Part shown: positions 1-45,376 of the stretch, one piece after another
Layout of the letters: the number at the start of each line of letters is the position of its first letter
Position numbering within the stretch: position 1 is the first letter of the stretch
DNA from: a virus
IMG/VR virus record: IMGVR_UViG_3300027792_000031
Span: 1 to 45,376 of that record
Reading direction: 5' to 3' (one strand)
DNA: 45,376 bases
Notes under the pieces: model-generated
The model's database searches: none
Told to the model about the DNA's origin: nothing
Seen by the model: the letters and a program-made list of their open reading frames with translations, nothing else
Translations under genes and position numbers: made by a program

Positions 1-57
1 GCAAATAAGGTTATTTATCATATCATAATAGAAATAGAGGCAGTTGCTTACAGTTAG
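1..57 (+). CDS. C-terminal end of tail-terminator-like protein (gene continues from the other end of the window)
   Basis: The first 18 codons are open in frame 1 and end in TAG at 55-57. The peptide (ANKVIYHIIIEIEAVAYS) aligns with the last residues of the 69-2081 product (ENQVVYVKKMEIYVLHYYL). That product's C-terminal domain is also homologous to the incomplete gene at 45004-45376. I infer that this is the missing end of the 45004 gene, so the window is a circular or circularly permuted molecule cut inside this gene. An alternative is a separate third paralogue cut by the window edge. Confidence 0.7.
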   Translation, partial: ANKVIYHIIIEIEAVAYS

Positions 58-68
58 GTGAAAAAAAA

Positions 69-2081
69 ATGACATGGGCAGACAGCGATTATACATACAG
101 AAAAAAAATAACTGTTGACCATACGAAGGTTAAAGCAGATTTAATAAATTATCCAATGCTTATTTATGTAACAGATGCAGACTTAAAAGACGTTGCAAAT
201 AGCGGACATGTCGAATCTGAATTTGGATATGACATATGTTTTTATGATTCAACAAACACAACAAAATTAAAACACGAATTGGTGACATATACTAAAACAA
301 CAGGAAAAATAGAAGCATATGTAAAAATAGACACACTAGATACAGATGCAGACACAGAGATATATATGTATTATGGAAATGATGATATTGTTACAACTCA
401 AAATTCAACAGATACGTGGAATTCTAATTATATTTTTGTGCATCACTTGAAAGATTTAACAACAAGCACAACTGCGGATAGCACAGCAAACTCTTTCACA
501 GGAACAAAAACAGCAGCAAATGGTCCGGCAGAAACAACTGGTTATATAGAAAAAGGTCAAAGTTTTGATGGTAGCGATGATTGGATAAATATTGGAGACA
601 ATGATAAGTTAACGCCAACTAAACATACAATATCGTTTATAATAAAACCAAACACACAAGTAGTTTCTACTGCTTATTTATTTGCAAAAGAAGGTCCACG
701 ATATTCAACAAATGTTGAGACAAGATGTTATTTTTACAGTTCAGCAGTTCATTATAACGTAATGAGAAAAGATGGTGGATATATAGGTAGAAAAGATTCA
801 GATGGAATGACAACATTAGGAACTTCTGATTTTCACCTTCTTACAATGGTATGGGATGGTGGAACTTCAAATTCTTCATTAAAAATATACATAGATGGTC
901 AACAAGTAGATGATGCAGATGCGGGTGGTGCAGCATTTACTGGAATAGTAAACACAGTTGCAAATTTTGGAATAGGAACAAATCCATATAATCCACCTGC
1001 ATATTGTTGGAAAGGTATAGTAGATGAAGCACGGTTTTCTAAAACAGACTACGCACAAACCTGGATAGAGACTGAATATAATAATATATTTTCACCAGGC
1101 ACGTTCATGGATTTTGACATCGAGGAAATCGAATCTGCCGGAACTGATTACACTGTAATATTATCAGATTCTTTTTCAATAGCAGAATCACTATCAACAT
1201 TAAAAGGAACTGGGTATTCACGAAGTCTGTCTGACACACTAACAATATTAGAATCATTGGTGACATTAAGCGGAATTGGACACACTCGTAATTTAACTGA
1301 ACTATTAACAATTTCAGAATCACTAACTAGACAATCTGAATATAAAAGAAGTATAACAGACACATTAACAATCGCTGAATCTTTATTAAAACAGAGTGGA
1401 TATAATAAATCTCTATCTGATTCTATTTCAATATCAGAATCACTTTCAAAAATACATGGAATAAACGTATTACTATCAGACACATTATCAATATCAGATA
1501 GTTTCTCAAGGCAGGTAGACTATAAAAGAGTCATATCTGATATATTAACAATAAAAGATAAATTAGTAAAAACATATACCCCAGGTTCAACTATCATATA
1601 TGATTTCTTCGACCCAAGGATAACAATAAGAAATACAATAGCAAATGTATTTGATTTATTCTTAACTGGTGATACGCAAAAAGCAATAGAAGTGACATAC
1701 AATGGAAATGATATTCAGATACCAATATATTTAGTTGAGGAAACAAAATCAAACAACTCACCATTACCACCAATGCCTTTTATAGAATTAGGGTTATCAT
1801 GCGGTGCTGAACCGGTTAATGTTCTTGCGACAGGTAGAAAAAGAGTTGCAAGAGTTACAGCAACAATATATTATACAAAAAATGACGATGTAGACCAAAT
1901 AGCATTTGGTAAATTAATATCAGATGAACTATGTAATCTGATAAGAACGTATCAGTGTAGTATGTTTGCAATTGATTTTATAAATGTAAACAACACTGGT
2001 AGAGTAATTGAGGAATATAGAGAGAATCAAGTTGTGTATGTTAAAAAAATGGAGATATATGTATTACACTACTATTTGTAA
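69..2081 (+). CDS. DUF2341/LamG adhesin-like protein with Ser-rich repeats and a tail-terminator-like C-terminal domain
   Basis: This is a 670-residue mosaic protein. Residues 1-115 match DUF2341 (tryptophan and YRKKITVD start, later IEAYVKIDTL and MYYGN). Residues 130-350 look like a LamG/concanavalin-A jelly roll (QSFDGSDDWINIG, TISFIIKPN), which usually binds glycans. Residues 365-510 hold seven imperfect repeats of 20-22 residues built on LSDTLTIxESL, probably an extended stalk. The last 150 residues are homologous to the 45004 product. The gene lies directly upstream of tail genes and has an aggtga RBS that overlaps the previous stop codon. I infer a virion-attached host-recognition protein anchored by a neck or tail domain. 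Domain names rest on recognition of sequence patterns, not on a search. Confidence 0.75.
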   Translation: MTWADSDYTYRKKITVDHTKVKADLINYPMLIYVTDADLKDVANSGHVESEFGYDICFYDSTNTTKLKHELVTYTKTTGKIEAYVKIDTLDTDADTEIYMYYGNDDIVTTQNSTDTWNSNYIFVHHLKDLTTSTTADSTANSFTGTKTAANGPAETTGYIEKGQSFDGSDDWINIGDNDKLTPTKHTISFIIKPNTQVVSTAYLFAKEGPRYSTNVETRCYFYSSAVHYNVMRKDGGYIGRKDSDGMTTLGTSDFHLLTMVWDGGTSNSSLKIYIDGQQVDDADAGGAAFTGIVNTVANFGIGTNPYNPPAYCWKGIVDEARFSKTDYAQTWIETEYNNIFSPGTFMDFDIEEIESAGTDYTVILSDSFSIAESLSTLKGTGYSRSLSDTLTILESLVTLSGIGHTRNLTELLTISESLTRQSEYKRSITDTLTIAESLLKQSGYNKSLSDSISISESLSKIHGINVLLSDTLSISDSFSRQVDYKRVISDILTIKDKLVKTYTPGSTIIYDFFDPRITIRNTIANVFDLFLTGDTQKAIEVTYNGNDIQIPIYLVEETKSNNSPLPPMPFIELGLSCGAEPVNVLATGRKRVARVTATIYYTKNDDVDQIAFGKLISDELCNLIRTYQCSMFAIDFINVNNTGRVIEEYRENQVVYVKKMEIYVLHYYL

Positions 2082-2100
2082 GAAATTGGAGGAATAAAAA

Positions 2101-2571
2101 ATGTCGTTAAGCGAAAAATCAAAGTTAGCAACAAGTGTTGTTCATGTGGAATTAATAGGTCCAGATGGTCAACTGAAAGAAGAAAGATGGGTGCATAACA
2201 CGATAACAAATGCAGGGGATGCTCACGTTGCAGACCAAATGAGTGATGGTGGAGAAAATGCAATGTCTCATATGGCTATTGGTGATGATGATGACCCCGC
2301 ACCCGCAGCAGGTGACACAACATTGAATAATGAGATAGACAGAAACGCCCTAACAAGTAAAACGCAAGGTGCAGGTGGAGATGACAACGATGTAATATAC
2401 GTTGGAGATTGGGCAGCAGGTGATGGAACAAATGCAAACATAGTTGAGGCAGGAATATTTAACGCTGCTGCTGCCGGAACAATGTTATGTCGTGCAAAGT
2501 TTACTGCGGTAAATAAGGGTGCTGCTGACACATTAAAAATAACCTGGACAGTCACATTTGGTGCATCATAA
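2101..2571 (+). CDS. Tail fibre/appendage-like structural protein
   Basis: A 156-residue protein with no cysteine-rich or membrane segment. Its C-terminal half (VEAGIFNAAAAGTMLCRAKF, then TLKITWTVTF) has the pattern of a phage structural family in which an AGIFN...GTMLAR...TLTITWTITF block closes a beta-sandwich. The Ala/Gly/Asp-rich middle is typical of flexible fibre proteins. A strong RBS (ttggagg) lies 7 nt before the ATG. It sits between the adhesin and the tail tube gene, so a role in the virion tail is likely, but its exact place is inferred only from position. Confidence 0.6.
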   Translation: MSLSEKSKLATSVVHVELIGPDGQLKEERWVHNTITNAGDAHVADQMSDGGENAMSHMAIGDDDDPAPAAGDTTLNNEIDRNALTSKTQGAGGDDNDVIYVGDWAAGDGTNANIVEAGIFNAAAAGTMLCRAKFTAVNKGAADTLKITWTVTFGAS

Positions 2572-2601
2572 TTAGAATAAAATTAAAGGAGGAAAAAAAC
2601 A

Positions 2602-3489
2602 ATGGCAAGTTTAGGACTTCCCTTTCAAGGGGAAATAAGATATTATGTAGAATCTGGATATTGTGTATGTGGTGAACCGACACAAACAGGATTACCAATA
2701 TCAATTAAGGTTCTTGATGCAAGAGTTAGTCTTGCGGATAAACACAAAGGACTTCGTGGAATAGACCAACCTTCCGTGTGTTATCTGCTCGAACAGTGCG
2801 AAGATTGGAGTTTCCATCTTGAGTATATTCCGCAATGTGGTGATACACTCGCAGAGGATGCTTTCGTTAGTGACCCAAGTGATTGCACACGAAAATCAAT
2901 TACTTTCTATCTGCAAACAAATGCATGTTTAGGTAGTGACCAGACCATATACAAAATCTGCGGTTCAGTTGGTAAGACTTGGAGAATTTCATCGAGTATT
3001 AACAACGAGTATATCTACACGATGGACTTTGATGTTTGTAGTGTTGTTACAGAATCTAGTGCAACTGGTTCAACTCCAACACCACTAGCAGGTGCGATAT
3101 GTGCCTTTAACATTGCAGGTTCTATCGAAGATGGTTCTGGAAATCCACTCGCTTATATCACGAACTCGATTGACGTAACTATTGATACCGGAGTTAAATC
3201 ATACTTCGACCACGATTCTCTAGTAAAACAATATGCAATACCTGGGGAACTTTCAGTATCAGGTTCAGTTGACATATCACTCGATGAGGGTGGTGGTGTC
3301 CATCTTTCCGATGTTGTGAATCAAGCGGTGTTCGACATAGTATTATCTCTTGGGTCTACTGGATGTCCAGAGATAACATTAGAGGACTGTCAATGGAAAT
3401 CGTCTGAAATTGATGTGAATATATCCGGTGATATAATGAAAGAATCCGCACCGTTTACTGCACACACTTTTTCATACGCAACAGTGTAG
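2602..3489 (+). CDS. Probable major tail tube protein, cysteine-rich
   Basis: A 295-residue protein in the usual tail-tube position, before the two tail assembly chaperones and the tape measure. It has the strongest RBS type in the window (aaaggaggaaaa) and a terminator hairpin right after its stop. Its codon choice is more G+C-rich than that of its neighbours, as also seen in the major capsid gene; all three signs suggest very high expression. The C-terminal half has beta-strand blocks (VTIDTGVKSYF, AIPGELSVSGSVDISLD) typical of tube proteins. It contains 12 cysteines (about 4 percent), unusual for this role. The assignment is by context plus composition; no catalytic motif is expected. Confidence 0.65.
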   Translation: MASLGLPFQGEIRYYVESGYCVCGEPTQTGLPISIKVLDARVSLADKHKGLRGIDQPSVCYLLEQCEDWSFHLEYIPQCGDTLAEDAFVSDPSDCTRKSITFYLQTNACLGSDQTIYKICGSVGKTWRISSSINNEYIYTMDFDVCSVVTESSATGSTPTPLAGAICAFNIAGSIEDGSGNPLAYITNSIDVTIDTGVKSYFDHDSLVKQYAIPGELSVSGSVDISLDEGGGVHLSDVVNQAVFDIVLSLGSTGCPEITLEDCQWKSSEIDVNISGDIMKESAPFTAHTFSYATV

Positions 3490-3503
3490 AGGGGAAACCC
3501 TCT
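3488..3503 (+). terminator. Hairpin terminator after tail tube gene
   Basis: A perfect 6-bp stem AGAGGG/CCCTCT is closed by a GAAA (GNRA-type) tetraloop and followed by the T-rich stretch tctattattcttt. It overlaps the stop codon of the tube gene and probably attenuates transcription into the chaperone and tape measure genes. Confidence 0.65.
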
Positions 3504-3527
3504 CTATTATTCTTTCGTGGGAATAGA

Positions 3528-3544
3528 ATCCGTTCAACTCGGAT
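3528..3544 (+). promoter_or_regulatory. 5-bp hairpin with TTCAACT loop upstream of tail chaperone
   Basis: The stem ATCCG/CGGAT encloses the 7-nt loop TTCAACT, 20 nt before the chaperone ATG. The same loop with a different stem occurs at 43383-43401, in the same setting (after a terminator and shortly before a start codon). Conservation of the loop with changed stem bases suggests a structured RNA element, perhaps a processing or translation control site. Function is unknown. Confidence 0.4.
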
Positions 3545-3564
3545 GAAAGGATTTGAGGTAAATC

Positions 3565-3894
3565 ATGTCTAAAAAGTATAGTGTTAAGTTCGTAAATGGA
3601 GGAAAACCATTCGATATGCCAGAGTGGACCGTAGCAAAGCACGAAGATTTTTTAAATGAAATGCTGCCATATGAAGAAAAAGTAAAATTAAACATTTTGA
3701 AAAAAGATGACTTTGATAAAATATTCCGAGCAAAGATGGTTCTGAAAACCTTAACAGAGATAGATAGTAAAGTTACAGAAAAAGATTTGATGTCACTACA
3801 TCCAGACGATTTCATATCACTATGGATGGCAGTATATAATTCTGGAAAAAAGGGTATCGAAGTGAACACGCAGGATTTTCAGAAAGGGGAGTAG
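3565..3894 (+). CDS. Tail assembly chaperone, upstream frame (gpG-like)
   Basis: A 109-residue acidic/basic helical protein placed between the tail tube and the tape measure, where nearly all long-tailed phages encode a tail assembly chaperone. Sequence similarity to named families is not obvious; the call rests on position, size and the frameshift site. The RBS is weak (ttgaggta, 8 nt before ATG). At codons 95-96 the gene carries a classical A AAA AAG slippery heptamer, and the -1 frame stays open into the next gene. Normal termination gives the 109-residue form; a -1 shift would give a fusion of about 187 residues, as for lambda gpG/gpGT. Confidence 0.65.
   Translation: MSKKYSVKFVNGGKPFDMPEWTVAKHEDFLNEMLPYEEKVKLNILKKDDFDKIFRAKMVLKTLTEIDSKVTEKDLMSLHPDDFISLWMAVYNSGKKGIEVNTQDFQKGE
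3846..3852 (+). other. Programmed -1 frameshift site (A AAA AAG)
   Basis: The heptamer A AAA AAG is in the zero frame of the upstream chaperone gene (codons GGA AAA AAG GGT). After a -1 shift the reading continues GGG TAT CGA AGT without any stop into the ORF that starts at 3906. A hairpin GGGGA/TCCCC at 3886-3901 lies 33 nt downstream and may or may not help. A AAA AAG is a well-established bacterial -1 site; its use in an archaeal host is inference. Confidence 0.65.
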
Positions 3895-3905
3895 AATCCC
3901 CTGAA

Positions 3906-4127
3906 ATGACATTAGAGGAACAATTAAAAAATATCATAGAATGGAGATATAAAATATATCTCTCGGTTGGAAATATGTCTGATATATTACATATGTCATA
4001 TTATGATTTTAGAGGGGTTATAAATCAGATGATATATGAAAATAAACCATCAGACAGAAAATACCGAAAACTATCAAATACCCAAAAAGGTATGATTGAA
4101 AAAATTAAACAATTAAAAAAACGGTGA
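3906..4127 (+). CDS. Tail assembly chaperone, downstream frame (gpT-like)
   Basis: A 73-residue basic helical ORF with no convincing RBS of its own, since its ATG lies 12 nt after the upstream stop with no GGAG or GGTG motif at the right distance. The absence of an RBS and the open -1 frame reaching back through 3852 indicate that it is mainly made as the C-terminal part of a frameshift fusion. Its stop codon lies inside the GGTGAT ribosome binding site of the tape measure gene, so the two are translationally linked. It could also be expressed separately as a small helical protein. Confidence 0.6.
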   Translation: MTLEEQLKNIIEWRYKIYLSVGNMSDILHMSYYDFRGVINQMIYENKPSDRKYRKLSNTQKGMIEKIKQLKKR

Positions 4128-4132
4128 TTTAA

Positions 4133-7093
4133 ATGGGAGATGACGTAACCAAAAGGATAACGATACAATACAATGATAACGGTAGTATAAAAAAGATGAC
4201 GGAACAGACCCAACAGTTAAACCGTGAAACTGGAAAGTTAGTTACCACAATGAACGTAGATGTTGGAAAAGGATTAACCACCGTTAAACAAACAACGACA
4301 GATGCAAGTAAGGGAATGTCAACATTGGGTAGTGTTGCCAATTCAACTATGATGAGATTCATAGGATTAAATGCAATCATTGGTTACGCACAACAGGGTT
4401 TTCAGGAATTGAAACAATGGGTAAACGATAGTGTTGAATCTTTTCGTTCATTTGAAAAACAAATGGCAGAAGTAAGTTCAATCTTAGATAATACAACTAG
4501 AGATTCACTACCTTCATTAGAAGTTGGAATTACAAATCTTTCAGTTAAATACGGACAGGCAGTTGGTGATTTAACAAAAGGATTGTATGAAATAGTGTCG
4601 GCAGCATTCGAAGTTAACGATGCAATGGACCTATTAAATACTGTAACCAAGGCATCTATCGCAGGTCTAACGAGTGTAACAACTGCTGCAAAGACATTTA
4701 CTGGTGTGCTGAATGCATATGGTCTATCTGCATCACACGCTGCTGAATATTCAGACATGATGTTCGAAGCGGTAATTCGTGGTAATTTCGTATTTGCTGA
4801 TTTAGAAAGTTCATTAGGTTACGTTACACCAATTGCTGCAAGTGCGGGAATTGAATTTAAAGAAGTCGCTGCTGCACTAGCAACTGCAACGAGACAAGGA
4901 CAACACATAGATTCAGTTACTAGAGGTCTTGGTCTTTTAATCCAGGGGATAATAGACCCAACAAAAGAAGCAGCAGATGCAGCAGCAAAATACGGGATAG
5001 ACATGTCTGCGACAGCACTACGAGCAAACGGTTTAAAGGGATTCTTGGAACAACTAAGTGTAGCAACGAGTAAATATGGAACACAGATACTACCTCAATT
5101 AATTGGAAACATGAGAAGTTTAAGAGTTGCTTTAGCATTAGCAAGTGAAACTGGTCTGAAAGGTTTCACCGAAGATATGTATTTAATGGAAACTGCAACT
5201 GGTAAAACCGATGCTGCTCTTACTCAAATGATGAACACTCAACAACAGATGGCAGATATTCTTTCACAATCTATGGAAAAGGTAAATAGAGGAATCGGTG
5301 AAGCATGGACCGGTTTCGACATGTGGTGGAAGAAAGCACAACTATGGTGGGGAACTTTCTTTTCAGGTGGAAATGCAGACGAGGCACTTCAAAGATTCGA
5401 TTCATCTATTGAGGCAATAAGGCAATCGTATATTAAAAACTTAATAGAACCTGCAAAGAAAGGAGAACCAACTATATTTGAGAAACTAATTAGTGGTGTT
5501 TCGATAGGAAAAGCACTACCGATGGACACAATCAACAAATATCTAACTCTTGCTGATAAAATAGAAAGTAGTAATAAAAAACTAACTGCATCGGCACAAG
5601 CACGTGAGGCATTAGAATCATTGCAATATCAAACGAGTAAACCAACTGGTGATTTTTGGAATACAAAAAAACCATCTGAAATGACAGTCGGTGATTATCA
5701 AAAACGTGGTATGGTAGATGAAAACACACTTAATGTTGTAAACACACGATTAAAGGAACTAGGGATGGAATTAATAACAGATAAAACACTCGTTTCAGAA
5801 TTAGCAAATGTAATGGGAAAATTAAACAGTGCAAATGTTGAAGCAACTGGAATACTAGAAAACTTAATCTCACAGGAATCGGATTTAAGACCAACGATAG
5901 ACGGAGTTGTTACAGCATTTGAAGATATGGCAAGTTCAATAAATGAAAGTAAAATAACTATTATCTCATTGCAGAGTGAAATGGTAACATTACAAGAAAA
6001 CATACAAGAAATGGGAGATTCACTTGCAATAATGCAAGTTGAAAAACCATTTGCAAAGTTTCAAGAATACGCAAGTATGGCAGCAAAGTATGGTGGTCAA
6101 TACATAGACGAACTATCTGGAACATTTGATGCATACGGAAATAGTATGGCAGATGTTATCAATATCATATATGAATATAACTCTGCGTTAGAAGAACAGA
6201 AAAAAGAGACAAAAGAGGCAGAAAAGGCATCGAAGGATTTACAAATTCAAATGGCATTTAACAATATTGAAATGCTTAAATTACAATTGATTGGGATGAT
6301 TAGACGTAGAGGAAACACAAGAGCAGAACAAAGACAGATGAAACAACTAGAAATAGAAAACACAAAACTACGAATAGAAGAAATGAAAAGACAGTATGAT
6401 GCAGAGGTTTCAAACAACGATGCAGTAAATTCAGAGAAAGAGGAAGCATATAATGAGGCACAGTTTATCTATCAAAGATACGTTGATTCAGAACAGTTTG
6501 CAATATGGAAATTAAAAGAATCGAGAGATGATGATATTGCAGATTTGGTTTCACACATTGCACAAGAAAAAGAGGCATTAGCAACAAGAACAATTAATTT
6601 AGAAAATGAATACACAAAATTAAAAACAATGCAGACATTATACGGTAGTTCTTTAATAGCAGTTGCCAATGACCCATCGTTAGCATCAGCATATAAACAA
6701 CTATTAGGAACTACTGCTATTGAAGATGCAAGAAACTCATATGCAGAATATCTCAACTTCATTAAAACAAATAATGTTTCTGGTATGGATATAACATCAC
6801 CAACAACGACAACACCATCTCCAATATCAAAAGTTAAAGACTTTATAAGACAGATAAGAGGTTACGCAGATGGAACAGACTACGTTCCAGAAACAGGATT
6901 GTATAAGTTACATCAAGGTGAGGCAGTAATACCAAAAGGTGAAAATGGTGGTTCTGCCGGAGTTACTATAAACATAAATAATCCAGTTGTTCAAAATCCC
7001 GCAGATATTTCAAAACTTGCCAATGCGTTAGAAAATGTAGTGAGGGCAAATCTAGTTGACAAACAAACAGGCAAGAGCAAGTATAGGATGTGA
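4133..7093 (+). CDS. Tail tape measure protein (TP901 core type)
   Basis: A 986-residue protein and the longest gene in the window. Residues 105-330 match the TP901/PhageMin tail core (VSSILDNTTRDSL, DLTKGLYEIVSAAFEV, AAKTFTGVLNAYGL, DLESSLGYVTPIAASAGIEF, LGLLIQGIIDPTKEA). Residues 640-880 are long charged helices, and the C-terminus has the glycine-rich YADGTDYVPETGLYKLHQGEAV block frequent in tape measure proteins. No cysteine was found. By the usual scaling of about 1.5 angstrom per residue the tail would be near 150 nm. It is translated from GGTGAT overlapping the chaperone stop, and its order after the chaperones is the canonical one. Confidence 0.92.
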   Translation: MGDDVTKRITIQYNDNGSIKKMTEQTQQLNRETGKLVTTMNVDVGKGLTTVKQTTTDASKGMSTLGSVANSTMMRFIGLNAIIGYAQQGFQELKQWVNDSVESFRSFEKQMAEVSSILDNTTRDSLPSLEVGITNLSVKYGQAVGDLTKGLYEIVSAAFEVNDAMDLLNTVTKASIAGLTSVTTAAKTFTGVLNAYGLSASHAAEYSDMMFEAVIRGNFVFADLESSLGYVTPIAASAGIEFKEVAAALATATRQGQHIDSVTRGLGLLIQGIIDPTKEAADAAAKYGIDMSATALRANGLKGFLEQLSVATSKYGTQILPQLIGNMRSLRVALALASETGLKGFTEDMYLMETATGKTDAALTQMMNTQQQMADILSQSMEKVNRGIGEAWTGFDMWWKKAQLWWGTFFSGGNADEALQRFDSSIEAIRQSYIKNLIEPAKKGEPTIFEKLISGVSIGKALPMDTINKYLTLADKIESSNKKLTASAQAREALESLQYQTSKPTGDFWNTKKPSEMTVGDYQKRGMVDENTLNVVNTRLKELGMELITDKTLVSELANVMGKLNSANVEATGILENLISQESDLRPTIDGVVTAFEDMASSINESKITIISLQSEMVTLQENIQEMGDSLAIMQVEKPFAKFQEYASMAAKYGGQYIDELSGTFDAYGNSMADVINIIYEYNSALEEQKKETKEAEKASKDLQIQMAFNNIEMLKLQLIGMIRRRGNTRAEQRQMKQLEIENTKLRIEEMKRQYDAEVSNNDAVNSEKEEAYNEAQFIYQRYVDSEQFAIWKLKESRDDDIADLVSHIAQEKEALATRTINLENEYTKLKTMQTLYGSSLIAVANDPSLASAYKQLLGTTAIEDARNSYAEYLNFIKTNNVSGMDITSPTTTTPSPISKVKDFIRQIRGYADGTDYVPETGLYKLHQGEAVIPKGENGGSAGVTININNPVVQNPADISKLANALENVVRANLVDKQTGKSKYRM

Positions 7094-7098
7094 TTTAA

Positions 7099-7638
7099 AT
7101 GGTGAGAATCGGTTCTATAAATGGAACGATAAGACCCGCAGTTCCTTGGTTAGAGTTCTATGCAGGACAGACTAGCACAGCAACGGTTTCACCAGATTGG
7201 AATAACATTATGTGGGAATACTGGCAAGATGAGCAACTAGTAATATGCACATCTGATTTTGAATATCAGACAGATGATGTTGAAGGAAGAATAAAAGTTA
7301 ACACATCTGGTCTTTATTTAATAACATTAGAATTAGGTTTCACAGATGGTCAAAAAGCAGCATACGTTCTTACTAGATTTTTAATAAACGGTGATGAAAT
7401 AGTTGGAACGAGAGCAAGTGCATCAATATCAGCACAAGATAAATTAATATATATAACATCATCTCGAACATTGTATATCGAAGCAGGAGACATATTAACA
7501 TTTCAATATACAACAGATAGTGATTCTGTATCATTTACTGACAATAATCATGGTAGATTACGAATACAATTCATCCCAATGTTGGGGTGGAATAACAATA
7601 CTGGTGGAAGTGTAGTAAATAGAGGAATAAGGCGATAA
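7099..7638 (+). CDS. Tail protein with C1q/TNF-like jelly roll
   Basis: A 179-residue protein whose pattern of short beta strands (GRIKVNTSGLYLITLELGF, FLINGDEIVG, TLYIEAGDILTFQYTTDSD, RLRIQFIPM) is that of C1q/TNF-like domains found in phage tail spikes and exosporium proteins. Such domains trimerise and often bind sugars or proteins. It begins 6 nt after the tape measure stop, with a GTGAT RBS, and belongs to the distal-tail operon. A receptor-binding or baseplate role is inferred from fold pattern and position. Confidence 0.55.
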   Translation: MVRIGSINGTIRPAVPWLEFYAGQTSTATVSPDWNNIMWEYWQDEQLVICTSDFEYQTDDVEGRIKVNTSGLYLITLELGFTDGQKAAYVLTRFLINGDEIVGTRASASISAQDKLIYITSSRTLYIEAGDILTFQYTTDSDSVSFTDNNHGRLRIQFIPMLGWNNNTGGSVVNRGIRR

Positions 7639-7639
7639 T

Positions 7640-8212
7640 ATGTCAAGTGATTTACCATTTTATGAAACGCTATATGGTATTTATGTGAACCATTGGAAAT
7701 GGACATATGGTAGTGGTGAGTTCGTTGATGCTCATTACATGCTAACAAAAGAATATCTCAACGAGGGTTGTTTAACGACAGATTATACTTCAATCAGTGC
7801 AGGAACTAATACATTTAAGTTTCTTTATCCTTACTGGATTAAAAAGAAATACTATATAGAGGGAGAAGTTGAGGGTCATTTTTCTATTGCAGCGAATACC
7901 GATGACGGAACGATAGAAACATACGAATTAAAAGTAATGAAAGTAGATGACCTTGGAAATACTAGCCAGATAGGCACTACAGGTGTAATAACTTTGAATT
8001 ACACATTAACGTGGGATGCGGGTCTTTCAGTTGGTGACGAACTAGTTGTTCCATTTTTCATAGACATAACACCAGAGATTGAGATGCTCGATAGAGAAAG
8101 GATATACGTTGAAATTATAATTGTTTCAACGGCAGGAAATTTAATATTATATCACTCAAATGATGCAACGTGGCAAGACATAAAAATAAGTATTCCATTT
8201 AGAGGTATTTAG
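7640..8212 (+). CDS. Baseplate/tail protein of unknown family
   Basis: A 190-residue, probably all-beta protein (EGEVEGHFSIAANTDDGTIE, ELKVMKVDDLG, ISIPFRGI) without recognisable catalytic residues. It starts one base after the stop of the jelly-roll gene and abuts the next gene, so it is part of the same translated block. Aromatic residues are frequent, as in carbohydrate-binding or baseplate proteins. I do not recognise the family; the tail assignment is from position after the tape measure gene. Confidence 0.5.
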   Translation: MSSDLPFYETLYGIYVNHWKWTYGSGEFVDAHYMLTKEYLNEGCLTTDYTSISAGTNTFKFLYPYWIKKKYYIEGEVEGHFSIAANTDDGTIETYELKVMKVDDLGNTSQIGTTGVITLNYTLTWDAGLSVGDELVVPFFIDITPEIEMLDRERIYVEIIIVSTAGNLILYHSNDATWQDIKISIPFRGI

Positions 8213-9772
8213 ATGGGTCACGCAGTTCCAACAATATCATTAACATTATCGGGAAATCTTCCACAAACAACAGAAATGATAAGACCAATATCAATAGGAA
8301 CTGGTAGTTGTAACTTCGATGATTGGATGACGAAAACTGGCGATTCATATTCACAGGTTAGTGATATAGAATCGGATGGCGATTCGTCTTATATCTATAT
8401 TTGCGGTCAATTAGCAACAAATAATAGTTTCTTAGATATGTTTGAAATGTCTGATGTTTCACTACCAGTTGGAAGTGTAGTTGATTATGTTAAAATAACA
8501 GCAATAGTTAAAAATTTAATACATTGGGAATGGACAGATGATGGAACTGGTGTGCCTTATGGAAATGTAGTCGATACAGATGGATATACAACATTTTGGT
8601 TATCAACAGACGATTGTAGCACAATAACATCATCACCTAGTTTACCATTGCAGTATCCAAATAGAAATCCATATTATCAGGATATGTTTGAAACTGAAAC
8701 AGATTGGTATGGTCATAATTATATATCAACATTATGCCCATCAACCGGATTGCCTTGGACAGAATCAGATATAAATTCATTGAATATCGGAATAAGCACT
8801 AGAACACACTCATCTTATGGTTATTATGCATCTGAATTTCCAATGGAAATATGCACCGCTAGTTCAAGATGGCTTAAAAGTGCGGGTGGAACAAATTCAG
8901 TAACAGTTATTCAAGATGATGACGATGCAACATATATGATGTATCCGCAAGATAACTCAGACCCAACTGGAAATAACTTATTATATACAATAAATGATGA
9001 TTCAGATGGAGATTGGGATTCACAACAAGCGAAGTGTAATTTAACTTACGTTGGAATTGAAATATGTGCAAGAGCATGTAAATCTGGTTCTGGTGCATCA
9101 ACAAAATTTAAAATAGTAATAAAAAATAATGGTAATTATTATTATTCACCAGAATATACAAGAACGTCAAGTTCATATACGAATAGTTGTTGGACATTAA
9201 CAGAAAGACCTTGGGATTCTCAACCTTGGGAACAAGAGGATTTCGACCCCGCAAACACAGAATTTGGTGTTGTTGTTACAGAAAGAGCAAGTGATGCATA
9301 TTTACGTCTTTCAGAATATAAATTAAGTTTTACAACATATTTTTCCACAAGTGAAGTTAGATGCACACAACTATTTGCAACAATAGTTTATAGTGAAGAA
9401 CCACCATGCCCATGTCTATTACCAAAACCAGTAGACATACGAGTAGACCAAGACTTAGAAACAATGGGATTGAACTTTTGGTCTGGTAATAGAGAGGTCT
9501 ACGGATTGGGTCGTTCATCAAAAAGAACGACACTATCTGGATTGATGTGGGATGGTTGCACTGATAGTGTAACCACATGTGAAGATTTAATAGAATGCAT
9601 AAGAAGTTTAGCAAAAAGGCAGCAACCTATTTCAATAGATGGTCTTAGATACGATGACCTCAATACCGATTATAATATTACAGCGTTCTCTTGGAGACAA
9701 GTATGTGAATGTCCGAATAATTATGAGTGGAGATTGGAATTAGAGTTTACTGATTCCACTTGCACGATATAG
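8213..9772 (+). CDS. Large cysteine-rich baseplate/distal tail protein
   Basis: A 519-residue, Ser/Thr/Asp-rich, beta-type protein with 18 cysteines, many in the last 130 residues (PCPC, GCTDSVTTCEDLIEC, CEC). The last 110 residues (LNFWSGNREV..., TTLSGLMWDGC, RQQPISIDGLRYDDL, YEWRLELEF) resemble the C-terminus of the following gene (IEFSGLKSTWDGIYIISNFS, FEYKITLKF), which suggests a shared baseplate-docking domain. The N-terminal 400 residues look like tandem sandwich domains. The position two genes after the tape measure fits a distal tail or hub protein. The high cysteine content is shared with the capsid and tube proteins. Confidence 0.5.
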   Translation: MGHAVPTISLTLSGNLPQTTEMIRPISIGTGSCNFDDWMTKTGDSYSQVSDIESDGDSSYIYICGQLATNNSFLDMFEMSDVSLPVGSVVDYVKITAIVKNLIHWEWTDDGTGVPYGNVVDTDGYTTFWLSTDDCSTITSSPSLPLQYPNRNPYYQDMFETETDWYGHNYISTLCPSTGLPWTESDINSLNIGISTRTHSSYGYYASEFPMEICTASSRWLKSAGGTNSVTVIQDDDDATYMMYPQDNSDPTGNNLLYTINDDSDGDWDSQQAKCNLTYVGIEICARACKSGSGASTKFKIVIKNNGNYYYSPEYTRTSSSYTNSCWTLTERPWDSQPWEQEDFDPANTEFGVVVTERASDAYLRLSEYKLSFTTYFSTSEVRCTQLFATIVYSEEPPCPCLLPKPVDIRVDQDLETMGLNFWSGNREVYGLGRSSKRTTLSGLMWDGCTDSVTTCEDLIECIRSLAKRQQPISIDGLRYDDLNTDYNITAFSWRQVCECPNNYEWRLELEFTDSTCTI

Positions 9773-9782
9773 GAAGATAACC

Positions 9783-10769
9783 ATGAGTGAAACACAATAT
9801 GAATATTATACAAACACATTCACAACAAATAATATGATACACGGTGTAAATCAAAGTGCAATGACATTTACAATAGGAACTGTTGGTCCAAATACAACAC
9901 ATAAGTTGACAAGCATAAAACTTCGTCTTGCAAAACAAGGAACTCTAACTGGAAATTTCACAATTTCAATATTTAATACTAGCGGTGGAAAACCAACTGG
10001 TTCTGCATTGACAACATTAACAATTGATGCAACCACACTAGGTAACGCAGCATGGATTGAATATACAATAGTTGATTCTCTTTTTTTAAGTTCATCTACA
10101 ATGTATGCAATTGTTGTTTCATATCCAAATGGTGATATAAGCAATTATGTTAGATGGTTTAGAACAACAGGTGGTTATGCAGGTGGTGCTGAATGCGATT
10201 CAGGTGATTCTGGTTCTACTTGGTCTATTGATACTCACGACCTTGGTTTTTATGAATATGGTCATGTTGAACATGCGGTATCATTGGGAGACACATTAGA
10301 TATTTCAGATGTTCTAGCAGCATCATTACCAACTGATGGGATAATGATTAGATATTCAAACATGTGCGGACTTCCTAAATCAGATGGGCATTACGATGAT
10401 TCAACACCAACAAATATTTATCATATTTATTTACATAGACCATATTACAGCAATGCAGATGGGAATTTATCACTTGATTCAACAAACTTATCTTTTAGAA
10501 GTGGAAATTACAAATCATATATTGACAGCATTAACGATGAAGAAATACACATTAGAGGATATGAAAATGTAGATGCTATGGTAAAGTTCAATATAATTTC
10601 GCAACTTGCAGATTACGGTGAGGAAATAGAATTTTCAGGGCTAAAATCAACATGGGATGGAATTTACATAATATCAAATTTTTCATACTCACCGATAGGA
10701 ATAGGAAAAACAACATCATCTGATGCGTTTGAATACAAGATAACATTAAAATTTGTGAGGGATTTATAA
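9783..10769 (+). CDS. Tail fibre/adhesin with choice-of-anchor-R-like N-terminal domain
   Basis: A 328-residue protein. Residues 20-150 (QSAMTFTIGTVGPNTTHKLT, LTGNFTISIFNTSGGKPTGS, WIEYTIVDSLFLSSSTMYAI) fit the beta-sandwich often labelled choice-of-anchor R, found in secreted and phage tail proteins. The C-terminal 70 residues share a pattern with the C-terminus of the preceding protein. RBS ggaag precedes the ATG. I infer a receptor-binding or fibre protein attached to the baseplate by its C-terminal domain. The family call is by eye. Confidence 0.55.
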   Translation: MSETQYEYYTNTFTTNNMIHGVNQSAMTFTIGTVGPNTTHKLTSIKLRLAKQGTLTGNFTISIFNTSGGKPTGSALTTLTIDATTLGNAAWIEYTIVDSLFLSSSTMYAIVVSYPNGDISNYVRWFRTTGGYAGGAECDSGDSGSTWSIDTHDLGFYEYGHVEHAVSLGDTLDISDVLAASLPTDGIMIRYSNMCGLPKSDGHYDDSTPTNIYHIYLHRPYYSNADGNLSLDSTNLSFRSGNYKSYIDSINDEEIHIRGYENVDAMVKFNIISQLADYGEEIEFSGLKSTWDGIYIISNFSYSPIGIGKTTSSDAFEYKITLKFVRDL

Positions 10770-11038
10770 TGAAAAAAGCAATGAAAAAATTAGATAAGGA
10801 TGATATGAAAGCATTAATGACAGCAATAAGACAATTTGCGAAAGAAACAAAAGATGACGAGATAGCAGCAGTATCATCAAAAATAACAAACAAAGACATA
10901 TTATTCTACTTTCTTGCACAGAATGCCTCACTAGAAACAAGAGTCACTAAGATAGAAACCACACAAAAACTTTCGATGTGGTTTATAGGTATAGCATTAG
11001 CGATAATATCGCTTTGCGTTGGTGTTCTCCAATGTTGA
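10769..11038 (+). CDS. Small XhlA-like membrane protein, possible lysis protein
   Basis: An 89-residue protein with a charged helical N-terminus (residues 1-65) and one C-terminal membrane helix (MWFIGIALAIISLCVGVL). The junction ETRVTKIETTQKLSMWFIG closely resembles the haemolysin XhlA family, which acts in cell lysis with holins in bacterial phages. Its ATG overlaps the stop of the fibre gene (TAATG). It is the first of a run of membrane proteins at the end of the tail operon. No endolysin is recognised nearby, so the lysis role is only inference. Confidence 0.55.
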   Translation: MKKAMKKLDKDDMKALMTAIRQFAKETKDDEIAAVSSKITNKDILFYFLAQNASLETRVTKIETTQKLSMWFIGIALAIISLCVGVLQC

Positions 11039-11328
11039 TATTAGACGTTGCAATATTATTCACAGAATTACTTGCTATATTTACTCTACTTAAAACAAGA
11101 AATTACTTATATAATAAAAAAGGATACATCGTAGGACCATATGAAAATACAATAGCATTAACTTCATTTTTTATTGGCTTACTAGGCATAGGAATTTACC
11201 TCAATGAGAGAGTGTTAATGTTGCTGTCACTACCATTTTTTGTTTACCTCATAGTGCCAGTAATATTTTTCTCATTGAAACAGTGGAAGGAATTTTTAGG
11301 ATTACTAAATGCATATCTAAGGAGATAA
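11032..11328 (+). CDS. Three-helix membrane protein, holin candidate
   Basis: Starting at the ATG at 11032, which overlaps the end of the previous gene, this encodes 98 residues with three hydrophobic segments (LDVAILFTELLAIFTLL; TIALTSFFIGLLGIGIYL; VLMLLSLPFFVYLIVPVIFF) and a basic C-terminus. A longer frame reaches back to 10978 but would overlap more of the upstream gene. Size, topology and position next to the XhlA-like gene suggest a holin or another membrane component, but no family was recognised. Confidence 0.6.
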   Translation: MLILDVAILFTELLAIFTLLKTRNYLYNKKGYIVGPYENTIALTSFFIGLLGIGIYLNERVLMLLSLPFFVYLIVPVIFFSLKQWKEFLGLLNAYLRR

Positions 11329-11335
11329 AAATATA

Positions 11336-11692
11336 ATGTTATCTGTTGATGACTTTGGGTGGTTGTCTCCAAATGGGGAATTTATTTATAGGAAACAACT
11401 ACATGCAAAAACAGCATATGATATATTTAAAAAATACTATCCGAAGGACTATCAGATATTCAACCAAATGTGGTATGATAAAAAATTTTGTGATTTACGT
11501 GAATATAAATATATGAACTTTAATGATTATCTATCAGAACAATTATTAAGAAAAGGTTGGATTTGCATTGAACAAAATGGTATCGTATTGTGTCTTTGCA
11601 TAGAACAAATAACACCACAACAACACTCATGTTTAAATATAAAAGATTTTAAAATAAGAGAAACACAATATTGGAAAAATAGAAAGAGGTAA
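11336..11692 (+). CDS. Hypothetical protein, phage type
   Basis: A 118-residue soluble protein beginning DDFGWLSPNGEFIYRKQLH, a pattern seen in small uncharacterised phage proteins. It contains four cysteines, three of them in WICIEQNGIVLCLCIEQI. RBS ggagataaa lies 8 nt before the ATG, 7 nt after the end of the membrane gene. Function unknown; expressed with the lysis-like cluster. Confidence 0.55.
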   Translation: MLSVDDFGWLSPNGEFIYRKQLHAKTAYDIFKKYYPKDYQIFNQMWYDKKFCDLREYKYMNFNDYLSEQLLRKGWICIEQNGIVLCLCIEQITPQQHSCLNIKDFKIRETQYWKNRKR

Positions 11693-11696
11693 AATT

Positions 11697-11879
11697 ATGA
11701 CAGAAGAAAATAAACTTTGGTGGAAAAGCAAAACCCTTTGGGTTAACATTATAGCGTTGGTCGCAATGATAATCCAAGCAAACTATGGTTTTATCGTTGC
11801 AGCAGAAGAACAAGCAGCGATAATTATAGTTGTAAACTTAATACTTCGTGCTATAACTAAAACAGGATTGGAAAAATAA
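11697..11879 (+). CDS. Small phage membrane protein, holin-like
   Basis: A 60-residue protein. After WWKSKTLWVNIIALVAMIIQ comes a second hydrophobic helix (AAIIIVVNLILRAI). The sequence pattern, W-K-S-K-T-x-W-x-N, a helix, then a short loop and a helix ending near TKTGL, is common among small phage membrane proteins in lysis cassettes. It follows the previous gene by 4 nt with RBS agaggtaa. Function is inferred, not shown. Confidence 0.65.
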   Translation: MTEENKLWWKSKTLWVNIIALVAMIIQANYGFIVAAEEQAAIIIVVNLILRAITKTGLEK

Positions 11880-11886
11880 GTTTAGC

Positions 11887-12138
11887 ATGAAAAAACCAAT
11901 TAAGTTTCAATGGCGTGGAAATCATCACGGTTATTATGGTGTTTTTCTGGTCGCTTTCGGTCTATTTAACTATTATATGGGCATAGACAATGGGCAGTTA
12001 AGCGATTTAAGCGGGTTGTGGTTGTCTGCTGCGGGTCTTGGTGCTTTGTGCATCATAGACGACATAATAGAACACAAAATAACGAGTGACACACCATTGA
12101 GAAAACTATATCGGTGGATTTATAAAATAAAAGAATAA
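11887..12138 (+). CDS. Two-helix membrane protein
   Basis: An 83-residue protein with N-terminal FQWRGNHHGYYGVFLVAF, a second hydrophobic segment (LWLSAAGLGALCIIDDII) and a charged cytoplasmic-like tail. The RGNHHGYYG start looks like that of small archaeal-virus membrane proteins, but I cannot name the family. It is the last gene of the plus-strand tail/lysis operon and is followed by a bidirectional hairpin. Confidence 0.55.
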   Translation: MKKPIKFQWRGNHHGYYGVFLVAFGLFNYYMGIDNGQLSDLSGLWLSAAGLGALCIIDDIIEHKITSDTPLRKLYRWIYKIKE

Positions 12139-12159
12139 AGGATGGGAGGAAATCATCCT
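12139..12159. terminator. Bidirectional terminator between convergent operons
   Basis: The inverted repeat AGGATG/CATCCT (6 bp, 9-nt loop) lies exactly between the stop of the plus-strand tail operon at 12138 and the stop of the minus-strand operon at 12160. Its position suits transcription stop from both sides. Confidence 0.55.
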
Positions 12160-12459
12160 CTATTCTGCGTTACTGTAAACTTCACCGTTCTCTTTTTTCT
12201 TTTTATCTTCATACGGTGCAATCATTCTTCGGTATAATTCCTGTTTGCAGCACTCTAACGCACCGATAATCTCATTGTATCGTGCATAGTTTGCATCATC
12301 TATCTGCCTGTCTATAATCCAGGTTATCAGGTAATTCAAATCTCCGGCACTTAGTTTATTTAGGTCTGCACACAGTTTAAATGGTAGTTGAACTGCCTTG
12401 AATTTTTTTCTATTTTCTACGGTTATGTATGGTATTTTATCACCCCGTTCCTTCCCCAT
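12160..12459 (-). CDS. DUF6899-like small phage protein
   Basis: A 99-residue protein. The blocks IPYITVENRKKF, DLNYLITWIIDRQI, ARYNEIIGALECCKQELYRR and APYEDKKKKENGEVY match a widespread small phage family (DUF6899) of unknown function, often encoded near nucleotide metabolism genes. Here it is directly downstream of a MazG-like gene, overlapping it by 20 nt, which suggests coupled expression. It is the last gene of the minus operon. Confidence 0.7.
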   Translation of the reverse strand: MGKERGDKIPYITVENRKKFKAVQLPFKLCADLNKLSAGDLNYLITWIIDRQIDDANYARYNEIIGALECCKQELYRRMIAPYEDKKKKENGEVYSNAE

Positions 12460-12727
12460 ATTTTACAAGTTGGTGTAATCTCGCAAGTTTCATCTGTTTA
12501 ATTGTTTCCACTTTATCATCACCGTATATCACCCGTAACTGCGATAGCATTATCTCAACGTCTGCTATTTCTTCTATAATATCAGCATCGGTTGTTCCGT
12601 TATGATGTCTATTTCGTTTCATAATCGCTTGAATCAACTCTGCACATTCCTCTATTGCCATACCAATCTGTGCGTTTTCACCCCAAAGGTTTAATGCTCT
12701 ACGATAAATAGATTTTTCATCTGTCAT
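12440..12727 (-). CDS. MazG-like nucleotide pyrophosphohydrolase
   Basis: A 95-residue all-alpha NTP pyrophosphohydrolase of MazG type. The metal-binding motif is visible as IEECAELIQAI (ExxxE) and, about 25 residues on, EEIADVEIML (ExxD). MazG proteins hydrolyse NTPs or alarmones to monophosphate and pyrophosphate; phage versions are thought to adjust nucleotide pools or host stress signalling. A strong RBS (aaggaggtaaaat) precedes the ATG. The domain is the short single-domain phage form. Confidence 0.8.
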   Translation of the reverse strand: MTDEKSIYRRALNLWGENAQIGMAIEECAELIQAIMKRNRHHNGTTDADIIEEIADVEIMLSQLRVIYGDDKVETIKQMKLARLHQLVKYGEGTG

Positions 12728-12738
12728 ATTTTACCTCC

Positions 12739-12843
12739 TTAATTATAATCAAGATAACCTAATATTTTTTTCATTGTGTAATAATTAACTTCTTTTTCGT
12801 ATTCAACTTGCCCATCTTCTATTACAGCAATGGTATAAACCAT
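12739..12843 (-). CDS. 34-residue hypothetical protein
   Basis: A short gene encoding MVYTIAVIEDGQVEYEKEVN followed by a helical end rich in Tyr and Lys. RBS gaggaag lies 6 nt before the ATG, and the coding frame lies between two real genes with only 2 and 11 nt spacing, which supports translation. The sequence looks like a small beta-hairpin-helix protein. Function unknown. Confidence 0.55.
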   Translation of the reverse strand: MVYTIAVIEDGQVEYEKEVNYYTMKKILGYLDYN

Positions 12844-12845
12844 AA

Positions 12846-13220
12846 TTACTTCCTCTTTAACATTTTTAATTCGAACTCCAATGCTTTTTCTTCCTCTTTA
12901 CAGTGAAACGTATAGTGGCACAGTTCGTGATAAACAACACCAACCCAAGATGAGGCAGTTCCCTCGTAATTATATGGGTATAGTAAATCTATGTTTCCAG
13001 ATGGGTAACACAAACCAACACACTTTTCTTTACCGAATGTTCTCCGAAAACGTATTCTGTTTGGTTTTGTAACGTGGTAGAAATCACAGAATATTATAAC
13101 AGCGTGATTGAACTTAGTGTAATCAAGGATAACCTTGTATTCTTTGTTTTCATTATAAAAACTTTCTAATAATCTATACATCCTTTTACACTTCGTTAGT
13201 GATGGTAGAAGCATCCTCAT
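12846..13220 (-). CDS. HExxH putative metallopeptidase, family member A
   Basis: A 124-residue protein with a zinc-peptidase-type motif HELCH (residues 98-102), followed after 13 residues by F-E (116-117). A beta-rich region precedes it (RIRFRRTFGKEKCVGL, GNIDLLYP), as in SprT-like and ImmA-like peptidases. Four other small proteins in this window share HExxH plus an F-D at nearly the same distance. The first His and Glu and the second His would bind zinc and activate water; the later acidic residue is a candidate third ligand. Substrate unknown; SprT-like or ImmA-like activity is the closest guess. Confidence 0.7.
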   Translation of the reverse strand: MRMLLPSLTKCKRMYRLLESFYNENKEYKVILDYTKFNHAVIIFCDFYHVTKPNRIRFRRTFGKEKCVGLCYPSGNIDLLYPYNYEGTASSWVGVVYHELCHYTFHCKEEEKALEFELKMLKRK

Positions 13221-13675
13221 TTCTTTTTCCTCCGTTTTAATGATTCCAGTTCTTTCATAATAAGTCTATTGTGTTCTTGAATTTCTTTTAGCATTGCCCA
13301 GGTCATGTATCTACTAACACTGTTCTTATCCTCGTATTCTTTCTCACTTCTTGCAAGTTTAAACACACGATATGAAAGAACACCCATTGCGACACAAGAA
13401 AATAGATAAATACCAACAAGTGGCAACGATAGAGACATAGGCAAACCAACCTGTGCAAGAACGAGAGGAAATAGTGCTGCAAGATAGATGAAATCCTTAA
13501 ACATGCCAATGTAATAACCACCCTCACCGTAGTATGTCCTTCCCATTGTGAAAATATCCCTTGCTCGTTTTAATCCGAATCTTGATGATGATGTTGATTT
13601 ATTTACATCTAATCCATCTGAATACTTCGAAAGGTCACGGAAGTATTTGTGATAAGGATATTTCTTTTCTGTCAT
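13217..13675 (-). CDS. Two-helix membrane protein with basic ends
   Basis: Starting at the ATG at 13675, which forms an ATGA overlap with the upstream stop, this encodes 152 residues. Residues 1-65 are basic and polar, two hydrophobic helices follow (DFIYLAALFPLVLAQVGLP; LPLVGIYLFSCVAMGVLSY), and the C-terminal 50 residues form a charged helix ending in KRRKKK. A frame extension to 13726 is possible but would overlap the upstream gene by 55 nt. No family was recognised; an inner-membrane role during early infection is possible. Confidence 0.6.
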   Translation of the reverse strand: MTEKKYPYHKYFRDLSKYSDGLDVNKSTSSSRFGLKRARDIFTMGRTYYGEGGYYIGMFKDFIYLAALFPLVLAQVGLPMSLSLPLVGIYLFSCVAMGVLSYRVFKLARSEKEYEDKNSVSRYMTWAMLKEIQEHNRLIMKELESLKRRKKK

Positions 13676-13908
13676 GCTATCCAAACTCTTTTTTTTCCTT
13701 CTTTTTTTGTGTGTATGTAAACCCATCCTTTTTCACGTAAATCTAACTCTGGTTTTTCATACTTTAATTTTTCCATCTCTTTTGCTATCTCGGTCCAATC
13801 TCGGTGTTCATTTCCAAAACAGGTAAACGGGAATAACTTCTCACCACGATTGAGAATAGGACTACCCGCAATGCAATCATACGGACTTGGTTTTCTTTTT
13901 GTAACCAT
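13672..13908 (-). CDS. Hypothetical protein, 78 residues
   Basis: A basic, soluble protein (MVTKRKPSPYDCIAGSPILN at the start; later GWVYIHTKKEGKKRVW). It overlaps the upstream deoxyribosyltransferase-like gene by 32 nt and the downstream membrane gene by 4 nt, so it is translationally coupled in both directions. The central WTEIAKEMEKLKYEKPELDL is helical. No family was recognised. Confidence 0.55.
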   Translation of the reverse strand: MVTKRKPSPYDCIAGSPILNRGEKLFPFTCFGNEHRDWTEIAKEMEKLKYEKPELDLREKGWVYIHTKKEGKKRVWIA

Positions 13909-14344
13909 TTTTATCCAACCATCTTATAAACTCATCTAATGTTTTGAACCGATAGTCTGCGTAAACACGAATCCAGGGATGCTCTGAATATTTTTCACTA
14001 ATGACAAATACAAGTTTTCCAGTTTTATGTGCGTGTGATATTTCAAATGCAGTTCCTAGACTTGGTTCGTGGATGATGGTAAGTAAACCATCTCTATTGT
14101 CTATATTCGAAAGGTCACGGTAGACGAGTTCCTCACAATCTGCCTGTGTTCGTTTAAATGAAGTGGTGTCTCTCGAACTCTTAGATAGTATTAATCGTCT
14201 GTCTTTTCTGCTCATTAAATCAAAAAATGGATTAAGTAGATTAAGGTTATACTCTCGTTCTAAGTTCAACTCCAATACTCTAAATTCGTGTCTCCTATCG
14301 AAACTATGTGCAAGATAGAGGTCTAACATCTTTTTTTCTTTCAT
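13877..14344 (-). CDS. Nucleoside 2-deoxyribosyltransferase-like protein
   Basis: A 155-residue protein with the Rossmann-like features of the NDT family: LYLAHSFDRR at the N-terminus, NLLNPFFD, VYRDLSNIDNRDGLLTIIHE, then SLGTAFEISHAHKTGKLVFVIS, where the Glu in GTAFEIS matches the catalytic Glu. Family members exchange or hydrolyse the N-glycosidic bond of deoxynucleosides or of nucleotides. In a virus this would salvage or degrade host nucleotides, consistent with the MazG gene in the same operon. The exact substrate cannot be read from sequence; a sirtuin-linked NAD-related use is less likely. Confidence 0.7.
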   Translation of the reverse strand: MKEKKMLDLYLAHSFDRRHEFRVLELNLEREYNLNLLNPFFDLMSRKDRRLILSKSSRDTTSFKRTQADCEELVYRDLSNIDNRDGLLTIIHEPSLGTAFEISHAHKTGKLVFVISEKYSEHPWIRVYADYRFKTLDEFIRWLDKNGYKKKTKSV

Positions 14345-14601
14345 CGTTTAAATCCCCCGATTCGATTGAATATGTAAATGTTGATAGCCAGTTGAACGAT
14401 AGCGACAGTTAATGCAAACGGAAGCGATAGCAACGAATAGGCGATTATAACCAAAACAAGTGAAAATATTTTCAATCTAAAGTGCCACTTTGAAAACCCA
14501 TTGGTTGCACACTTTTTAAGTTTGTGTAACTTGAGTGCTTGACGAATATCTGCTAAGACGAATCCAAGACTTGCTATCGTTAAAATTAAATCTTCAATCA
14601 C
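14341..14601 (-). CDS. Three-helix membrane protein, SemiSWEET/PQ-loop-like
   Basis: An 86-residue protein with three hydrophobic segments (LILTIASLGFVLADIRQAL; FSLVLVIIAYSLLSLPF; LTVAIVQLAINIYIFNRI). The arrangement, with D-I-R-Q at the end of helix 1, then KLKKCATNGFSKW before helix 2, resembles SemiSWEET/PQ-loop transporters (usually PQ-x-K...T/S-x-G-x-S). The canonical Pro is absent, so transport is uncertain. The ATG overlaps the downstream end of the cysteine synthase gene by 4 nt, which may point to a linked metabolic role. Confidence 0.5.
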   Translation of the reverse strand: MIEDLILTIASLGFVLADIRQALKLHKLKKCATNGFSKWHFRLKIFSLVLVIIAYSLLSLPFALTVAIVQLAINIYIFNRIGGFKR

Positions 14602-15440
14602 AGGTATCTCTCCCCTCTATCTGGAAAAATAACAACGATATTTACTTTTTTGTTTTTAGGTTGTAGTTTTGCAATATATAACGCAGCACACATTGCAGCA
14701 CCACTACTCGGACCTGCCAATATTCCTTCTTTTAATGAAAGGTCTTTAATCGTGCTGTTGGTTTCTGCGTTGTTCACGCAAATTGCCTGTTCTATTTCCC
14801 TTCGGTCAAATATCTTTGGTCTGCGTTGTATTTCCAAATTTTTCAATCCTTCTATTCTACTTTTTGGGTCTGGCATCACACCGTATATTGACCAACCGAG
14901 AGGTTTTAATCTTTTACTGCAACCCATTATAGTTCCTGTCGTTCCCATTGCACAGACTAAAATATTAATTTCTGCATCGTAACCAGTAATATCCGCATCT
15001 ATTTCTTTTGCTGTTGTCTGATAGTGACACTCGATACTTTCTTCATTGTCATACTGATTAAGCCACACGTAATTTGATTTTACAGACATTCCCTCAACAA
15101 AAGCGATGCAATCATCAATAGTTCCATCAATTATTTCAACTGTCGCACCGAATGCTTTCATTATCTTAATCTTTTGTTTTGCAGTTGACTTTGGAACTAG
15201 GAGTTTACATTTAAAACCGTATTTTACCGCAGCAATAGCCAATCCTATGCCCGTATTTCCAGATGTTGCCTCAATAATGGTATCGTCTTTCGTTAAATAA
15301 CCTTTTTCAATTGAAGTTTTAACCAACCAATCGCCAACTCGGTCTTTAATAGAACCACCAATAGAGCAACCTTCAAGTTTAGCAAAGAATCTTATATTTT
15401 CTGTTTCGTATGTTTTTAATCTCACCATTGGTGTTTCCAT
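14598..15440 (-). CDS. cysK: Cysteine synthase (O-acetylserine sulfhydrylase family)
   Basis: A 280-residue PLP enzyme of fold type II. The PLP lysine is K32 in SIGGSIKDR, the substrate loop is TSGNTG (59-64), the phosphate loop is GTTGTIMG, and the PLP pyridine contact is in GPSSGAA near the end. It lacks the C-terminal extension of larger homologues and so is somewhat shorter than bacterial CysK. The reaction is O-acetylserine plus sulfide to cysteine; archaeal relatives may use O-phosphoserine. It lies in an early-type minus operon and is a host-metabolism gene carried by the virus. A serine-acetyltransferase-like gene lies at 29587, so both steps of cysteine synthesis may be present. Confidence 0.9.
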   Translation of the reverse strand: METPMVRLKTYETENIRFFAKLEGCSIGGSIKDRVGDWLVKTSIEKGYLTKDDTIIEATSGNTGIGLAIAAVKYGFKCKLLVPKSTAKQKIKIMKAFGATVEIIDGTIDDCIAFVEGMSVKSNYVWLNQYDNEESIECHYQTTAKEIDADITGYDAEINILVCAMGTTGTIMGCSKRLKPLGWSIYGVMPDPKSRIEGLKNLEIQRRPKIFDRREIEQAICVNNAETNSTIKDLSLKEGILAGPSSGAAMCAALYIAKLQPKNKKVNIVVIFPDRGERYL

Positions 15441-15446
15441 TTTATT

Positions 15447-15689
15447 TCACCCAATCAATACACTTTCACCATCGTTGCATACGTTTTTATTGCAATCATC
15501 GAAGATTGAATATTTTGTAATCCTTTTAAACTGACAGTATTTGATAATATCATTAAGTTCTTTCTGTTTAATGAACTCAATGTGTTTTTCATCTTTATCA
15601 TCCCACCACCATATTTTCCAGTTTCTATATTCCGTTGCACTCTTTCCGCTATTACTAGCGAAGTTTTTTTCATCCAATGTGATTGACAT
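15447..15689 (-). CDS. Hypothetical protein, 80 residues
   Basis: A soluble protein with KIWWWDDKDEKHIEFIKQ in the middle and three cysteines near the C-terminus (CNKNVCNDGESV and an earlier KYCQFK). It lies directly upstream of the cysteine synthase gene with 6 nt between them. No RBS decides the start clearly. No family was recognised; the acidic, tryptophan-rich centre is unusual for the operon. Confidence 0.5.
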   Translation of the reverse strand: MSITLDEKNFASNSGKSATEYRNWKIWWWDDKDEKHIEFIKQKELNDIIKYCQFKRITKYSIFDDCNKNVCNDGESVLIG

Positions 15690-15720
15690 AGTAAACCTGA
15701 ATTAAAGAATAAAGAAGTGG

Positions 15721-16065
15721 TTAACGGTCCACTTCAACTTTAAATTTGTAAGCATCCTTGCCCTTACCAGTTCGATACATTCCAAGGTATGTGATTCGTA
15801 TTAAGTCACCTTCTTTTACTTGTGGAACATCTTTAGTTCCGTATCCCATTTGTTCGTTCAAAGCGGTCTTTCCTGTAATGACTAGAGGTTTATCGACACC
15901 TTTCACTTGCAATTGGTAGACTTTTTTGTATATTGTTGAATCGGTTACTTTGAGAAGGATTCCTTCAACTGATTTGCCTTCCTCGACAATATAGGAGTTT
16001 TGTTTTGCTTTTTCTTTGCCGAATGCTACAAAAATAATTTCCTCTCGTTGCTCGGTAAACGCCAT
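15721..16065 (-). CDS. OB-fold-like protein, candidate single-stranded DNA-binding protein
   Basis: A 114-residue protein of beta type. The blocks KSVEGILLKVTDSTIYKKVY, VDKPLVITGKTALNEQMGY and VKEGDLIRITYLG have the pattern of small phage OB-fold proteins (a nucleic acid or translation-factor-like barrel with a conserved V-G-D-x-V-x-I-x-Y-x-G strand). It sits next to a resolvase and a PrimPol in the same operon, which fits a role in replication or recombination. It has no acidic C-terminal tail of the bacterial SSB kind, so the call is moderate. Confidence 0.6.
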   Translation of the reverse strand: MAFTEQREEIIFVAFGKEKAKQNSYIVEEGKSVEGILLKVTDSTIYKKVYQLQVKGVDKPLVITGKTALNEQMGYGTKDVPQVKEGDLIRITYLGMYRTGKGKDAYKFKVEVDR

Positions 16066-16557
16066 CTATTCATCACCTTCCTCCGCAGATGGTGCGGTGT
16101 TTTTACAACTGTCAAAGGAGACTTGTCTAACATTTGCACGTAGTAATTCCAGTGCATGACTTTGCCTCCAAGCGACCCTGTGGAAAAAATCATCGTATCC
16201 AACAACTCTCGGTATAAGATACACACCGTATCCTTTTGTCGCAATAGCAACGTATGCTCTCTCGGACAGAGTTGCAACGTGTGTGAAGTAAGGTAAGTCC
16301 GTTGGGAACTCAACAAGGTCATTGAAATCCTGCTTATGCGATATTACCATGAATTTTGGTAATCTGAATATAACAGATAGCATTTTAATCACTAAATCTG
16401 TATTCATAAGTATAGGATTATCATGGACACAAACAACTACCTCATCGTATTTGTCCGATACTGCCATGATTGACATTATCATTCCGAAAGTTGGTGGTTG
16501 TGCTTCGATTGGTATTAAGACAACCTTGAAATCTTTATTTTGAATATCGTCACTCAT
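16066..16557 (-). CDS. Nucleotidyltransferase-fold-like protein
   Basis: From the ATG at 16557 (ATGA overlap with the upstream stop) the product is 163 residues. FKVVLIPIEAQPPTFGMIMS resembles the first strand and nucleotide loop of cytidylyltransferase/NMN adenylyltransferase enzymes (normally GRFQPFHxGH), and DEVVVCVHDNP fits the second strand. The HxGH motif is not conserved, so it may be inactive or act on another ligand. Pairing with nucleotide and cysteine genes is suggestive only. The C-terminus is disordered and acidic. Confidence 0.45.
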   Translation of the reverse strand: MSDDIQNKDFKVVLIPIEAQPPTFGMIMSIMAVSDKYDEVVVCVHDNPILMNTDLVIKMLSVIFRLPKFMVISHKQDFNDLVEFPTDLPYFTHVATLSERAYVAIATKGYGVYLIPRVVGYDDFFHRVAWRQSHALELLRANVRQVSFDSCKNTAPSAEEGDE

Positions 16558-16868
16558 TCTTTCACTATCCATGTTACTATGTCTCTCATTTTTCCTTTTC
16601 TGTGACTTATAAGAACTGCTCTAAGTCCGTGTTCTACTGCGGTGTTTTTTAATTCTTCCATATCATCTGGAAGATAAACCTTTGTGGTGTTTTTACATTG
16701 AATTAATATGGGTTGCCACTCGTTAATCATTCGTAGTGGTGGAAATGCAATAAGGTCTGCCGGTGAGTGCGACCCCGCAGTTCTGAACACAAGATAACCT
16801 CTTTCTTCGTATTGTTTTTTTATTTTGTATTCGAATGCTCTGCCTTTTTGATAGTTCTTATTTGGCAT
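16554..16868 (-). CDS. hjc: Hjc-like archaeal Holliday junction resolvase
   Basis: Beginning at MPNKNYQKGRAFEYKIKKQ (104 residues), this has the archaeal Hjc pattern: KGRAFEYKIKK with the first acidic residue, FRTAGSHSPADLIAF with the catalytic Asp, and ILIQCKN, equivalent to the (E/Q)xK motif. Hjc enzymes are PD-(D/E)xK dimers that cut four-way DNA junctions, here probably to resolve recombination or replication intermediates before packaging. The open frame extends to 16964, but the extra residues do not resemble the family and would overlap the upstream gene by 107 nt, so 16868 is preferred. Confidence 0.8.
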   Translation of the reverse strand: MPNKNYQKGRAFEYKIKKQYEERGYLVFRTAGSHSPADLIAFPPLRMINEWQPILIQCKNTTKVYLPDDMEELKNTAVEHGLRAVLISHRKGKMRDIVTWIVKE

Positions 16869-17133
16869 TAGTTCTCGCACTCTTTTGTTGCTCGTATTCA
16901 TCGAGATATATCTGTATATCATTGACACAAGAGTTAAGTGAATTTCCAAGGTGTGTAAATCCAACTTTGTTTACAACATCTCTAGCACTGACACATGTTT
17001 TTTTCAAATCGAGAAGAAATAACACTAACTGTTTTTCTACCGATTCTATCTGTTCTTTTGTTGGTCCTTCTCCCATGTTTGTTTTGTCCTTAATTCCAAC
17101 TGTGTCTTTTATTTTTACTTCGTGGTCTGTCAT
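16858..17133 (-). CDS. Hypothetical helical protein, 91 residues
   Basis: Mostly alpha-helical after a charged N-terminus (GPTKEQIESVEKQLVLFLLD, then LKKTCVSARDVVNKVGF and a coil LDEYEQQKSARTNAK). It overlaps the resolvase gene by 11 nt and abuts the upstream gene, so it is co-translated with replication genes. Two cysteines are present. No family was recognised; a DNA-binding or adaptor role is possible but unsupported. Confidence 0.55.
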   Translation of the reverse strand: MTDHEVKIKDTVGIKDKTNMGEGPTKEQIESVEKQLVLFLLDLKKTCVSARDVVNKVGFTHLGNSLNSCVNDIQIYLDEYEQQKSARTNAK

Positions 17134-17334
17134 TTAGTTCACCAGTGAATCAAAATATTCTTTCCAGTGATACTCGTCTTTGTTTCGATTAAAGTTGTTT
17201 ATCTGTTTGTCCAACCGTTTTATTCTAAGCAACCGGCTAGGTAATAGTATATCGTCTATGACACCGGTTCTTACTTGCACTTTCAGTCGCAACTGCTTTT
17301 CTTTGTTCCACAATTTTTTTAGTTCGCTAACCAT
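17134..17334 (-). CDS. Hypothetical basic protein, 66 residues
   Basis: From the ATG at 17334 (MVSELKKLWNKEKQLRLKVQ), a small, strongly basic helical protein with SRLLRIKRLDKQINNFNRNK. A TTG start at 17343 is possible but less likely. It overlaps the upstream gene by 8 nt. Basic charge and location between replication genes suggest nucleic acid contact, but no family was recognised. Confidence 0.5.
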   Translation of the reverse strand: MVSELKKLWNKEKQLRLKVQVRTGVIDDILLPSRLLRIKRLDKQINNFNRNKDEYHWKEYFDSLVN

Positions 17335-17545
17335 TTCTCTCAATCCCCATATCTTCTCTTACTACAAACAATCCTATTGTTCTTTTCAATACCTCTATAT
17401 CTTCCTTATCTAACAAATCGAGATACCGTGATACTTCGTGTATAAGAACTTTGTCTGCCTCTTTGAAAGATTCCGCATCAGTTACCGTTAGAGTAACGGA
17501 CTTATACTTCTGCGGAAATATAGTTATTCGCTTTTCAACTTTCAT
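17327..17545 (-). CDS. Hypothetical protein, 72 residues
   Basis: A protein with a beta-like N-terminus (KVEKRITIFPQKYKSVTLTV) and a helical C-terminus (VLIHEVSRYLDLLDKEDIEV). The 34-bp repeat at 17552-17585 lies just upstream and supplies a TATA-like tttataaa and a gagga RBS 7 nt before this ATG, so this gene may have its own promoter inside the operon. Function unknown. Confidence 0.55.
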   Translation of the reverse strand: MKVEKRITIFPQKYKSVTLTVTDAESFKEADKVLIHEVSRYLDLLDKEDIEVLKRTIGLFVVREDMGIERNG

Positions 17546-17763
17546 TGTGATTCCTCATAAACATAATGTTCGACCCCTTTATAAACATATGGGTCGCAGA
17601 TAGTCTCTCCAAGCAGTGTTCTTTTGTCGTATTCCTGGTAGAACTTAAGAACTCCATCGTCACTCGTTGATTTTTGTTCTTTATCTTCTACTATATTAAT
17701 GTTTGCAATACTTACTATCGTTAAAGTCAATATCACCAATAGTAACACTAAAGTTGACTTCAT
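17542..17763 (-). CDS. Small secreted or membrane-anchored protein
   Basis: From the ATG at 17763, which overlaps the PrimPol stop as ATGA, this encodes 73 residues. It begins with a signal or anchor helix (MKSTLVLLLVILTLTIVSIA), followed by a polar exterior domain. The C-terminus ends KGVEHYVYEESQ and is encoded by the triplicated DNA repeat. The longer reading frame back to 17910 lies within PrimPol and is not credible. Function unknown. Confidence 0.55.
   Translation of the reverse strand: MKSTLVLLLVILTLTIVSIANINIVEDKEQKSTSDDGVLKFYQEYDKRTLLGETICDPYVYKGVEHYVYEESQ
17552..17585 (-). repeat. Copy 1 of 28-34 bp triplicated element
   Basis: Read on the minus strand it starts tttataaaggggtcgaac and contains the dyad AACAT-T-ATGTT, ending gtttatgagga. 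It is identical over 34 bp to 28028-28061 and over 28 bp to 21064-21091. Here it forms the last codons of the 73-residue protein (YKGVEHYVYEE) and lies 7-40 nt before the next ATG. It may be a promoter or operator. Confidence 0.8.
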
Positions 17764-18602
17764 TCTATCACTATTCCGTATTTTTCCTTTGCCAGTTTCA
17801 CGATTTGTTGGTATAACTCGTTTGTTATAACCCCAGGTCTTGAATCGGAACACTGTATTAAGCCATTCATCATTGCAATAAGTGTGATAGGACCGCCACC
17901 AGTTCCGCACCTGAAACAGTGCCAGACACCCTTCTCCATGTTGATAGAAAAGTTCCCACCTGTATGACTACCATGAACGGGATGCTTACCAACAAACTCC
18001 CCGTTCTTTGGTCGAAGGTTGTCAAGGTTTATAATCTTCGACATGTCGACATACTGATAGTTGTTCTCACCAGAGTATTGTCCTGCTGTTTGTTGTGGAA
18101 TATAATCAGCGAATATTTCTTTTATGTGTTGGTCTGTTATTGTCGCTATCGGAATATCACTAACAACTGTATAAGTATTCCCATTTGGGTGCATCGAGTT
18201 TGGTCCTATGACTTGAGAACCTCGCCACTGTATTTCCCCGTAGTGTATCCCGTCTTTGTCCTTCAATACTATCTTTTTTTCTAGGTCTGGTATGATATAA
18301 TAAAAGTGCTTTCCACCACTACCGGTTTTTACCGTAAATGTTTTCGGTAATCTACTTTCAACTATAAACGCAATAGCATCATCGTCTGCATCTATCACGG
18401 CAAGATTTCCATAACCACAAGCAATACCATAGTTGTTGTTTCGTGTTGTCCAGTTTGTCAACGTCTGGTCGAAGTAAACAAAGTTATTCGTGTGTTGCCA
18501 ATCGCTATCGAGTGGTTTTTTTCTTCCCATCGGTCCATCCATATCTATTCTAATAAAGCGAAAGGCATAATTCTTTAATTGTTCTGGAATAACTAAAGTC
18601 AT
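17760..18602 (-). CDS. Primase-polymerase (AEP) with C-terminal zinc finger
   Basis: A 280-residue protein. Residues 1-150 form an archaeo-eukaryotic primase-like PrimPol domain: catalytic DxD in LAVIDADDD (about 68-76), SGGKHFYYI (sGxHxY-type motif), and QVIGPNSMHPNG. Residues 205-245 hold a CHC2-like zinc finger, with the His of KHPVHGSHTGGNFS and CFRC in GVWHCFRCGTGGG. It should make primers or fill gaps at viral origins. The SF3 helicase partner is encoded separately on the other strand at 31245, whereas many plasmids and viruses fuse the two. Translation is probably coupled to the gene upstream. Confidence 0.88.
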   Translation of the reverse strand: MTLVIPEQLKNYAFRFIRIDMDGPMGRKKPLDSDWQHTNNFVYFDQTLTNWTTRNNNYGIACGYGNLAVIDADDDAIAFIVESRLPKTFTVKTGSGGKHFYYIIPDLEKKIVLKDKDGIHYGEIQWRGSQVIGPNSMHPNGNTYTVVSDIPIATITDQHIKEIFADYIPQQTAGQYSGENNYQYVDMSKIINLDNLRPKNGEFVGKHPVHGSHTGGNFSINMEKGVWHCFRCGTGGGPITLIAMMNGLIQCSDSRPGVITNELYQQIVKLAKEKYGIVIE

Positions 18603-18608
18603 CTTTAA

Positions 18609-18869
18609 TCACTCACCACCGGAAAACGGAAGATGCTTTGGGCTTCTAATAGAATAATTGTTGTCATCCACATTAACCTTCGGTTTGCAATAAGCACACG
18701 TGCTACGTTTAAATCGTGATAGATTTATAATGTGTTGTTCCATACGTCTGCGTTCATGTTTAAGTTCCTGCCTAAATTTAACATCTCTATATAATGGGTG
18801 AATTACTTTTCCCATTGTCGCTATCTCGAACATCTTTTTTGATAATGCCTTTTTATTTGCTTTTGCCAT
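18609..18869 (-). CDS. Basic hypothetical protein with C-terminal CxxC
   Basis: An 86-residue basic helical protein (MAKANKKALSKKMFEIATMG, FRQELKHERRRMEQHIINL) with a single CAYC pair near residue 60. It precedes PrimPol by 6 nt. A strong RBS (ttggagga) lies inside the 24-codon gene upstream, and the ATG overlaps that gene's stop. The lone CxxC could form half of a zinc site or a dimer contact. Function unknown. Confidence 0.55.
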   Translation of the reverse strand: MAKANKKALSKKMFEIATMGKVIHPLYRDVKFRQELKHERRRMEQHIINLSRFKRSTCAYCKPKVNVDDNNYSIRSPKHLPFSGGE

Positions 18870-18943
18870 TATTTCTCATTCCTCCAATCTCTTTTTATTT
18901 GTTCTATCATTTCATTCCAAAAGTTTCTAAGCCAGTGTGTCAT
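18869..18943 (-). CDS. 24-residue amphipathic peptide
   Basis: A tiny frame encoding MTHWLRNFWNEMIEQIKRDW and four more residues. Its stop overlaps the next ATG (TAATG) and its start lies one base after the previous stop, as expected for a real link in this tightly packed operon. It is predicted to form an amphipathic helix rich in Trp and Arg. Its main role could be to carry the strong RBS of the next gene. Confidence 0.4.
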   Translation of the reverse strand: MTHWLRNFWNEMIEQIKRDWRNEK

Positions 18944-18944
18944 T

Positions 18945-19214
18945 TTAGATACCCCACCTATTTTTCAAGTATTCGATTGTGTAGTTTGTCGCTTTAATGT
19001 CATCCATGTGTCCTAGTATGCTAGATTCGTATGATAGTTTAAGCACCGGTATAGAATTAAAGAAACGCATTAGATAGTCTGCCTGTCTTATTGCCATTTT
19101 ATGTCGTTGTATTTCTTCCTCTAAGAACTCGATGAAATAACCTGCCTCTTTTTTATCAAGTTTTTTTTCATCTAAGTGTCTGCTACCATTATGCCCTTGT
19201 TTAAACTCTATCAT
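18945..19214 (-). CDS. Hypothetical helical protein, 89 residues
   Basis: A charged, helical protein (KKLDKKEAGYFIEFLEEEIQ, RHKMAIRQADYLMRFF, YTIEYLKNRWGI). Its ATG overlaps the stop of the upstream HExxH gene (TAATG), which indicates translational coupling with that putative peptidase. No motif identifies it; it could be a partner of the peptidase, but there is no direct evidence. Confidence 0.55.
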   Translation of the reverse strand: MIEFKQGHNGSRHLDEKKLDKKEAGYFIEFLEEEIQRHKMAIRQADYLMRFFNSIPVLKLSYESSILGHMDDIKATNYTIEYLKNRWGI

Positions 19215-19534
19215 TACATACCCTCCATGAATTTTTGTGCAATAATATCGAACTTAACCGATGTGTTGTGGTCCTCGTTGTTAGTCAACCAAGCATGTAT
19301 TTCTTCGTGTGTCAACACATAGCATACTGCCTGTTCGAATGTCTTATAATCGCTAAATACTTTTCCCTTTCCTTGATATGAGGATACTTCTTTTGCTATC
19401 AGTGGAAGGTTAACTACAATTAGATTTTCATGTCTACAATAACCACCCAATGCATTCTCCATAAACATATATGCGTTCATTGTTCCCATTATCTTTGCAA
19501 ACGGTAAGAAAGAAAGTCTAATGTCCGTTATCAT
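19214..19534 (-). CDS. HExxH putative metallopeptidase, family member B
   Basis: A 106-residue protein with HEEIH at residues 76-80 and F-D at 95-96, exactly 15 residues from the last His, as in members C, D and E. It has ENLIVVNLPLIAKEV as the strand before the active helix. It is close to the minimum size for a zinc peptidase domain and has no signal peptide, so it would act in the host cytoplasm. Members share only the motif region, so they diverged widely or serve different targets. It overlaps both neighbours. Confidence 0.7.
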   Translation of the reverse strand: MITDIRLSFLPFAKIMGTMNAYMFMENALGGYCRHENLIVVNLPLIAKEVSSYQGKGKVFSDYKTFEQAVCYVLTHEEIHAWLTNNEDHNTSVKFDIIAQKFMEGM

Positions 19535-19866
19535 TTGTTCACCTTCGGTCTGCCTGGTCGTGGTCGCTTTGTCCGTAGTGGTTTAACCATCGTTGCGTTT
19601 ATGTTTTTCCGTATCTTTTTGTTTTTAAGTTTCTTTCCGACACGTATTTGTTTGTATTCTATTGCCTCGAACTCCAAGACTTTATTCTTGCTTTTTGTTA
19701 CAACACCAAATATCTTGCTTATTTCTGGATGCAACCGTTCCTTACCACCAACGGCATCCGTTACCGTGATTGTATTACCGTTAATCTTTGTCGCTTTACT
19801 TATCCTCCATGCACCATTCCTGTCGATGAAGTAGACATATTTACCCAATACTTTGTCTAGTTTCAT
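19531..19866 (-). CDS. AT-hook-containing DNA-binding-like protein
   Basis: A 111-residue protein. The N-terminal 65 residues look like a small beta-barrel (YVYFIDRNGAWRISKATKIN, NTITVTDAVGG). The C-terminal 45 residues are very basic and end in TKRPRPGRPKVNK, which contains an AT-hook-type core (R-P-G-R-P-K) able to enter the minor groove of A+T-rich DNA, suitable for this A+T-rich genome. A role in genome compaction or gene control is inferred. Overlaps its neighbours by 4 nt. Confidence 0.6.
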   Translation of the reverse strand: MKLDKVLGKYVYFIDRNGAWRISKATKINGNTITVTDAVGGKERLHPEISKIFGVVTKSKNKVLEFEAIEYKQIRVGKKLKNKKIRKNINATMVKPLRTKRPRPGRPKVNK

Positions 19867-20066
19867 AGGTCAACCCCTGAATCAACAAATTTATTTAACG
19901 GAATAATCATACACGATGCGTTAACTGATTTTCGTTTGTCTGCATACTTCGATACTTCTTTTTCTGTGAATATACCATGAAGTATTGTTTCATTATACCA
20001 ATTATCTGCATCTATGTAATGTCGTTTATGTGAATACATAACGTAGAGAACAACTGGTTTTTTCAT
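19863..20066 (-). CDS. Hypothetical protein, 67 residues
   Basis: A small protein (MKKPVVLYVMYSHKRHYIDA at the start; ADKRKSVNASCMIIPLNKFV later) of alpha/beta appearance. It overlaps the zinc-ribbon gene upstream (ATGA) and the AT-hook gene downstream (4 nt). No family was recognised. Confidence 0.5.
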   Translation of the reverse strand: MKKPVVLYVMYSHKRHYIDADNWYNETILHGIFTEKEVSKYADKRKSVNASCMIIPLNKFVDSGVDL

Positions 20067-20212
20067 AGTCCAAACTTCCCTGTGTCTGTTATGTTTTTAG
20101 GTCCAGGTAGTTTAACTTTTATTTTTTTACCGCATCCCCGACATATTGTAAGGTCCGTTGGATTTCCAGTGCCACACTTAGGACACCGTGCAGGTAGTAT
20201 GTAGTTGTTCAT
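20063..20212 (-). CDS. 49-residue zinc-ribbon protein
   Basis: A short gene (MNNYILPARCPKCGTGNPTD, then LTICRGCGKKIKVKL) with two CxxC knuckles 11 residues apart, a typical treble-clef/zinc ribbon. The stop overlaps the next ATG as ATGA and the start is coupled to the preceding stop. Such mini zinc ribbons in archaeal viruses usually bind nucleic acids or transcription factors. Confidence 0.7.
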   Translation of the reverse strand: MNNYILPARCPKCGTGNPTDLTICRGCGKKIKVKLPGPKNITDTGKFGL

Positions 20213-20418
20213 CACAACACCTTTTCCTCTAAGATATTGTTCTCATAAGCGTAGTTCCACACCAACTGGTCCACAGGTATGTTTGCCACTTGAATCCACA
20301 CTCCCGATTCTGTCTTTGAGAACACATAGGCACGGACCTCTTTTGTTGGCAGTTCGAGAACGTATATTACTTTCGTGTGGTCGTTCTCCGAACTATTGAG
20401 GATTTTAAACTCGGTCAT
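20212..20418 (-). CDS. Hypothetical protein, 68 residues
   Basis: A small alpha/beta protein (KVIYVLELPTKEVRAYVFSK, GVWIQVANIPVDQLVW). A GGTGAT RBS lies 6 nt before the ATG, inside the end of the upstream 44-codon gene. No family recognised. Confidence 0.55.
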   Translation of the reverse strand: MTEFKILNSSENDHTKVIYVLELPTKEVRAYVFSKTESGVWIQVANIPVDQLVWNYAYENNILEEKVL

Positions 20419-20420
20419 TT

Positions 20421-20555
20421 TTAATCACCCGCATTTGGATGCAAGACATTATGAGAACCACCGTATTTATAATATCTTGACTTATTTCTTTTATGTGTTC
20501 CATATTCAACTTCCAATTCTTGTGTAACGTATTCATGGTATTCCCCTCTTGTCAT
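20421..20555 (-). CDS. 44-residue basic hypothetical protein
   Basis: A short gene beginning MTRGEYHEYVTQELEVEYGT and continuing with HKRNKSRYYKYGG. It ends NAGD, and this end encodes the GGTGAT RBS of the next gene. The initial part is acidic, the rest basic and Tyr-rich. No family recognised; the call rests on tight packing and coupling. Confidence 0.5.
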   Translation of the reverse strand: MTRGEYHEYVTQELEVEYGTHKRNKSRYYKYGGSHNVLHPNAGD

Positions 20556-20566
20556 ATTTTCAATTC

Positions 20567-20734
20567 TTAGTTTTGACGTTTAATCAACCCCATTTCAACG
20601 TAATCATTATAACTAGGACAGGTGACTACATTCACAAATCTATTACATTTTTTACACAGATGAATAGATTTTTTTCCGTCATTATGATGATAGATTAACT
20701 CGCCACCGCACTTTATGTGTTCTATTTTACTCAT
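20567..20734 (-). CDS. 55-residue zinc-ribbon protein
   Basis: A short gene (MSKIEHIKCGGELIYHHNDG, SIHLCKKCNRFVNVVTC) with cysteines at 9, 27, 30 and 39 and several His, consistent with a zinc ribbon. It overlaps the upstream gene by 8 nt. A role in transcription or nucleic acid binding is the common one for such proteins, but is not shown here. Confidence 0.65.
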   Translation of the reverse strand: MSKIEHIKCGGELIYHHNDGKKSIHLCKKCNRFVNVVTCPSYNDYVEMGLIKRQN

Positions 20735-21107
20735 ACTTTTTGTCCTCCTTTTCTATTTTCTTTTTTAGTTGTTGTAATATACGGAATTGTCTGCGGTTAA
20801 ACTCTCTCTCTGTCTCTTGAATATTGCTCTCCGATAATGGTTCACACGAATCATTGAAATAAGCACGAATATCTCTATCATTTGCCGTTAGTCTTTCGTC
20901 ATCGAAACGTGCAACAATGAATCCGCATTCGTTTTCAGTGTATGCATTATCAGTTGTTTGCCCTTCTATGTCAATTCTGATTATATTTCTACGTCTATTC
21001 TCGTTAGATAGTTCCATGTCAATTGCACGTTGTCTATTATTTCGTTCATTTTTTATTTTCTTTCTCATAAACATAATGTTCGACCCCTTTAAATTCTTTT
21101 CGTTCAT
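20727..21107 (-). CDS. Highly charged helical protein, 126 residues
   Basis: A polar protein with about 40 percent charged residues (KKIKNERNNRQRAIDMELSN; EREFNRRQFRILQQLKKKIE). A strong RBS (acggaggaaaaac) fixes the start at 21107, although a second in-frame ATG lies 11 codons later. Residues 6-16 are encoded by the triplicated DNA repeat, here in a different reading frame (LKGSNIMFMRK) from copies 1 and 3. Probably disordered or coiled coil. Function unknown. Confidence 0.55.
   Translation of the reverse strand: MNEKNLKGSNIMFMRKKIKNERNNRQRAIDMELSNENRRRNIIRIDIEGQTTDNAYTENECGFIVARFDDERLTANDRDIRAYFNDSCEPLSESNIQETEREFNRRQFRILQQLKKKIEKEDKKYE
21064..21091 (-). repeat. Copy 2 of 28-34 bp triplicated element
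   Basis: 28 bp identical to parts of 17552-17585 and 28028-28061. On the minus strand it begins taaaggggtcgaac and contains the AACAT-T-ATGTT dyad. It lies inside the coding sequence of the 126-residue charged protein in another frame, so its conservation is not explained by a shared peptide. Confidence 0.8.
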
Positions 21108-21283
21108 TGTTTTTCCTCCGTAATCATAATAATATTATTTCTTGGAACTCTATATATTTGTCCGAATGATTCGTATATTACCCATCCATCACTGGATACT
21201 ATTTTGTCTGTTTTGTGTTCATATGAATCATCCGATTCTGCTGCTCGAAACAAGATAGTATATTTTAATTTTTTGTCACTCAT
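21104..21283 (-). CDS. Hypothetical protein, 59 residues
   Basis: A short beta-type protein (MSDKKLKYTILFRAAESDDS, KIVSSDGWVIYESFGQIY). It ends ITEEKQ, and this end encodes the GGAGG RBS of the next gene; the stop overlaps as ATGA. Its small, sheet-rich layout with a DGWVIY block resembles small phage early proteins, but no family is recognised. Confidence 0.55.
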   Translation of the reverse strand: MSDKKLKYTILFRAAESDDSYEHKTDKIVSSDGWVIYESFGQIYRVPRNNIIMITEEKQ

Positions 21284-21511
21284 TTAAACACCCTCCTTTT
21301 CCATTGCTTTTAACACCAATCCTGCAAACTGGTGTATATCTACTGTTGGCATTTGTCCGTATGGCATGATATACACAATACCGCAGGTGACTTTTCCAGG
21401 TATCGCCATCACTTGCATTAAGGCATCCATGAATACCTCGTCTGCCTCTGTCGATGTGTTGCTATCTGCGATTAACTTTAAGCGTTCTTTAACTGTGTGT
21501 GTATCTTCCAT
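21284..21511 (-). CDS. Hypothetical protein, 75 residues
   Basis: An acidic alpha/beta protein (VKERLKLIADSNTSTEADEV, FMDALMQVMAIPGKVTCGIVYI, HQFAGLVLKAMEKEGV). It abuts both neighbours in the operon. No family was recognised. Confidence 0.55.
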   Translation of the reverse strand: MEDTHTVKERLKLIADSNTSTEADEVFMDALMQVMAIPGKVTCGIVYIMPYGQMPTVDIHQFAGLVLKAMEKEGV

Positions 21512-21763
21512 TTAAATTTCCTCCAATTTTTGTTTTACACCCGCCACAGTGTATATTACATTATTGCCTTTTGATTTTGTCCATATTCTACCGACATATT
21601 TTTCATCTTGCCAGAACTCGATACTATCAAGGTCGGGGTCGGCATGTCTGCAATCCCTAACAATCCTAGTTGCATGTAGTGTCATTATCATGTTCCAATT
21701 GTTTTTTCCAGAAAAGACAGCAACGTGATAACCAGTGCCGTCTTTTACTATTTCTGTTTTCAT
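21512..21763 (-). CDS. Hypothetical protein, 83 residues
   Basis: A beta-rich small protein (GYHVAVFSGKNNWNMIMTL, EFWQDEKYVGRIWTKSKGNN) with a strong RBS (ttggaggaaca) located in the previous gene. It overlaps that gene by 4 nt (ATGA). The pattern is that of a compact five-stranded domain; no family recognised. Confidence 0.55.
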   Translation of the reverse strand: MKTEIVKDGTGYHVAVFSGKNNWNMIMTLHATRIVRDCRHADPDLDSIEFWQDEKYVGRIWTKSKGNNVIYTVAGVKQKLEEI

Positions 21764-21930
21764 TTTTGTTCCTCCAATTTTTCTTTTGTTTTTTCTTGTT
21801 CGTATTTTGTCAGCAGGTTAAACACAAGCCAGAGTGCCTCGTTGTGGTCCTTATTGTTCTCCGTGTCCTCTTTCATCATCATAAGCAGTTGTGTTTTTAG
21901 GTAAGGAGTTCCAATCCATTGTCCTGTCAT
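21760..21930 (-). CDS. Helical hypothetical protein, 56 residues
   Basis: A short gene (MTGQWIGTPYLKTQLLMMMK, NEALWLVFNLLTKYEQEKT) ending KLEEQK, which carries the RBS of the next gene. The start overlaps the preceding stop (TAATG). Mostly alpha-helical. Function unknown. Confidence 0.55.
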   Translation of the reverse strand: MTGQWIGTPYLKTQLLMMMKEDTENNKDHNEALWLVFNLLTKYEQEKTKEKLEEQK

Positions 21931-22139
21931 TATAGTCTCTCCACTGGTTCACAGTGCTTTAAGATGTTTCCTTTTTTGTCGATGTAACCTGCCTCGATTA
22001 ATGCACTAGCGGTCCTTCCGTAGTGACCCTGCAAGGTCCAGGCGTGTCCGTTCTTCACTAGCATCGAGAACAACTCCAAAGTTTGTTCTGTAGTTTGTTC
22101 CCCACTTTCGTATTCAATGATTAGGTCTACTTCATCCAT
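21930..22139 (-). CDS. Hypothetical protein, 69 residues
   Basis: An acidic helical protein with LELFSMLVKNGHAWTLQGHY and GRTASALIEAGYIDKKGNIL. The second block looks like a small winged-helix or phage regulatory fold, often seen in short phage proteins where LQGHYGRTA-x-LI-x-GYID recurs. The role is unknown. It is coupled at both ends. Confidence 0.55.
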   Translation of the reverse strand: MDEVDLIIEYESGEQTTEQTLELFSMLVKNGHAWTLQGHYGRTASALIEAGYIDKKGNILKHCEPVERL

Positions 22140-22238
22140 TTATATCGCCTCCAACTCGGCAACAAAATCGTAGTCTTTGCTAATTAATACATAGTTATTG
22201 CCTTTTTTAAACCAGACACCTTTCGTTATTTCCCTCAT
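22140..22238 (-). CDS. 32-residue hypothetical protein
   Basis: A tiny gene (MREITKGVWFKKGNNYVLIS, then KDYDFVAELEAI) with RBS ggaggaa 9 nt before the ATG and RBS gttggaggcg for the next gene inside its end. Likely a small beta hairpin. Supported by perfect packing between neighbours. Confidence 0.5.
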   Translation of the reverse strand: MREITKGVWFKKGNNYVLISKDYDFVAELEAI

Positions 22239-22361
22239 TTATAATTCCTCCAATAGTTCTTCTACCAGTTGAATAAAAGAGTTCAACTGTTCTTCTTTTG
22301 TTCCACCCCATTTCAGGATATTGTCCATATCTTTTTTGTATTGTTCCTTTTTTGTTGTCAT
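22239..22361 (-). CDS. 40-residue helical protein
   Basis: A tiny gene (MTTKKEQYKKDMDNILKWGG, then TKEEQLNSFIQLVEELLEEL) with a strong RBS (aaggaggaaagat) before the ATG. It forms two likely amphipathic helices. No family recognised. Confidence 0.55.
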   Translation of the reverse strand: MTTKKEQYKKDMDNILKWGGTKEEQLNSFIQLVEELLEEL

Positions 22362-22739
22362 TTATCTTTCCTCCTTTAATGGTAATCCAGTTCGTATATA
22401 GTTATACTCAAATAAATCATACTGTCCTTTTAGTTTGTCGAAACCGGCACTCGCTTTAGGTCCGTCTATCTTTGTTATGCACTTATGTATGTATTCGTGT
22501 GATACCGTATGACTGAATAAATAATCCCAATCGTATCTTTCATTATTATATTTTTGTTGGTCGTATGCTCTCCACATTCTAGGTAGAAATAAGTTTATGT
22601 GTTGTTTTATAATTGTCTGCTGCATATTGTCCTTATTTGTCGCAACATAAGATACGTGCTGTGCCAGGGCGTTGTGCCTCATTGAACACCGCAGACGGTA
22701 ATAGACCTTCAATTTTCCTATTTCTTTGGTTTGTGTCAT
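22362..22739 (-). CDS. HExxH putative metallopeptidase, family member C
   Basis: From the ATG at 22739 (GGTGAC RBS 4 nt upstream) the product has 125 residues, with HEYIH at 81-85 and F-D at 100-101. The spacing is the same as in members B, D and E. A GTG at 22769 would add ten residues but lacks an RBS. It is the first gene of the long minus operon and has its own BRE/TATA promoter, 22770-22787, with a TGACATAAT operator. This means that the putative peptidase is expressed together with the early genes. Confidence 0.7.
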   Translation of the reverse strand: MTQTKEIGKLKVYYRLRCSMRHNALAQHVSYVATNKDNMQQTIIKQHINLFLPRMWRAYDQQKYNNERYDWDYLFSHTVSHEYIHKCITKIDGPKASAGFDKLKGQYDLFEYNYIRTGLPLKEER

Positions 22740-22769
22740 TTTGTCACCAATACTATATTGTCTTGCCAC

Positions 22770-22800
22770 CTTTATATAACTTTCGTGTCATTATGTCATT
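22770..22800 (-). promoter_or_regulatory. Promoter with TGACATAAT operator, leftward operon
   Basis: On the minus strand: TGACATAATGAC, then acgaaagttatataaagg. The BRE/TATA part is strong and its centre lies about 27 nt before a likely start site near 22750. The arrangement is nearly identical to the plus-strand promoter at 23605-23649 (TGACATAATAGC, then acgaaaagtatataaagg), which suggests a common regulator acting next to the BRE. Confidence 0.75.
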
Positions 22801-22811
22801 TTGTCGTTCTA

Positions 22812-23252
22812 TCATAACCAATACATCTCCCTAGTTTCTTCTTTTGTCCGTATGTGGACCTTCAACACGTTTTTTAATAACCATAAGAATCGTTCTCCGT
22901 AAATACCGTATGCAACAAGGTCGAACCGTTGGTTTGTCTCAAGGTCCGCTATTGCATCTATTAAACAGTGTATAACTTCGTGTTCTATTTCTTTTGTCAT
23001 AAGTTCTATTATTTCATCATCAGTTATATTATTATGTGATAAACTATAATATAATCCAACTTCTATATTTATTTGTTTTGTCCGTGAATCAAACCAAGTT
23101 CCCGTTTCTGTTTTGTCGTGAAAAGTCCAAGTCACTTTGTCCGTGATAAAGTTTGTCTGTGTTTTAAATTTGTCCGTTAATTTTGTCTGCGATTGTATTT
23201 TATCACACTCCGCTAATATACTTTCTATTATTCTTATTTGACATATTATCAA
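22812..23252 (-). CDS. HExxH putative metallopeptidase, family member D
   Basis: The frame is open to 23360, but a TTG at 23252 lies about 27 nt from a TATA box (23274-23282) and gives 146 residues, close to its paralogues. The longer version would run through the operator repeats. HEVIH is at 91-95 and F-D at 110-111 with the same 15-residue spacing; the strand QINIEVGLYY precedes. Its C-terminus (LKVHIRTKEETREMYWL) is similar to that of member E (LGYHFKTKKEVKREYGL), so D and E are closest relatives and face each other across the divergent region. The start is uncertain. Confidence 0.65.
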   Translation of the reverse strand: MIICQIRIIESILAECDKIQSQTKLTDKFKTQTNFITDKVTWTFHDKTETGTWFDSRTKQINIEVGLYYSLSHNNITDDEIIELMTKEIEHEVIHCLIDAIADLETNQRFDLVAYGIYGERFLWLLKNVLKVHIRTKEETREMYWL

Positions 23253-23273
23253 TACTATATTATATCGTTCCGT

Positions 23274-23282
23274 ATTTATAAC
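23274..23282 (-). promoter_or_regulatory. Leftward TATA box for member D
   Basis: The minus strand reads gttataaatacgg. The expected start site, 27 nt away, coincides with the TTG proposed as start codon of member D, which suggests a leaderless mRNA. Three 16-bp operator repeats lie immediately upstream (23291-23338). Confidence 0.5.
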
Positions 23283-23290
23283 ACTTTCTA

Positions 23291-23338
23291 GGAATAATGT
23301 CAAAACGCTATTATGCCAAAGTGCTATTATGTCACTTA
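23291..23338. repeat. Three 16-bp tandem operator repeats (GCTATTATGTCA type)
   Basis: Three consecutive 16-bp units: ggaataatgtcaaaac, gctattatgccaaagt and gctattatgtcactta. The core TATTATGTCA recurs at 23503, inverted at 23619-23630 and inverted near 22790. The position just upstream of the leftward TATA box suggests binding of an archaeal regulator to several adjacent helical turns. Confidence 0.7.
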
Positions 23339-23604
23339 TGGGGTCGATTCGATTAAACACTGTTTTAAACGATTTTAAACGATTTTTTGAGTTTAACGTA
23401 TATTACCCAAAAAACAAAACGATTATTTTTATTTACCCCGTATCCTTCATTTTACGGGAGGAAAAAATATTATTATTTATCGGTTAATCGTTAGCATGGA
23501 GTGTTATTATGTCAAAATGTAATTCTATCTCGAAACATTTATATGCTAGAAAAAACAAAGATTTGACCGGAGAATAATTATTTTTTTTTATTTAGAGCAT
23601 TTTT
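23339..23604. other. Divergent control region without genes
   Basis: This holds no credible gene. It contains direct repeats ttttaaacga (twice, 23362-23381), a hairpin cccgta/tacggg near 23437-23458, and another TATTATGTCA element at 23505-23514. A candidate rightward TATA box (23536-23545) with cgaaaca upstream is followed by a run of ten T at 23580-23589. If this promoter is used it could make only a short RNA or read into the rightward operon. The region separates the two early transcription units. Confidence 0.6.
23536..23545 (+). promoter_or_regulatory. Candidate second rightward promoter
   Basis: Sequence cgaaacatttatatgc fits BRE plus TATA. A TATTATGTCA element lies about 25 nt upstream, and a T run starts 40 nt downstream. 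No start codon is at the predicted start site (near 23568). It may be a weak promoter or make a short RNA. Confidence 0.4.
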
Positions 23605-23649
23605 GACATTTTACCAGTGTGACATAATAGCACGAAAAGTATATAAAGG
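23605..23649 (+). promoter_or_regulatory. Rightward early promoter with paired operators
   Basis: Two inverted copies of the 16-bp operator (ttttgacattttacc and gtgtgacataatagc) are followed directly by acgaaaagtatataaagg, a strong BRE/TATA. The centre of TATATAAA (23640-23647) is 27 nt before the ATG at 23671, so transcription should begin at or next to that ATG. Confidence 0.75.
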
Positions 23650-23670
23650 AGTGACGATATAACATATATT

Positions 23671-23889
23671 ATGGAGTGTGAAAAAATGAAATATGAAAAT
23701 GAAGATAAGGAGTTTAAATTTAGGAAATCTGGAACACATAAATATTTTAAAATAAAAAATAACACTAGTTGTATATTTGACACGTATCACGGAATTAATT
23801 ATATTTCCCCTGGTTTAAAAGAAATCGTTATATTACCAGGATTTAAACCAATAGATAAGAATACATATGTAGAAATAATCAAGGAGTGA
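23671..23889 (+). CDS. First rightward early protein, 72 or 67 residues
   Basis: A small charged protein (KYENEDKEFKFRKSGTHKYF, SCIFDTYHGINYISPGL). Two in-frame starts exist: a leaderless ATG at 23671 placed exactly at the expected transcription start, and an ATG at 23686 with a GGAGTG RBS that itself lies within the first codons. The same arrangement (ATGGAGTGTGAAAA then ATG, in frame) occurs at 24580, so dual or leaderless initiation may be a feature of these early genes. Function unknown. Confidence 0.6.
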   Translation: MECEKMKYENEDKEFKFRKSGTHKYFKIKNNTSCIFDTYHGINYISPGLKEIVILPGFKPIDKNTYVEIIKE

Positions 23890-23896
23890 AAACAAT

Positions 23897-24004
23897 ATGG
23901 AAAAAAACTTAAACCAAACAAAAAAAAGTATTAACCGATGGTTAAAACAAAAACGCAAAAATAAGAAAATTTGGTTAAAAGAACATATAGGTTTTTTTAA
24001 CTAA
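23897..24004 (+). CDS. 35-residue very basic protein
   Basis: A tiny gene with MEKNLNQTKKSINRWLKQKR and then KNKKIWLKEH; net charge is strongly positive. RBS ggagtga lies 9 nt upstream. Basic charge suggests nucleic acid or membrane binding. No family. Confidence 0.5.
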   Translation: MEKNLNQTKKSINRWLKQKRKNKKIWLKEHIGFFN

Positions 24005-24032
24005 ATTTATTCTTTAATTTAGGAGTGAAAAT

Positions 24033-24146
24033 ATGATAGATGAAAACGATAATAATATGATATGGGATAAAGTTATATTTGCACCAAACACTAAAAATAA
24101 AAAAATACCAAATGAAATAACAATATATGTTTATATTGGAGTGTGA
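24033..24146 (+). CDS. 37-residue hypothetical protein
   Basis: A tiny gene (MIDENDNNMIWDKVIFAPNT, then IPNEITIYVYIGV) with RBS ggagtga 5 nt before the ATG. Its end (ggagtgtga) forms the start region of the next gene. Function unknown. Confidence 0.45.
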   Translation: MIDENDNNMIWDKVIFAPNTKNKKIPNEITIYVYIGV

Positions 24147-24535
24147 TATATACGGAGTTAAACCAAATAAACAATATCATAAATAGGTTACAAAAATATT
24201 CTTATAAAAATCCTTATGGTTTTACTATTGAACTAAAAAACAATAGAATTAAAAAAGTAAAACCTAGTAATAAAAAACATTATTGTATCGGAGTTAAAAA
24301 ACCTTTAATTGTAACGGAGGAAAACAGAATTATTTATTATCACGAAAACTTTAAACTATTGGAGTATAATCATTATATCGGAGGTTACTACAATAAAGAA
24401 AAAAAGACTTATGAAATAGAGTTAATATTAATCTTATCAGAAAAACAAAAATCCATAAATACCGGAAAATACTATAAACAATTCTCCATATACGACTTAT
24501 TAAACCAGGAGGAAATAATACTATCAAAATGTTAA
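24143..24535 (+). CDS. Hypothetical protein, 130 residues, GTG start
   Basis: A basic alpha/beta protein (INNIINRLQKYSYKNPYGFT, YCIGVKKPLIVTEENRIIYY, TYEIELILILSEKQKS). No ATG lies near the N-terminus, so the GTG at 24143, overlapping the previous stop as GTGTGA, is the likely start. The C-terminal QFSIYDLLNQEEIILSKC is helical. No family recognised; A+T content is even higher than in the virion genes. Confidence 0.6.
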   Translation: MIYTELNQINNIINRLQKYSYKNPYGFTIELKNNRIKKVKPSNKKHYCIGVKKPLIVTEENRIIYYHENFKLLEYNHYIGGYYNKEKKTYEIELILILSEKQKSINTGKYYKQFSIYDLLNQEEIILSKC

Positions 24536-24545
24536 AATTGCACCA

Positions 24546-24560
24546 AACATTTATATAGTA
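24546..24560 (+). promoter_or_regulatory. Promoter of second rightward early unit
   Basis: Sequence accaaacatttatatagt has a TATA box (24550-24557) whose centre is 27 nt before the ATG at 24580. The transcribed start is attATGGAGTGTGAAAA, nearly identical to that at 23668, and includes a gctattatg half element. Confidence 0.65.
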
Positions 24561-24579
24561 TTAACGCCAATATGCTATT

Positions 24580-24699
24580 ATGGAGTGTGAAAATATGGAA
24601 TATGAATTAAACCTAATAATCAAAACGGACATATCGGTTATGAATCTCGAAAATACCAACAAATTAGCGATAGTTTTATTAAACTACGGAGTGATATAA
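24580..24699 (+). CDS. 39-residue (or 34-residue) hypothetical protein
   Basis: A tiny gene starting MECENMEYELNLIIKTDISV. As in the gene at 23671, the first ATG falls at the expected transcription start and a second in-frame ATG 15 nt later has GGAGTG as RBS. The peptides start MECEKM and MECENM, so the DNA around the start is duplicated. The stop overlaps the next ATG (TAATG). Confidence 0.5.
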   Translation: MECENMEYELNLIIKTDISVMNLENTNKLAIVLLNYGVI

Positions 24700-24809
24700 T
24701 GATAGTAATAGGAGTTATTTTCGAGGAAAACTTAGAGGAATTTATCTATATAGAAAAACTTGTAATAGTAACAAATCGAATACATCAATTAACGGGGGTC
24801 GATGTATAA
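24699..24809 (+). CDS. 36-residue hypothetical protein
   Basis: A tiny gene (MIVIGVIFEENLEEFIYIEK, then LVIVTNRIHQLTGVDV) coupled by TAATG overlaps on both sides. The RBS ggagtga lies in the previous gene. It looks like a small beta-alpha-beta unit preceding HExxH member E. Function unknown. Confidence 0.5.
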   Translation: MIVIGVIFEENLEEFIYIEKLVIVTNRIHQLTGVDV

Positions 24810-25225
24810 TGATAGCAAAAAGTGATATATTAATACCAGATAGTGTTTACCAATATGTAACCGTAAAAAATCCTAAATTATCTTTCTCATGTAGTGCTTT
24901 ATATTCACCACGTTATAATATGGTGCATATACTCTTAAGCAAAAAATACACCGGTGCAACATATGAAAACATAAACGATAAAGAGATAATAGAATTTTTT
25001 ACCTCTGAAATAAACCATGAAATATTACACTATGTAATACAAAAATATATTGATGGCGTGACTAGTGCAAAGTTTGATTTAATCGCTAAGGATATAAGAG
25101 TTTATCAATTCCGACATATACGGGCCATATTAAAAAAACTAGGTTACCATTTTAAGACAAAAAAAGAAGTAAAACGGGAATATGGTTTAAAAAGTAATAT
25201 AACTCAAAATTTAAACAAGGAGTGA
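24809..25225 (+). CDS. HExxH putative metallopeptidase, family member E
   Basis: A 138-residue protein with HEILH at 70-74 and F-D at 89-90, exactly 15 residues after the last His. The preceding strand is NMVHILLSKKY, and the helix before the motif (DKEIIEFFTSEINHE) parallels member D (DDEIIELMTKEIEHE). The C-terminus is also shared with D. It is the only family member on the plus strand, placed in the mirror-image position relative to the divergent region. A role in cutting a host regulator or defence protein is possible but unproved. Confidence 0.7.
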   Translation: MIAKSDILIPDSVYQYVTVKNPKLSFSCSALYSPRYNMVHILLSKKYTGATYENINDKEIIEFFTSEINHEILHYVIQKYIDGVTSAKFDLIAKDIRVYQFRHIRAILKKLGYHFKTKKEVKREYGLKSNITQNLNKE

Positions 25226-25229
25226 TAAA

Positions 25230-26099
25230 ATGAAGATAAGTTTAAACGATAATATACGCTATGTTAAACAGTTATTAAAACAAAAAAGAATAACTCAAAA
25301 ACAGTTATACTATTTAGAAGATTATAACGCTAATAAAAACAAGTATGATAAAGAAGATAAACACAGCGATATAAACATTAAAAAAAGACTTAATTCGAAA
25401 ATATCATTAACGGAATATAGAAAACTAAACAAAATACCATCTAATAAGGAGTTAAAGCAGATAGTATTAAACTATATTCAATACAAAAATTGGTATCAAA
25501 ACTCTTTAAACACTATAAAAGAAAAATTCCCATATAACCATGATTTATTTTTAAAATTACTATGTGTAACCAGTCAACAAAACAACTTAAAACAAAACTT
25601 AGAGTTTACCCTTATGTCTTATCAGAGTGTGATAAACAATAACTCCCCATATGAGTTTAACTACGGAATAGCGGACAAAGTAATAAAGAATAACATTAAA
25701 CTAGTGTTAAACGGGGAATTACCTAACGGACAAAAAATAAAATCTTTTACCCTGGCGTTAAAGGGAGACTTATCACAGATAGTAATAGATAGTCATATGA
25801 CAAAGTTTTTCACGAATAACAGTAAAAAAACTCCCTGTAAAACAGATATAAAGCATATACAAACAATAATAAAACACTTATCCAAGGAGTTAAACCTTCA
25901 AAACTCCGAAATTCAAGCGTGTATTTGGAGTTATATTAAGGACAAGATGGAATACTCCAAGGACCGGAACTTATACGACTATAGCGTTTTACTTAAGGAT
26001 ATTCAAGGGGAAAAATTCCAAAACTCTAAGTTTATATGTAATGATACAATAAACCTATTAAACATAGATGTAAAAACCTTTAATGAAATAGGAGTTTAA
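25230..26099 (+). CDS. DUF7178-like/HhH-glycosylase-fold-like protein
   Basis: A 289-residue protein. From residue 100 on the order of motifs (DLFLKLLCVTSQQNNLKQNL, LALKGDLSQIVIDSHMTKFF, KHIQTIIKHLSKELNLQNSE, IQACIWSYIKD) is that of a phage and plasmid family related in fold to helix-hairpin-helix DNA glycosylases (DUF7178; usually LAATSPNT..., G-D-...-V-T-x-D-R, P-x-E-x-Q-A-x-x-W). The basic N-terminal 90 residues are additional. It may act on modified or mismatched bases, or be a non-catalytic relative. RBS ggagtgat. Confidence 0.5.
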   Translation: MKISLNDNIRYVKQLLKQKRITQKQLYYLEDYNANKNKYDKEDKHSDINIKKRLNSKISLTEYRKLNKIPSNKELKQIVLNYIQYKNWYQNSLNTIKEKFPYNHDLFLKLLCVTSQQNNLKQNLEFTLMSYQSVINNNSPYEFNYGIADKVIKNNIKLVLNGELPNGQKIKSFTLALKGDLSQIVIDSHMTKFFTNNSKKTPCKTDIKHIQTIIKHLSKELNLQNSEIQACIWSYIKDKMEYSKDRNLYDYSVLLKDIQGEKFQNSKFICNDTINLLNIDVKTFNEIGV

Positions 26100-26102
26100 A
26101 CC

Positions 26103-26267
26103 ATGAAAACATTAACAAAAAACCTATTGATTATACTCGTATGCATATCGTTAACCTTCATTATCTACCTATTAACCGGAGGAATATACGCTATATTTCC
26201 TATTTATATTCTTCAAGATTTACCATGTAAACATAAACGGAGTTTTCCCCATCGGAGTAAACCATGA
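26103..26267 (+). CDS. Small membrane protein, 54 residues
   Basis: A short gene with one long hydrophobic stretch (LLIILVCISLTFIIYLLTGG, then IYAIFPIYIL) and a basic C-terminal tail. Its stop overlaps the next ATG as ATGA. RBS ggag lies about 9 nt upstream within the previous gene. Function unknown. Confidence 0.5.
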   Translation: MKTLTKNLLIILVCISLTFIIYLLTGGIYAIFPIYILQDLPCKHKRSFPHRSKP

Positions 26268-26440
26268 CTGAAAACGTAAATATCAAGTTCCCCCATACCC
26301 CTATAAGGTTTATGGGTAATAGCATAATAGCATTACTCATAACCTTATCTATCTTAGGTTTTTACTGTTTACTGGTTAAATCCTGGCGGAATAGGGGTAA
26401 TTTAGCGTTAACTATCAGAAAACGTATATTATCACGTTAA
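26264..26440 (+). CDS. Small membrane protein, 58 residues
   Basis: A short gene with a hydrophobic helix (NSIIALLITLSILGFYCLLV) flanked by a polar N-terminus and a basic C-terminus ending RKRILSR. It is coupled to the preceding membrane gene, so the two may form a pair. An ATAATAGC-type sequence lies within it. Function unknown. Confidence 0.5.
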   Translation: MTENVNIKFPHTPIRFMGNSIIALLITLSILGFYCLLVKSWRNRGNLALTIRKRILSR

Positions 26441-26521
26441 TAATTAGATAGCGTTAAACTCGATGTAAACAGTCTTTAAATTGATTATTTATTTCTTATC
26501 CTTATGTGTAATAATCGCACC

Positions 26522-26535
26522 ATAAGTATATAAAG
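26522..26535 (+). promoter_or_regulatory. Promoter for a leaderless gene
   Basis: Sequence ataagtatataaagatgg has a TATA box (TATATAAA, 26527-26534) centred 28 nt before the ATG at 26559. No RBS lies before that ATG, as expected for a leaderless mRNA. Confidence 0.65.
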
Positions 26536-26558
26536 ATGGAACTACATAATAGTTAACT

Positions 26559-26792
26559 ATGTCAACAGTAAAAGTAATTAGAAAATCTATCTACCTTACA
26601 ACTACATATAAAAACAGTAAAATTGTATATTTACCAGATAGTAACCCATTTTCACATAACTCGTTTACCGGTAACAAAGTAGTTTATGTCGTTTCTACCG
26701 ATGGTTACTCAATAGGAAGGGATGCAAGATTAACACCATCCGATATAAGTATCGAGTTAACCGATGATACCGAGATAATAGTAGAAGATTAA
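26559..26792 (+). CDS. Leaderless small protein, 77 residues
   Basis: A beta-rich protein (VKVIRKSIYLTTTYKNSKIV, KVVYVVSTDGYSIGRDARL, DISIELTDDTEIIVED). It is a single-gene unit with its own promoter, downstream of the early operon and upstream of the iteron region. Closely spaced strands and the lack of helices suggest a small barrel. Position next to a candidate origin makes a replication or copy-control role possible, but no family was recognised. Confidence 0.55.
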   Translation: MSTVKVIRKSIYLTTTYKNSKIVYLPDSNPFSHNSFTGNKVVYVVSTDGYSIGRDARLTPSDISIELTDDTEIIVED

Positions 26793-27189
26793 TTTTTTTT
26801 ATATTTATTATTATCTACGATTGATTTATAAATCGTTTAACGAGATATTTTTTTAAACGTATATTATCATTAACTATCATTAGATATTATGTATAAGTGC
26901 TTAGAATTAAGTAATTTGAGTATCTTATCTTATGTTCTTATGTTCTCCGATATGTTCTCCGAGAATAATGTGATTTTATTTACTTATTTCAATATTAAGT
27001 AACTACCCATATATGAGTAAGTAACGCTAAACACATGAGTATTTAAATCTATTGATATATATTAACTTATCTAGTAATGCATAACTATATAATATACTAT
27101 GTTGCGGAGATAAGTTTAAATATAGGGTGCTGATTACCTATTTAAAGATATGTAATTTTAAACTAACTAATATATAAACTTAGTGCTTA

Positions 27190-27206
27190 AGCGAAAGGTT
27201 TATATA
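27190..27206 (+). promoter_or_regulatory. Strong promoter-like element without a gene
   Basis: Sequence gcgaaaggtttatatacc is a near-consensus archaeal BRE plus TATA. The predicted start is close to 27230, but the only ATG nearby (27240) opens just four codons. It may drive a non-coding RNA through the iteron region, such as an origin transcript. Confidence 0.55.
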
Positions 27207-27311
27207 CCCCCCATATTAATAAACCCGCAAAAATAAAAATGATGCGAGGGTAGTAACTTACATCCTGGGGTCTATTTCTGGCAGAAAAAACCACTATATA
27301 AAGGTATCGTT

Positions 27312-27769
27312 TGTGCAGGGTGTGCAGGGTAGTATAAAAACCTTTTTAAAACCAAATAGACCATGCCACAAATTAATTAGACTTTGAGCATTTAATTAGA
27401 CCATTACTCAATTGTTAGTTTTAACTCAAAAATGAGTAGTTGTTGCTCACTTTCACGCACCAAAGTAAACAAATAACAATCGTTAATCGGTGTTCTCCGA
27501 ATTGTGCTATCTCTCTCGGAGGGAGGGTGCAAAACTCTCTCGGAGGGGTTTTTTCCCGTTTTTGACCATTTTTTGAAAAAGCCATTATACCCTGCACAGA
27601 AACGACACTTTTCTCTCGGAGGGAATTTTGCCACAGTATAACGTGTGCAGGGTGTGCAGGGTTGTTCTATGTTGCATAAATACAATAGCATAATTTAAAA
27701 CACATTAATAGGAAATGCCCTGCACACCATGCACAGCACCATTTCAACGGGAGGAAAACCTGTGCAGGG
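27312..27769. repeat. TGTGCAGGG iterons, seven copies
   Basis: Direct copies lie at 27312-27320, 27321-27329, 27644-27652, 27653-27661 and 27761-27769; inverted copies at 27590-27598 and 27718-27726. Four copies form two tandem pairs without spacing. The copies at 27585-27598 and 27761-27774 extend to an exact 14-bp inverted repeat (TGTGCAGGGTATAA). This is the pattern expected of binding sites for a replication initiator. Confidence 0.75.
27511..27623. repeat. CTCTCGGAGGG repeats, three copies
   Basis: CTCTCTCGGAGGG occurs at 27511-27523 and 27535-27547, and TCTCTCGGAGGG at 27612-27623. The core CTCCGAG/CTCGGAG is partly self-complementary. They are interleaved with the TGTGCAGGG iterons and probably belong to the same functional site. 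Confidence 0.65.
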
Positions 27770-27945
27770 TATAAATTACCGCCCAAAAACGGAGAACCCC
27801 CGCACCAAACCCCTGCTCTCTCCTGTCGGCAGCACCGCCCATTCGGAGAACGATAGTATAAATCGAGAGTATTAGTATGAAGTCTTAAATCATATAATAT
27901 AAGGTTTAAATTATTATATATTATAATGAGTGATTTTGATATAAA

Positions 27946-28161
27946 TTGCTCAATATACCGGTATTTTCCCCGTATTCCGTAGAATACCCGTCAAAAGGGG
28001 AAGTTCTCCGTTTTTCTTGGGGAAAGATTTATAAAGGGGTCGAACATTATGTTTATGAGGATGGAACGTGTGCCAATAGGGTTCGTGTAAGGGAATCGTT
28101 CTATGCCCTGACGAATACGGTGGCAAAACGGGGGAAACACACTAACCTCCGCATCCTCTAA
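27946..28161 (+). CDS. Doubtful small ORF containing repeat copy 3
   Basis: A 71-codon frame with only a TTG start and no RBS. It includes IYKGVEHYVYE, the same peptide as in the 17542-17763 gene, because the 34-bp DNA repeat is in the same frame in both. The rest shows no similarity to that protein. It could be a decayed fragment of a copied gene end or not a gene at all. Confidence 0.25.
   Translation: MLNIPVFSPYSVEYPSKGEVLRFSWGKIYKGVEHYVYEDGTCANRVRVRESFYALTNTVAKRGKHTNLRIL
28028..28061 (+). repeat. Copy 3 of 28-34 bp triplicated element
   Basis: On the plus strand: tttataaaggggtcgaac, then attatgtttatgagga. It is identical over 34 bp to the minus-strand copy at 17552-17585. The tttataaa at its left end could serve as a TATA box, and the AACAT-T-ATGTT dyad lies 8-18 nt downstream of it, at an operator-like position. 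No clear gene starts directly after it. Confidence 0.8.
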
Positions 28162-28169
28162 ACACAATA

Positions 28170-28322
28170 ATGGGTGGTCACAATACGAAAAGAACAAAAA
28201 CCGAATGGGTCTATGAAATTCTGTTTCAATTTAGTATGTGGGTGGTGCAGATGGTGGGCGGATTGCTCATCGTTGGGGTCGCTATCCGGTTCGTGGATTG
28301 GAACTTGTGGATGCTAATATAA
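28170..28322 (+). CDS. Small membrane protein, 50 residues
   Basis: A short gene with a polar basic N-terminus (MGGHNTKRTKTEWVYEILFQ) and a long hydrophobic helix (MWVVQMVGGLLIVGVAIRFV). No clear RBS. Base composition is more G+C-rich than that of the early block. Function unknown. Confidence 0.45.
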   Translation: MGGHNTKRTKTEWVYEILFQFSMWVVQMVGGLLIVGVAIRFVDWNLWMLI

Positions 28323-28350
28323 TATATCTATATTATGATGGTGTGGAAAA

Positions 28351-28560
28351 ATGAACGGAGAACAAACGCAAAAAGAGTGTCGGGTTTGTGATTCGATGTT
28401 AAAAGAAAGCGAATATAAATCGGAGAACCTTGCATACTCGCAGGATAAGTATCGTTCTTATTATATATGTAATAAGTGCCGGAAGAAACTGCTTACGATA
28501 CACGAACAGGCAAAGTTGTTTTTAAATAAGGATGTGTTCTTTGCATCCGTGAGAAACTAG
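28351..28560 (+). CDS. Zinc-ribbon protein, 69 residues
   Basis: A small protein with CRVC (residues 10-13) and CNKC (about 40-43), a zinc ribbon with a 26-residue spacer, followed by a helix (LLTIHEQAKLFLNKDVFF). RBS ggtgtgg precedes the ATG by 5 nt. Likely to bind nucleic acid or to act as an adaptor; no named family recognised. Confidence 0.65.
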   Translation: MNGEQTQKECRVCDSMLKESEYKSENLAYSQDKYRSYYICNKCRKKLLTIHEQAKLFLNKDVFFASVRN

Positions 28561-28571
28561 GAAGTGAAGAT

Positions 28572-28868
28572 ATGGGAAACTTAGGATTTAAGCGTGAGAA
28601 GAAAGACAATAACGATGGAGAAGTATCACAGACCTGCCCGAGTTGCAACGGCAACGGTGGGTCGGAATCTATGGATATAGACACCGGTGATGTAACCTGG
28701 ACTTACTGCGACAGGTGCGGTGGGTCTGGATGGATTGGGGTAAACTCCACGACCTGTGGAAACTCCGGTGATATAGACGTAGAGTTCACCAATGCGATAA
28801 ACGAGTGCGAATTAGTATTGAGGACATTGAAAGAAATTCGAAAGAGAATAAAACAGCGTGGGTATTAA
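28572..28868 (+). CDS. DnaJ-type zinc-finger protein, 98 residues
   Basis: The centre carries CPSCNGNG (about 22-29) and CDRCGGSG (about 46-53), the CxxCxGxG repeats of the DnaJ central domain. A third Cys (TTCGN) and a helical C-terminus (ECELVLRTLKEIRKRIKQRGY) follow. Unlike DnaJ there is no J domain. Short proteins of this type are frequent in phages and may be chaperone-like or disulfide-active. RBS gaagtgaag. Confidence 0.65.
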   Translation: MGNLGFKREKKDNNDGEVSQTCPSCNGNGGSESMDIDTGDVTWTYCDRCGGSGWIGVNSTTCGNSGDIDVEFTNAINECELVLRTLKEIRKRIKQRGY

Positions 28869-28941
28869 TATAATACACCATTAAAGAAATAACATGAATT
28901 TAAATATGAATCTATAAAAAGACATGAAGGACAGGGATAAG

Positions 28942-29031
28942 ATGGCTAATTACGATTTAGAACAATTAATCAAAGAAGAACAAAAAGATATTCAATGGTT
29001 AAATAAAATATTACATAATATTGAGGGATAA
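28942..29031 (+). CDS. 29-residue helical peptide
   Basis: A tiny gene (MANYDLEQLIKEEQKDIQWL, then NKILHNIEG). The RBS agggataag is of the type repeated before the next genes. A tctataaaaa TATA-like sequence at 28911-28920 is centred about 27 nt before this ATG and probably starts the following run of tiny genes. The final codons (gag gga taa) form the RBS of the next gene. Confidence 0.45.
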   Translation: MANYDLEQLIKEEQKDIQWLNKILHNIEG

Positions 29032-29035
29032 AAAG

Positions 29036-29212
29036 ATGTTAAACTTGGAATTACTACGAAAGGATTACGAAGGAACAACTTTGGATTCAATAGGAGTTTC
29101 TGAACAAACAAGACATATTCATTTCATTTTTAAATCAGGTGATAAATACATCGGTTTCTCCGTTCCTGAAAGTCAGATTAAAACATTTAATTACCATGAT
29201 AAGAAGGGATAG
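29036..29212 (+). CDS. Hypothetical protein, 58 residues
   Basis: From the ATG at 29036 (RBS gagggat, 7 nt upstream), a small alpha/beta protein (LELLRKDYEGTTLDSIGVSE, IHFIFKSGDKYIGFSVPES). A TTG five codons earlier lies in the previous gene. The pattern resembles small phage proteins with a split-barrel, but no family is recognised. Confidence 0.55.
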   Translation: MLNLELLRKDYEGTTLDSIGVSEQTRHIHFIFKSGDKYIGFSVPESQIKTFNYHDKKG

Positions 29213-29213
29213 A

Positions 29214-29291
29214 ATGAAAAAAGAATGGTTGAACGGACTTGAAAGTTACATTGTGATTACTGATGGAAAATGGATATGGTTGGAGGATTAG
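29214..29291 (+). CDS. 25-residue peptide
   Basis: A tiny gene (MKKEWLNGLESYIVITDGKW, then IWLED) with RBS aagggatag 4 nt before the ATG, immediately after the previous stop. Supported by the recurring gGGAT-type RBS of this cluster. Function unknown. Confidence 0.4.
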   Translation: MKKEWLNGLESYIVITDGKWIWLED

Positions 29292-29309
29292 TGTAGTTGA
29301 GGGATAAAG

Positions 29310-29402
29310 ATGAATGATGATAGATGTCCTTGGTGTTTGCCTTTGTATCCAAATTGTAGTAAGTGCAAACAAAAACCGATTAACCATTCACAAGAGGGAT
29401 AA
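29310..29402 (+). CDS. 30-residue zinc-knuckle peptide
   Basis: A tiny gene (MNDDRCPWCLPLYPNCSKCK) with CPWC and CSKC pairs only six residues apart, so it can bind a single zinc ion. RBS gagggataaag. Its last codons (gag gga taa) form the RBS of the next gene. Probably one of a family of mini zinc ribbons. Confidence 0.55.
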   Translation: MNDDRCPWCLPLYPNCSKCKQKPINHSQEG

Positions 29403-29403
29403 A

Positions 29404-29490
29404 ATGTTTAAATTATGTCCGAAATGTGGAAGAAGATTATACTGTAAAACCTGTTCTAATTGTGGTCATATAGATGTAATTGAGGGATAA
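29404..29490 (+). CDS. 28-residue zinc-ribbon peptide
   Basis: A tiny gene (MFKLCPKCGRRLYCKTCSNC, then GHIDVIEG) with CPKC, CKTC and a further C-G-H. It has six cysteines plus a His in 28 residues, so it could bind one or two zinc ions. RBS gagggataaa lies in the previous gene. It is among the smallest plausible zinc proteins here. Confidence 0.55.
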   Translation: MFKLCPKCGRRLYCKTCSNCGHIDVIEG

Positions 29491-29494
29491 AAAT

Positions 29495-29587
29495 ATGAAA
29501 GTAACGTGTCCAAAATGTAAACGAAGGTTTAAATTCAAAGGAGAACCGTGTAAGTGCGGATTTTTACCAATACAGGTGAAAGAATAA
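29495..29587 (+). CDS. 30-residue zinc-ribbon peptide
   Basis: A tiny gene (MKVTCPKCKRRFKFKGEPCK, then CGFLPIQVKE) with CPKC and CKC, a minimal zinc ribbon. RBS gagggataaa. Its stop overlaps the ATG of the acetyltransferase gene (TAATG), so the peptide is translationally coupled to it. Confidence 0.55.
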   Translation: MKVTCPKCKRRFKFKGEPCKCGFLPIQVKE

Positions 29588-30060
29588 TGTTCACATACTC
29601 CGGTGCAGAACTGCGGTCTTACAACGATGGTAGCAAACTTGTTAAAGGTATTCAGTTATTATCAAGGATGCCTGTAACAATACTTGCGGTCCTGCTGCAA
29701 CGGGATATACAATGTAAAGTTCCTATGGATATAACATTCAGTCACGGTGCTATCGGGATTGTAATTACTAAAAACGCAAAGATTGGTAGTTGTGTTGTTG
29801 TTGGTCAAAATGTGACAATAGGTAAAAAACACTACGATGATGTTCCTATTATAGAGGACTACGTTGTTATACTACCACACGCAATCGTGTTCGGTGACGT
29901 AACAATAGGACACCACAGCATAATAGGTGCGGGTGCTGTCGTAAATAAGAGTGTGCCACCATACTCGCTTGTTGTTGGAAATCCATTTCGAATACTAAAG
30001 GAAATAAAAAGCGTAAATGAATATTGGGATTATCGTGGAAAGAAAAGTAAAGGATGGTGA
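29587..30060 (+). CDS. Hexapeptide-repeat acetyltransferase (serine acetyltransferase-like)
   Basis: From the ATG at 29587 (coupled to the previous stop) this encodes 157 residues of a left-handed beta-helix acyltransferase. SHGAIGIVITKNAKIGSCVV, VGQNVTIGKKH, FGDVTIGHHSIIGAGAVVNK and VPPYSLVVGNPFRIL are the usual hexapeptide turns and the closing motif. The early His in FSHGAIGIVI corresponds to the catalytic region of CysE-type enzymes. Together with cysteine synthase it could form a two-step cysteine route (serine to O-acetylserine to cysteine). The glycosyltransferase next door makes sugar acetylation the main alternative. Confidence 0.75.
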   Translation: MFTYSGAELRSYNDGSKLVKGIQLLSRMPVTILAVLLQRDIQCKVPMDITFSHGAIGIVITKNAKIGSCVVVGQNVTIGKKHYDDVPIIEDYVVILPHAIVFGDVTIGHHSIIGAGAVVNKSVPPYSLVVGNPFRILKEIKSVNEYWDYRGKKSKGW

Positions 30061-30066
30061 AAATAA

Positions 30067-30189
30067 ATGTTAATACCAGTTGAAGCAGAGCAAGTTAGGG
30101 TTTTATTCGATACAGAAACAAATAAGTTTTTAGCACACGTAACAGTATATACCGGAAAGGGTTCAGCAAGTAAAATATTAAAAGAGTGA
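30067..30189 (+). CDS. 40-residue hypothetical protein
   Basis: A tiny gene (MLIPVEAEQVRVLFDTETNK, then FLAHVTVYTGKG) with a GGTGA RBS in the previous gene. It looks like a three-stranded sheet. Its end holds the GAGTGAT RBS of the glycosyltransferase. Confidence 0.5.
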   Translation: MLIPVEAEQVRVLFDTETNKFLAHVTVYTGKGSASKILKE

Positions 30190-30193
30190 TAGC

Positions 30194-31240
30194 ATGACAA
30201 CATCTTGTGTATCTATATTATTTACTGGTGATATGAGTTCACCTTTCGTTATTAGAGATTACGAGATGTTATATAAGGATTACAACGTATCACTGACCAC
30301 ATTACCGAGAGGCAAAGGCAAACTCAAAAGGTATCTGAACAACTTTTTTTATATTCCTCACCTTTTTTTAAAGTTGAAGGATGCCAACATATTATTTTCA
30401 GAGTTTGCCTCTTGGCACTCGGCAGTTGGAGTTCTGTGCTGCAAGATTCTAAAAAAGAAATCAATAATAGTGGTTGGTGGTTACGATGCAGCAAACCTTC
30501 CAGAATTAAAATACGGTCTATTTGCAAATCCGTTTACTGCGATATTCGCAAAGATTACATATAGATACGGAGATAGATTTTTAGTTGTAGAAAAATCACT
30601 CGCTGCTGATATTTGTATAAACATGAACGATTACATTAAAAATATAATTTACATACCGAGGGGTCACGATTCACAGAAGTTTAAATATGATTATACAGAA
30701 TTACAAAAAGGAACGAAAACAGTATTGACCGTAGCAAAGGCAGATTATGTCAATAGAGTAAAATTAAAAGGATTGGATACTTTCGTAACTGCTGCACGAT
30801 ATTTTCCAGATGTTCAGTTTGTAGTTATCGGTGTAACTGGAAAAGCAAAAGATTATCTAAAAGAAAAATTAAAATATACTTATAATAATGTTCTGTTTAT
30901 CGGTTATCTATCTCAAGACCAACTTGTTACATATTTTAAGTTAGCGAAGGTCTATTGTCAACTATCAAAGCGTGAGGGAATACCAAACGTGCTATGTGAA
31001 GCGATGCTCTGTGAGTGCATACCGGTTGGAACTAAAGTGCCTGGAATCATGGAGGCAATAGGAGATACCGGTTATTTAATGGAATACGGTGACGTAGATG
31101 ACACCGTTAGAGCAATTAGGATGGCGTTGAATACACCAGATATTGCAGGGGAACACGCAAGGAGAAGGATACTTTATAAATTTTCAGACGAACAACGAAG
31201 AAGTAAAATTAGAAAAGTCATTTTAGATTTATGGGGTTAG
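30194..31240 (+). CDS. GT4-family glycosyltransferase
   Basis: A 348-residue GT-B fold enzyme. The C-terminal donor-binding half has the EX7E motif as KREGIPNVLCEAM, followed by GTKVPGIMEAIGDTGYLMEYGD, typical of GT4. The N-terminal half has SVGVLCCKILKKKSI-type and VVGGYDAANLP segments. It should transfer a sugar from a nucleotide donor to an acceptor. In a virus it may decorate virion proteins or alter the host surface glycans to prevent superinfection. It lies next to the acetyltransferase, so they may act on the same glycan. No signal peptide. Confidence 0.85.
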   Translation: MTTSCVSILFTGDMSSPFVIRDYEMLYKDYNVSLTTLPRGKGKLKRYLNNFFYIPHLFLKLKDANILFSEFASWHSAVGVLCCKILKKKSIIVVGGYDAANLPELKYGLFANPFTAIFAKITYRYGDRFLVVEKSLAADICINMNDYIKNIIYIPRGHDSQKFKYDYTELQKGTKTVLTVAKADYVNRVKLKGLDTFVTAARYFPDVQFVVIGVTGKAKDYLKEKLKYTYNNVLFIGYLSQDQLVTYFKLAKVYCQLSKREGIPNVLCEAMLCECIPVGTKVPGIMEAIGDTGYLMEYGDVDDTVRAIRMALNTPDIAGEHARRRILYKFSDEQRRSKIRKVILDLWG

Positions 31241-31244
31241 TGCA

Positions 31245-32915
31245 ATGGAAGAAGCCGACAAGGAAATGGAAAAAATAAAAGCATTGGAAAATGAAGTTTC
31301 AGGTTTTGCTCAAGAGTTGAAAAAGAGAACGAAGATATACTTCAACAACAAGAAACTCGTAGCAAACGCACTAGCGGGAGACATAGTTTTCGAGAACTAT
31401 GATAGTGTAACTGGAACTGGCGTTAATCGTGGTTATGTTGTTATAAACGATAAAACGCAAGAAATATACAGATACAAAGATGGTGTTTACATTTCTGATG
31501 GTGAATCAAAGATTCGTGCAACGGCACAATTAGTGATGGGAGACAAATCAACACAGTTTTTCGTTAACGAAGTAGTCCATGCGGTGAAAAACTTTTTAGG
31601 ATTAAGAATAGACAGAAAAACATTTAATAGTTATACAAACTTGATTTGTATGCAGAACGGTGTTTTCAACACAGAGACAAACGAACTACTGCCTTTTGAT
31701 ACAAAATATTACTTTACAACAAAACTAAATGTAAAATACGATAAAGATGCGAAAGGGGAGAGATGCTTACAGTTCTTCAAAGAGGTCCATAAACCGGAGG
31801 ACATACCAATAATTCAGGAGTTATTTGGTTACTGTCTGTATCCAACATATAAGTATCATAAGATATTTTTCTTCCTCGGTGGTGGTCGTAATGGAAAAGG
31901 AACAGAGATAGGACTACTTGGTGCATTACTCGGAGAGGAAAACATCAGAGCAGCATCAGTGGAAGATTTAACAACAAGTCCTTATATCTTAGCGACACTA
32001 TTTGGTAAGTCTGCAAACCTATGCGGTGAAATGGGCGATGAACCGATAGAAAACTCAAGAATACTTAAAACACTATCTGGTGAGGATATTATAGATAACG
32101 CAAGAAACATCTTCGGGCATCCATTTAAATTTAAAAACTACGCAAAGTTAGTTTTCTCTATGAACATGCCACCAGAAATTAAAGACAGAAGCGATGCCAT
32201 ATGGAATCGGTTAATTTACGTTGATTTCCCAAATAAATTTATGGACAAAGACCCAAAGACTGACCCCGATTTGCCAGAAAAACTTACAACACCAGAGGAA
32301 CTATCAGGTTTATTTAATTGGGCAATAGAAGGATTACGCAGATTAAAACAGAACGGTGGGTTTTCTTATAATAGATGCGTAGAAGAAAACATGAGATTGT
32401 ATGATATGAAGTCAAACCCAACTCTCGCATACGCACAAGAGTTTTTAGACGAAGTTGAAGGTTGTTACGTTTTTAAAGAAGTGCTGCGTTCTGGACTAAA
32501 TAAATATTGTAATGAACATAATTTAAAGAGAGTTCCAGAAAATCAATTATCTAAAAAATTATCAGATGCAATGCCCATGTGTTTTCCAACTAGAATAAGA
32601 TTAGATGGAGAACAACGACAGGTTTATATGAATGTTTCACTTAAAAATGTAAAACCAAACACAATAGAATCAGTAGAAGAACAAGAAAAACCACAACGTA
32701 AATTAGAGTTCAACCAAACACCAACAGCAAGTTATCAAGAACCATCATTGACTGATAAGATAAATAATTTGGTCATATGCATTGAAATGCACGAAAAGGA
32801 AATTTCATGGGATTCTCTTATTGAGGAAGGGTTCAAAGAGGAATTTCTTACATTGTGCTTAGAGAAAAAAATCATACACAAAAAACCAAACGGATTGTAT
32901 GCGATAGGTGGTTAA
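31245..32915 (+). CDS. D5-type SF3 helicase/replication initiator
   Basis: A 556-residue protein. Residues 110-200 fit the D5_N region (QNGVFNTETNELLPFDTKYYFTTKL type). Walker A is GGGRNGKGT (about 212-220), Walker B is ANLCGEMGDE, motif C is KLVFSMNMPP, and the arginine finger is in AIWNRLIYVDF. The C-terminal part carries a winged-helix-like region (FKEVLRSGLNKYCNEHNLKR). It should unwind the origin and load the PrimPol encoded on the other strand. The primase and helicase are separate here, unlike the fused proteins of many plasmids. The iteron region at 27.3-27.8 kb is a possible target. Confidence 0.9.
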   Translation: MEEADKEMEKIKALENEVSGFAQELKKRTKIYFNNKKLVANALAGDIVFENYDSVTGTGVNRGYVVINDKTQEIYRYKDGVYISDGESKIRATAQLVMGDKSTQFFVNEVVHAVKNFLGLRIDRKTFNSYTNLICMQNGVFNTETNELLPFDTKYYFTTKLNVKYDKDAKGERCLQFFKEVHKPEDIPIIQELFGYCLYPTYKYHKIFFFLGGGRNGKGTEIGLLGALLGEENIRAASVEDLTTSPYILATLFGKSANLCGEMGDEPIENSRILKTLSGEDIIDNARNIFGHPFKFKNYAKLVFSMNMPPEIKDRSDAIWNRLIYVDFPNKFMDKDPKTDPDLPEKLTTPEELSGLFNWAIEGLRRLKQNGGFSYNRCVEENMRLYDMKSNPTLAYAQEFLDEVEGCYVFKEVLRSGLNKYCNEHNLKRVPENQLSKKLSDAMPMCFPTRIRLDGEQRQVYMNVSLKNVKPNTIESVEEQEKPQRKLEFNQTPTASYQEPSLTDKINNLVICIEMHEKEISWDSLIEEGFKEEFLTLCLEKKIIHKKPNGLYAIGG

Positions 32916-32916
32916 A

Positions 32917-33126
32917 ATGGAGTTCAAATGTGATTATATAAAATGTCATAGAAAACCATTTGCAGAAGTTTACCCCTACAAAACGTGTAAAAAAACAAAA
33001 GAGGTAAAATTTATAAATGCTTGGTGTTATCTGTGCTTAGTTCATTTCATAAAAATAAAATTCGTAGAAAAAATACTACGTGGTAAAATTAAACACGCTT
33101 GGTGTCTTGCAGAAAGGAGTGATTAA
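32917..33126 (+). CDS. Cysteine-rich small protein, 69 residues
   Basis: From the ATG at 32917 (RBS ggtgg within the helicase stop region) a basic protein with CDYIKC, TCKK and WCYLCLVHF cysteine pairs, consistent with a zinc finger. The C-terminus is basic and ends HAWCLAERSD. The end carries the GGAGTGAT RBS of the next gene. Unknown family. Confidence 0.6.
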   Translation: MEFKCDYIKCHRKPFAEVYPYKTCKKTKEVKFINAWCYLCLVHFIKIKFVEKILRGKIKHAWCLAERSD

Positions 33127-33127
33127 A

Positions 33128-33271
33128 ATGGAGAGTGACATACCAAAACAAATACAATGTCCGGTGTGTGGATATACAGTGGTAAAATCATGGATATGGC
33201 ACGGAATACGATTATATGAGTGTCAACAGTGCAAGAACACATTTACCGAAGGTGAGGCAAACAAAGCATGA
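33128..33271 (+). CDS. Zinc-ribbon protein, 47 residues
   Basis: From the ATG at 33128 with RBS ggagtgat. CPVCGYTVVKSWIWHGIRLY is followed by CQQCKNTF, a classical zinc ribbon of the transcription-factor type (CPxCG...CxxC). Its stop overlaps the next ATG as ATGA. A role in transcription control or nucleic acid binding is likely. Confidence 0.65.
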   Translation: MESDIPKQIQCPVCGYTVVKSWIWHGIRLYECQQCKNTFTEGEANKA

Positions 33272-33438
33272 AAACAATTTGTAAGGAATGCAGAAAAAAA
33301 ATGGAACACGAAAAATACTGGTTCGATGGTGAAAAAATGCACCATGCCTGTGTTTACTGTTACCTTCGATGGAGAACGGAATACTTAAAGAAAAAACGTG
33401 GAATTTCGGAGAACGAAGATAGCGATGACATCTTGTAA
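33268..33438 (+). CDS. Zinc-finger-like protein, 56 residues
   Basis: A short gene (MKTICKECRKKMEHEKYWFD, then HHACVYCYLRWRTEYLKKKR). CKEC and CVYC with two adjacent His suggest a LIM-like or HNH-like zinc site of phage type. The frame overlaps its neighbours on both sides. The last residues are acidic. Confidence 0.6.
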   Translation: MKTICKECRKKMEHEKYWFDGEKMHHACVYCYLRWRTEYLKKKRGISENEDSDDIL

Positions 33439-33619
33439 ACCACACGATGAACTGAAGTGTCCTTTTTGTAAAAGGATAATGATATTAGTAAAAGGCACGT
33501 TCTTATGTCCTAAATGTTCAATAGGAATCATATGGGATTTAAACACGCCCAACAGCGATGCAGAGGAAAAAGAATGGGTGGATAAAAACATTGGAGTTAG
33601 AAAAGATGAAAAAAGTTAA
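33425..33619 (+). CDS. Zinc-ribbon protein, 64 residues
   Basis: From the ATG at 33425, with CPFCKRIMILVKGTFLCPKC, a tight zinc ribbon (two CPxC motifs with a 12-residue spacer), then an acidic tail (NSDAEEKEWVDKN). The ATG overlaps the previous gene. This is the fourth zinc protein in a row after the helicase. Confidence 0.65.
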   Translation: MTSCKPHDELKCPFCKRIMILVKGTFLCPKCSIGIIWDLNTPNSDAEEKEWVDKNIGVRKDEKS

Positions 33620-33815
33620 AGTTGAAATACACGTTGCAAAAGAGGAACACAAAAAATTTGCATCGTGTTACGGTAAACCTTTAGACCAAGCAAAGATTAA
33701 ATACGAGATAGTAGTTGACAAAAAAACTAAAAATAGAAAATATCCTTATTACACGGTAAATGATAGAAATCTATGTCTAAGAAGAACAATAAACGCAGCA
33801 AAGGGGAGAACATAA
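33606..33815 (+). CDS. Hypothetical basic protein, 69 residues
   Basis: From the ATG at 33606 (KKVKVEIHVAKEEHKKFASC at the start), an alpha/beta protein with many lysines. It overlaps the previous gene by 14 nt. The block YPYYTVNDRNLCLRRTINAA is helical. No family recognised. Confidence 0.5.
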   Translation: MKKVKVEIHVAKEEHKKFASCYGKPLDQAKIKYEIVVDKKTKNRKYPYYTVNDRNLCLRRTINAAKGRT

Positions 33816-34099
33816 TGAGAATAGAAAAATGGATTCACGTTGACTTAAATCTCGATGAAGTTGCAATGATACAACACACTTTTCTTAAGAGATTGGATAT
33901 AAAATATCAGGCACTTATGATGATGATTGAAAAGGTAAACTATGATATTATAGATAATGATAATCCAGAACGGTGTTTATCAACAGAAAAATACACACTG
34001 TTTATCGTTGCAGCATACGAACCACTATCAAATAAAGAACTCATTAAAATATTAGATAAGATGCAAACAAACGGAACAAGAAACAGGAGTTGTAAATAA
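33815..34099 (+). CDS. Hypothetical protein, 94 residues
   Basis: From the ATG at 33815, which overlaps the previous stop (TAATG). MRIEKWIHVDLNLDEVAMIQ and the later KYTLFIVAAYEPLSNKELIK suggest a small alpha/beta fold of two similar halves. It ends directly at the start of the small-terminase-like gene. Unknown function. Confidence 0.5.
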   Translation: MRIEKWIHVDLNLDEVAMIQHTFLKRLDIKYQALMMMIEKVNYDIIDNDNPERCLSTEKYTLFIVAAYEPLSNKELIKILDKMQTNGTRNRSCK

Positions 34100-34623
34100 T
34101 GGGTAGACGTTCATCTGAAGAAATAGAAAACATAGAAAAAATAATTAAAAAGATAAAAGAGGAAGGTGAGACAAGTCCAACACGAATAGCAAAAATATTA
34201 GAAGAACAATATGGGCAAAAGGTTTCAAAACAAACATTGCTCAATATCTGTTCAAAAACTGTATCAAAAGAAAACAAGCAAGATGCAGACATAGAATTAG
34301 AGTATGAGGATAATCCAGACATCGTTAAAATAAACGAGAGAATAAAAACATTAGAGAAAGACTTCAAAGATGCGGTGTCTGTTTCCGATAGATGTAAGTT
34401 GAGTGGTCAATTAGATTCTGCACAGGAGAGTAAACTAAAAATGAAAAAAATATTACGTGAAGCGGAACTGTTGCAGAGGAATAGCGATAAAACACAGTTC
34501 ATCGTAAAATTCGGTGAACCAACGGTTATTAAAACCGATAGTCAAAAGAAACCAGTTTTTAAAACAGATGAAAATCAAAAAGCACTACCAATAGAAAAAA
34601 AGGAGACTGATGTAATTGAGTAA
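34099..34623 (+). CDS. terS: Probable small terminase subunit
   Basis: A 174-residue, highly charged helical protein. The N-terminus (SSEEIENIEKIIKKIKEEGE) leads into a helix-turn-helix (TSPTRIAKILEEQYGQKVSK, QTLLNICS), as in small terminases that bind packaging sites. A long coiled-coil region (INERIKTLEKDFKDAVSVSD) would form the oligomer ring, and the C-terminus is flexible. It precedes the large terminase by three small genes. The call is by architecture and location. Confidence 0.6.
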   Translation: MGRRSSEEIENIEKIIKKIKEEGETSPTRIAKILEEQYGQKVSKQTLLNICSKTVSKENKQDADIELEYEDNPDIVKINERIKTLEKDFKDAVSVSDRCKLSGQLDSAQESKLKMKKILREAELLQRNSDKTQFIVKFGEPTVIKTDSQKKPVFKTDENQKALPIEKKETDVIE

Positions 34624-34879
34624 AGATGATATATTTACTGGAACTGTTCAATTACGCAAAAAAATCTGGTTTTACCTAACCTGTTTAAGACCAGTGACGA
34701 AATACGAATTTGCAAACCTTCAAGCACAGTTGATTGTAATACTAGAAGGTATGCGTTCCGGTGACTTGCATCACTACCAGATAGAAAAAATGCTTGAACA
34801 AGAAGTATTAAAATTAAAACAAGGTGGAACAACAGATTCAAAAAAACAAACAAGCAGTAACGACAATATGTTTAACTAA
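34616..34879 (+). CDS. Hypothetical protein, 87 residues, TTG start
   Basis: A helical protein (VQLRKKIWFYLTCLRPVTKY, EFANLQAQLIVILEGMRSGD, YQIEKMLEQEVLKLKQGG). No ATG lies near its start; TTG at 34616, overlapping the terS stop region, with ggag about 9 nt upstream, is the best start. The terminase neighbourhood suggests an accessory packaging role. No family recognised. Confidence 0.5.
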   Translation: MSKDDIFTGTVQLRKKIWFYLTCLRPVTKYEFANLQAQLIVILEGMRSGDLHHYQIEKMLEQEVLKLKQGGTTDSKKQTSSNDNMFN

Positions 34880-34892
34880 GGAGATGAAAAGA

Positions 34893-35552
34893 ATGGCAAA
34901 TATGAGTAAATTTAGTAAGCAAGAATTAGTGAAGATGGCAGCAACAAAATGTAAACACGGTCACACGTATCTTGAGCATCCAAATTGTTATTTGAAAGAT
35001 AAAGCAGCAGATTTGCGTATCGGTTACTTAGATATTGAGAGTGGTGGACTTAACGCAAACTTCGATTATATGTTAACTTGGGTTATCAAGACAAAAGGAA
35101 AAGACGAATATCGGTGCGGAGTTATAGACCAGAAAGACATACTAGCGTTCAACTTCGATAAACAAATATTAGAAAAACTAATTGAGAGTTTAACGGAGTA
35201 TGACGTTATCTATACATACTATGGAACTGGATTCGATATACCGTTTATCCGTTCAAGGGCAATGATGCAAAAGATGAAGTTCCTTACGTTTGGTGCAATG
35301 CAGCATAAGGATTTATATTTCGTTGTTCGGTCAAAAATGAAACTGCACAAATCGAGTTTAGATTCAGCGTGTGCTGCTCTCGGAATCAAAGGAAAAAACC
35401 ACATTAAGGGAAACTTCTGGATGAGAGCAAAAGTTGGAGATAAAGAAGCACTAGCATACGTTCTCGACCACAATAAAAAGGACTGTCAAATTCTCGAGAA
35501 ACTACACGAAAAATTACAGTATTACTACAAAGATACTACCAATTCAATTTAG
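34893..35552 (+). CDS. DEDD-type 3'-5' exonuclease (RNase H-like)
   Basis: From the ATG at 34893 (RBS ggagatga) the product has 219 residues. IGYLDIESGGL gives the DxE motif, YYGTGFDIPFIRSRAM the second (GxxFDxPFI), and LDHNKKDCQILEKLHE the last Asp, the DEDD pattern of DnaQ/PolB exonucleases and YprB-like proteins. A Cys/His N-terminal part (CKHGHTYLEHPNCY) could bind a metal. It may process ends in replication, recombination or packaging. No polymerase domain is attached. The frame extends to 34824 but without an RBS. Confidence 0.8.
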   Translation: MANMSKFSKQELVKMAATKCKHGHTYLEHPNCYLKDKAADLRIGYLDIESGGLNANFDYMLTWVIKTKGKDEYRCGVIDQKDILAFNFDKQILEKLIESLTEYDVIYTYYGTGFDIPFIRSRAMMQKMKFLTFGAMQHKDLYFVVRSKMKLHKSSLDSACAALGIKGKNHIKGNFWMRAKVGDKEALAYVLDHNKKDCQILEKLHEKLQYYYKDTTNSI

Positions 35553-35554
35553 GG

Positions 35555-35803
35555 GTGGGAAGTGTGAAACGCTGCAAAAATCCAAAATGTAGAAAGATTT
35601 TTTATCCCGCATGGAACGAAAATCGTGCTGAATATTGTGAAAATTGTAGAGAACGCTTTTCAAACCCAAATAGACAGGATAATTATAGAATGAGACATGA
35701 AAAAGCAAGAGTTGGAAATTCAAAACAGGATGCAGAAATATTGTCATTTTTAAAGAAAAAACGAGAAATAGAGGATAAGAAATATAAGAGATGTGTTAAT
35801 TAA
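35555..35803 (+). CDS. Zinc-finger protein, 82 residues, GTG start
   Basis: A basic protein with CKNPKC (7-12) and YCENCRERF, a zinc ribbon of the type common next to terminases, followed by a basic helix (DNYRMRHEKARVGNSKQDAE, KKKREIEDKKYKRC). GTG starts exist at 35555 and 35564; the second has ggtggg at a good distance. Its zinc ribbon could bind DNA near the packaging site. Confidence 0.6.
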   Translation: MGSVKRCKNPKCRKIFYPAWNENRAEYCENCRERFSNPNRQDNYRMRHEKARVGNSKQDAEILSFLKKKREIEDKKYKRCVN

Positions 35804-35901
35804 TAATGGTCACACCTTAATTCCTATCCGTTACCTTAATAGTAAGGATAACTGGTTTACAGTATATCCGTAACAGACAACCACAACCTTGCAAGGTAAT
35901 T
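35804..35901. promoter_or_regulatory. Dyad-rich spacer before the large terminase
   Basis: This spacer of about 100 bp is unusually long for this densely packed arm. It contains the imperfect dyad gttacctta/taaggataac around 35831-35853 and the perfect 10-bp palindrome CCTTGCAAGG at 35889-35898. Because it lies between the terminase-related genes it is a candidate packaging (pac/cos) or promoter region. No clear TATA box at the right distance. Confidence 0.4.
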
Positions 35902-37257
35902 ATGTCTGAAATAAACGAAATCATTTTAACAAGACCAAGGCAATTTCTGCCAAAACAAAAGGAAGTTTTCGACCAGATATTTAGTGAGAACATTGGAGAG
36001 AATGGTAAACCGATGAACAACTACGGACTTTATAGTGGTGCTTATGGTGCAGGAAAAACACTGTTATTGGCACACGTTGGAATAAAAGCATCATTGGATT
36101 ATCCTGGTTGTAAAGGACTTGTTGGTTCGTTATCATACACACAGTTGAGGGATGTTATTTTTCAGACCTTCATAGACGAGATAGAACAATACCAACGTGT
36201 TTTAAACGACAACGGAATACCAATCCAGATAGCAACATTCACAATCTCACCTGGAAAGATGAACATTGTTTTTTATAATAAATCAGAGATTATGTTTCGA
36301 GCATGTGACAACTCTGAAAAACTAAAAGGAAGAAACTTAGATTGGTTCGAACTCGATGAACCGATTGAAATGAAATCAGAAGTTTTTAAACAACTCATGG
36401 CACGTTTACGTGATAAAAACATGCCGTTCCATTTCGGGTTACTTGCAACAAACCCTGGTGCAGAGAACCATTGGATATACCAGTATTTCTATGTTGATAA
36501 AAAACCAGGATACTTTGCAGTTGATACAAATACTTATGATAATGTCCTTATCCCAAACTATGAGGAATATATAAAAAGCATGGAGGCAAGATACGACCCT
36601 GATTGGGTGCGAAGGTATCTTCATGGGCATTGGGGTGCTTTTTCAGGTCAAATATATAAAATGTTCAACCAGGACAAACACGTTAGAAATTTCGACCAAT
36701 CGTTGAAAAACGTGCCTGGAATTGAACGATACTTTGCGGGGGTCGATTTTGGTATTCGTGACCCAACGTGTATTCTTATCCTTATGAAAACAAAAGCGAA
36801 CAACTTATTTGTAATAGAAGAATTTTACGAATCAGAAAAAACATCATACGAGATAGCAAACATAATTAAAAAATTCCATCTTAAATATAACTTCACAAAA
36901 GTTTATTGCGACCCAAGTGCTGCCGATTTAGTTAAACAGGCATTTGATTTGGGAGTTCCAATCGGTAAATTTGACAACAACGAAGTTAAATCATACGCAA
37001 ACAACTCCGTTTCACCTGGAATAGCAAAACTTCAATCTACATTTAAAAGTGAAAACAAAATCACTATTCACAGTTCTTGTATTAATCTTATTCGAAGCAT
37101 ACAATCATATCGGTATAAAAACGTGGACAACGACATACCACTAAAAGATGATGACCATGCAGCAGATGCATTGCGTTATGCACTTACGGATTATAACCCA
37201 ATTCCAGATGAAACTGAATTTGGGTGTGGCATTTGGAACAGAAAGAGGTCATCATAA
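35902..37257 (+). CDS. terL: Large terminase subunit
   Basis: A 451-residue packaging motor. Walker A is SGAYGAGKT (about 43-51), Walker B is LDWFELDEP (about 146-153) with the catalytic Glu following the Asp, and the coupling motif is LLATNPG. The C-terminal nuclease has an RNase H-like fold: Asp in AGVDFGIRD (about 278), Asp in VYCDPSAAD, and Asp in DDHAADALRYA. It cuts and pumps the genome into the prohead through the portal encoded next. Length is typical. Stop and portal start overlap (TAATG). Confidence 0.95.
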   Translation: MSEINEIILTRPRQFLPKQKEVFDQIFSENIGENGKPMNNYGLYSGAYGAGKTLLLAHVGIKASLDYPGCKGLVGSLSYTQLRDVIFQTFIDEIEQYQRVLNDNGIPIQIATFTISPGKMNIVFYNKSEIMFRACDNSEKLKGRNLDWFELDEPIEMKSEVFKQLMARLRDKNMPFHFGLLATNPGAENHWIYQYFYVDKKPGYFAVDTNTYDNVLIPNYEEYIKSMEARYDPDWVRRYLHGHWGAFSGQIYKMFNQDKHVRNFDQSLKNVPGIERYFAGVDFGIRDPTCILILMKTKANNLFVIEEFYESEKTSYEIANIIKKFHLKYNFTKVYCDPSAADLVKQAFDLGVPIGKFDNNEVKSYANNSVSPGIAKLQSTFKSENKITIHSSCINLIRSIQSYRYKNVDNDIPLKDDDHAADALRYALTDYNPIPDETEFGCGIWNRKRSS

Positions 37258-38732
37258 TGGCAACATTGGGAGATAGGATATATAACTTCAACAGCAGATA
37301 CATTCGAAGAACGCAAGAAGCAAAAAAAGAAAGTAAGACCGTTGAAGATAAACTTATCGACCCATCTGAAATTGAAGGATACCGGTCTAAATTCTCTGGT
37401 GATATGACACCAAAGAAAAGACGAGAACTTGCACTTCAATCTGCATTATTTATGAAGGGAATAACAAAAAAGAACTCTGACACTTTTCGTGCATGGTTCG
37501 ATTTTAAACGACCAGATGGAATAAAAATACCAAATGAAGATTTACTTTTAATAAAAGCATTCGATGAACAGACTGAAATTAAAAGGAAGTTCAAAGTAGC
37601 GGGAATGTGTGCTGACATTTGGGGAGATGGATTCTTACTTATTAAGTTTTACGAACCTGGAAATGAAGGTTCTCAAAAATTAGAACAAGATGTTGTAGAA
37701 GGAACAACCCCTCTCGATGTTTTGATTTTAAATCCAGAAAACATAACTGAATATAAACAGAAAGACAATAAATCAGGACCGTTTTATTATCACTATGTAA
37801 ATACAGAAAAAGGAGAAGATAAGTGGATTAACCCCGATAGGATAATTCACATTAAAACATTAGATTTACCATTTGATTTCTTCGGTGTGTCAAAAGTAGA
37901 CATACTTAGAAATATTCTCATATCTAGTGCTGACATCGACATCGCAACCGGTGAAATATTAAAGTGGTTTTCACACGGAACGCAGGTATTGACAAAACAA
38001 GGTATGCAGAAGAACGAAAGGGATAAAGCACTAAAATTATTAAAAGAACATCCAAACTATTTCGCATTCTCTGAAAAATATAAATTAGAAGTTATAAATC
38101 CAAGTTCAATTCAACCTCAACAATATTACGACCACATTTCAGAGGCAATCTCTGCTGCTTTGATTATACCAAGACAAGTGTTACTCGGTGTCGAAATCGG
38201 TAGAGTTACCGGTGCAGAAATAGGATTCGCAGATTATTACCGTGATATAAAAGATAATCAAGAATTAGTTTACACACCACATCTATTGAGATTATATGAT
38301 TTACTCGCCAAAGCAAACGGAAGGGATTTCAGTAAATATACAATAGAGTGGAATATTACATATATTGATGAAATGGCAGAGGCAGAACTATTAGGAAAGA
38401 GAGTTGCTGCTGCTGTTAATGGTAGAAGTTCAAATCCACCGTTATTAACATTAAGTGAGGCAAGACGGATGCTCAATGAAGGTGCTGTCGAATTAGACCC
38501 CGAAGTAGAACCTGAAAGCACCGTGCCAGAAATACCACCGAAAGAACCACAACCACCGAAAGGACCAGAACCACCATCAAGGCAAGTAAAACCAGTTATC
38601 AGGGAAACAACATCAGAAGAAAAAGAAATGATGGAAGCACTTAAAAAACTTCGTGATGAGGTTGCTCTACGGGAAAGAAAATTGGGTGAAAAAATACTAG
38701 AAGAACAGGACAAAGAAGAACAGAAGGATTAA
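37257..38732 (+). CDS. Portal protein
   Basis: A 491-residue protein from the ATG at 37257 (RBS gaggt). It has the features of phage portal proteins: FKVAGMCADIWGDGFLLIKF, PFDVLILNPENITEYK-type wing region, IIHIKTLDLPFDFFGVSKVD, and SAALIIPRQVLLGVEIGRVTGAEIGFADYY (clip/stem region). The C-terminus is a Pro/Glu-rich linker (PEIPPKEPQPPKGPEPPSR) followed by a charged helix. It forms the dodecameric ring at the capsid vertex. Overlaps TerL, followed by neck genes. Confidence 0.85.
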   Translation: MATLGDRIYNFNSRYIRRTQEAKKESKTVEDKLIDPSEIEGYRSKFSGDMTPKKRRELALQSALFMKGITKKNSDTFRAWFDFKRPDGIKIPNEDLLLIKAFDEQTEIKRKFKVAGMCADIWGDGFLLIKFYEPGNEGSQKLEQDVVEGTTPLDVLILNPENITEYKQKDNKSGPFYYHYVNTEKGEDKWINPDRIIHIKTLDLPFDFFGVSKVDILRNILISSADIDIATGEILKWFSHGTQVLTKQGMQKNERDKALKLLKEHPNYFAFSEKYKLEVINPSSIQPQQYYDHISEAISAALIIPRQVLLGVEIGRVTGAEIGFADYYRDIKDNQELVYTPHLLRLYDLLAKANGRDFSKYTIEWNITYIDEMAEAELLGKRVAAAVNGRSSNPPLLTLSEARRMLNEGAVELDPEVEPESTVPEIPPKEPQPPKGPEPPSRQVKPVIRETTSEEKEMMEALKKLRDEVALRERKLGEKILEEQDKEEQKD

Positions 38733-38733
38733 T

Positions 38734-39144
38734 ATGGTATTTGTGACTGTCACCGGTGCAGACGAAGTAATGGACTTGTTGAAAAGTCTGTCAAGTGAAA
38801 AGCAATTCAATCGAATTGCCTATAAACTAGCAACGGAAACCGCAAAATTAGCATACCAATTAGCACCGGAGGATACTGGAAAAATGGAAAACGACATTAG
38901 AGTTGAAGGTTCAAATGGACAATACGAAGTCGTTTGCGATATTAGGTATGCCGTTTACAATGAATTTGGAACTTACAAAATGCCAGTGGGAGATGAAGAA
39001 AGTCCATTGGCAATCACTAGCACCAGTGGAAAGGCAGCGTATAGACCATTTCTGCGACCTGCTGCTTATCAAATATTGGACCAATTACCAGAAATAATAA
39101 ATTCCGTATTTTTCGGAAGAATTGTATCTCTAGGAGATGAATAA
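38734..39144 (+). CDS. HK97 gp10-like tail completion protein
   Basis: A 136-residue protein with the pattern of the HK97 gp10/tail-completion family: LAYQLAPEDTGKMENDIRVE, then VVCDIRYAVYNEFGT and AYRPFLRPAAYQIL. Such proteins act at the head-tail interface. It follows the portal by one base, with RBS aagga. Placed here earlier than in HK97 itself, where it comes after the connector genes. Confidence 0.75.
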   Translation: MVFVTVTGADEVMDLLKSLSSEKQFNRIAYKLATETAKLAYQLAPEDTGKMENDIRVEGSNGQYEVVCDIRYAVYNEFGTYKMPVGDEESPLAITSTSGKAAYRPFLRPAAYQILDQLPEIINSVFFGRIVSLGDE

Positions 39145-39145
39145 A

Positions 39146-39304
39146 ATGGAAGCAATTGTGCTTTGTGGTAGACCAGGAAAATGTTGTCCGGTATTGAAAA
39201 AAGAAGGCAGAAAATACTCTTTAAGTGACAAAGGACAGAAAGTTGTTTTAACATCAACACAACTAAAATTACTGCTTGAAAAAGCAACACAGTTGGTGGG
39301 CTAA
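39146..39304 (+). CDS. 52-residue hypothetical protein
   Basis: A short gene (MEAIVLCGRPGKCCPVLKKE, then GRKYSLSDKGQKVVLTSTQL). The sequence LCGRPGKCCP with three cysteines is followed by a short antiparallel region. RBS gatgaata is weak. Similar small proteins with CGRxGxCCP appear in phage head regions, but I cannot name the family. Confidence 0.55.
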   Translation: MEAIVLCGRPGKCCPVLKKEGRKYSLSDKGQKVVLTSTQLKLLLEKATQLVG

Positions 39305-39859
39305 ATGGCACACAAGAAAAAAACTCAAGTTGTTGTTGAAAACAAACAACCTGTATTTAATCCAAATACAGATATTACACCGTTAACACAAGTAGACGGT
39401 CAACGAATACAAGAGATGGTTGACTTAAATAACACGTTTGCAACATTGGATAAACAGATGAAGCAATTCGATGCTGCTATAATAATGTTGACAAAAAAAC
39501 GTGAACAAATACAAAGCGGTGAAATATCATTACCAGTGATGGTTCAAATAACACGAACTATCTCCCATGCAGAATCAGATAAAGTAAAAGTATTAAAACA
39601 CATAGACGATGAAATAATTCAACTTCAAATGGCAAAACAGGGTGTCCTCGGTTCAATGGAACATAGACGGGATGAATATGCAGAGTGCGTTCTTCGTGTC
39701 CATAGAATACTTGGAGACAAAATTAAAAACTATGAGGTTCAAAAGATAGTTGGAAACAGACCTAAAGCAACAGGTCCGAATATCCCGCAACCTTTCATCA
39801 ACGAAGAAAAAGCAATGTTAGAAAAAGAACTCGAGAAACTAATAAAGAAGGAACAGTAA
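39305..39859 (+). CDS. Coiled-coil protein of the head region, 184 residues
   Basis: A polar, mainly helical protein with coil-forming repeats (LNNTFATLDKQMKQFDAAII, MLTKKREQIQSG, KVLKHIDDEIIQLQMAKQGV, EKAMLEKELEKLIKKEQ). It might be a scaffold accessory or an internal head protein, judged by its position between portal and protease. No catalytic motifs. The next ATG overlaps its stop. Confidence 0.5.
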   Translation: MAHKKKTQVVVENKQPVFNPNTDITPLTQVDGQRIQEMVDLNNTFATLDKQMKQFDAAIIMLTKKREQIQSGEISLPVMVQITRTISHAESDKVKVLKHIDDEIIQLQMAKQGVLGSMEHRRDEYAECVLRVHRILGDKIKNYEVQKIVGNRPKATGPNIPQPFINEEKAMLEKELEKLIKKEQ

Positions 39860-40368
39860 TGGACATATTTCTCTCCGAATCAGATAAACGTATAGTTCAA
39901 CTTACTATATGGTTGCTTCGTAAAAAACTCGGTGAATCTGCACATAAAGACAAGATACACGATGATATGATAAACTGCGGTAATTTCGGTATTAGAGAAC
40001 TTACAAAATTAATAAACGAATCAGCAGACCATGTTGATTCAGTATATCAACAAGCAGTTGTTAAAGACATAACAGAATTAGGTCTTTGGGTATGCTATAA
40101 AGACACAGCATACCGAGATGTCTTTTTCTATATGCTTGATGAGATATTAAAAAATTCAGACGAACTTCGTGCATTGATAAAACCATATGTAAAGCCACCG
40201 GAAGAATGGCACGTTAACGTGTGGACAAAATCAAAGCAAATAACAAAAGAAGGAATAGAACACGGTGACATAGCAACAGGTAGTGTATCAATGGCAGAAT
40301 CGGTGCATGTTTCAGGCATTCAAAAAGCAAGATTAAAACAAATAGCAAGAAAAGAAATAAAAAGGTGA
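39859..40368 (+). CDS. Hypothetical head-region protein, 169 residues
   Basis: A helical protein (ESDKRIVQLTIWLLRKKLGE, NESADHVDSVYQQAVVKDI, MLDEILKNSDELRALIKPY). The C-terminus is basic (VSGIQKARLKQIARKEIKR) and ends in the GGTGAT RBS of the protease gene. No family recognised; a minor head component is possible. Confidence 0.5.
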   Translation: MDIFLSESDKRIVQLTIWLLRKKLGESAHKDKIHDDMINCGNFGIRELTKLINESADHVDSVYQQAVVKDITELGLWVCYKDTAYRDVFFYMLDEILKNSDELRALIKPYVKPPEEWHVNVWTKSKQITKEGIEHGDIATGSVSMAESVHVSGIQKARLKQIARKEIKR

Positions 40369-40375
40369 TTATATA

Positions 40376-41284
40376 ATGCCATCAATTAAAGAAGGTGAAA
40401 GTGAAGATGAGTATTGCAAACGATGCATTCCTTATGTGATTGAGAAAGAAGGTGCATCACCAGACGAGGCATATGCAAAGTGTCACGGTATGTATAAACA
40501 AAACAAAGAAAAAGGAACGCAATATACAGAAGAAACCAAAGAGTTTACGTTCACTTTCCAACTTGTAGAGATACCAAAAGATTGCCAATTGGATAAATCA
40601 GAATTAAAAGAGTTTGCATCGAAAGAAACTGAAAATTGGGTTACTATTCGGGCAACTGCAATCGTTGGCGATAGAATGATGAACGGTTTTTACGTTCCAT
40701 ACGATGAACTTAAAAAATCATTATCGCAATGGGATGGCACATTGCACGATATTAGTCATCTTGGAACATCATATCCCGATAATGCACCACCTTTCAAAAG
40801 AGAAAATTTAGATTACATAATCGGTTATCAAAATAATGTTTCTGCAAATGATGAAACAAAAGAAGTCTCTATGGATGTAAACATCTATAAGAAATCATTG
40901 AAGTATGAATCGTGGAAGTCTTTCATAGATATAAGCAATGCTGCAAAGAGAACTCCAAATGTTAGTGTATCTATGGTTGCAAAACCTAAAGCGATTAAAG
41001 CCAGTGAATTAAATTATGCTGAATCATATGGCTTTAAAAAAGATGACATGGTTTTATGCCTATGCGATATACAACCGAGGGCATTAACCACATGCATCAA
41101 GGGTGCGTGTGATGACAAGAAAGGTTGTGGTCTATCTAACCACACCGTAGTTGAAGATAAATGTGAATGTGGAAAAGAGTCATCTCCCGTTGCCGGTGGC
41201 AATAGTGAGATGAGTTTAGATGATGCTAAGAAATTAGCAGAGTTAAAAGAACAAATTCGAAAATTAAAGGAGGAAAAACAATGA
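40376..41284 (+). CDS. Prohead protease with scaffold-like tail
   Basis: A 302-residue protein. Residues 5-45 (EDEYCKRCIPYVIEKEGASP, DEAYAKCHGMYKQ) form a small Cys-containing domain seen in phage head proteins. Residues 90-235 have the order of an HK97-type maturation serine protease: His in LHDISHLG, Ser in PNVSVSMVAKP. A Cys-rich linker (CIKGACDDKKGCG, KCECGKE) and a C-terminal coiled coil (LAELKEQIRKLKEEKQ) resemble fused scaffolds. It lies immediately before the capsid gene, as expected, and overlaps its ATG. Confidence 0.75.
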   Translation: MPSIKEGESEDEYCKRCIPYVIEKEGASPDEAYAKCHGMYKQNKEKGTQYTEETKEFTFTFQLVEIPKDCQLDKSELKEFASKETENWVTIRATAIVGDRMMNGFYVPYDELKKSLSQWDGTLHDISHLGTSYPDNAPPFKRENLDYIIGYQNNVSANDETKEVSMDVNIYKKSLKYESWKSFIDISNAAKRTPNVSVSMVAKPKAIKASELNYAESYGFKKDDMVLCLCDIQPRALTTCIKGACDDKKGCGLSNHTVVEDKCECGKESSPVAGGNSEMSLDDAKKLAELKEQIRKLKEEKQ

Positions 41285-42522
41285 GTGATGAATTGAAAAA
41301 TGCAGAAGCGGAACTCGCTGCTCTGCAAAAAGCAAAAGCGGAACGGTTACAAGCGGAAGTCGCTGCTTTGAAACAGGAACAGTCTGAATTTGAAAGACAA
41401 AAAGCAGAGATGACAGCAAAGAAAGAGAAAGAATCTCTTGTCGCTGAAATTAAAAGCCAAATCGTGAAAGACATGAATCTCGCAACTGATGCGGGAATTG
41501 ATGTCACTGGAAACACGACCAAGAAACAACCGAATAAGGTTTCAACCTTTTACAACAAATACCTTAAGAATCACGGTTACAAATCCATCGAATACGGTAG
41601 CGTTGATTGGCAAACCGGTGGATATGATTTTACTGATTCAAACACTGGTTGTGTAAACGATGTGTCTGATTGGACACCTGACGAAACCTATGCGAATGCT
41701 ATTTGGTCTGCTTTCTACTGCAAAGGATATTTAGCAGGTCGAGTAACTGTTCGTGGCGTTGATTTCACAAGAGGAAAGGGAGACACAATCTCTATTCGGA
41801 TTCGTGGAAAACGAACTGCTCAAGGACCATTGGCAGCGTGTGAGTGTCTGTCTTGTGTCTCAAGTTCATTTACCAAAGTAAGTCTCACGTTGGATTCATA
41901 CGGGGATTTAGCCGAGATTTGTGAACTAGACCTTCAACTTGCCGGTGATGTCGTAAAGGATGGCATCATGGAAGATATGGCTAGTGGACTTGCCGAACAG
42001 GTAGACTTAGAGATTTACAATCAGTTGATTACTGCATCAAGTTCACACACTATAACTCTCGATTCTTGCTGCACATCTGACGTATCATTGACCGCATGTT
42101 GCTTTGACCCATTCGAGTTATACAATGCAATCGTAACTCTCGAAGCGACCATGAGAGAAGATGGATACCGACCTGACTTTATCATCGTGTCACCGTCTGT
42201 CGCTGCTCACTTCAAATACAAAGAGGCAGCACACATGCAGGGATTACAACTCTCGTTCAACGGAAATGAACTTTCCAAAATTGGAACGATGTCTGTTATT
42301 GAGTTCCCATGTGCAAACTCATGTGATTTCGAAACAGAACAGGTAGTCGCTGTCTTACTCGATTCTAGCCGAGCAGTTGGTGAGGGATGGGGTATGCGAC
42401 CTAAGATGGAACAGGACCGCAACATAGATTGTGATTCAACAACCGTTGCAATTCACATGTATGTGGGTATTGATGAACTCGATGACGAGGCAATCGGTCT
42501 AATTTCTGCACCATCTTGCTAA
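41281..42522 (+). CDS. Major capsid protein (HK97 fold), cysteine-rich
   Basis: A 413-residue protein. Residues 1-65 are a charged coiled coil, the delta domain that scaffolds assembly and is likely cleaved by the protease. The remainder has HK97-type blocks (TISIRIRGKRT spine strand, GLAEQVDLEIYNQLIT helix, YRPDFIIVSPSVAAHFKYKE of the A domain, FETEQVVAVLLDSSRAVGEG). It contains 14 cysteines, including paired CC motifs. Strong RBS (aaaggaggaaa), G+C-richer codon use and a terminator right after it indicate very high expression. Confidence 0.88.
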   Translation: MSDELKNAEAELAALQKAKAERLQAEVAALKQEQSEFERQKAEMTAKKEKESLVAEIKSQIVKDMNLATDAGIDVTGNTTKKQPNKVSTFYNKYLKNHGYKSIEYGSVDWQTGGYDFTDSNTGCVNDVSDWTPDETYANAIWSAFYCKGYLAGRVTVRGVDFTRGKGDTISIRIRGKRTAQGPLAACECLSCVSSSFTKVSLTLDSYGDLAEICELDLQLAGDVVKDGIMEDMASGLAEQVDLEIYNQLITASSSHTITLDSCCTSDVSLTACCFDPFELYNAIVTLEATMREDGYRPDFIIVSPSVAAHFKYKEAAHMQGLQLSFNGNELSKIGTMSVIEFPCANSCDFETEQVVAVLLDSSRAVGEGWGMRPKMEQDRNIDCDSTTVAIHMYVGIDELDDEAIGLISAPSC

Positions 42523-42529
42523 GAAATTT

Positions 42530-42551
42530 AGGGGATTTTCCCCTTTTTTAT
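42530..42551 (+). terminator. Terminator after major capsid gene
   Basis: Stem AGGGGA/TCCCCT with a three-base loop (ttt) followed by a run of T. It lies 8 nt after the capsid stop codon and probably sets the high ratio of capsid mRNA to that of downstream genes. Confidence 0.7.
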
Positions 42552-42571
42552 TTCTTTAGTTGAGGTCAATT

Positions 42572-43345
42572 ATGGCGATTATACCACCTGATAATGATTA
42601 CTTAGACGATAGAGAAGATTCAATAGATAATGGTTGGGGTTACTGGTGGTTATCCGATAGTCCAAAATCATCAAAACTATGTTGTAAAGAAGCAGGTGAT
42701 GAATACAACACATGGGAATGGTTCATGCAGGATATGTTTTTCATCTGGTGGTTTTTTTATTACTATTCAGATGAGATTGAAAACATGTTATGCCCTACTC
42801 ATGGTTGCATGGATGAAGAATGTCACTATAATATTTTAATAAGTGACAATAACGAATCAATGCTTAGGGTTTCTTTGCATCAATGTCAATCTGGTCCAAC
42901 TGATGACGGAACTCAAGGTGTTTCAATAGAGGGTTCAGAAGTTTCAAATAACGCATTAACAATATCATCAGACCAACTTGGAAATGCACCTGGATTCTGG
43001 ATGAAAAGAGGTTTCGATTTATACGTTAACACAGATTACGCAGTTGATTTTTACAATATAACAGATAGTGAGAATTTCTTTCACTTTAGCGTTAGTGAAC
43101 CGACACCTGGGATACACGATTCGGTTATTGAACCAGACGATTCAATGTCTCATCCGACATCTTACGATTCAAATGTATTCTTAAAACCATCAGCACACGG
43201 TCTTGTAAAATTCGGTGAATATGCAATGACACAATCAGCAACGATAACTGGATACATCGAGATTGTTACCGCAGATGGAAAAGTTAGAAAATTAGCGGTA
43301 ATAGATGACCAAGATGAATACCAAGAACAATATCAACCGTTATAG
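42572..43345 (+). CDS. Head-associated protein of unknown family, 257 residues
   Basis: From the ATG at 42572 (RBS gaggtc), the N-terminal 100 residues are rich in Trp, Tyr and Cys (NGWGYWWLSDSPKS, SKLCCKEAGDEYNTWEWFMQ, FIWWFFYYYSDE, CPTHGCMDEECHYN). The C-terminal 150 residues are beta-rich (QGVSIEGSEVSNNALTISS, FDLYVNTDYAVDFYNI, ATITGYIEIVTADGKVRKL). It is bounded by terminators on both sides, as are the capsid and tube genes. A decoration or minor capsid protein is inferred from location. The Cys-pairs could bind metal. Confidence 0.5.
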   Translation: MAIIPPDNDYLDDREDSIDNGWGYWWLSDSPKSSKLCCKEAGDEYNTWEWFMQDMFFIWWFFYYYSDEIENMLCPTHGCMDEECHYNILISDNNESMLRVSLHQCQSGPTDDGTQGVSIEGSEVSNNALTISSDQLGNAPGFWMKRGFDLYVNTDYAVDFYNITDSENFFHFSVSEPTPGIHDSVIEPDDSMSHPTSYDSNVFLKPSAHGLVKFGEYAMTQSATITGYIEIVTADGKVRKLAVIDDQDEYQEQYQPL

Positions 43346-43361
43346 GGAGAATCCCTCCCTT
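43344..43361 (+). terminator. Hairpin terminator
   Basis: AGGGA/TCCCT with loop GAA (or GGGAG/CTCCC alternative pairing), followed by cccttttaaatcttt. It overlaps the stop codon of the head-associated gene, in the same way as the hairpin after the tail tube gene. Confidence 0.6.
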
Positions 43362-43382
43362 TTAAATCTTTAATGGAATAAT

Positions 43383-43401
43383 CCAAGGTTCAACTCCTTG
43401 G
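43383..43401 (+). promoter_or_regulatory. 6-bp hairpin with TTCAACT loop upstream of nuclease gene
   Basis: Stem CCAAGG/CCTTGG encloses the loop TTCAACT, the same loop as at 3533-3539. The flanks are also similar (tcttt, ggaata, atcc on the left). It ends just before the GGGGAG RBS of the next gene, so it may control translation or mark RNA processing after the terminator. Confidence 0.45.
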
Positions 43402-43409
43402 GGAGATAT

Positions 43410-44063
43410 ATGTCACAAATAGAATGGTCTATAAAAACTCCTGCGGAGTTCATATGCACTGACAATTATTACCTTATAAAAGGTAAGAAATATGCCAGGG
43501 TAACACGAATTAATAGCGTGATAGATAAACCGGAGTTACGCAATTGGTATGCAAAAACTGGTGCAGCAAAAGCAAAAGAAGTTCTAAAGAAACGTGCAGG
43601 ATTCGGGTCAACGGTTCATAAACTCATTGAAGTATCATTATCTGGTGAAGTGATAAGCAAGGATAATTACGATGAGTTTCTTATGGAGAGTATAGACTTA
43701 TTCAACAAATGGAAAGCAAAACATGAATTACTGCCAGAAGCGATGGAACAACACCTTTGGAGTGAAAAATATCAATATGCAGGAACTTGTGATTGCATCT
43801 GTAAACTCGATGGCAAACTTATGATTCTCGATTGGAAAACATCAAGAGGGATATACGATGAATACTGGTTGCAAATGTCCGCATACGTTCAGGCATTTTA
43901 CGAGTTAACAGGATTAAAAGTTGATAGTGTTGGAATACTTCAAATACGAGATGGAGAATATCAGTTTATAACAAAGACATACGATGAAATAATGAGCAAA
44001 TATTTTAATGTCTTTATTGCAGCACAGATAATTTACAATTGGAAATATGGTGAGGAAAAATGA
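43410..44063 (+). CDS. RecB/Cas4-like PD-(D/E)xK nuclease
   Basis: From the ATG at 43410 (RBS gggag), 217 residues with the motif order of RecB-family/PDDEXK_1 nucleases: RAGFGSTVHKLIEVSLSG (motif with His), YQYAGTCDCICKLDGKLMIL (catalytic Asp), DWKTSR (D-x-K) and YWLQMSAYVQAFYELTG (Q-x-x-x-Y). No helicase domain or Cas4-type cysteine cluster was seen. It probably processes DNA ends in replication or recombination; its location among head genes is odd but is also seen in other phages. A TTG start at 43398 lies within the hairpin. Confidence 0.8.
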   Translation: MSQIEWSIKTPAEFICTDNYYLIKGKKYARVTRINSVIDKPELRNWYAKTGAAKAKEVLKKRAGFGSTVHKLIEVSLSGEVISKDNYDEFLMESIDLFNKWKAKHELLPEAMEQHLWSEKYQYAGTCDCICKLDGKLMILDWKTSRGIYDEYWLQMSAYVQAFYELTGLKVDSVGILQIRDGEYQFITKTYDEIMSKYFNVFIAAQIIYNWKYGEEK

Positions 44064-45004
44064 AACACTATATTATAGTTCAACCAAAGGAATACGGAAC
44101 ATATTTCAGGGGAGATACCGTATATACTCAAATTAGTATTAAAGAAATTCTAACTAATGCACTAACAGACCCAAGTGATGTTAGCATATCAATAACAACA
44201 CCATGCGGAGTTGCAGTTGTAACTGACGATGCAATGGTAAATAGTGCCGTTGGTTATTATGATTATGATTACTCAATACCAACTGACGGATGTTTTGGTA
44301 TTTACACAATTGAGATTTCAACAGCAACGGAAAATTCACTTACTTATTTCAACTTCGTTTTATTTCCTTGGGATGTTTTATCAAGAATACGTGAATTATC
44401 TGGTGCATATCAACAATCAGATATGTCCGATTACAAACTTGCAATCATAGCGTGGAGTTCATATAAAGAGACACTCGATGAAATCTACGAGTTGCACTAT
44501 AAAGAAAGACCACTTTGTAATTCTGATGGTGAGTGGTTCGATGGTATAAATACAGATTTCAAATTAAAAAATTATCCGTTTGCAGACCACAATGGAGATG
44601 GAGTTATAACAGGACACGGAGAACTTGCATGTTGCTGTGAAGATATTACTTTCAGATACTACGACCAAACTACAAAAACAGAAGTTGCGGGAAATGTAGA
44701 GGTAGTAGATGCCGATAGTGGATTAATACAACTTACAACACTTGCGGGAACACCAGTTCCGAGTAATATTTGCAGACCTCAAGTTACATACTACGTTAAA
44801 TCAAACACATATAATGAAGAACTAATGCGTGAAGCGGTAGCATATCTTTCTGCACATAAAGCACTCGTTGCAATGCAAAGTTTACAAAAAGCAACACTTG
44901 CTGACTTGCAATCAAATCGTGACATAGAAAAACAGAGGTTCATAACGATGTATGAATCACTCGTTGAGAGGATAGGTTTCCCCGTAATAGGTGGAGGAAA
45001 GTAA
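44060..45004 (+). CDS. Head-tail connector-like protein with Ig-like N-terminus
   Basis: A 314-residue protein. Residues 10-105 look like an Ig-like beta-sandwich (GTYFRGDTVYTQISIKEI, DVSISITTPCGVAVV, CFGIYTIEISTA). The middle holds a calcium-loop-like DHNGDGVITG and ACCCED. The C-terminal 70 residues are helical (ELMREAVAYLSAHKALVAMQ, LADLQSNRDIEKQRFITMYE), as in HK97 gp6-type adaptors. Located between the head genes and the tail terminator-like gene, consistent with a neck adaptor. It overlaps its neighbours on both sides (4 nt before, TAATG after). Confidence 0.55.
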   Translation: MKHYIIVQPKEYGTYFRGDTVYTQISIKEILTNALTDPSDVSISITTPCGVAVVTDDAMVNSAVGYYDYDYSIPTDGCFGIYTIEISTATENSLTYFNFVLFPWDVLSRIRELSGAYQQSDMSDYKLAIIAWSSYKETLDEIYELHYKERPLCNSDGEWFDGINTDFKLKNYPFADHNGDGVITGHGELACCCEDITFRYYDQTTKTEVAGNVEVVDADSGLIQLTTLAGTPVPSNICRPQVTYYVKSNTYNEELMREAVAYLSAHKALVAMQSLQKATLADLQSNRDIEKQRFITMYESLVERIGFPVIGGGK

Positions 45005-45376
45005 TGGCATATTCGTCTTATGACCCTCGAACTGAAATACGATTAAATCTTACATCAGAGGTAGATTTATTTTCATCTGGTGTTAATCAACGTGTCATAT
45101 CAATTTTGAATACAGATGGAAATACATATGAAATACCAATCTACTTAACGGAGGAAGTAAAATCAGATGCACTACCTCCAATGCCGTTTATAGTATTTGG
45201 ATTACTTCATAATAACTCACTACCGCAAGATATAGGTGCGGAGACACGAAAGGAACGTGCAATAATAGATTGCCACATAGTTTACCAGAAACACGATGAT
45301 ATAGACCAACACACACTTGGATTTTTAATAGCAAATAGATTAGTTGGACTTGTCATGGCAAAACAGACACAATTAA
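45004..45376 (+). CDS. Tail-terminator-like neck protein, N-terminal part (cut by window edge)
   Basis: The first 124 residues of a gene that runs off the window. YEIPIYLTEEVKSDALPPMP and FIVFGLL match the IPIYLVEETKSNNSPLPPMP, FIELGLS segment in the C-terminal domain of the 69-2081 protein; KHDDIDQHTLGFLIANRLVG also matches. Comparison to that protein shows that only about 19 residues are missing before the peptide encoded by bases 1-57. Its place between the connector and the tail tube gene fits a tail terminator or neck stopper. The function is inferred from position. Confidence 0.65.
   Translation, partial: MAYSSYDPRTEIRLNLTSEVDLFSSGVNQRVISILNTDGNTYEIPIYLTEEVKSDALPPMPFIVFGLLHNNSLPQDIGAETRKERAIIDCHIVYQKHDDIDQHTLGFLIANRLVGLVMAKQTQL

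Follow-up and report, generated by a model that had tools for sequence, protein, structure and literature searches.

Why should a virus of 45 kb encode five small proteins with a HExxH motif? The window, by which we mean the whole stretch of 45,376 nt analysed here, is an entire IMG/VR virus record of sediment origin. It contains the gene set of a head-tailed virus (terminase, portal (phrog_146, 3e-23), major head protein (phrog_267) and tape measure), together with a D5-like primase-helicase, a Prim-Pol and an Hjc/Mrr-like nuclease. No close relative was found among named phages. Ten contigs contained terminase relatives with 70-88% identity to the window, and four near-full relatives (G001, G002, G007 and G009) were read end to end. 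The original prediction had described five HExxH products, A to E, with a fixed spacing to a downstream F-D or F-E pair, and all five ORFs were present as described (Table 1). After the last His of B-E, the F is residue 15 and the Asp the 16th, and in A the F-E pair starts at residue 14. The ORF lister extended C and D to earlier GTG codons; the ATG starts used here are plausible because the longer form of D would overrun promoter repeats. HExxH alone is common by chance across many proteins. When each of the 87 greedy gene products was shuffled 5000 times, a mean of 0.34 HExxH proteins was obtained against the five seen (P(>=5) = 0.0002). HExxH followed by F-D or F-E at these spacings was expected 0.0016 times against five seen, a post hoc comparison, since these data had themselves revealed the spacing.

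Table 1. Positions in the window of the five HExxH ORFs, their neighbours and the associated regulatory sequences.
Feature	Position	Strand	Description
A	12846..13220	-	124 aa, HELCH; invariant E110, F116, E117; SprT/zincin-like
A's partner	13217..13726	-	169 aa, strong hydrophobic segment; 4-nt ATGA overlap with A
B	19214..19534	-	106 aa, HEEIH-x15-D; orthologues in G001, G002, G007, same place
C	22362..22739	-	125 aa from ATG, HEYIH-x15-D; orthologues in G001, G002, G009
Regulatory sequence TGACATAATGACACGAAAGTTATATAAAGG	22769..22798	-	about 30 nt upstream of C ATG
D	22812..23252	-	146 aa from ATG, HEVIH-x15-D; sister of E (93/86)
Putative D promoter	23275..23333	-	tandem GACATAATAGC repeats and BRE/TATA-like GAAAGTGTTATAAA
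Identical regulatory sequence TGACATAATAGCACGAAAAGTATATAAAGG	23620..23649	+	heads rightward operon containing E
E's upstream neighbour	24143..24535	+	rightward operon; kept in 4/4 relatives; not HExxH
E	24809..25225	+	138 aa, HEILH-x15-D
E's downstream neighbour	25230..26099	+	kept in 4/4 relatives; phrog_3842/DUF7178-like

The five had been put forward as one family, very different beyond the core except for the similar ends of D and E. The latter description was correct, with E matching D at 8e-13 and 8e-14 in phmmer and profile searches. E also matched C at 0.002-0.003 (5e-4 in a one-record search), and homologues from the relatives bridged the rest, notably G1_6347, which matched all of B, C, D and E (7e-6 to B, 6e-5 to E). 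Judged by sequence similarity, B-E are members of a single divergent family. Homology between A and B-E was undetected (hhalign probability 6.8%), and so the proposed family stands as the small HExxH set B-E, with A belonging elsewhere. No B-E member reached any family in Pfam, PHROGs, NCBIfam or PADLOC, none of the known defence models matched them, and a credible match was not found in named phages and plasmids. The B-E family is thus undescribed, as had been suspected of the multi-copy set.

Across 22 aligned members of this family the only invariant residues were H, E, H and D. Distant members were fetched with degenerate DNA patterns, mostly demanding HExIH and the Asp, and so the invariance of these four residues among them is partly built in. 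Among 11 members for which the Asp had not been a condition of recovery, invariance was confined to the start Met and the H, E, H and D, and three members recovered by profile alone (G13_b, G11_9981 and G14_c) all contained HExxH with Asp at +16. Overall, HExxH was retained in 25 of 26 members, including those recovered by profile alone, and lost in one from G007, where HKETN replaces it; this is a single instance of the HExxH-less homologue that the original prediction had named as counting against it. Counted from the last His, the Asp stood at residue 16 in 24 of the 25 HExxH members and at residue 14 (x13) in the other. Of the F-D pair, the Asp was conserved, but the residue preceding it may be F, Y, W or L. 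As a check of specificity, a third degenerate pattern brought in seven new contigs, and the profile recognised family members in none of them (0/7). When C, D and E were used as single-protein queries against viral contigs, no matches were obtained. Two GTDB pattern matches (L043 and L045) were rejected as chance matches inside large unrelated proteins, and L047/L049, L048, L050 and L052 were excluded from the family on weak or absent profile scores and other layouts. A further GTDB pattern match, L044, is a genuine B-E member. Its 3.8-kb contig had been assigned to a bacterial (WOR-3) MAG but is probably viral, having a small membrane ORF with HEGLHW in common with viral L007.

What kind of site might this be? 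The HExxH conserved in B-E is shared with the zincin superfamily, and a gluzincin/ImmA-like site had been proposed. This assignment was not supported for B-E: the third conserved residue is an Asp, at HExxH-x15-D, and not the Glu of gluzincins, the PF06114 profile matched none of A-E, and no other zincin model reached its cut-off with B-E. B-E resemble the mini-zincins or minigluzincins (Acel_2062/DUF1025; M. jannaschii selecase/jannalysin) in their size of ~100-140 aa, in being intracellular, in the position of HExxH in the C-terminal half and in having little sequence past the third ligand, but they are viral, multi-copy and without a sequence match. The mini-zincin motif is HEXXHXXGXXD (PMC3890501), whereas B-E have their Asp at x15 (x13 in one) and no fixed Gly; HExxH-x15-D would add an undescribed metal-site spacing among small zincins. 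In agreement with the cytoplasmic type of protein originally envisaged, B-E contained no predicted membrane segments (maximum hydropathy below 1.2). The model of E had a pLDDT of 66 and a pTM of 0.45 overall, and a pLDDT of 84-94 in the blocks around HExxH (residues 61-90). It places a beta hairpin at 30-41, a helix at 57-80 with HExxH at 70-74, a turn at 81-82 and a helix at 83-102 with D90. H74 and D90 each lie ~8 residues from the turn, which suggests that D90 would stand opposite H74 if the two helices pair. The modelled elements follow the order of the zincin layout (edge strand, active-site helix, second subdomain with the third ligand), in a model of pTM 0.45 for which no PDB fold match was found.

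A is a separate conserved, more slowly evolving zincin of divergent SprT-like appearance rather than a demonstrated relative of B-E. Orthologues were found in all four near-full relatives, the one in G001 being 65.9% identical, and a more distant one in G014. A matched the SprT-like profile PF10263 weakly over the HExxH region (7.5e-4, 19.8 bits, under the 25.6-bit curated cut-off), as did 3 of the 5 orthologues, whereas B-E had no meaningful match to it. Unlike SprT-like proteins, A has no conserved downstream His and contains invariant Glu residues instead. In its model (pLDDT 89.5, pTM 0.80), HExxH and the invariant E110 and E117, both candidates for the third-ligand Glu of a gluzincin, all lie on one long helix. 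Its weak PDB matches were rich in zinc peptidases (selecase, jannalysin, Grifola peptidase, CapP and Wss1), the best being selecase 4qhi and jannalysin 4jix (E 0.4-0.8). Against a viral structure library, SprT-like and IrrE-like matches were obtained with a top probability of up to 0.96 and no E-value below 0.03; the SprT-like structures gave 0.7-0.93. The gene overlapping A encodes a probable membrane protein, judging by its hydrophobic segment, and the pair with its ATGA overlap occurs in five viruses (the window, G001, G002, G007 and G009). A would probably act with this translationally coupled partner in a conserved core function. G007 also encodes, near the B slot, a longer SprT-like/IrrE-like protein with Cys pairs (L025:15094-15735).

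The B-E set had been interpreted as a lineage-specific expansion in one virus. However, B and C have orthologues in the relatives and the family occurs in a dozen records, which argues against an expansion in one virus. The window and G001 each contain four members, G002 three, G007 two (one degenerate) and G009 one. Beyond these, G014 contains three, G013 two, G011 two and a weak third, and G015 four inside the first 3 kb of a 13-kb contig, whilst single members were found in G006, G012, G016 and a probably misbinned contig in G018; all of these counts are minima, as the records may be incomplete. A terminase is common to the window, G014 (65%) and G012 (46%), G015 has accessory genes in common with the window, and a matching terminase was not found in G011, G013 or G016. 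One such shared gene, at 14598-15440(-), encodes a cysteine-synthase-like PALP-fold enzyme (PF00291, 1e-54) that is also present in the relatives; together with a hexapeptide-type acyltransferase-like protein at 29554-30060(+), named by eye, it is possibly an auxiliary metabolism gene. The B-E tree was poorly resolved, with support for a C-type group (97/97) and for D+E (93/86), and in sequence only D/E looks like a duplication seen in the window virus. The set is thus mostly old and common to a virus group, with local duplications (D/E). Moreover, B and C were 39.6% and 36.3% identical to their G001 orthologues against 65-68% for those direct neighbours that have orthologues, and on these identities they diverge faster than the flanking genes. 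In G009 and G014, the B slot, which lies between two conserved genes, contains other, unrelated genes that are small and zinc-finger-like. At the level of sequence, B-E combine a catalytic signature with the behaviour of accessory genes.

C and D head a leftward operon and E lies in a rightward one, with an intergenic divergent promoter region between them (23.25-23.67 kb). In G001, B-E members likewise head both sides (6347-6769 minus, 7327-7755 plus). The 30-nt sequence TGACATAATNNCACGAAANNTATATAAAGG has exactly two copies in the window, before C and at the rightward promoter, and none in shuffles; similar sequences were found in the matching region of G001, G002 and G007. The D promoter element is similar, but not identical, to it. 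From its position, this divergent region is a probable early promoter, and the placement in early operons originally proposed is borne out to the extent that C, D and E flank it. BRE/TATA-like sites were concentrated in the AT-rich stretch at 22.7-28.1 kb (8/11). A sigma-70 reading of the early promoter was rejected, such promoter-like sites not being enriched (77 found, 83.7 in shuffles). Because sigma-70-like sites are not enriched and BRE/TATA-like sites cluster in the early region, the sequence points to a host that is probably archaeal. The early promoter of G007 also fits sigma-70 (TTGACA-N17-TATAAA), and a sigma-70-like reading of it is possible. G011, a contig unrelated to the window but carrying the B-E family, contains RadA/Rad51, PolB and ERCC4 nuclease genes, which are typical of archaea and archaeal viruses.

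Two further, possibly regulatory features were observed in the window. The 27-nt sequence AAAGGGGTCGAACATTATGTTTATGAG has three mismatch-free copies, at 17554-17580(-), 21064-21090(-) and 28033-28059(+), and none in shuffles; it was not found in the four near-full relatives. Each copy comes after a TTTATA/TTTAAA-like box and runs into a reading frame, and the copies are probably a second promoter-leader set. In the intergenic stretch at 27200-28000, GTGCAGGGTGTGCAGGG and CTCTCTCGGAGGG motifs recur and there is no ORF that the relatives conserve; the stretch is possibly an origin or regulatory region.

Taken together, our preferred but tentative reading, to which we give slightly less than an even chance, is that B-E are cytoplasmic minimal zinc peptidases that act on proteins of the host early in infection, most likely on those of defence or regulation. 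The zinc binding, proteolysis, target, early timing and counter-defence role that we infer for B-E would operate as follows. Both His residues of HExxH would coordinate one zinc together with the Asp at +16 on the next helix, and the Glu of HExxH would activate water. Made from the divergent early promoter region, each protein would have its own host target, most likely a component of a defence or host-regulation system, which it would cut or else bind and block; copies would be gained, lost and diversified as hosts change. It is conceivable, although we consider it rather unlikely, that HExxH-x15-D peptidases are a diversified counter-defence set of sediment-archaea viruses, each paralogue with its own host target, and a protease analogue of anti-CRISPR clusters. 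Archaeal anti-defence genes have been found through shared early regulatory sequences with BRE/TATA, in a study that mentions a protease or zinc protein zero times (PMC11065993). B-E resemble that regulon in their small size, diversity and exchangeability and in lying behind a probable early promoter that is conserved and BRE/TATA-like, but here the exact sequence is common only to C and the rightward operon. Little is known of how uncultured archaeal viruses counter host defences, and there are few reports of prokaryote viruses that disarm their hosts with proteases. With a clear catalytic signature and multiple copies, B-E are directly testable, and a dead mutant could trap the target and point to a host defence.

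Alternatively, B-E may bind metal and serve as binders or regulators of viral rather than host proteins, in the manner of ImmA-type repressor inactivators; one such viral protein would be the regulator that recognises the TGACATAAT operators. B-E do adjoin operator-like TGACATAAT repeats, and ImmA-like HExxH proteins of mobile elements target a neighbouring repressor, as in ICEBs1, where the ImmA of the ImmA/ImmR pair acts on the adjacent repressor. B-E are also similar to ImmA/IrrE (M78, PF06114) in being cytoplasmic HExxH proteins in mobile elements. However, they match no PF06114 model, lack the ExxAxxFA helix and have no repressor gene consistently paired with them, and many divergent copies in several separate places are ill-suited to a single repressor; we therefore regard this explanation as unlikely. 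An explanation of similarly low probability is that the peptidases serve the physiology of the virus, in virion protein processing, superinfection exclusion or SprT-like clearing of DNA-protein crosslinks. The SprT-like similarity of A and the additional, longer SprT-like protein of G007 would fit such a role, whereas B-E lack both the third His and the DNA-binding tail of SprT, lie in the early region, evolve faster than their neighbours and occupy exchangeable slots. More doubtful still is a metal site that is structural or serves another reaction, in a pseudo-peptidase or other enzyme, as HEXXH is present also in enzymes other than peptidases (PMC12636437) and the HKETN homologue has lost it, but a catalytic Glu kept in 25/26 members is expected of catalysis rather than structure.

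Lastly, two contigs carrying B-E members contained other features. In G015, four genes in a row (L051 9707-13441), named by eye as asparagine-synthase-like, left-handed-helix acyltransferase, glycosyltransferase and oxidoreductase, are possibly a glycan-making cluster in a virus contig. In G016 (L090 1-15000), many small ORFs start or end with NPSRR-like residues; the sequence that encodes these residues is of the AATCCTTCAAG(A/T)AG type and recurs at gene junctions.
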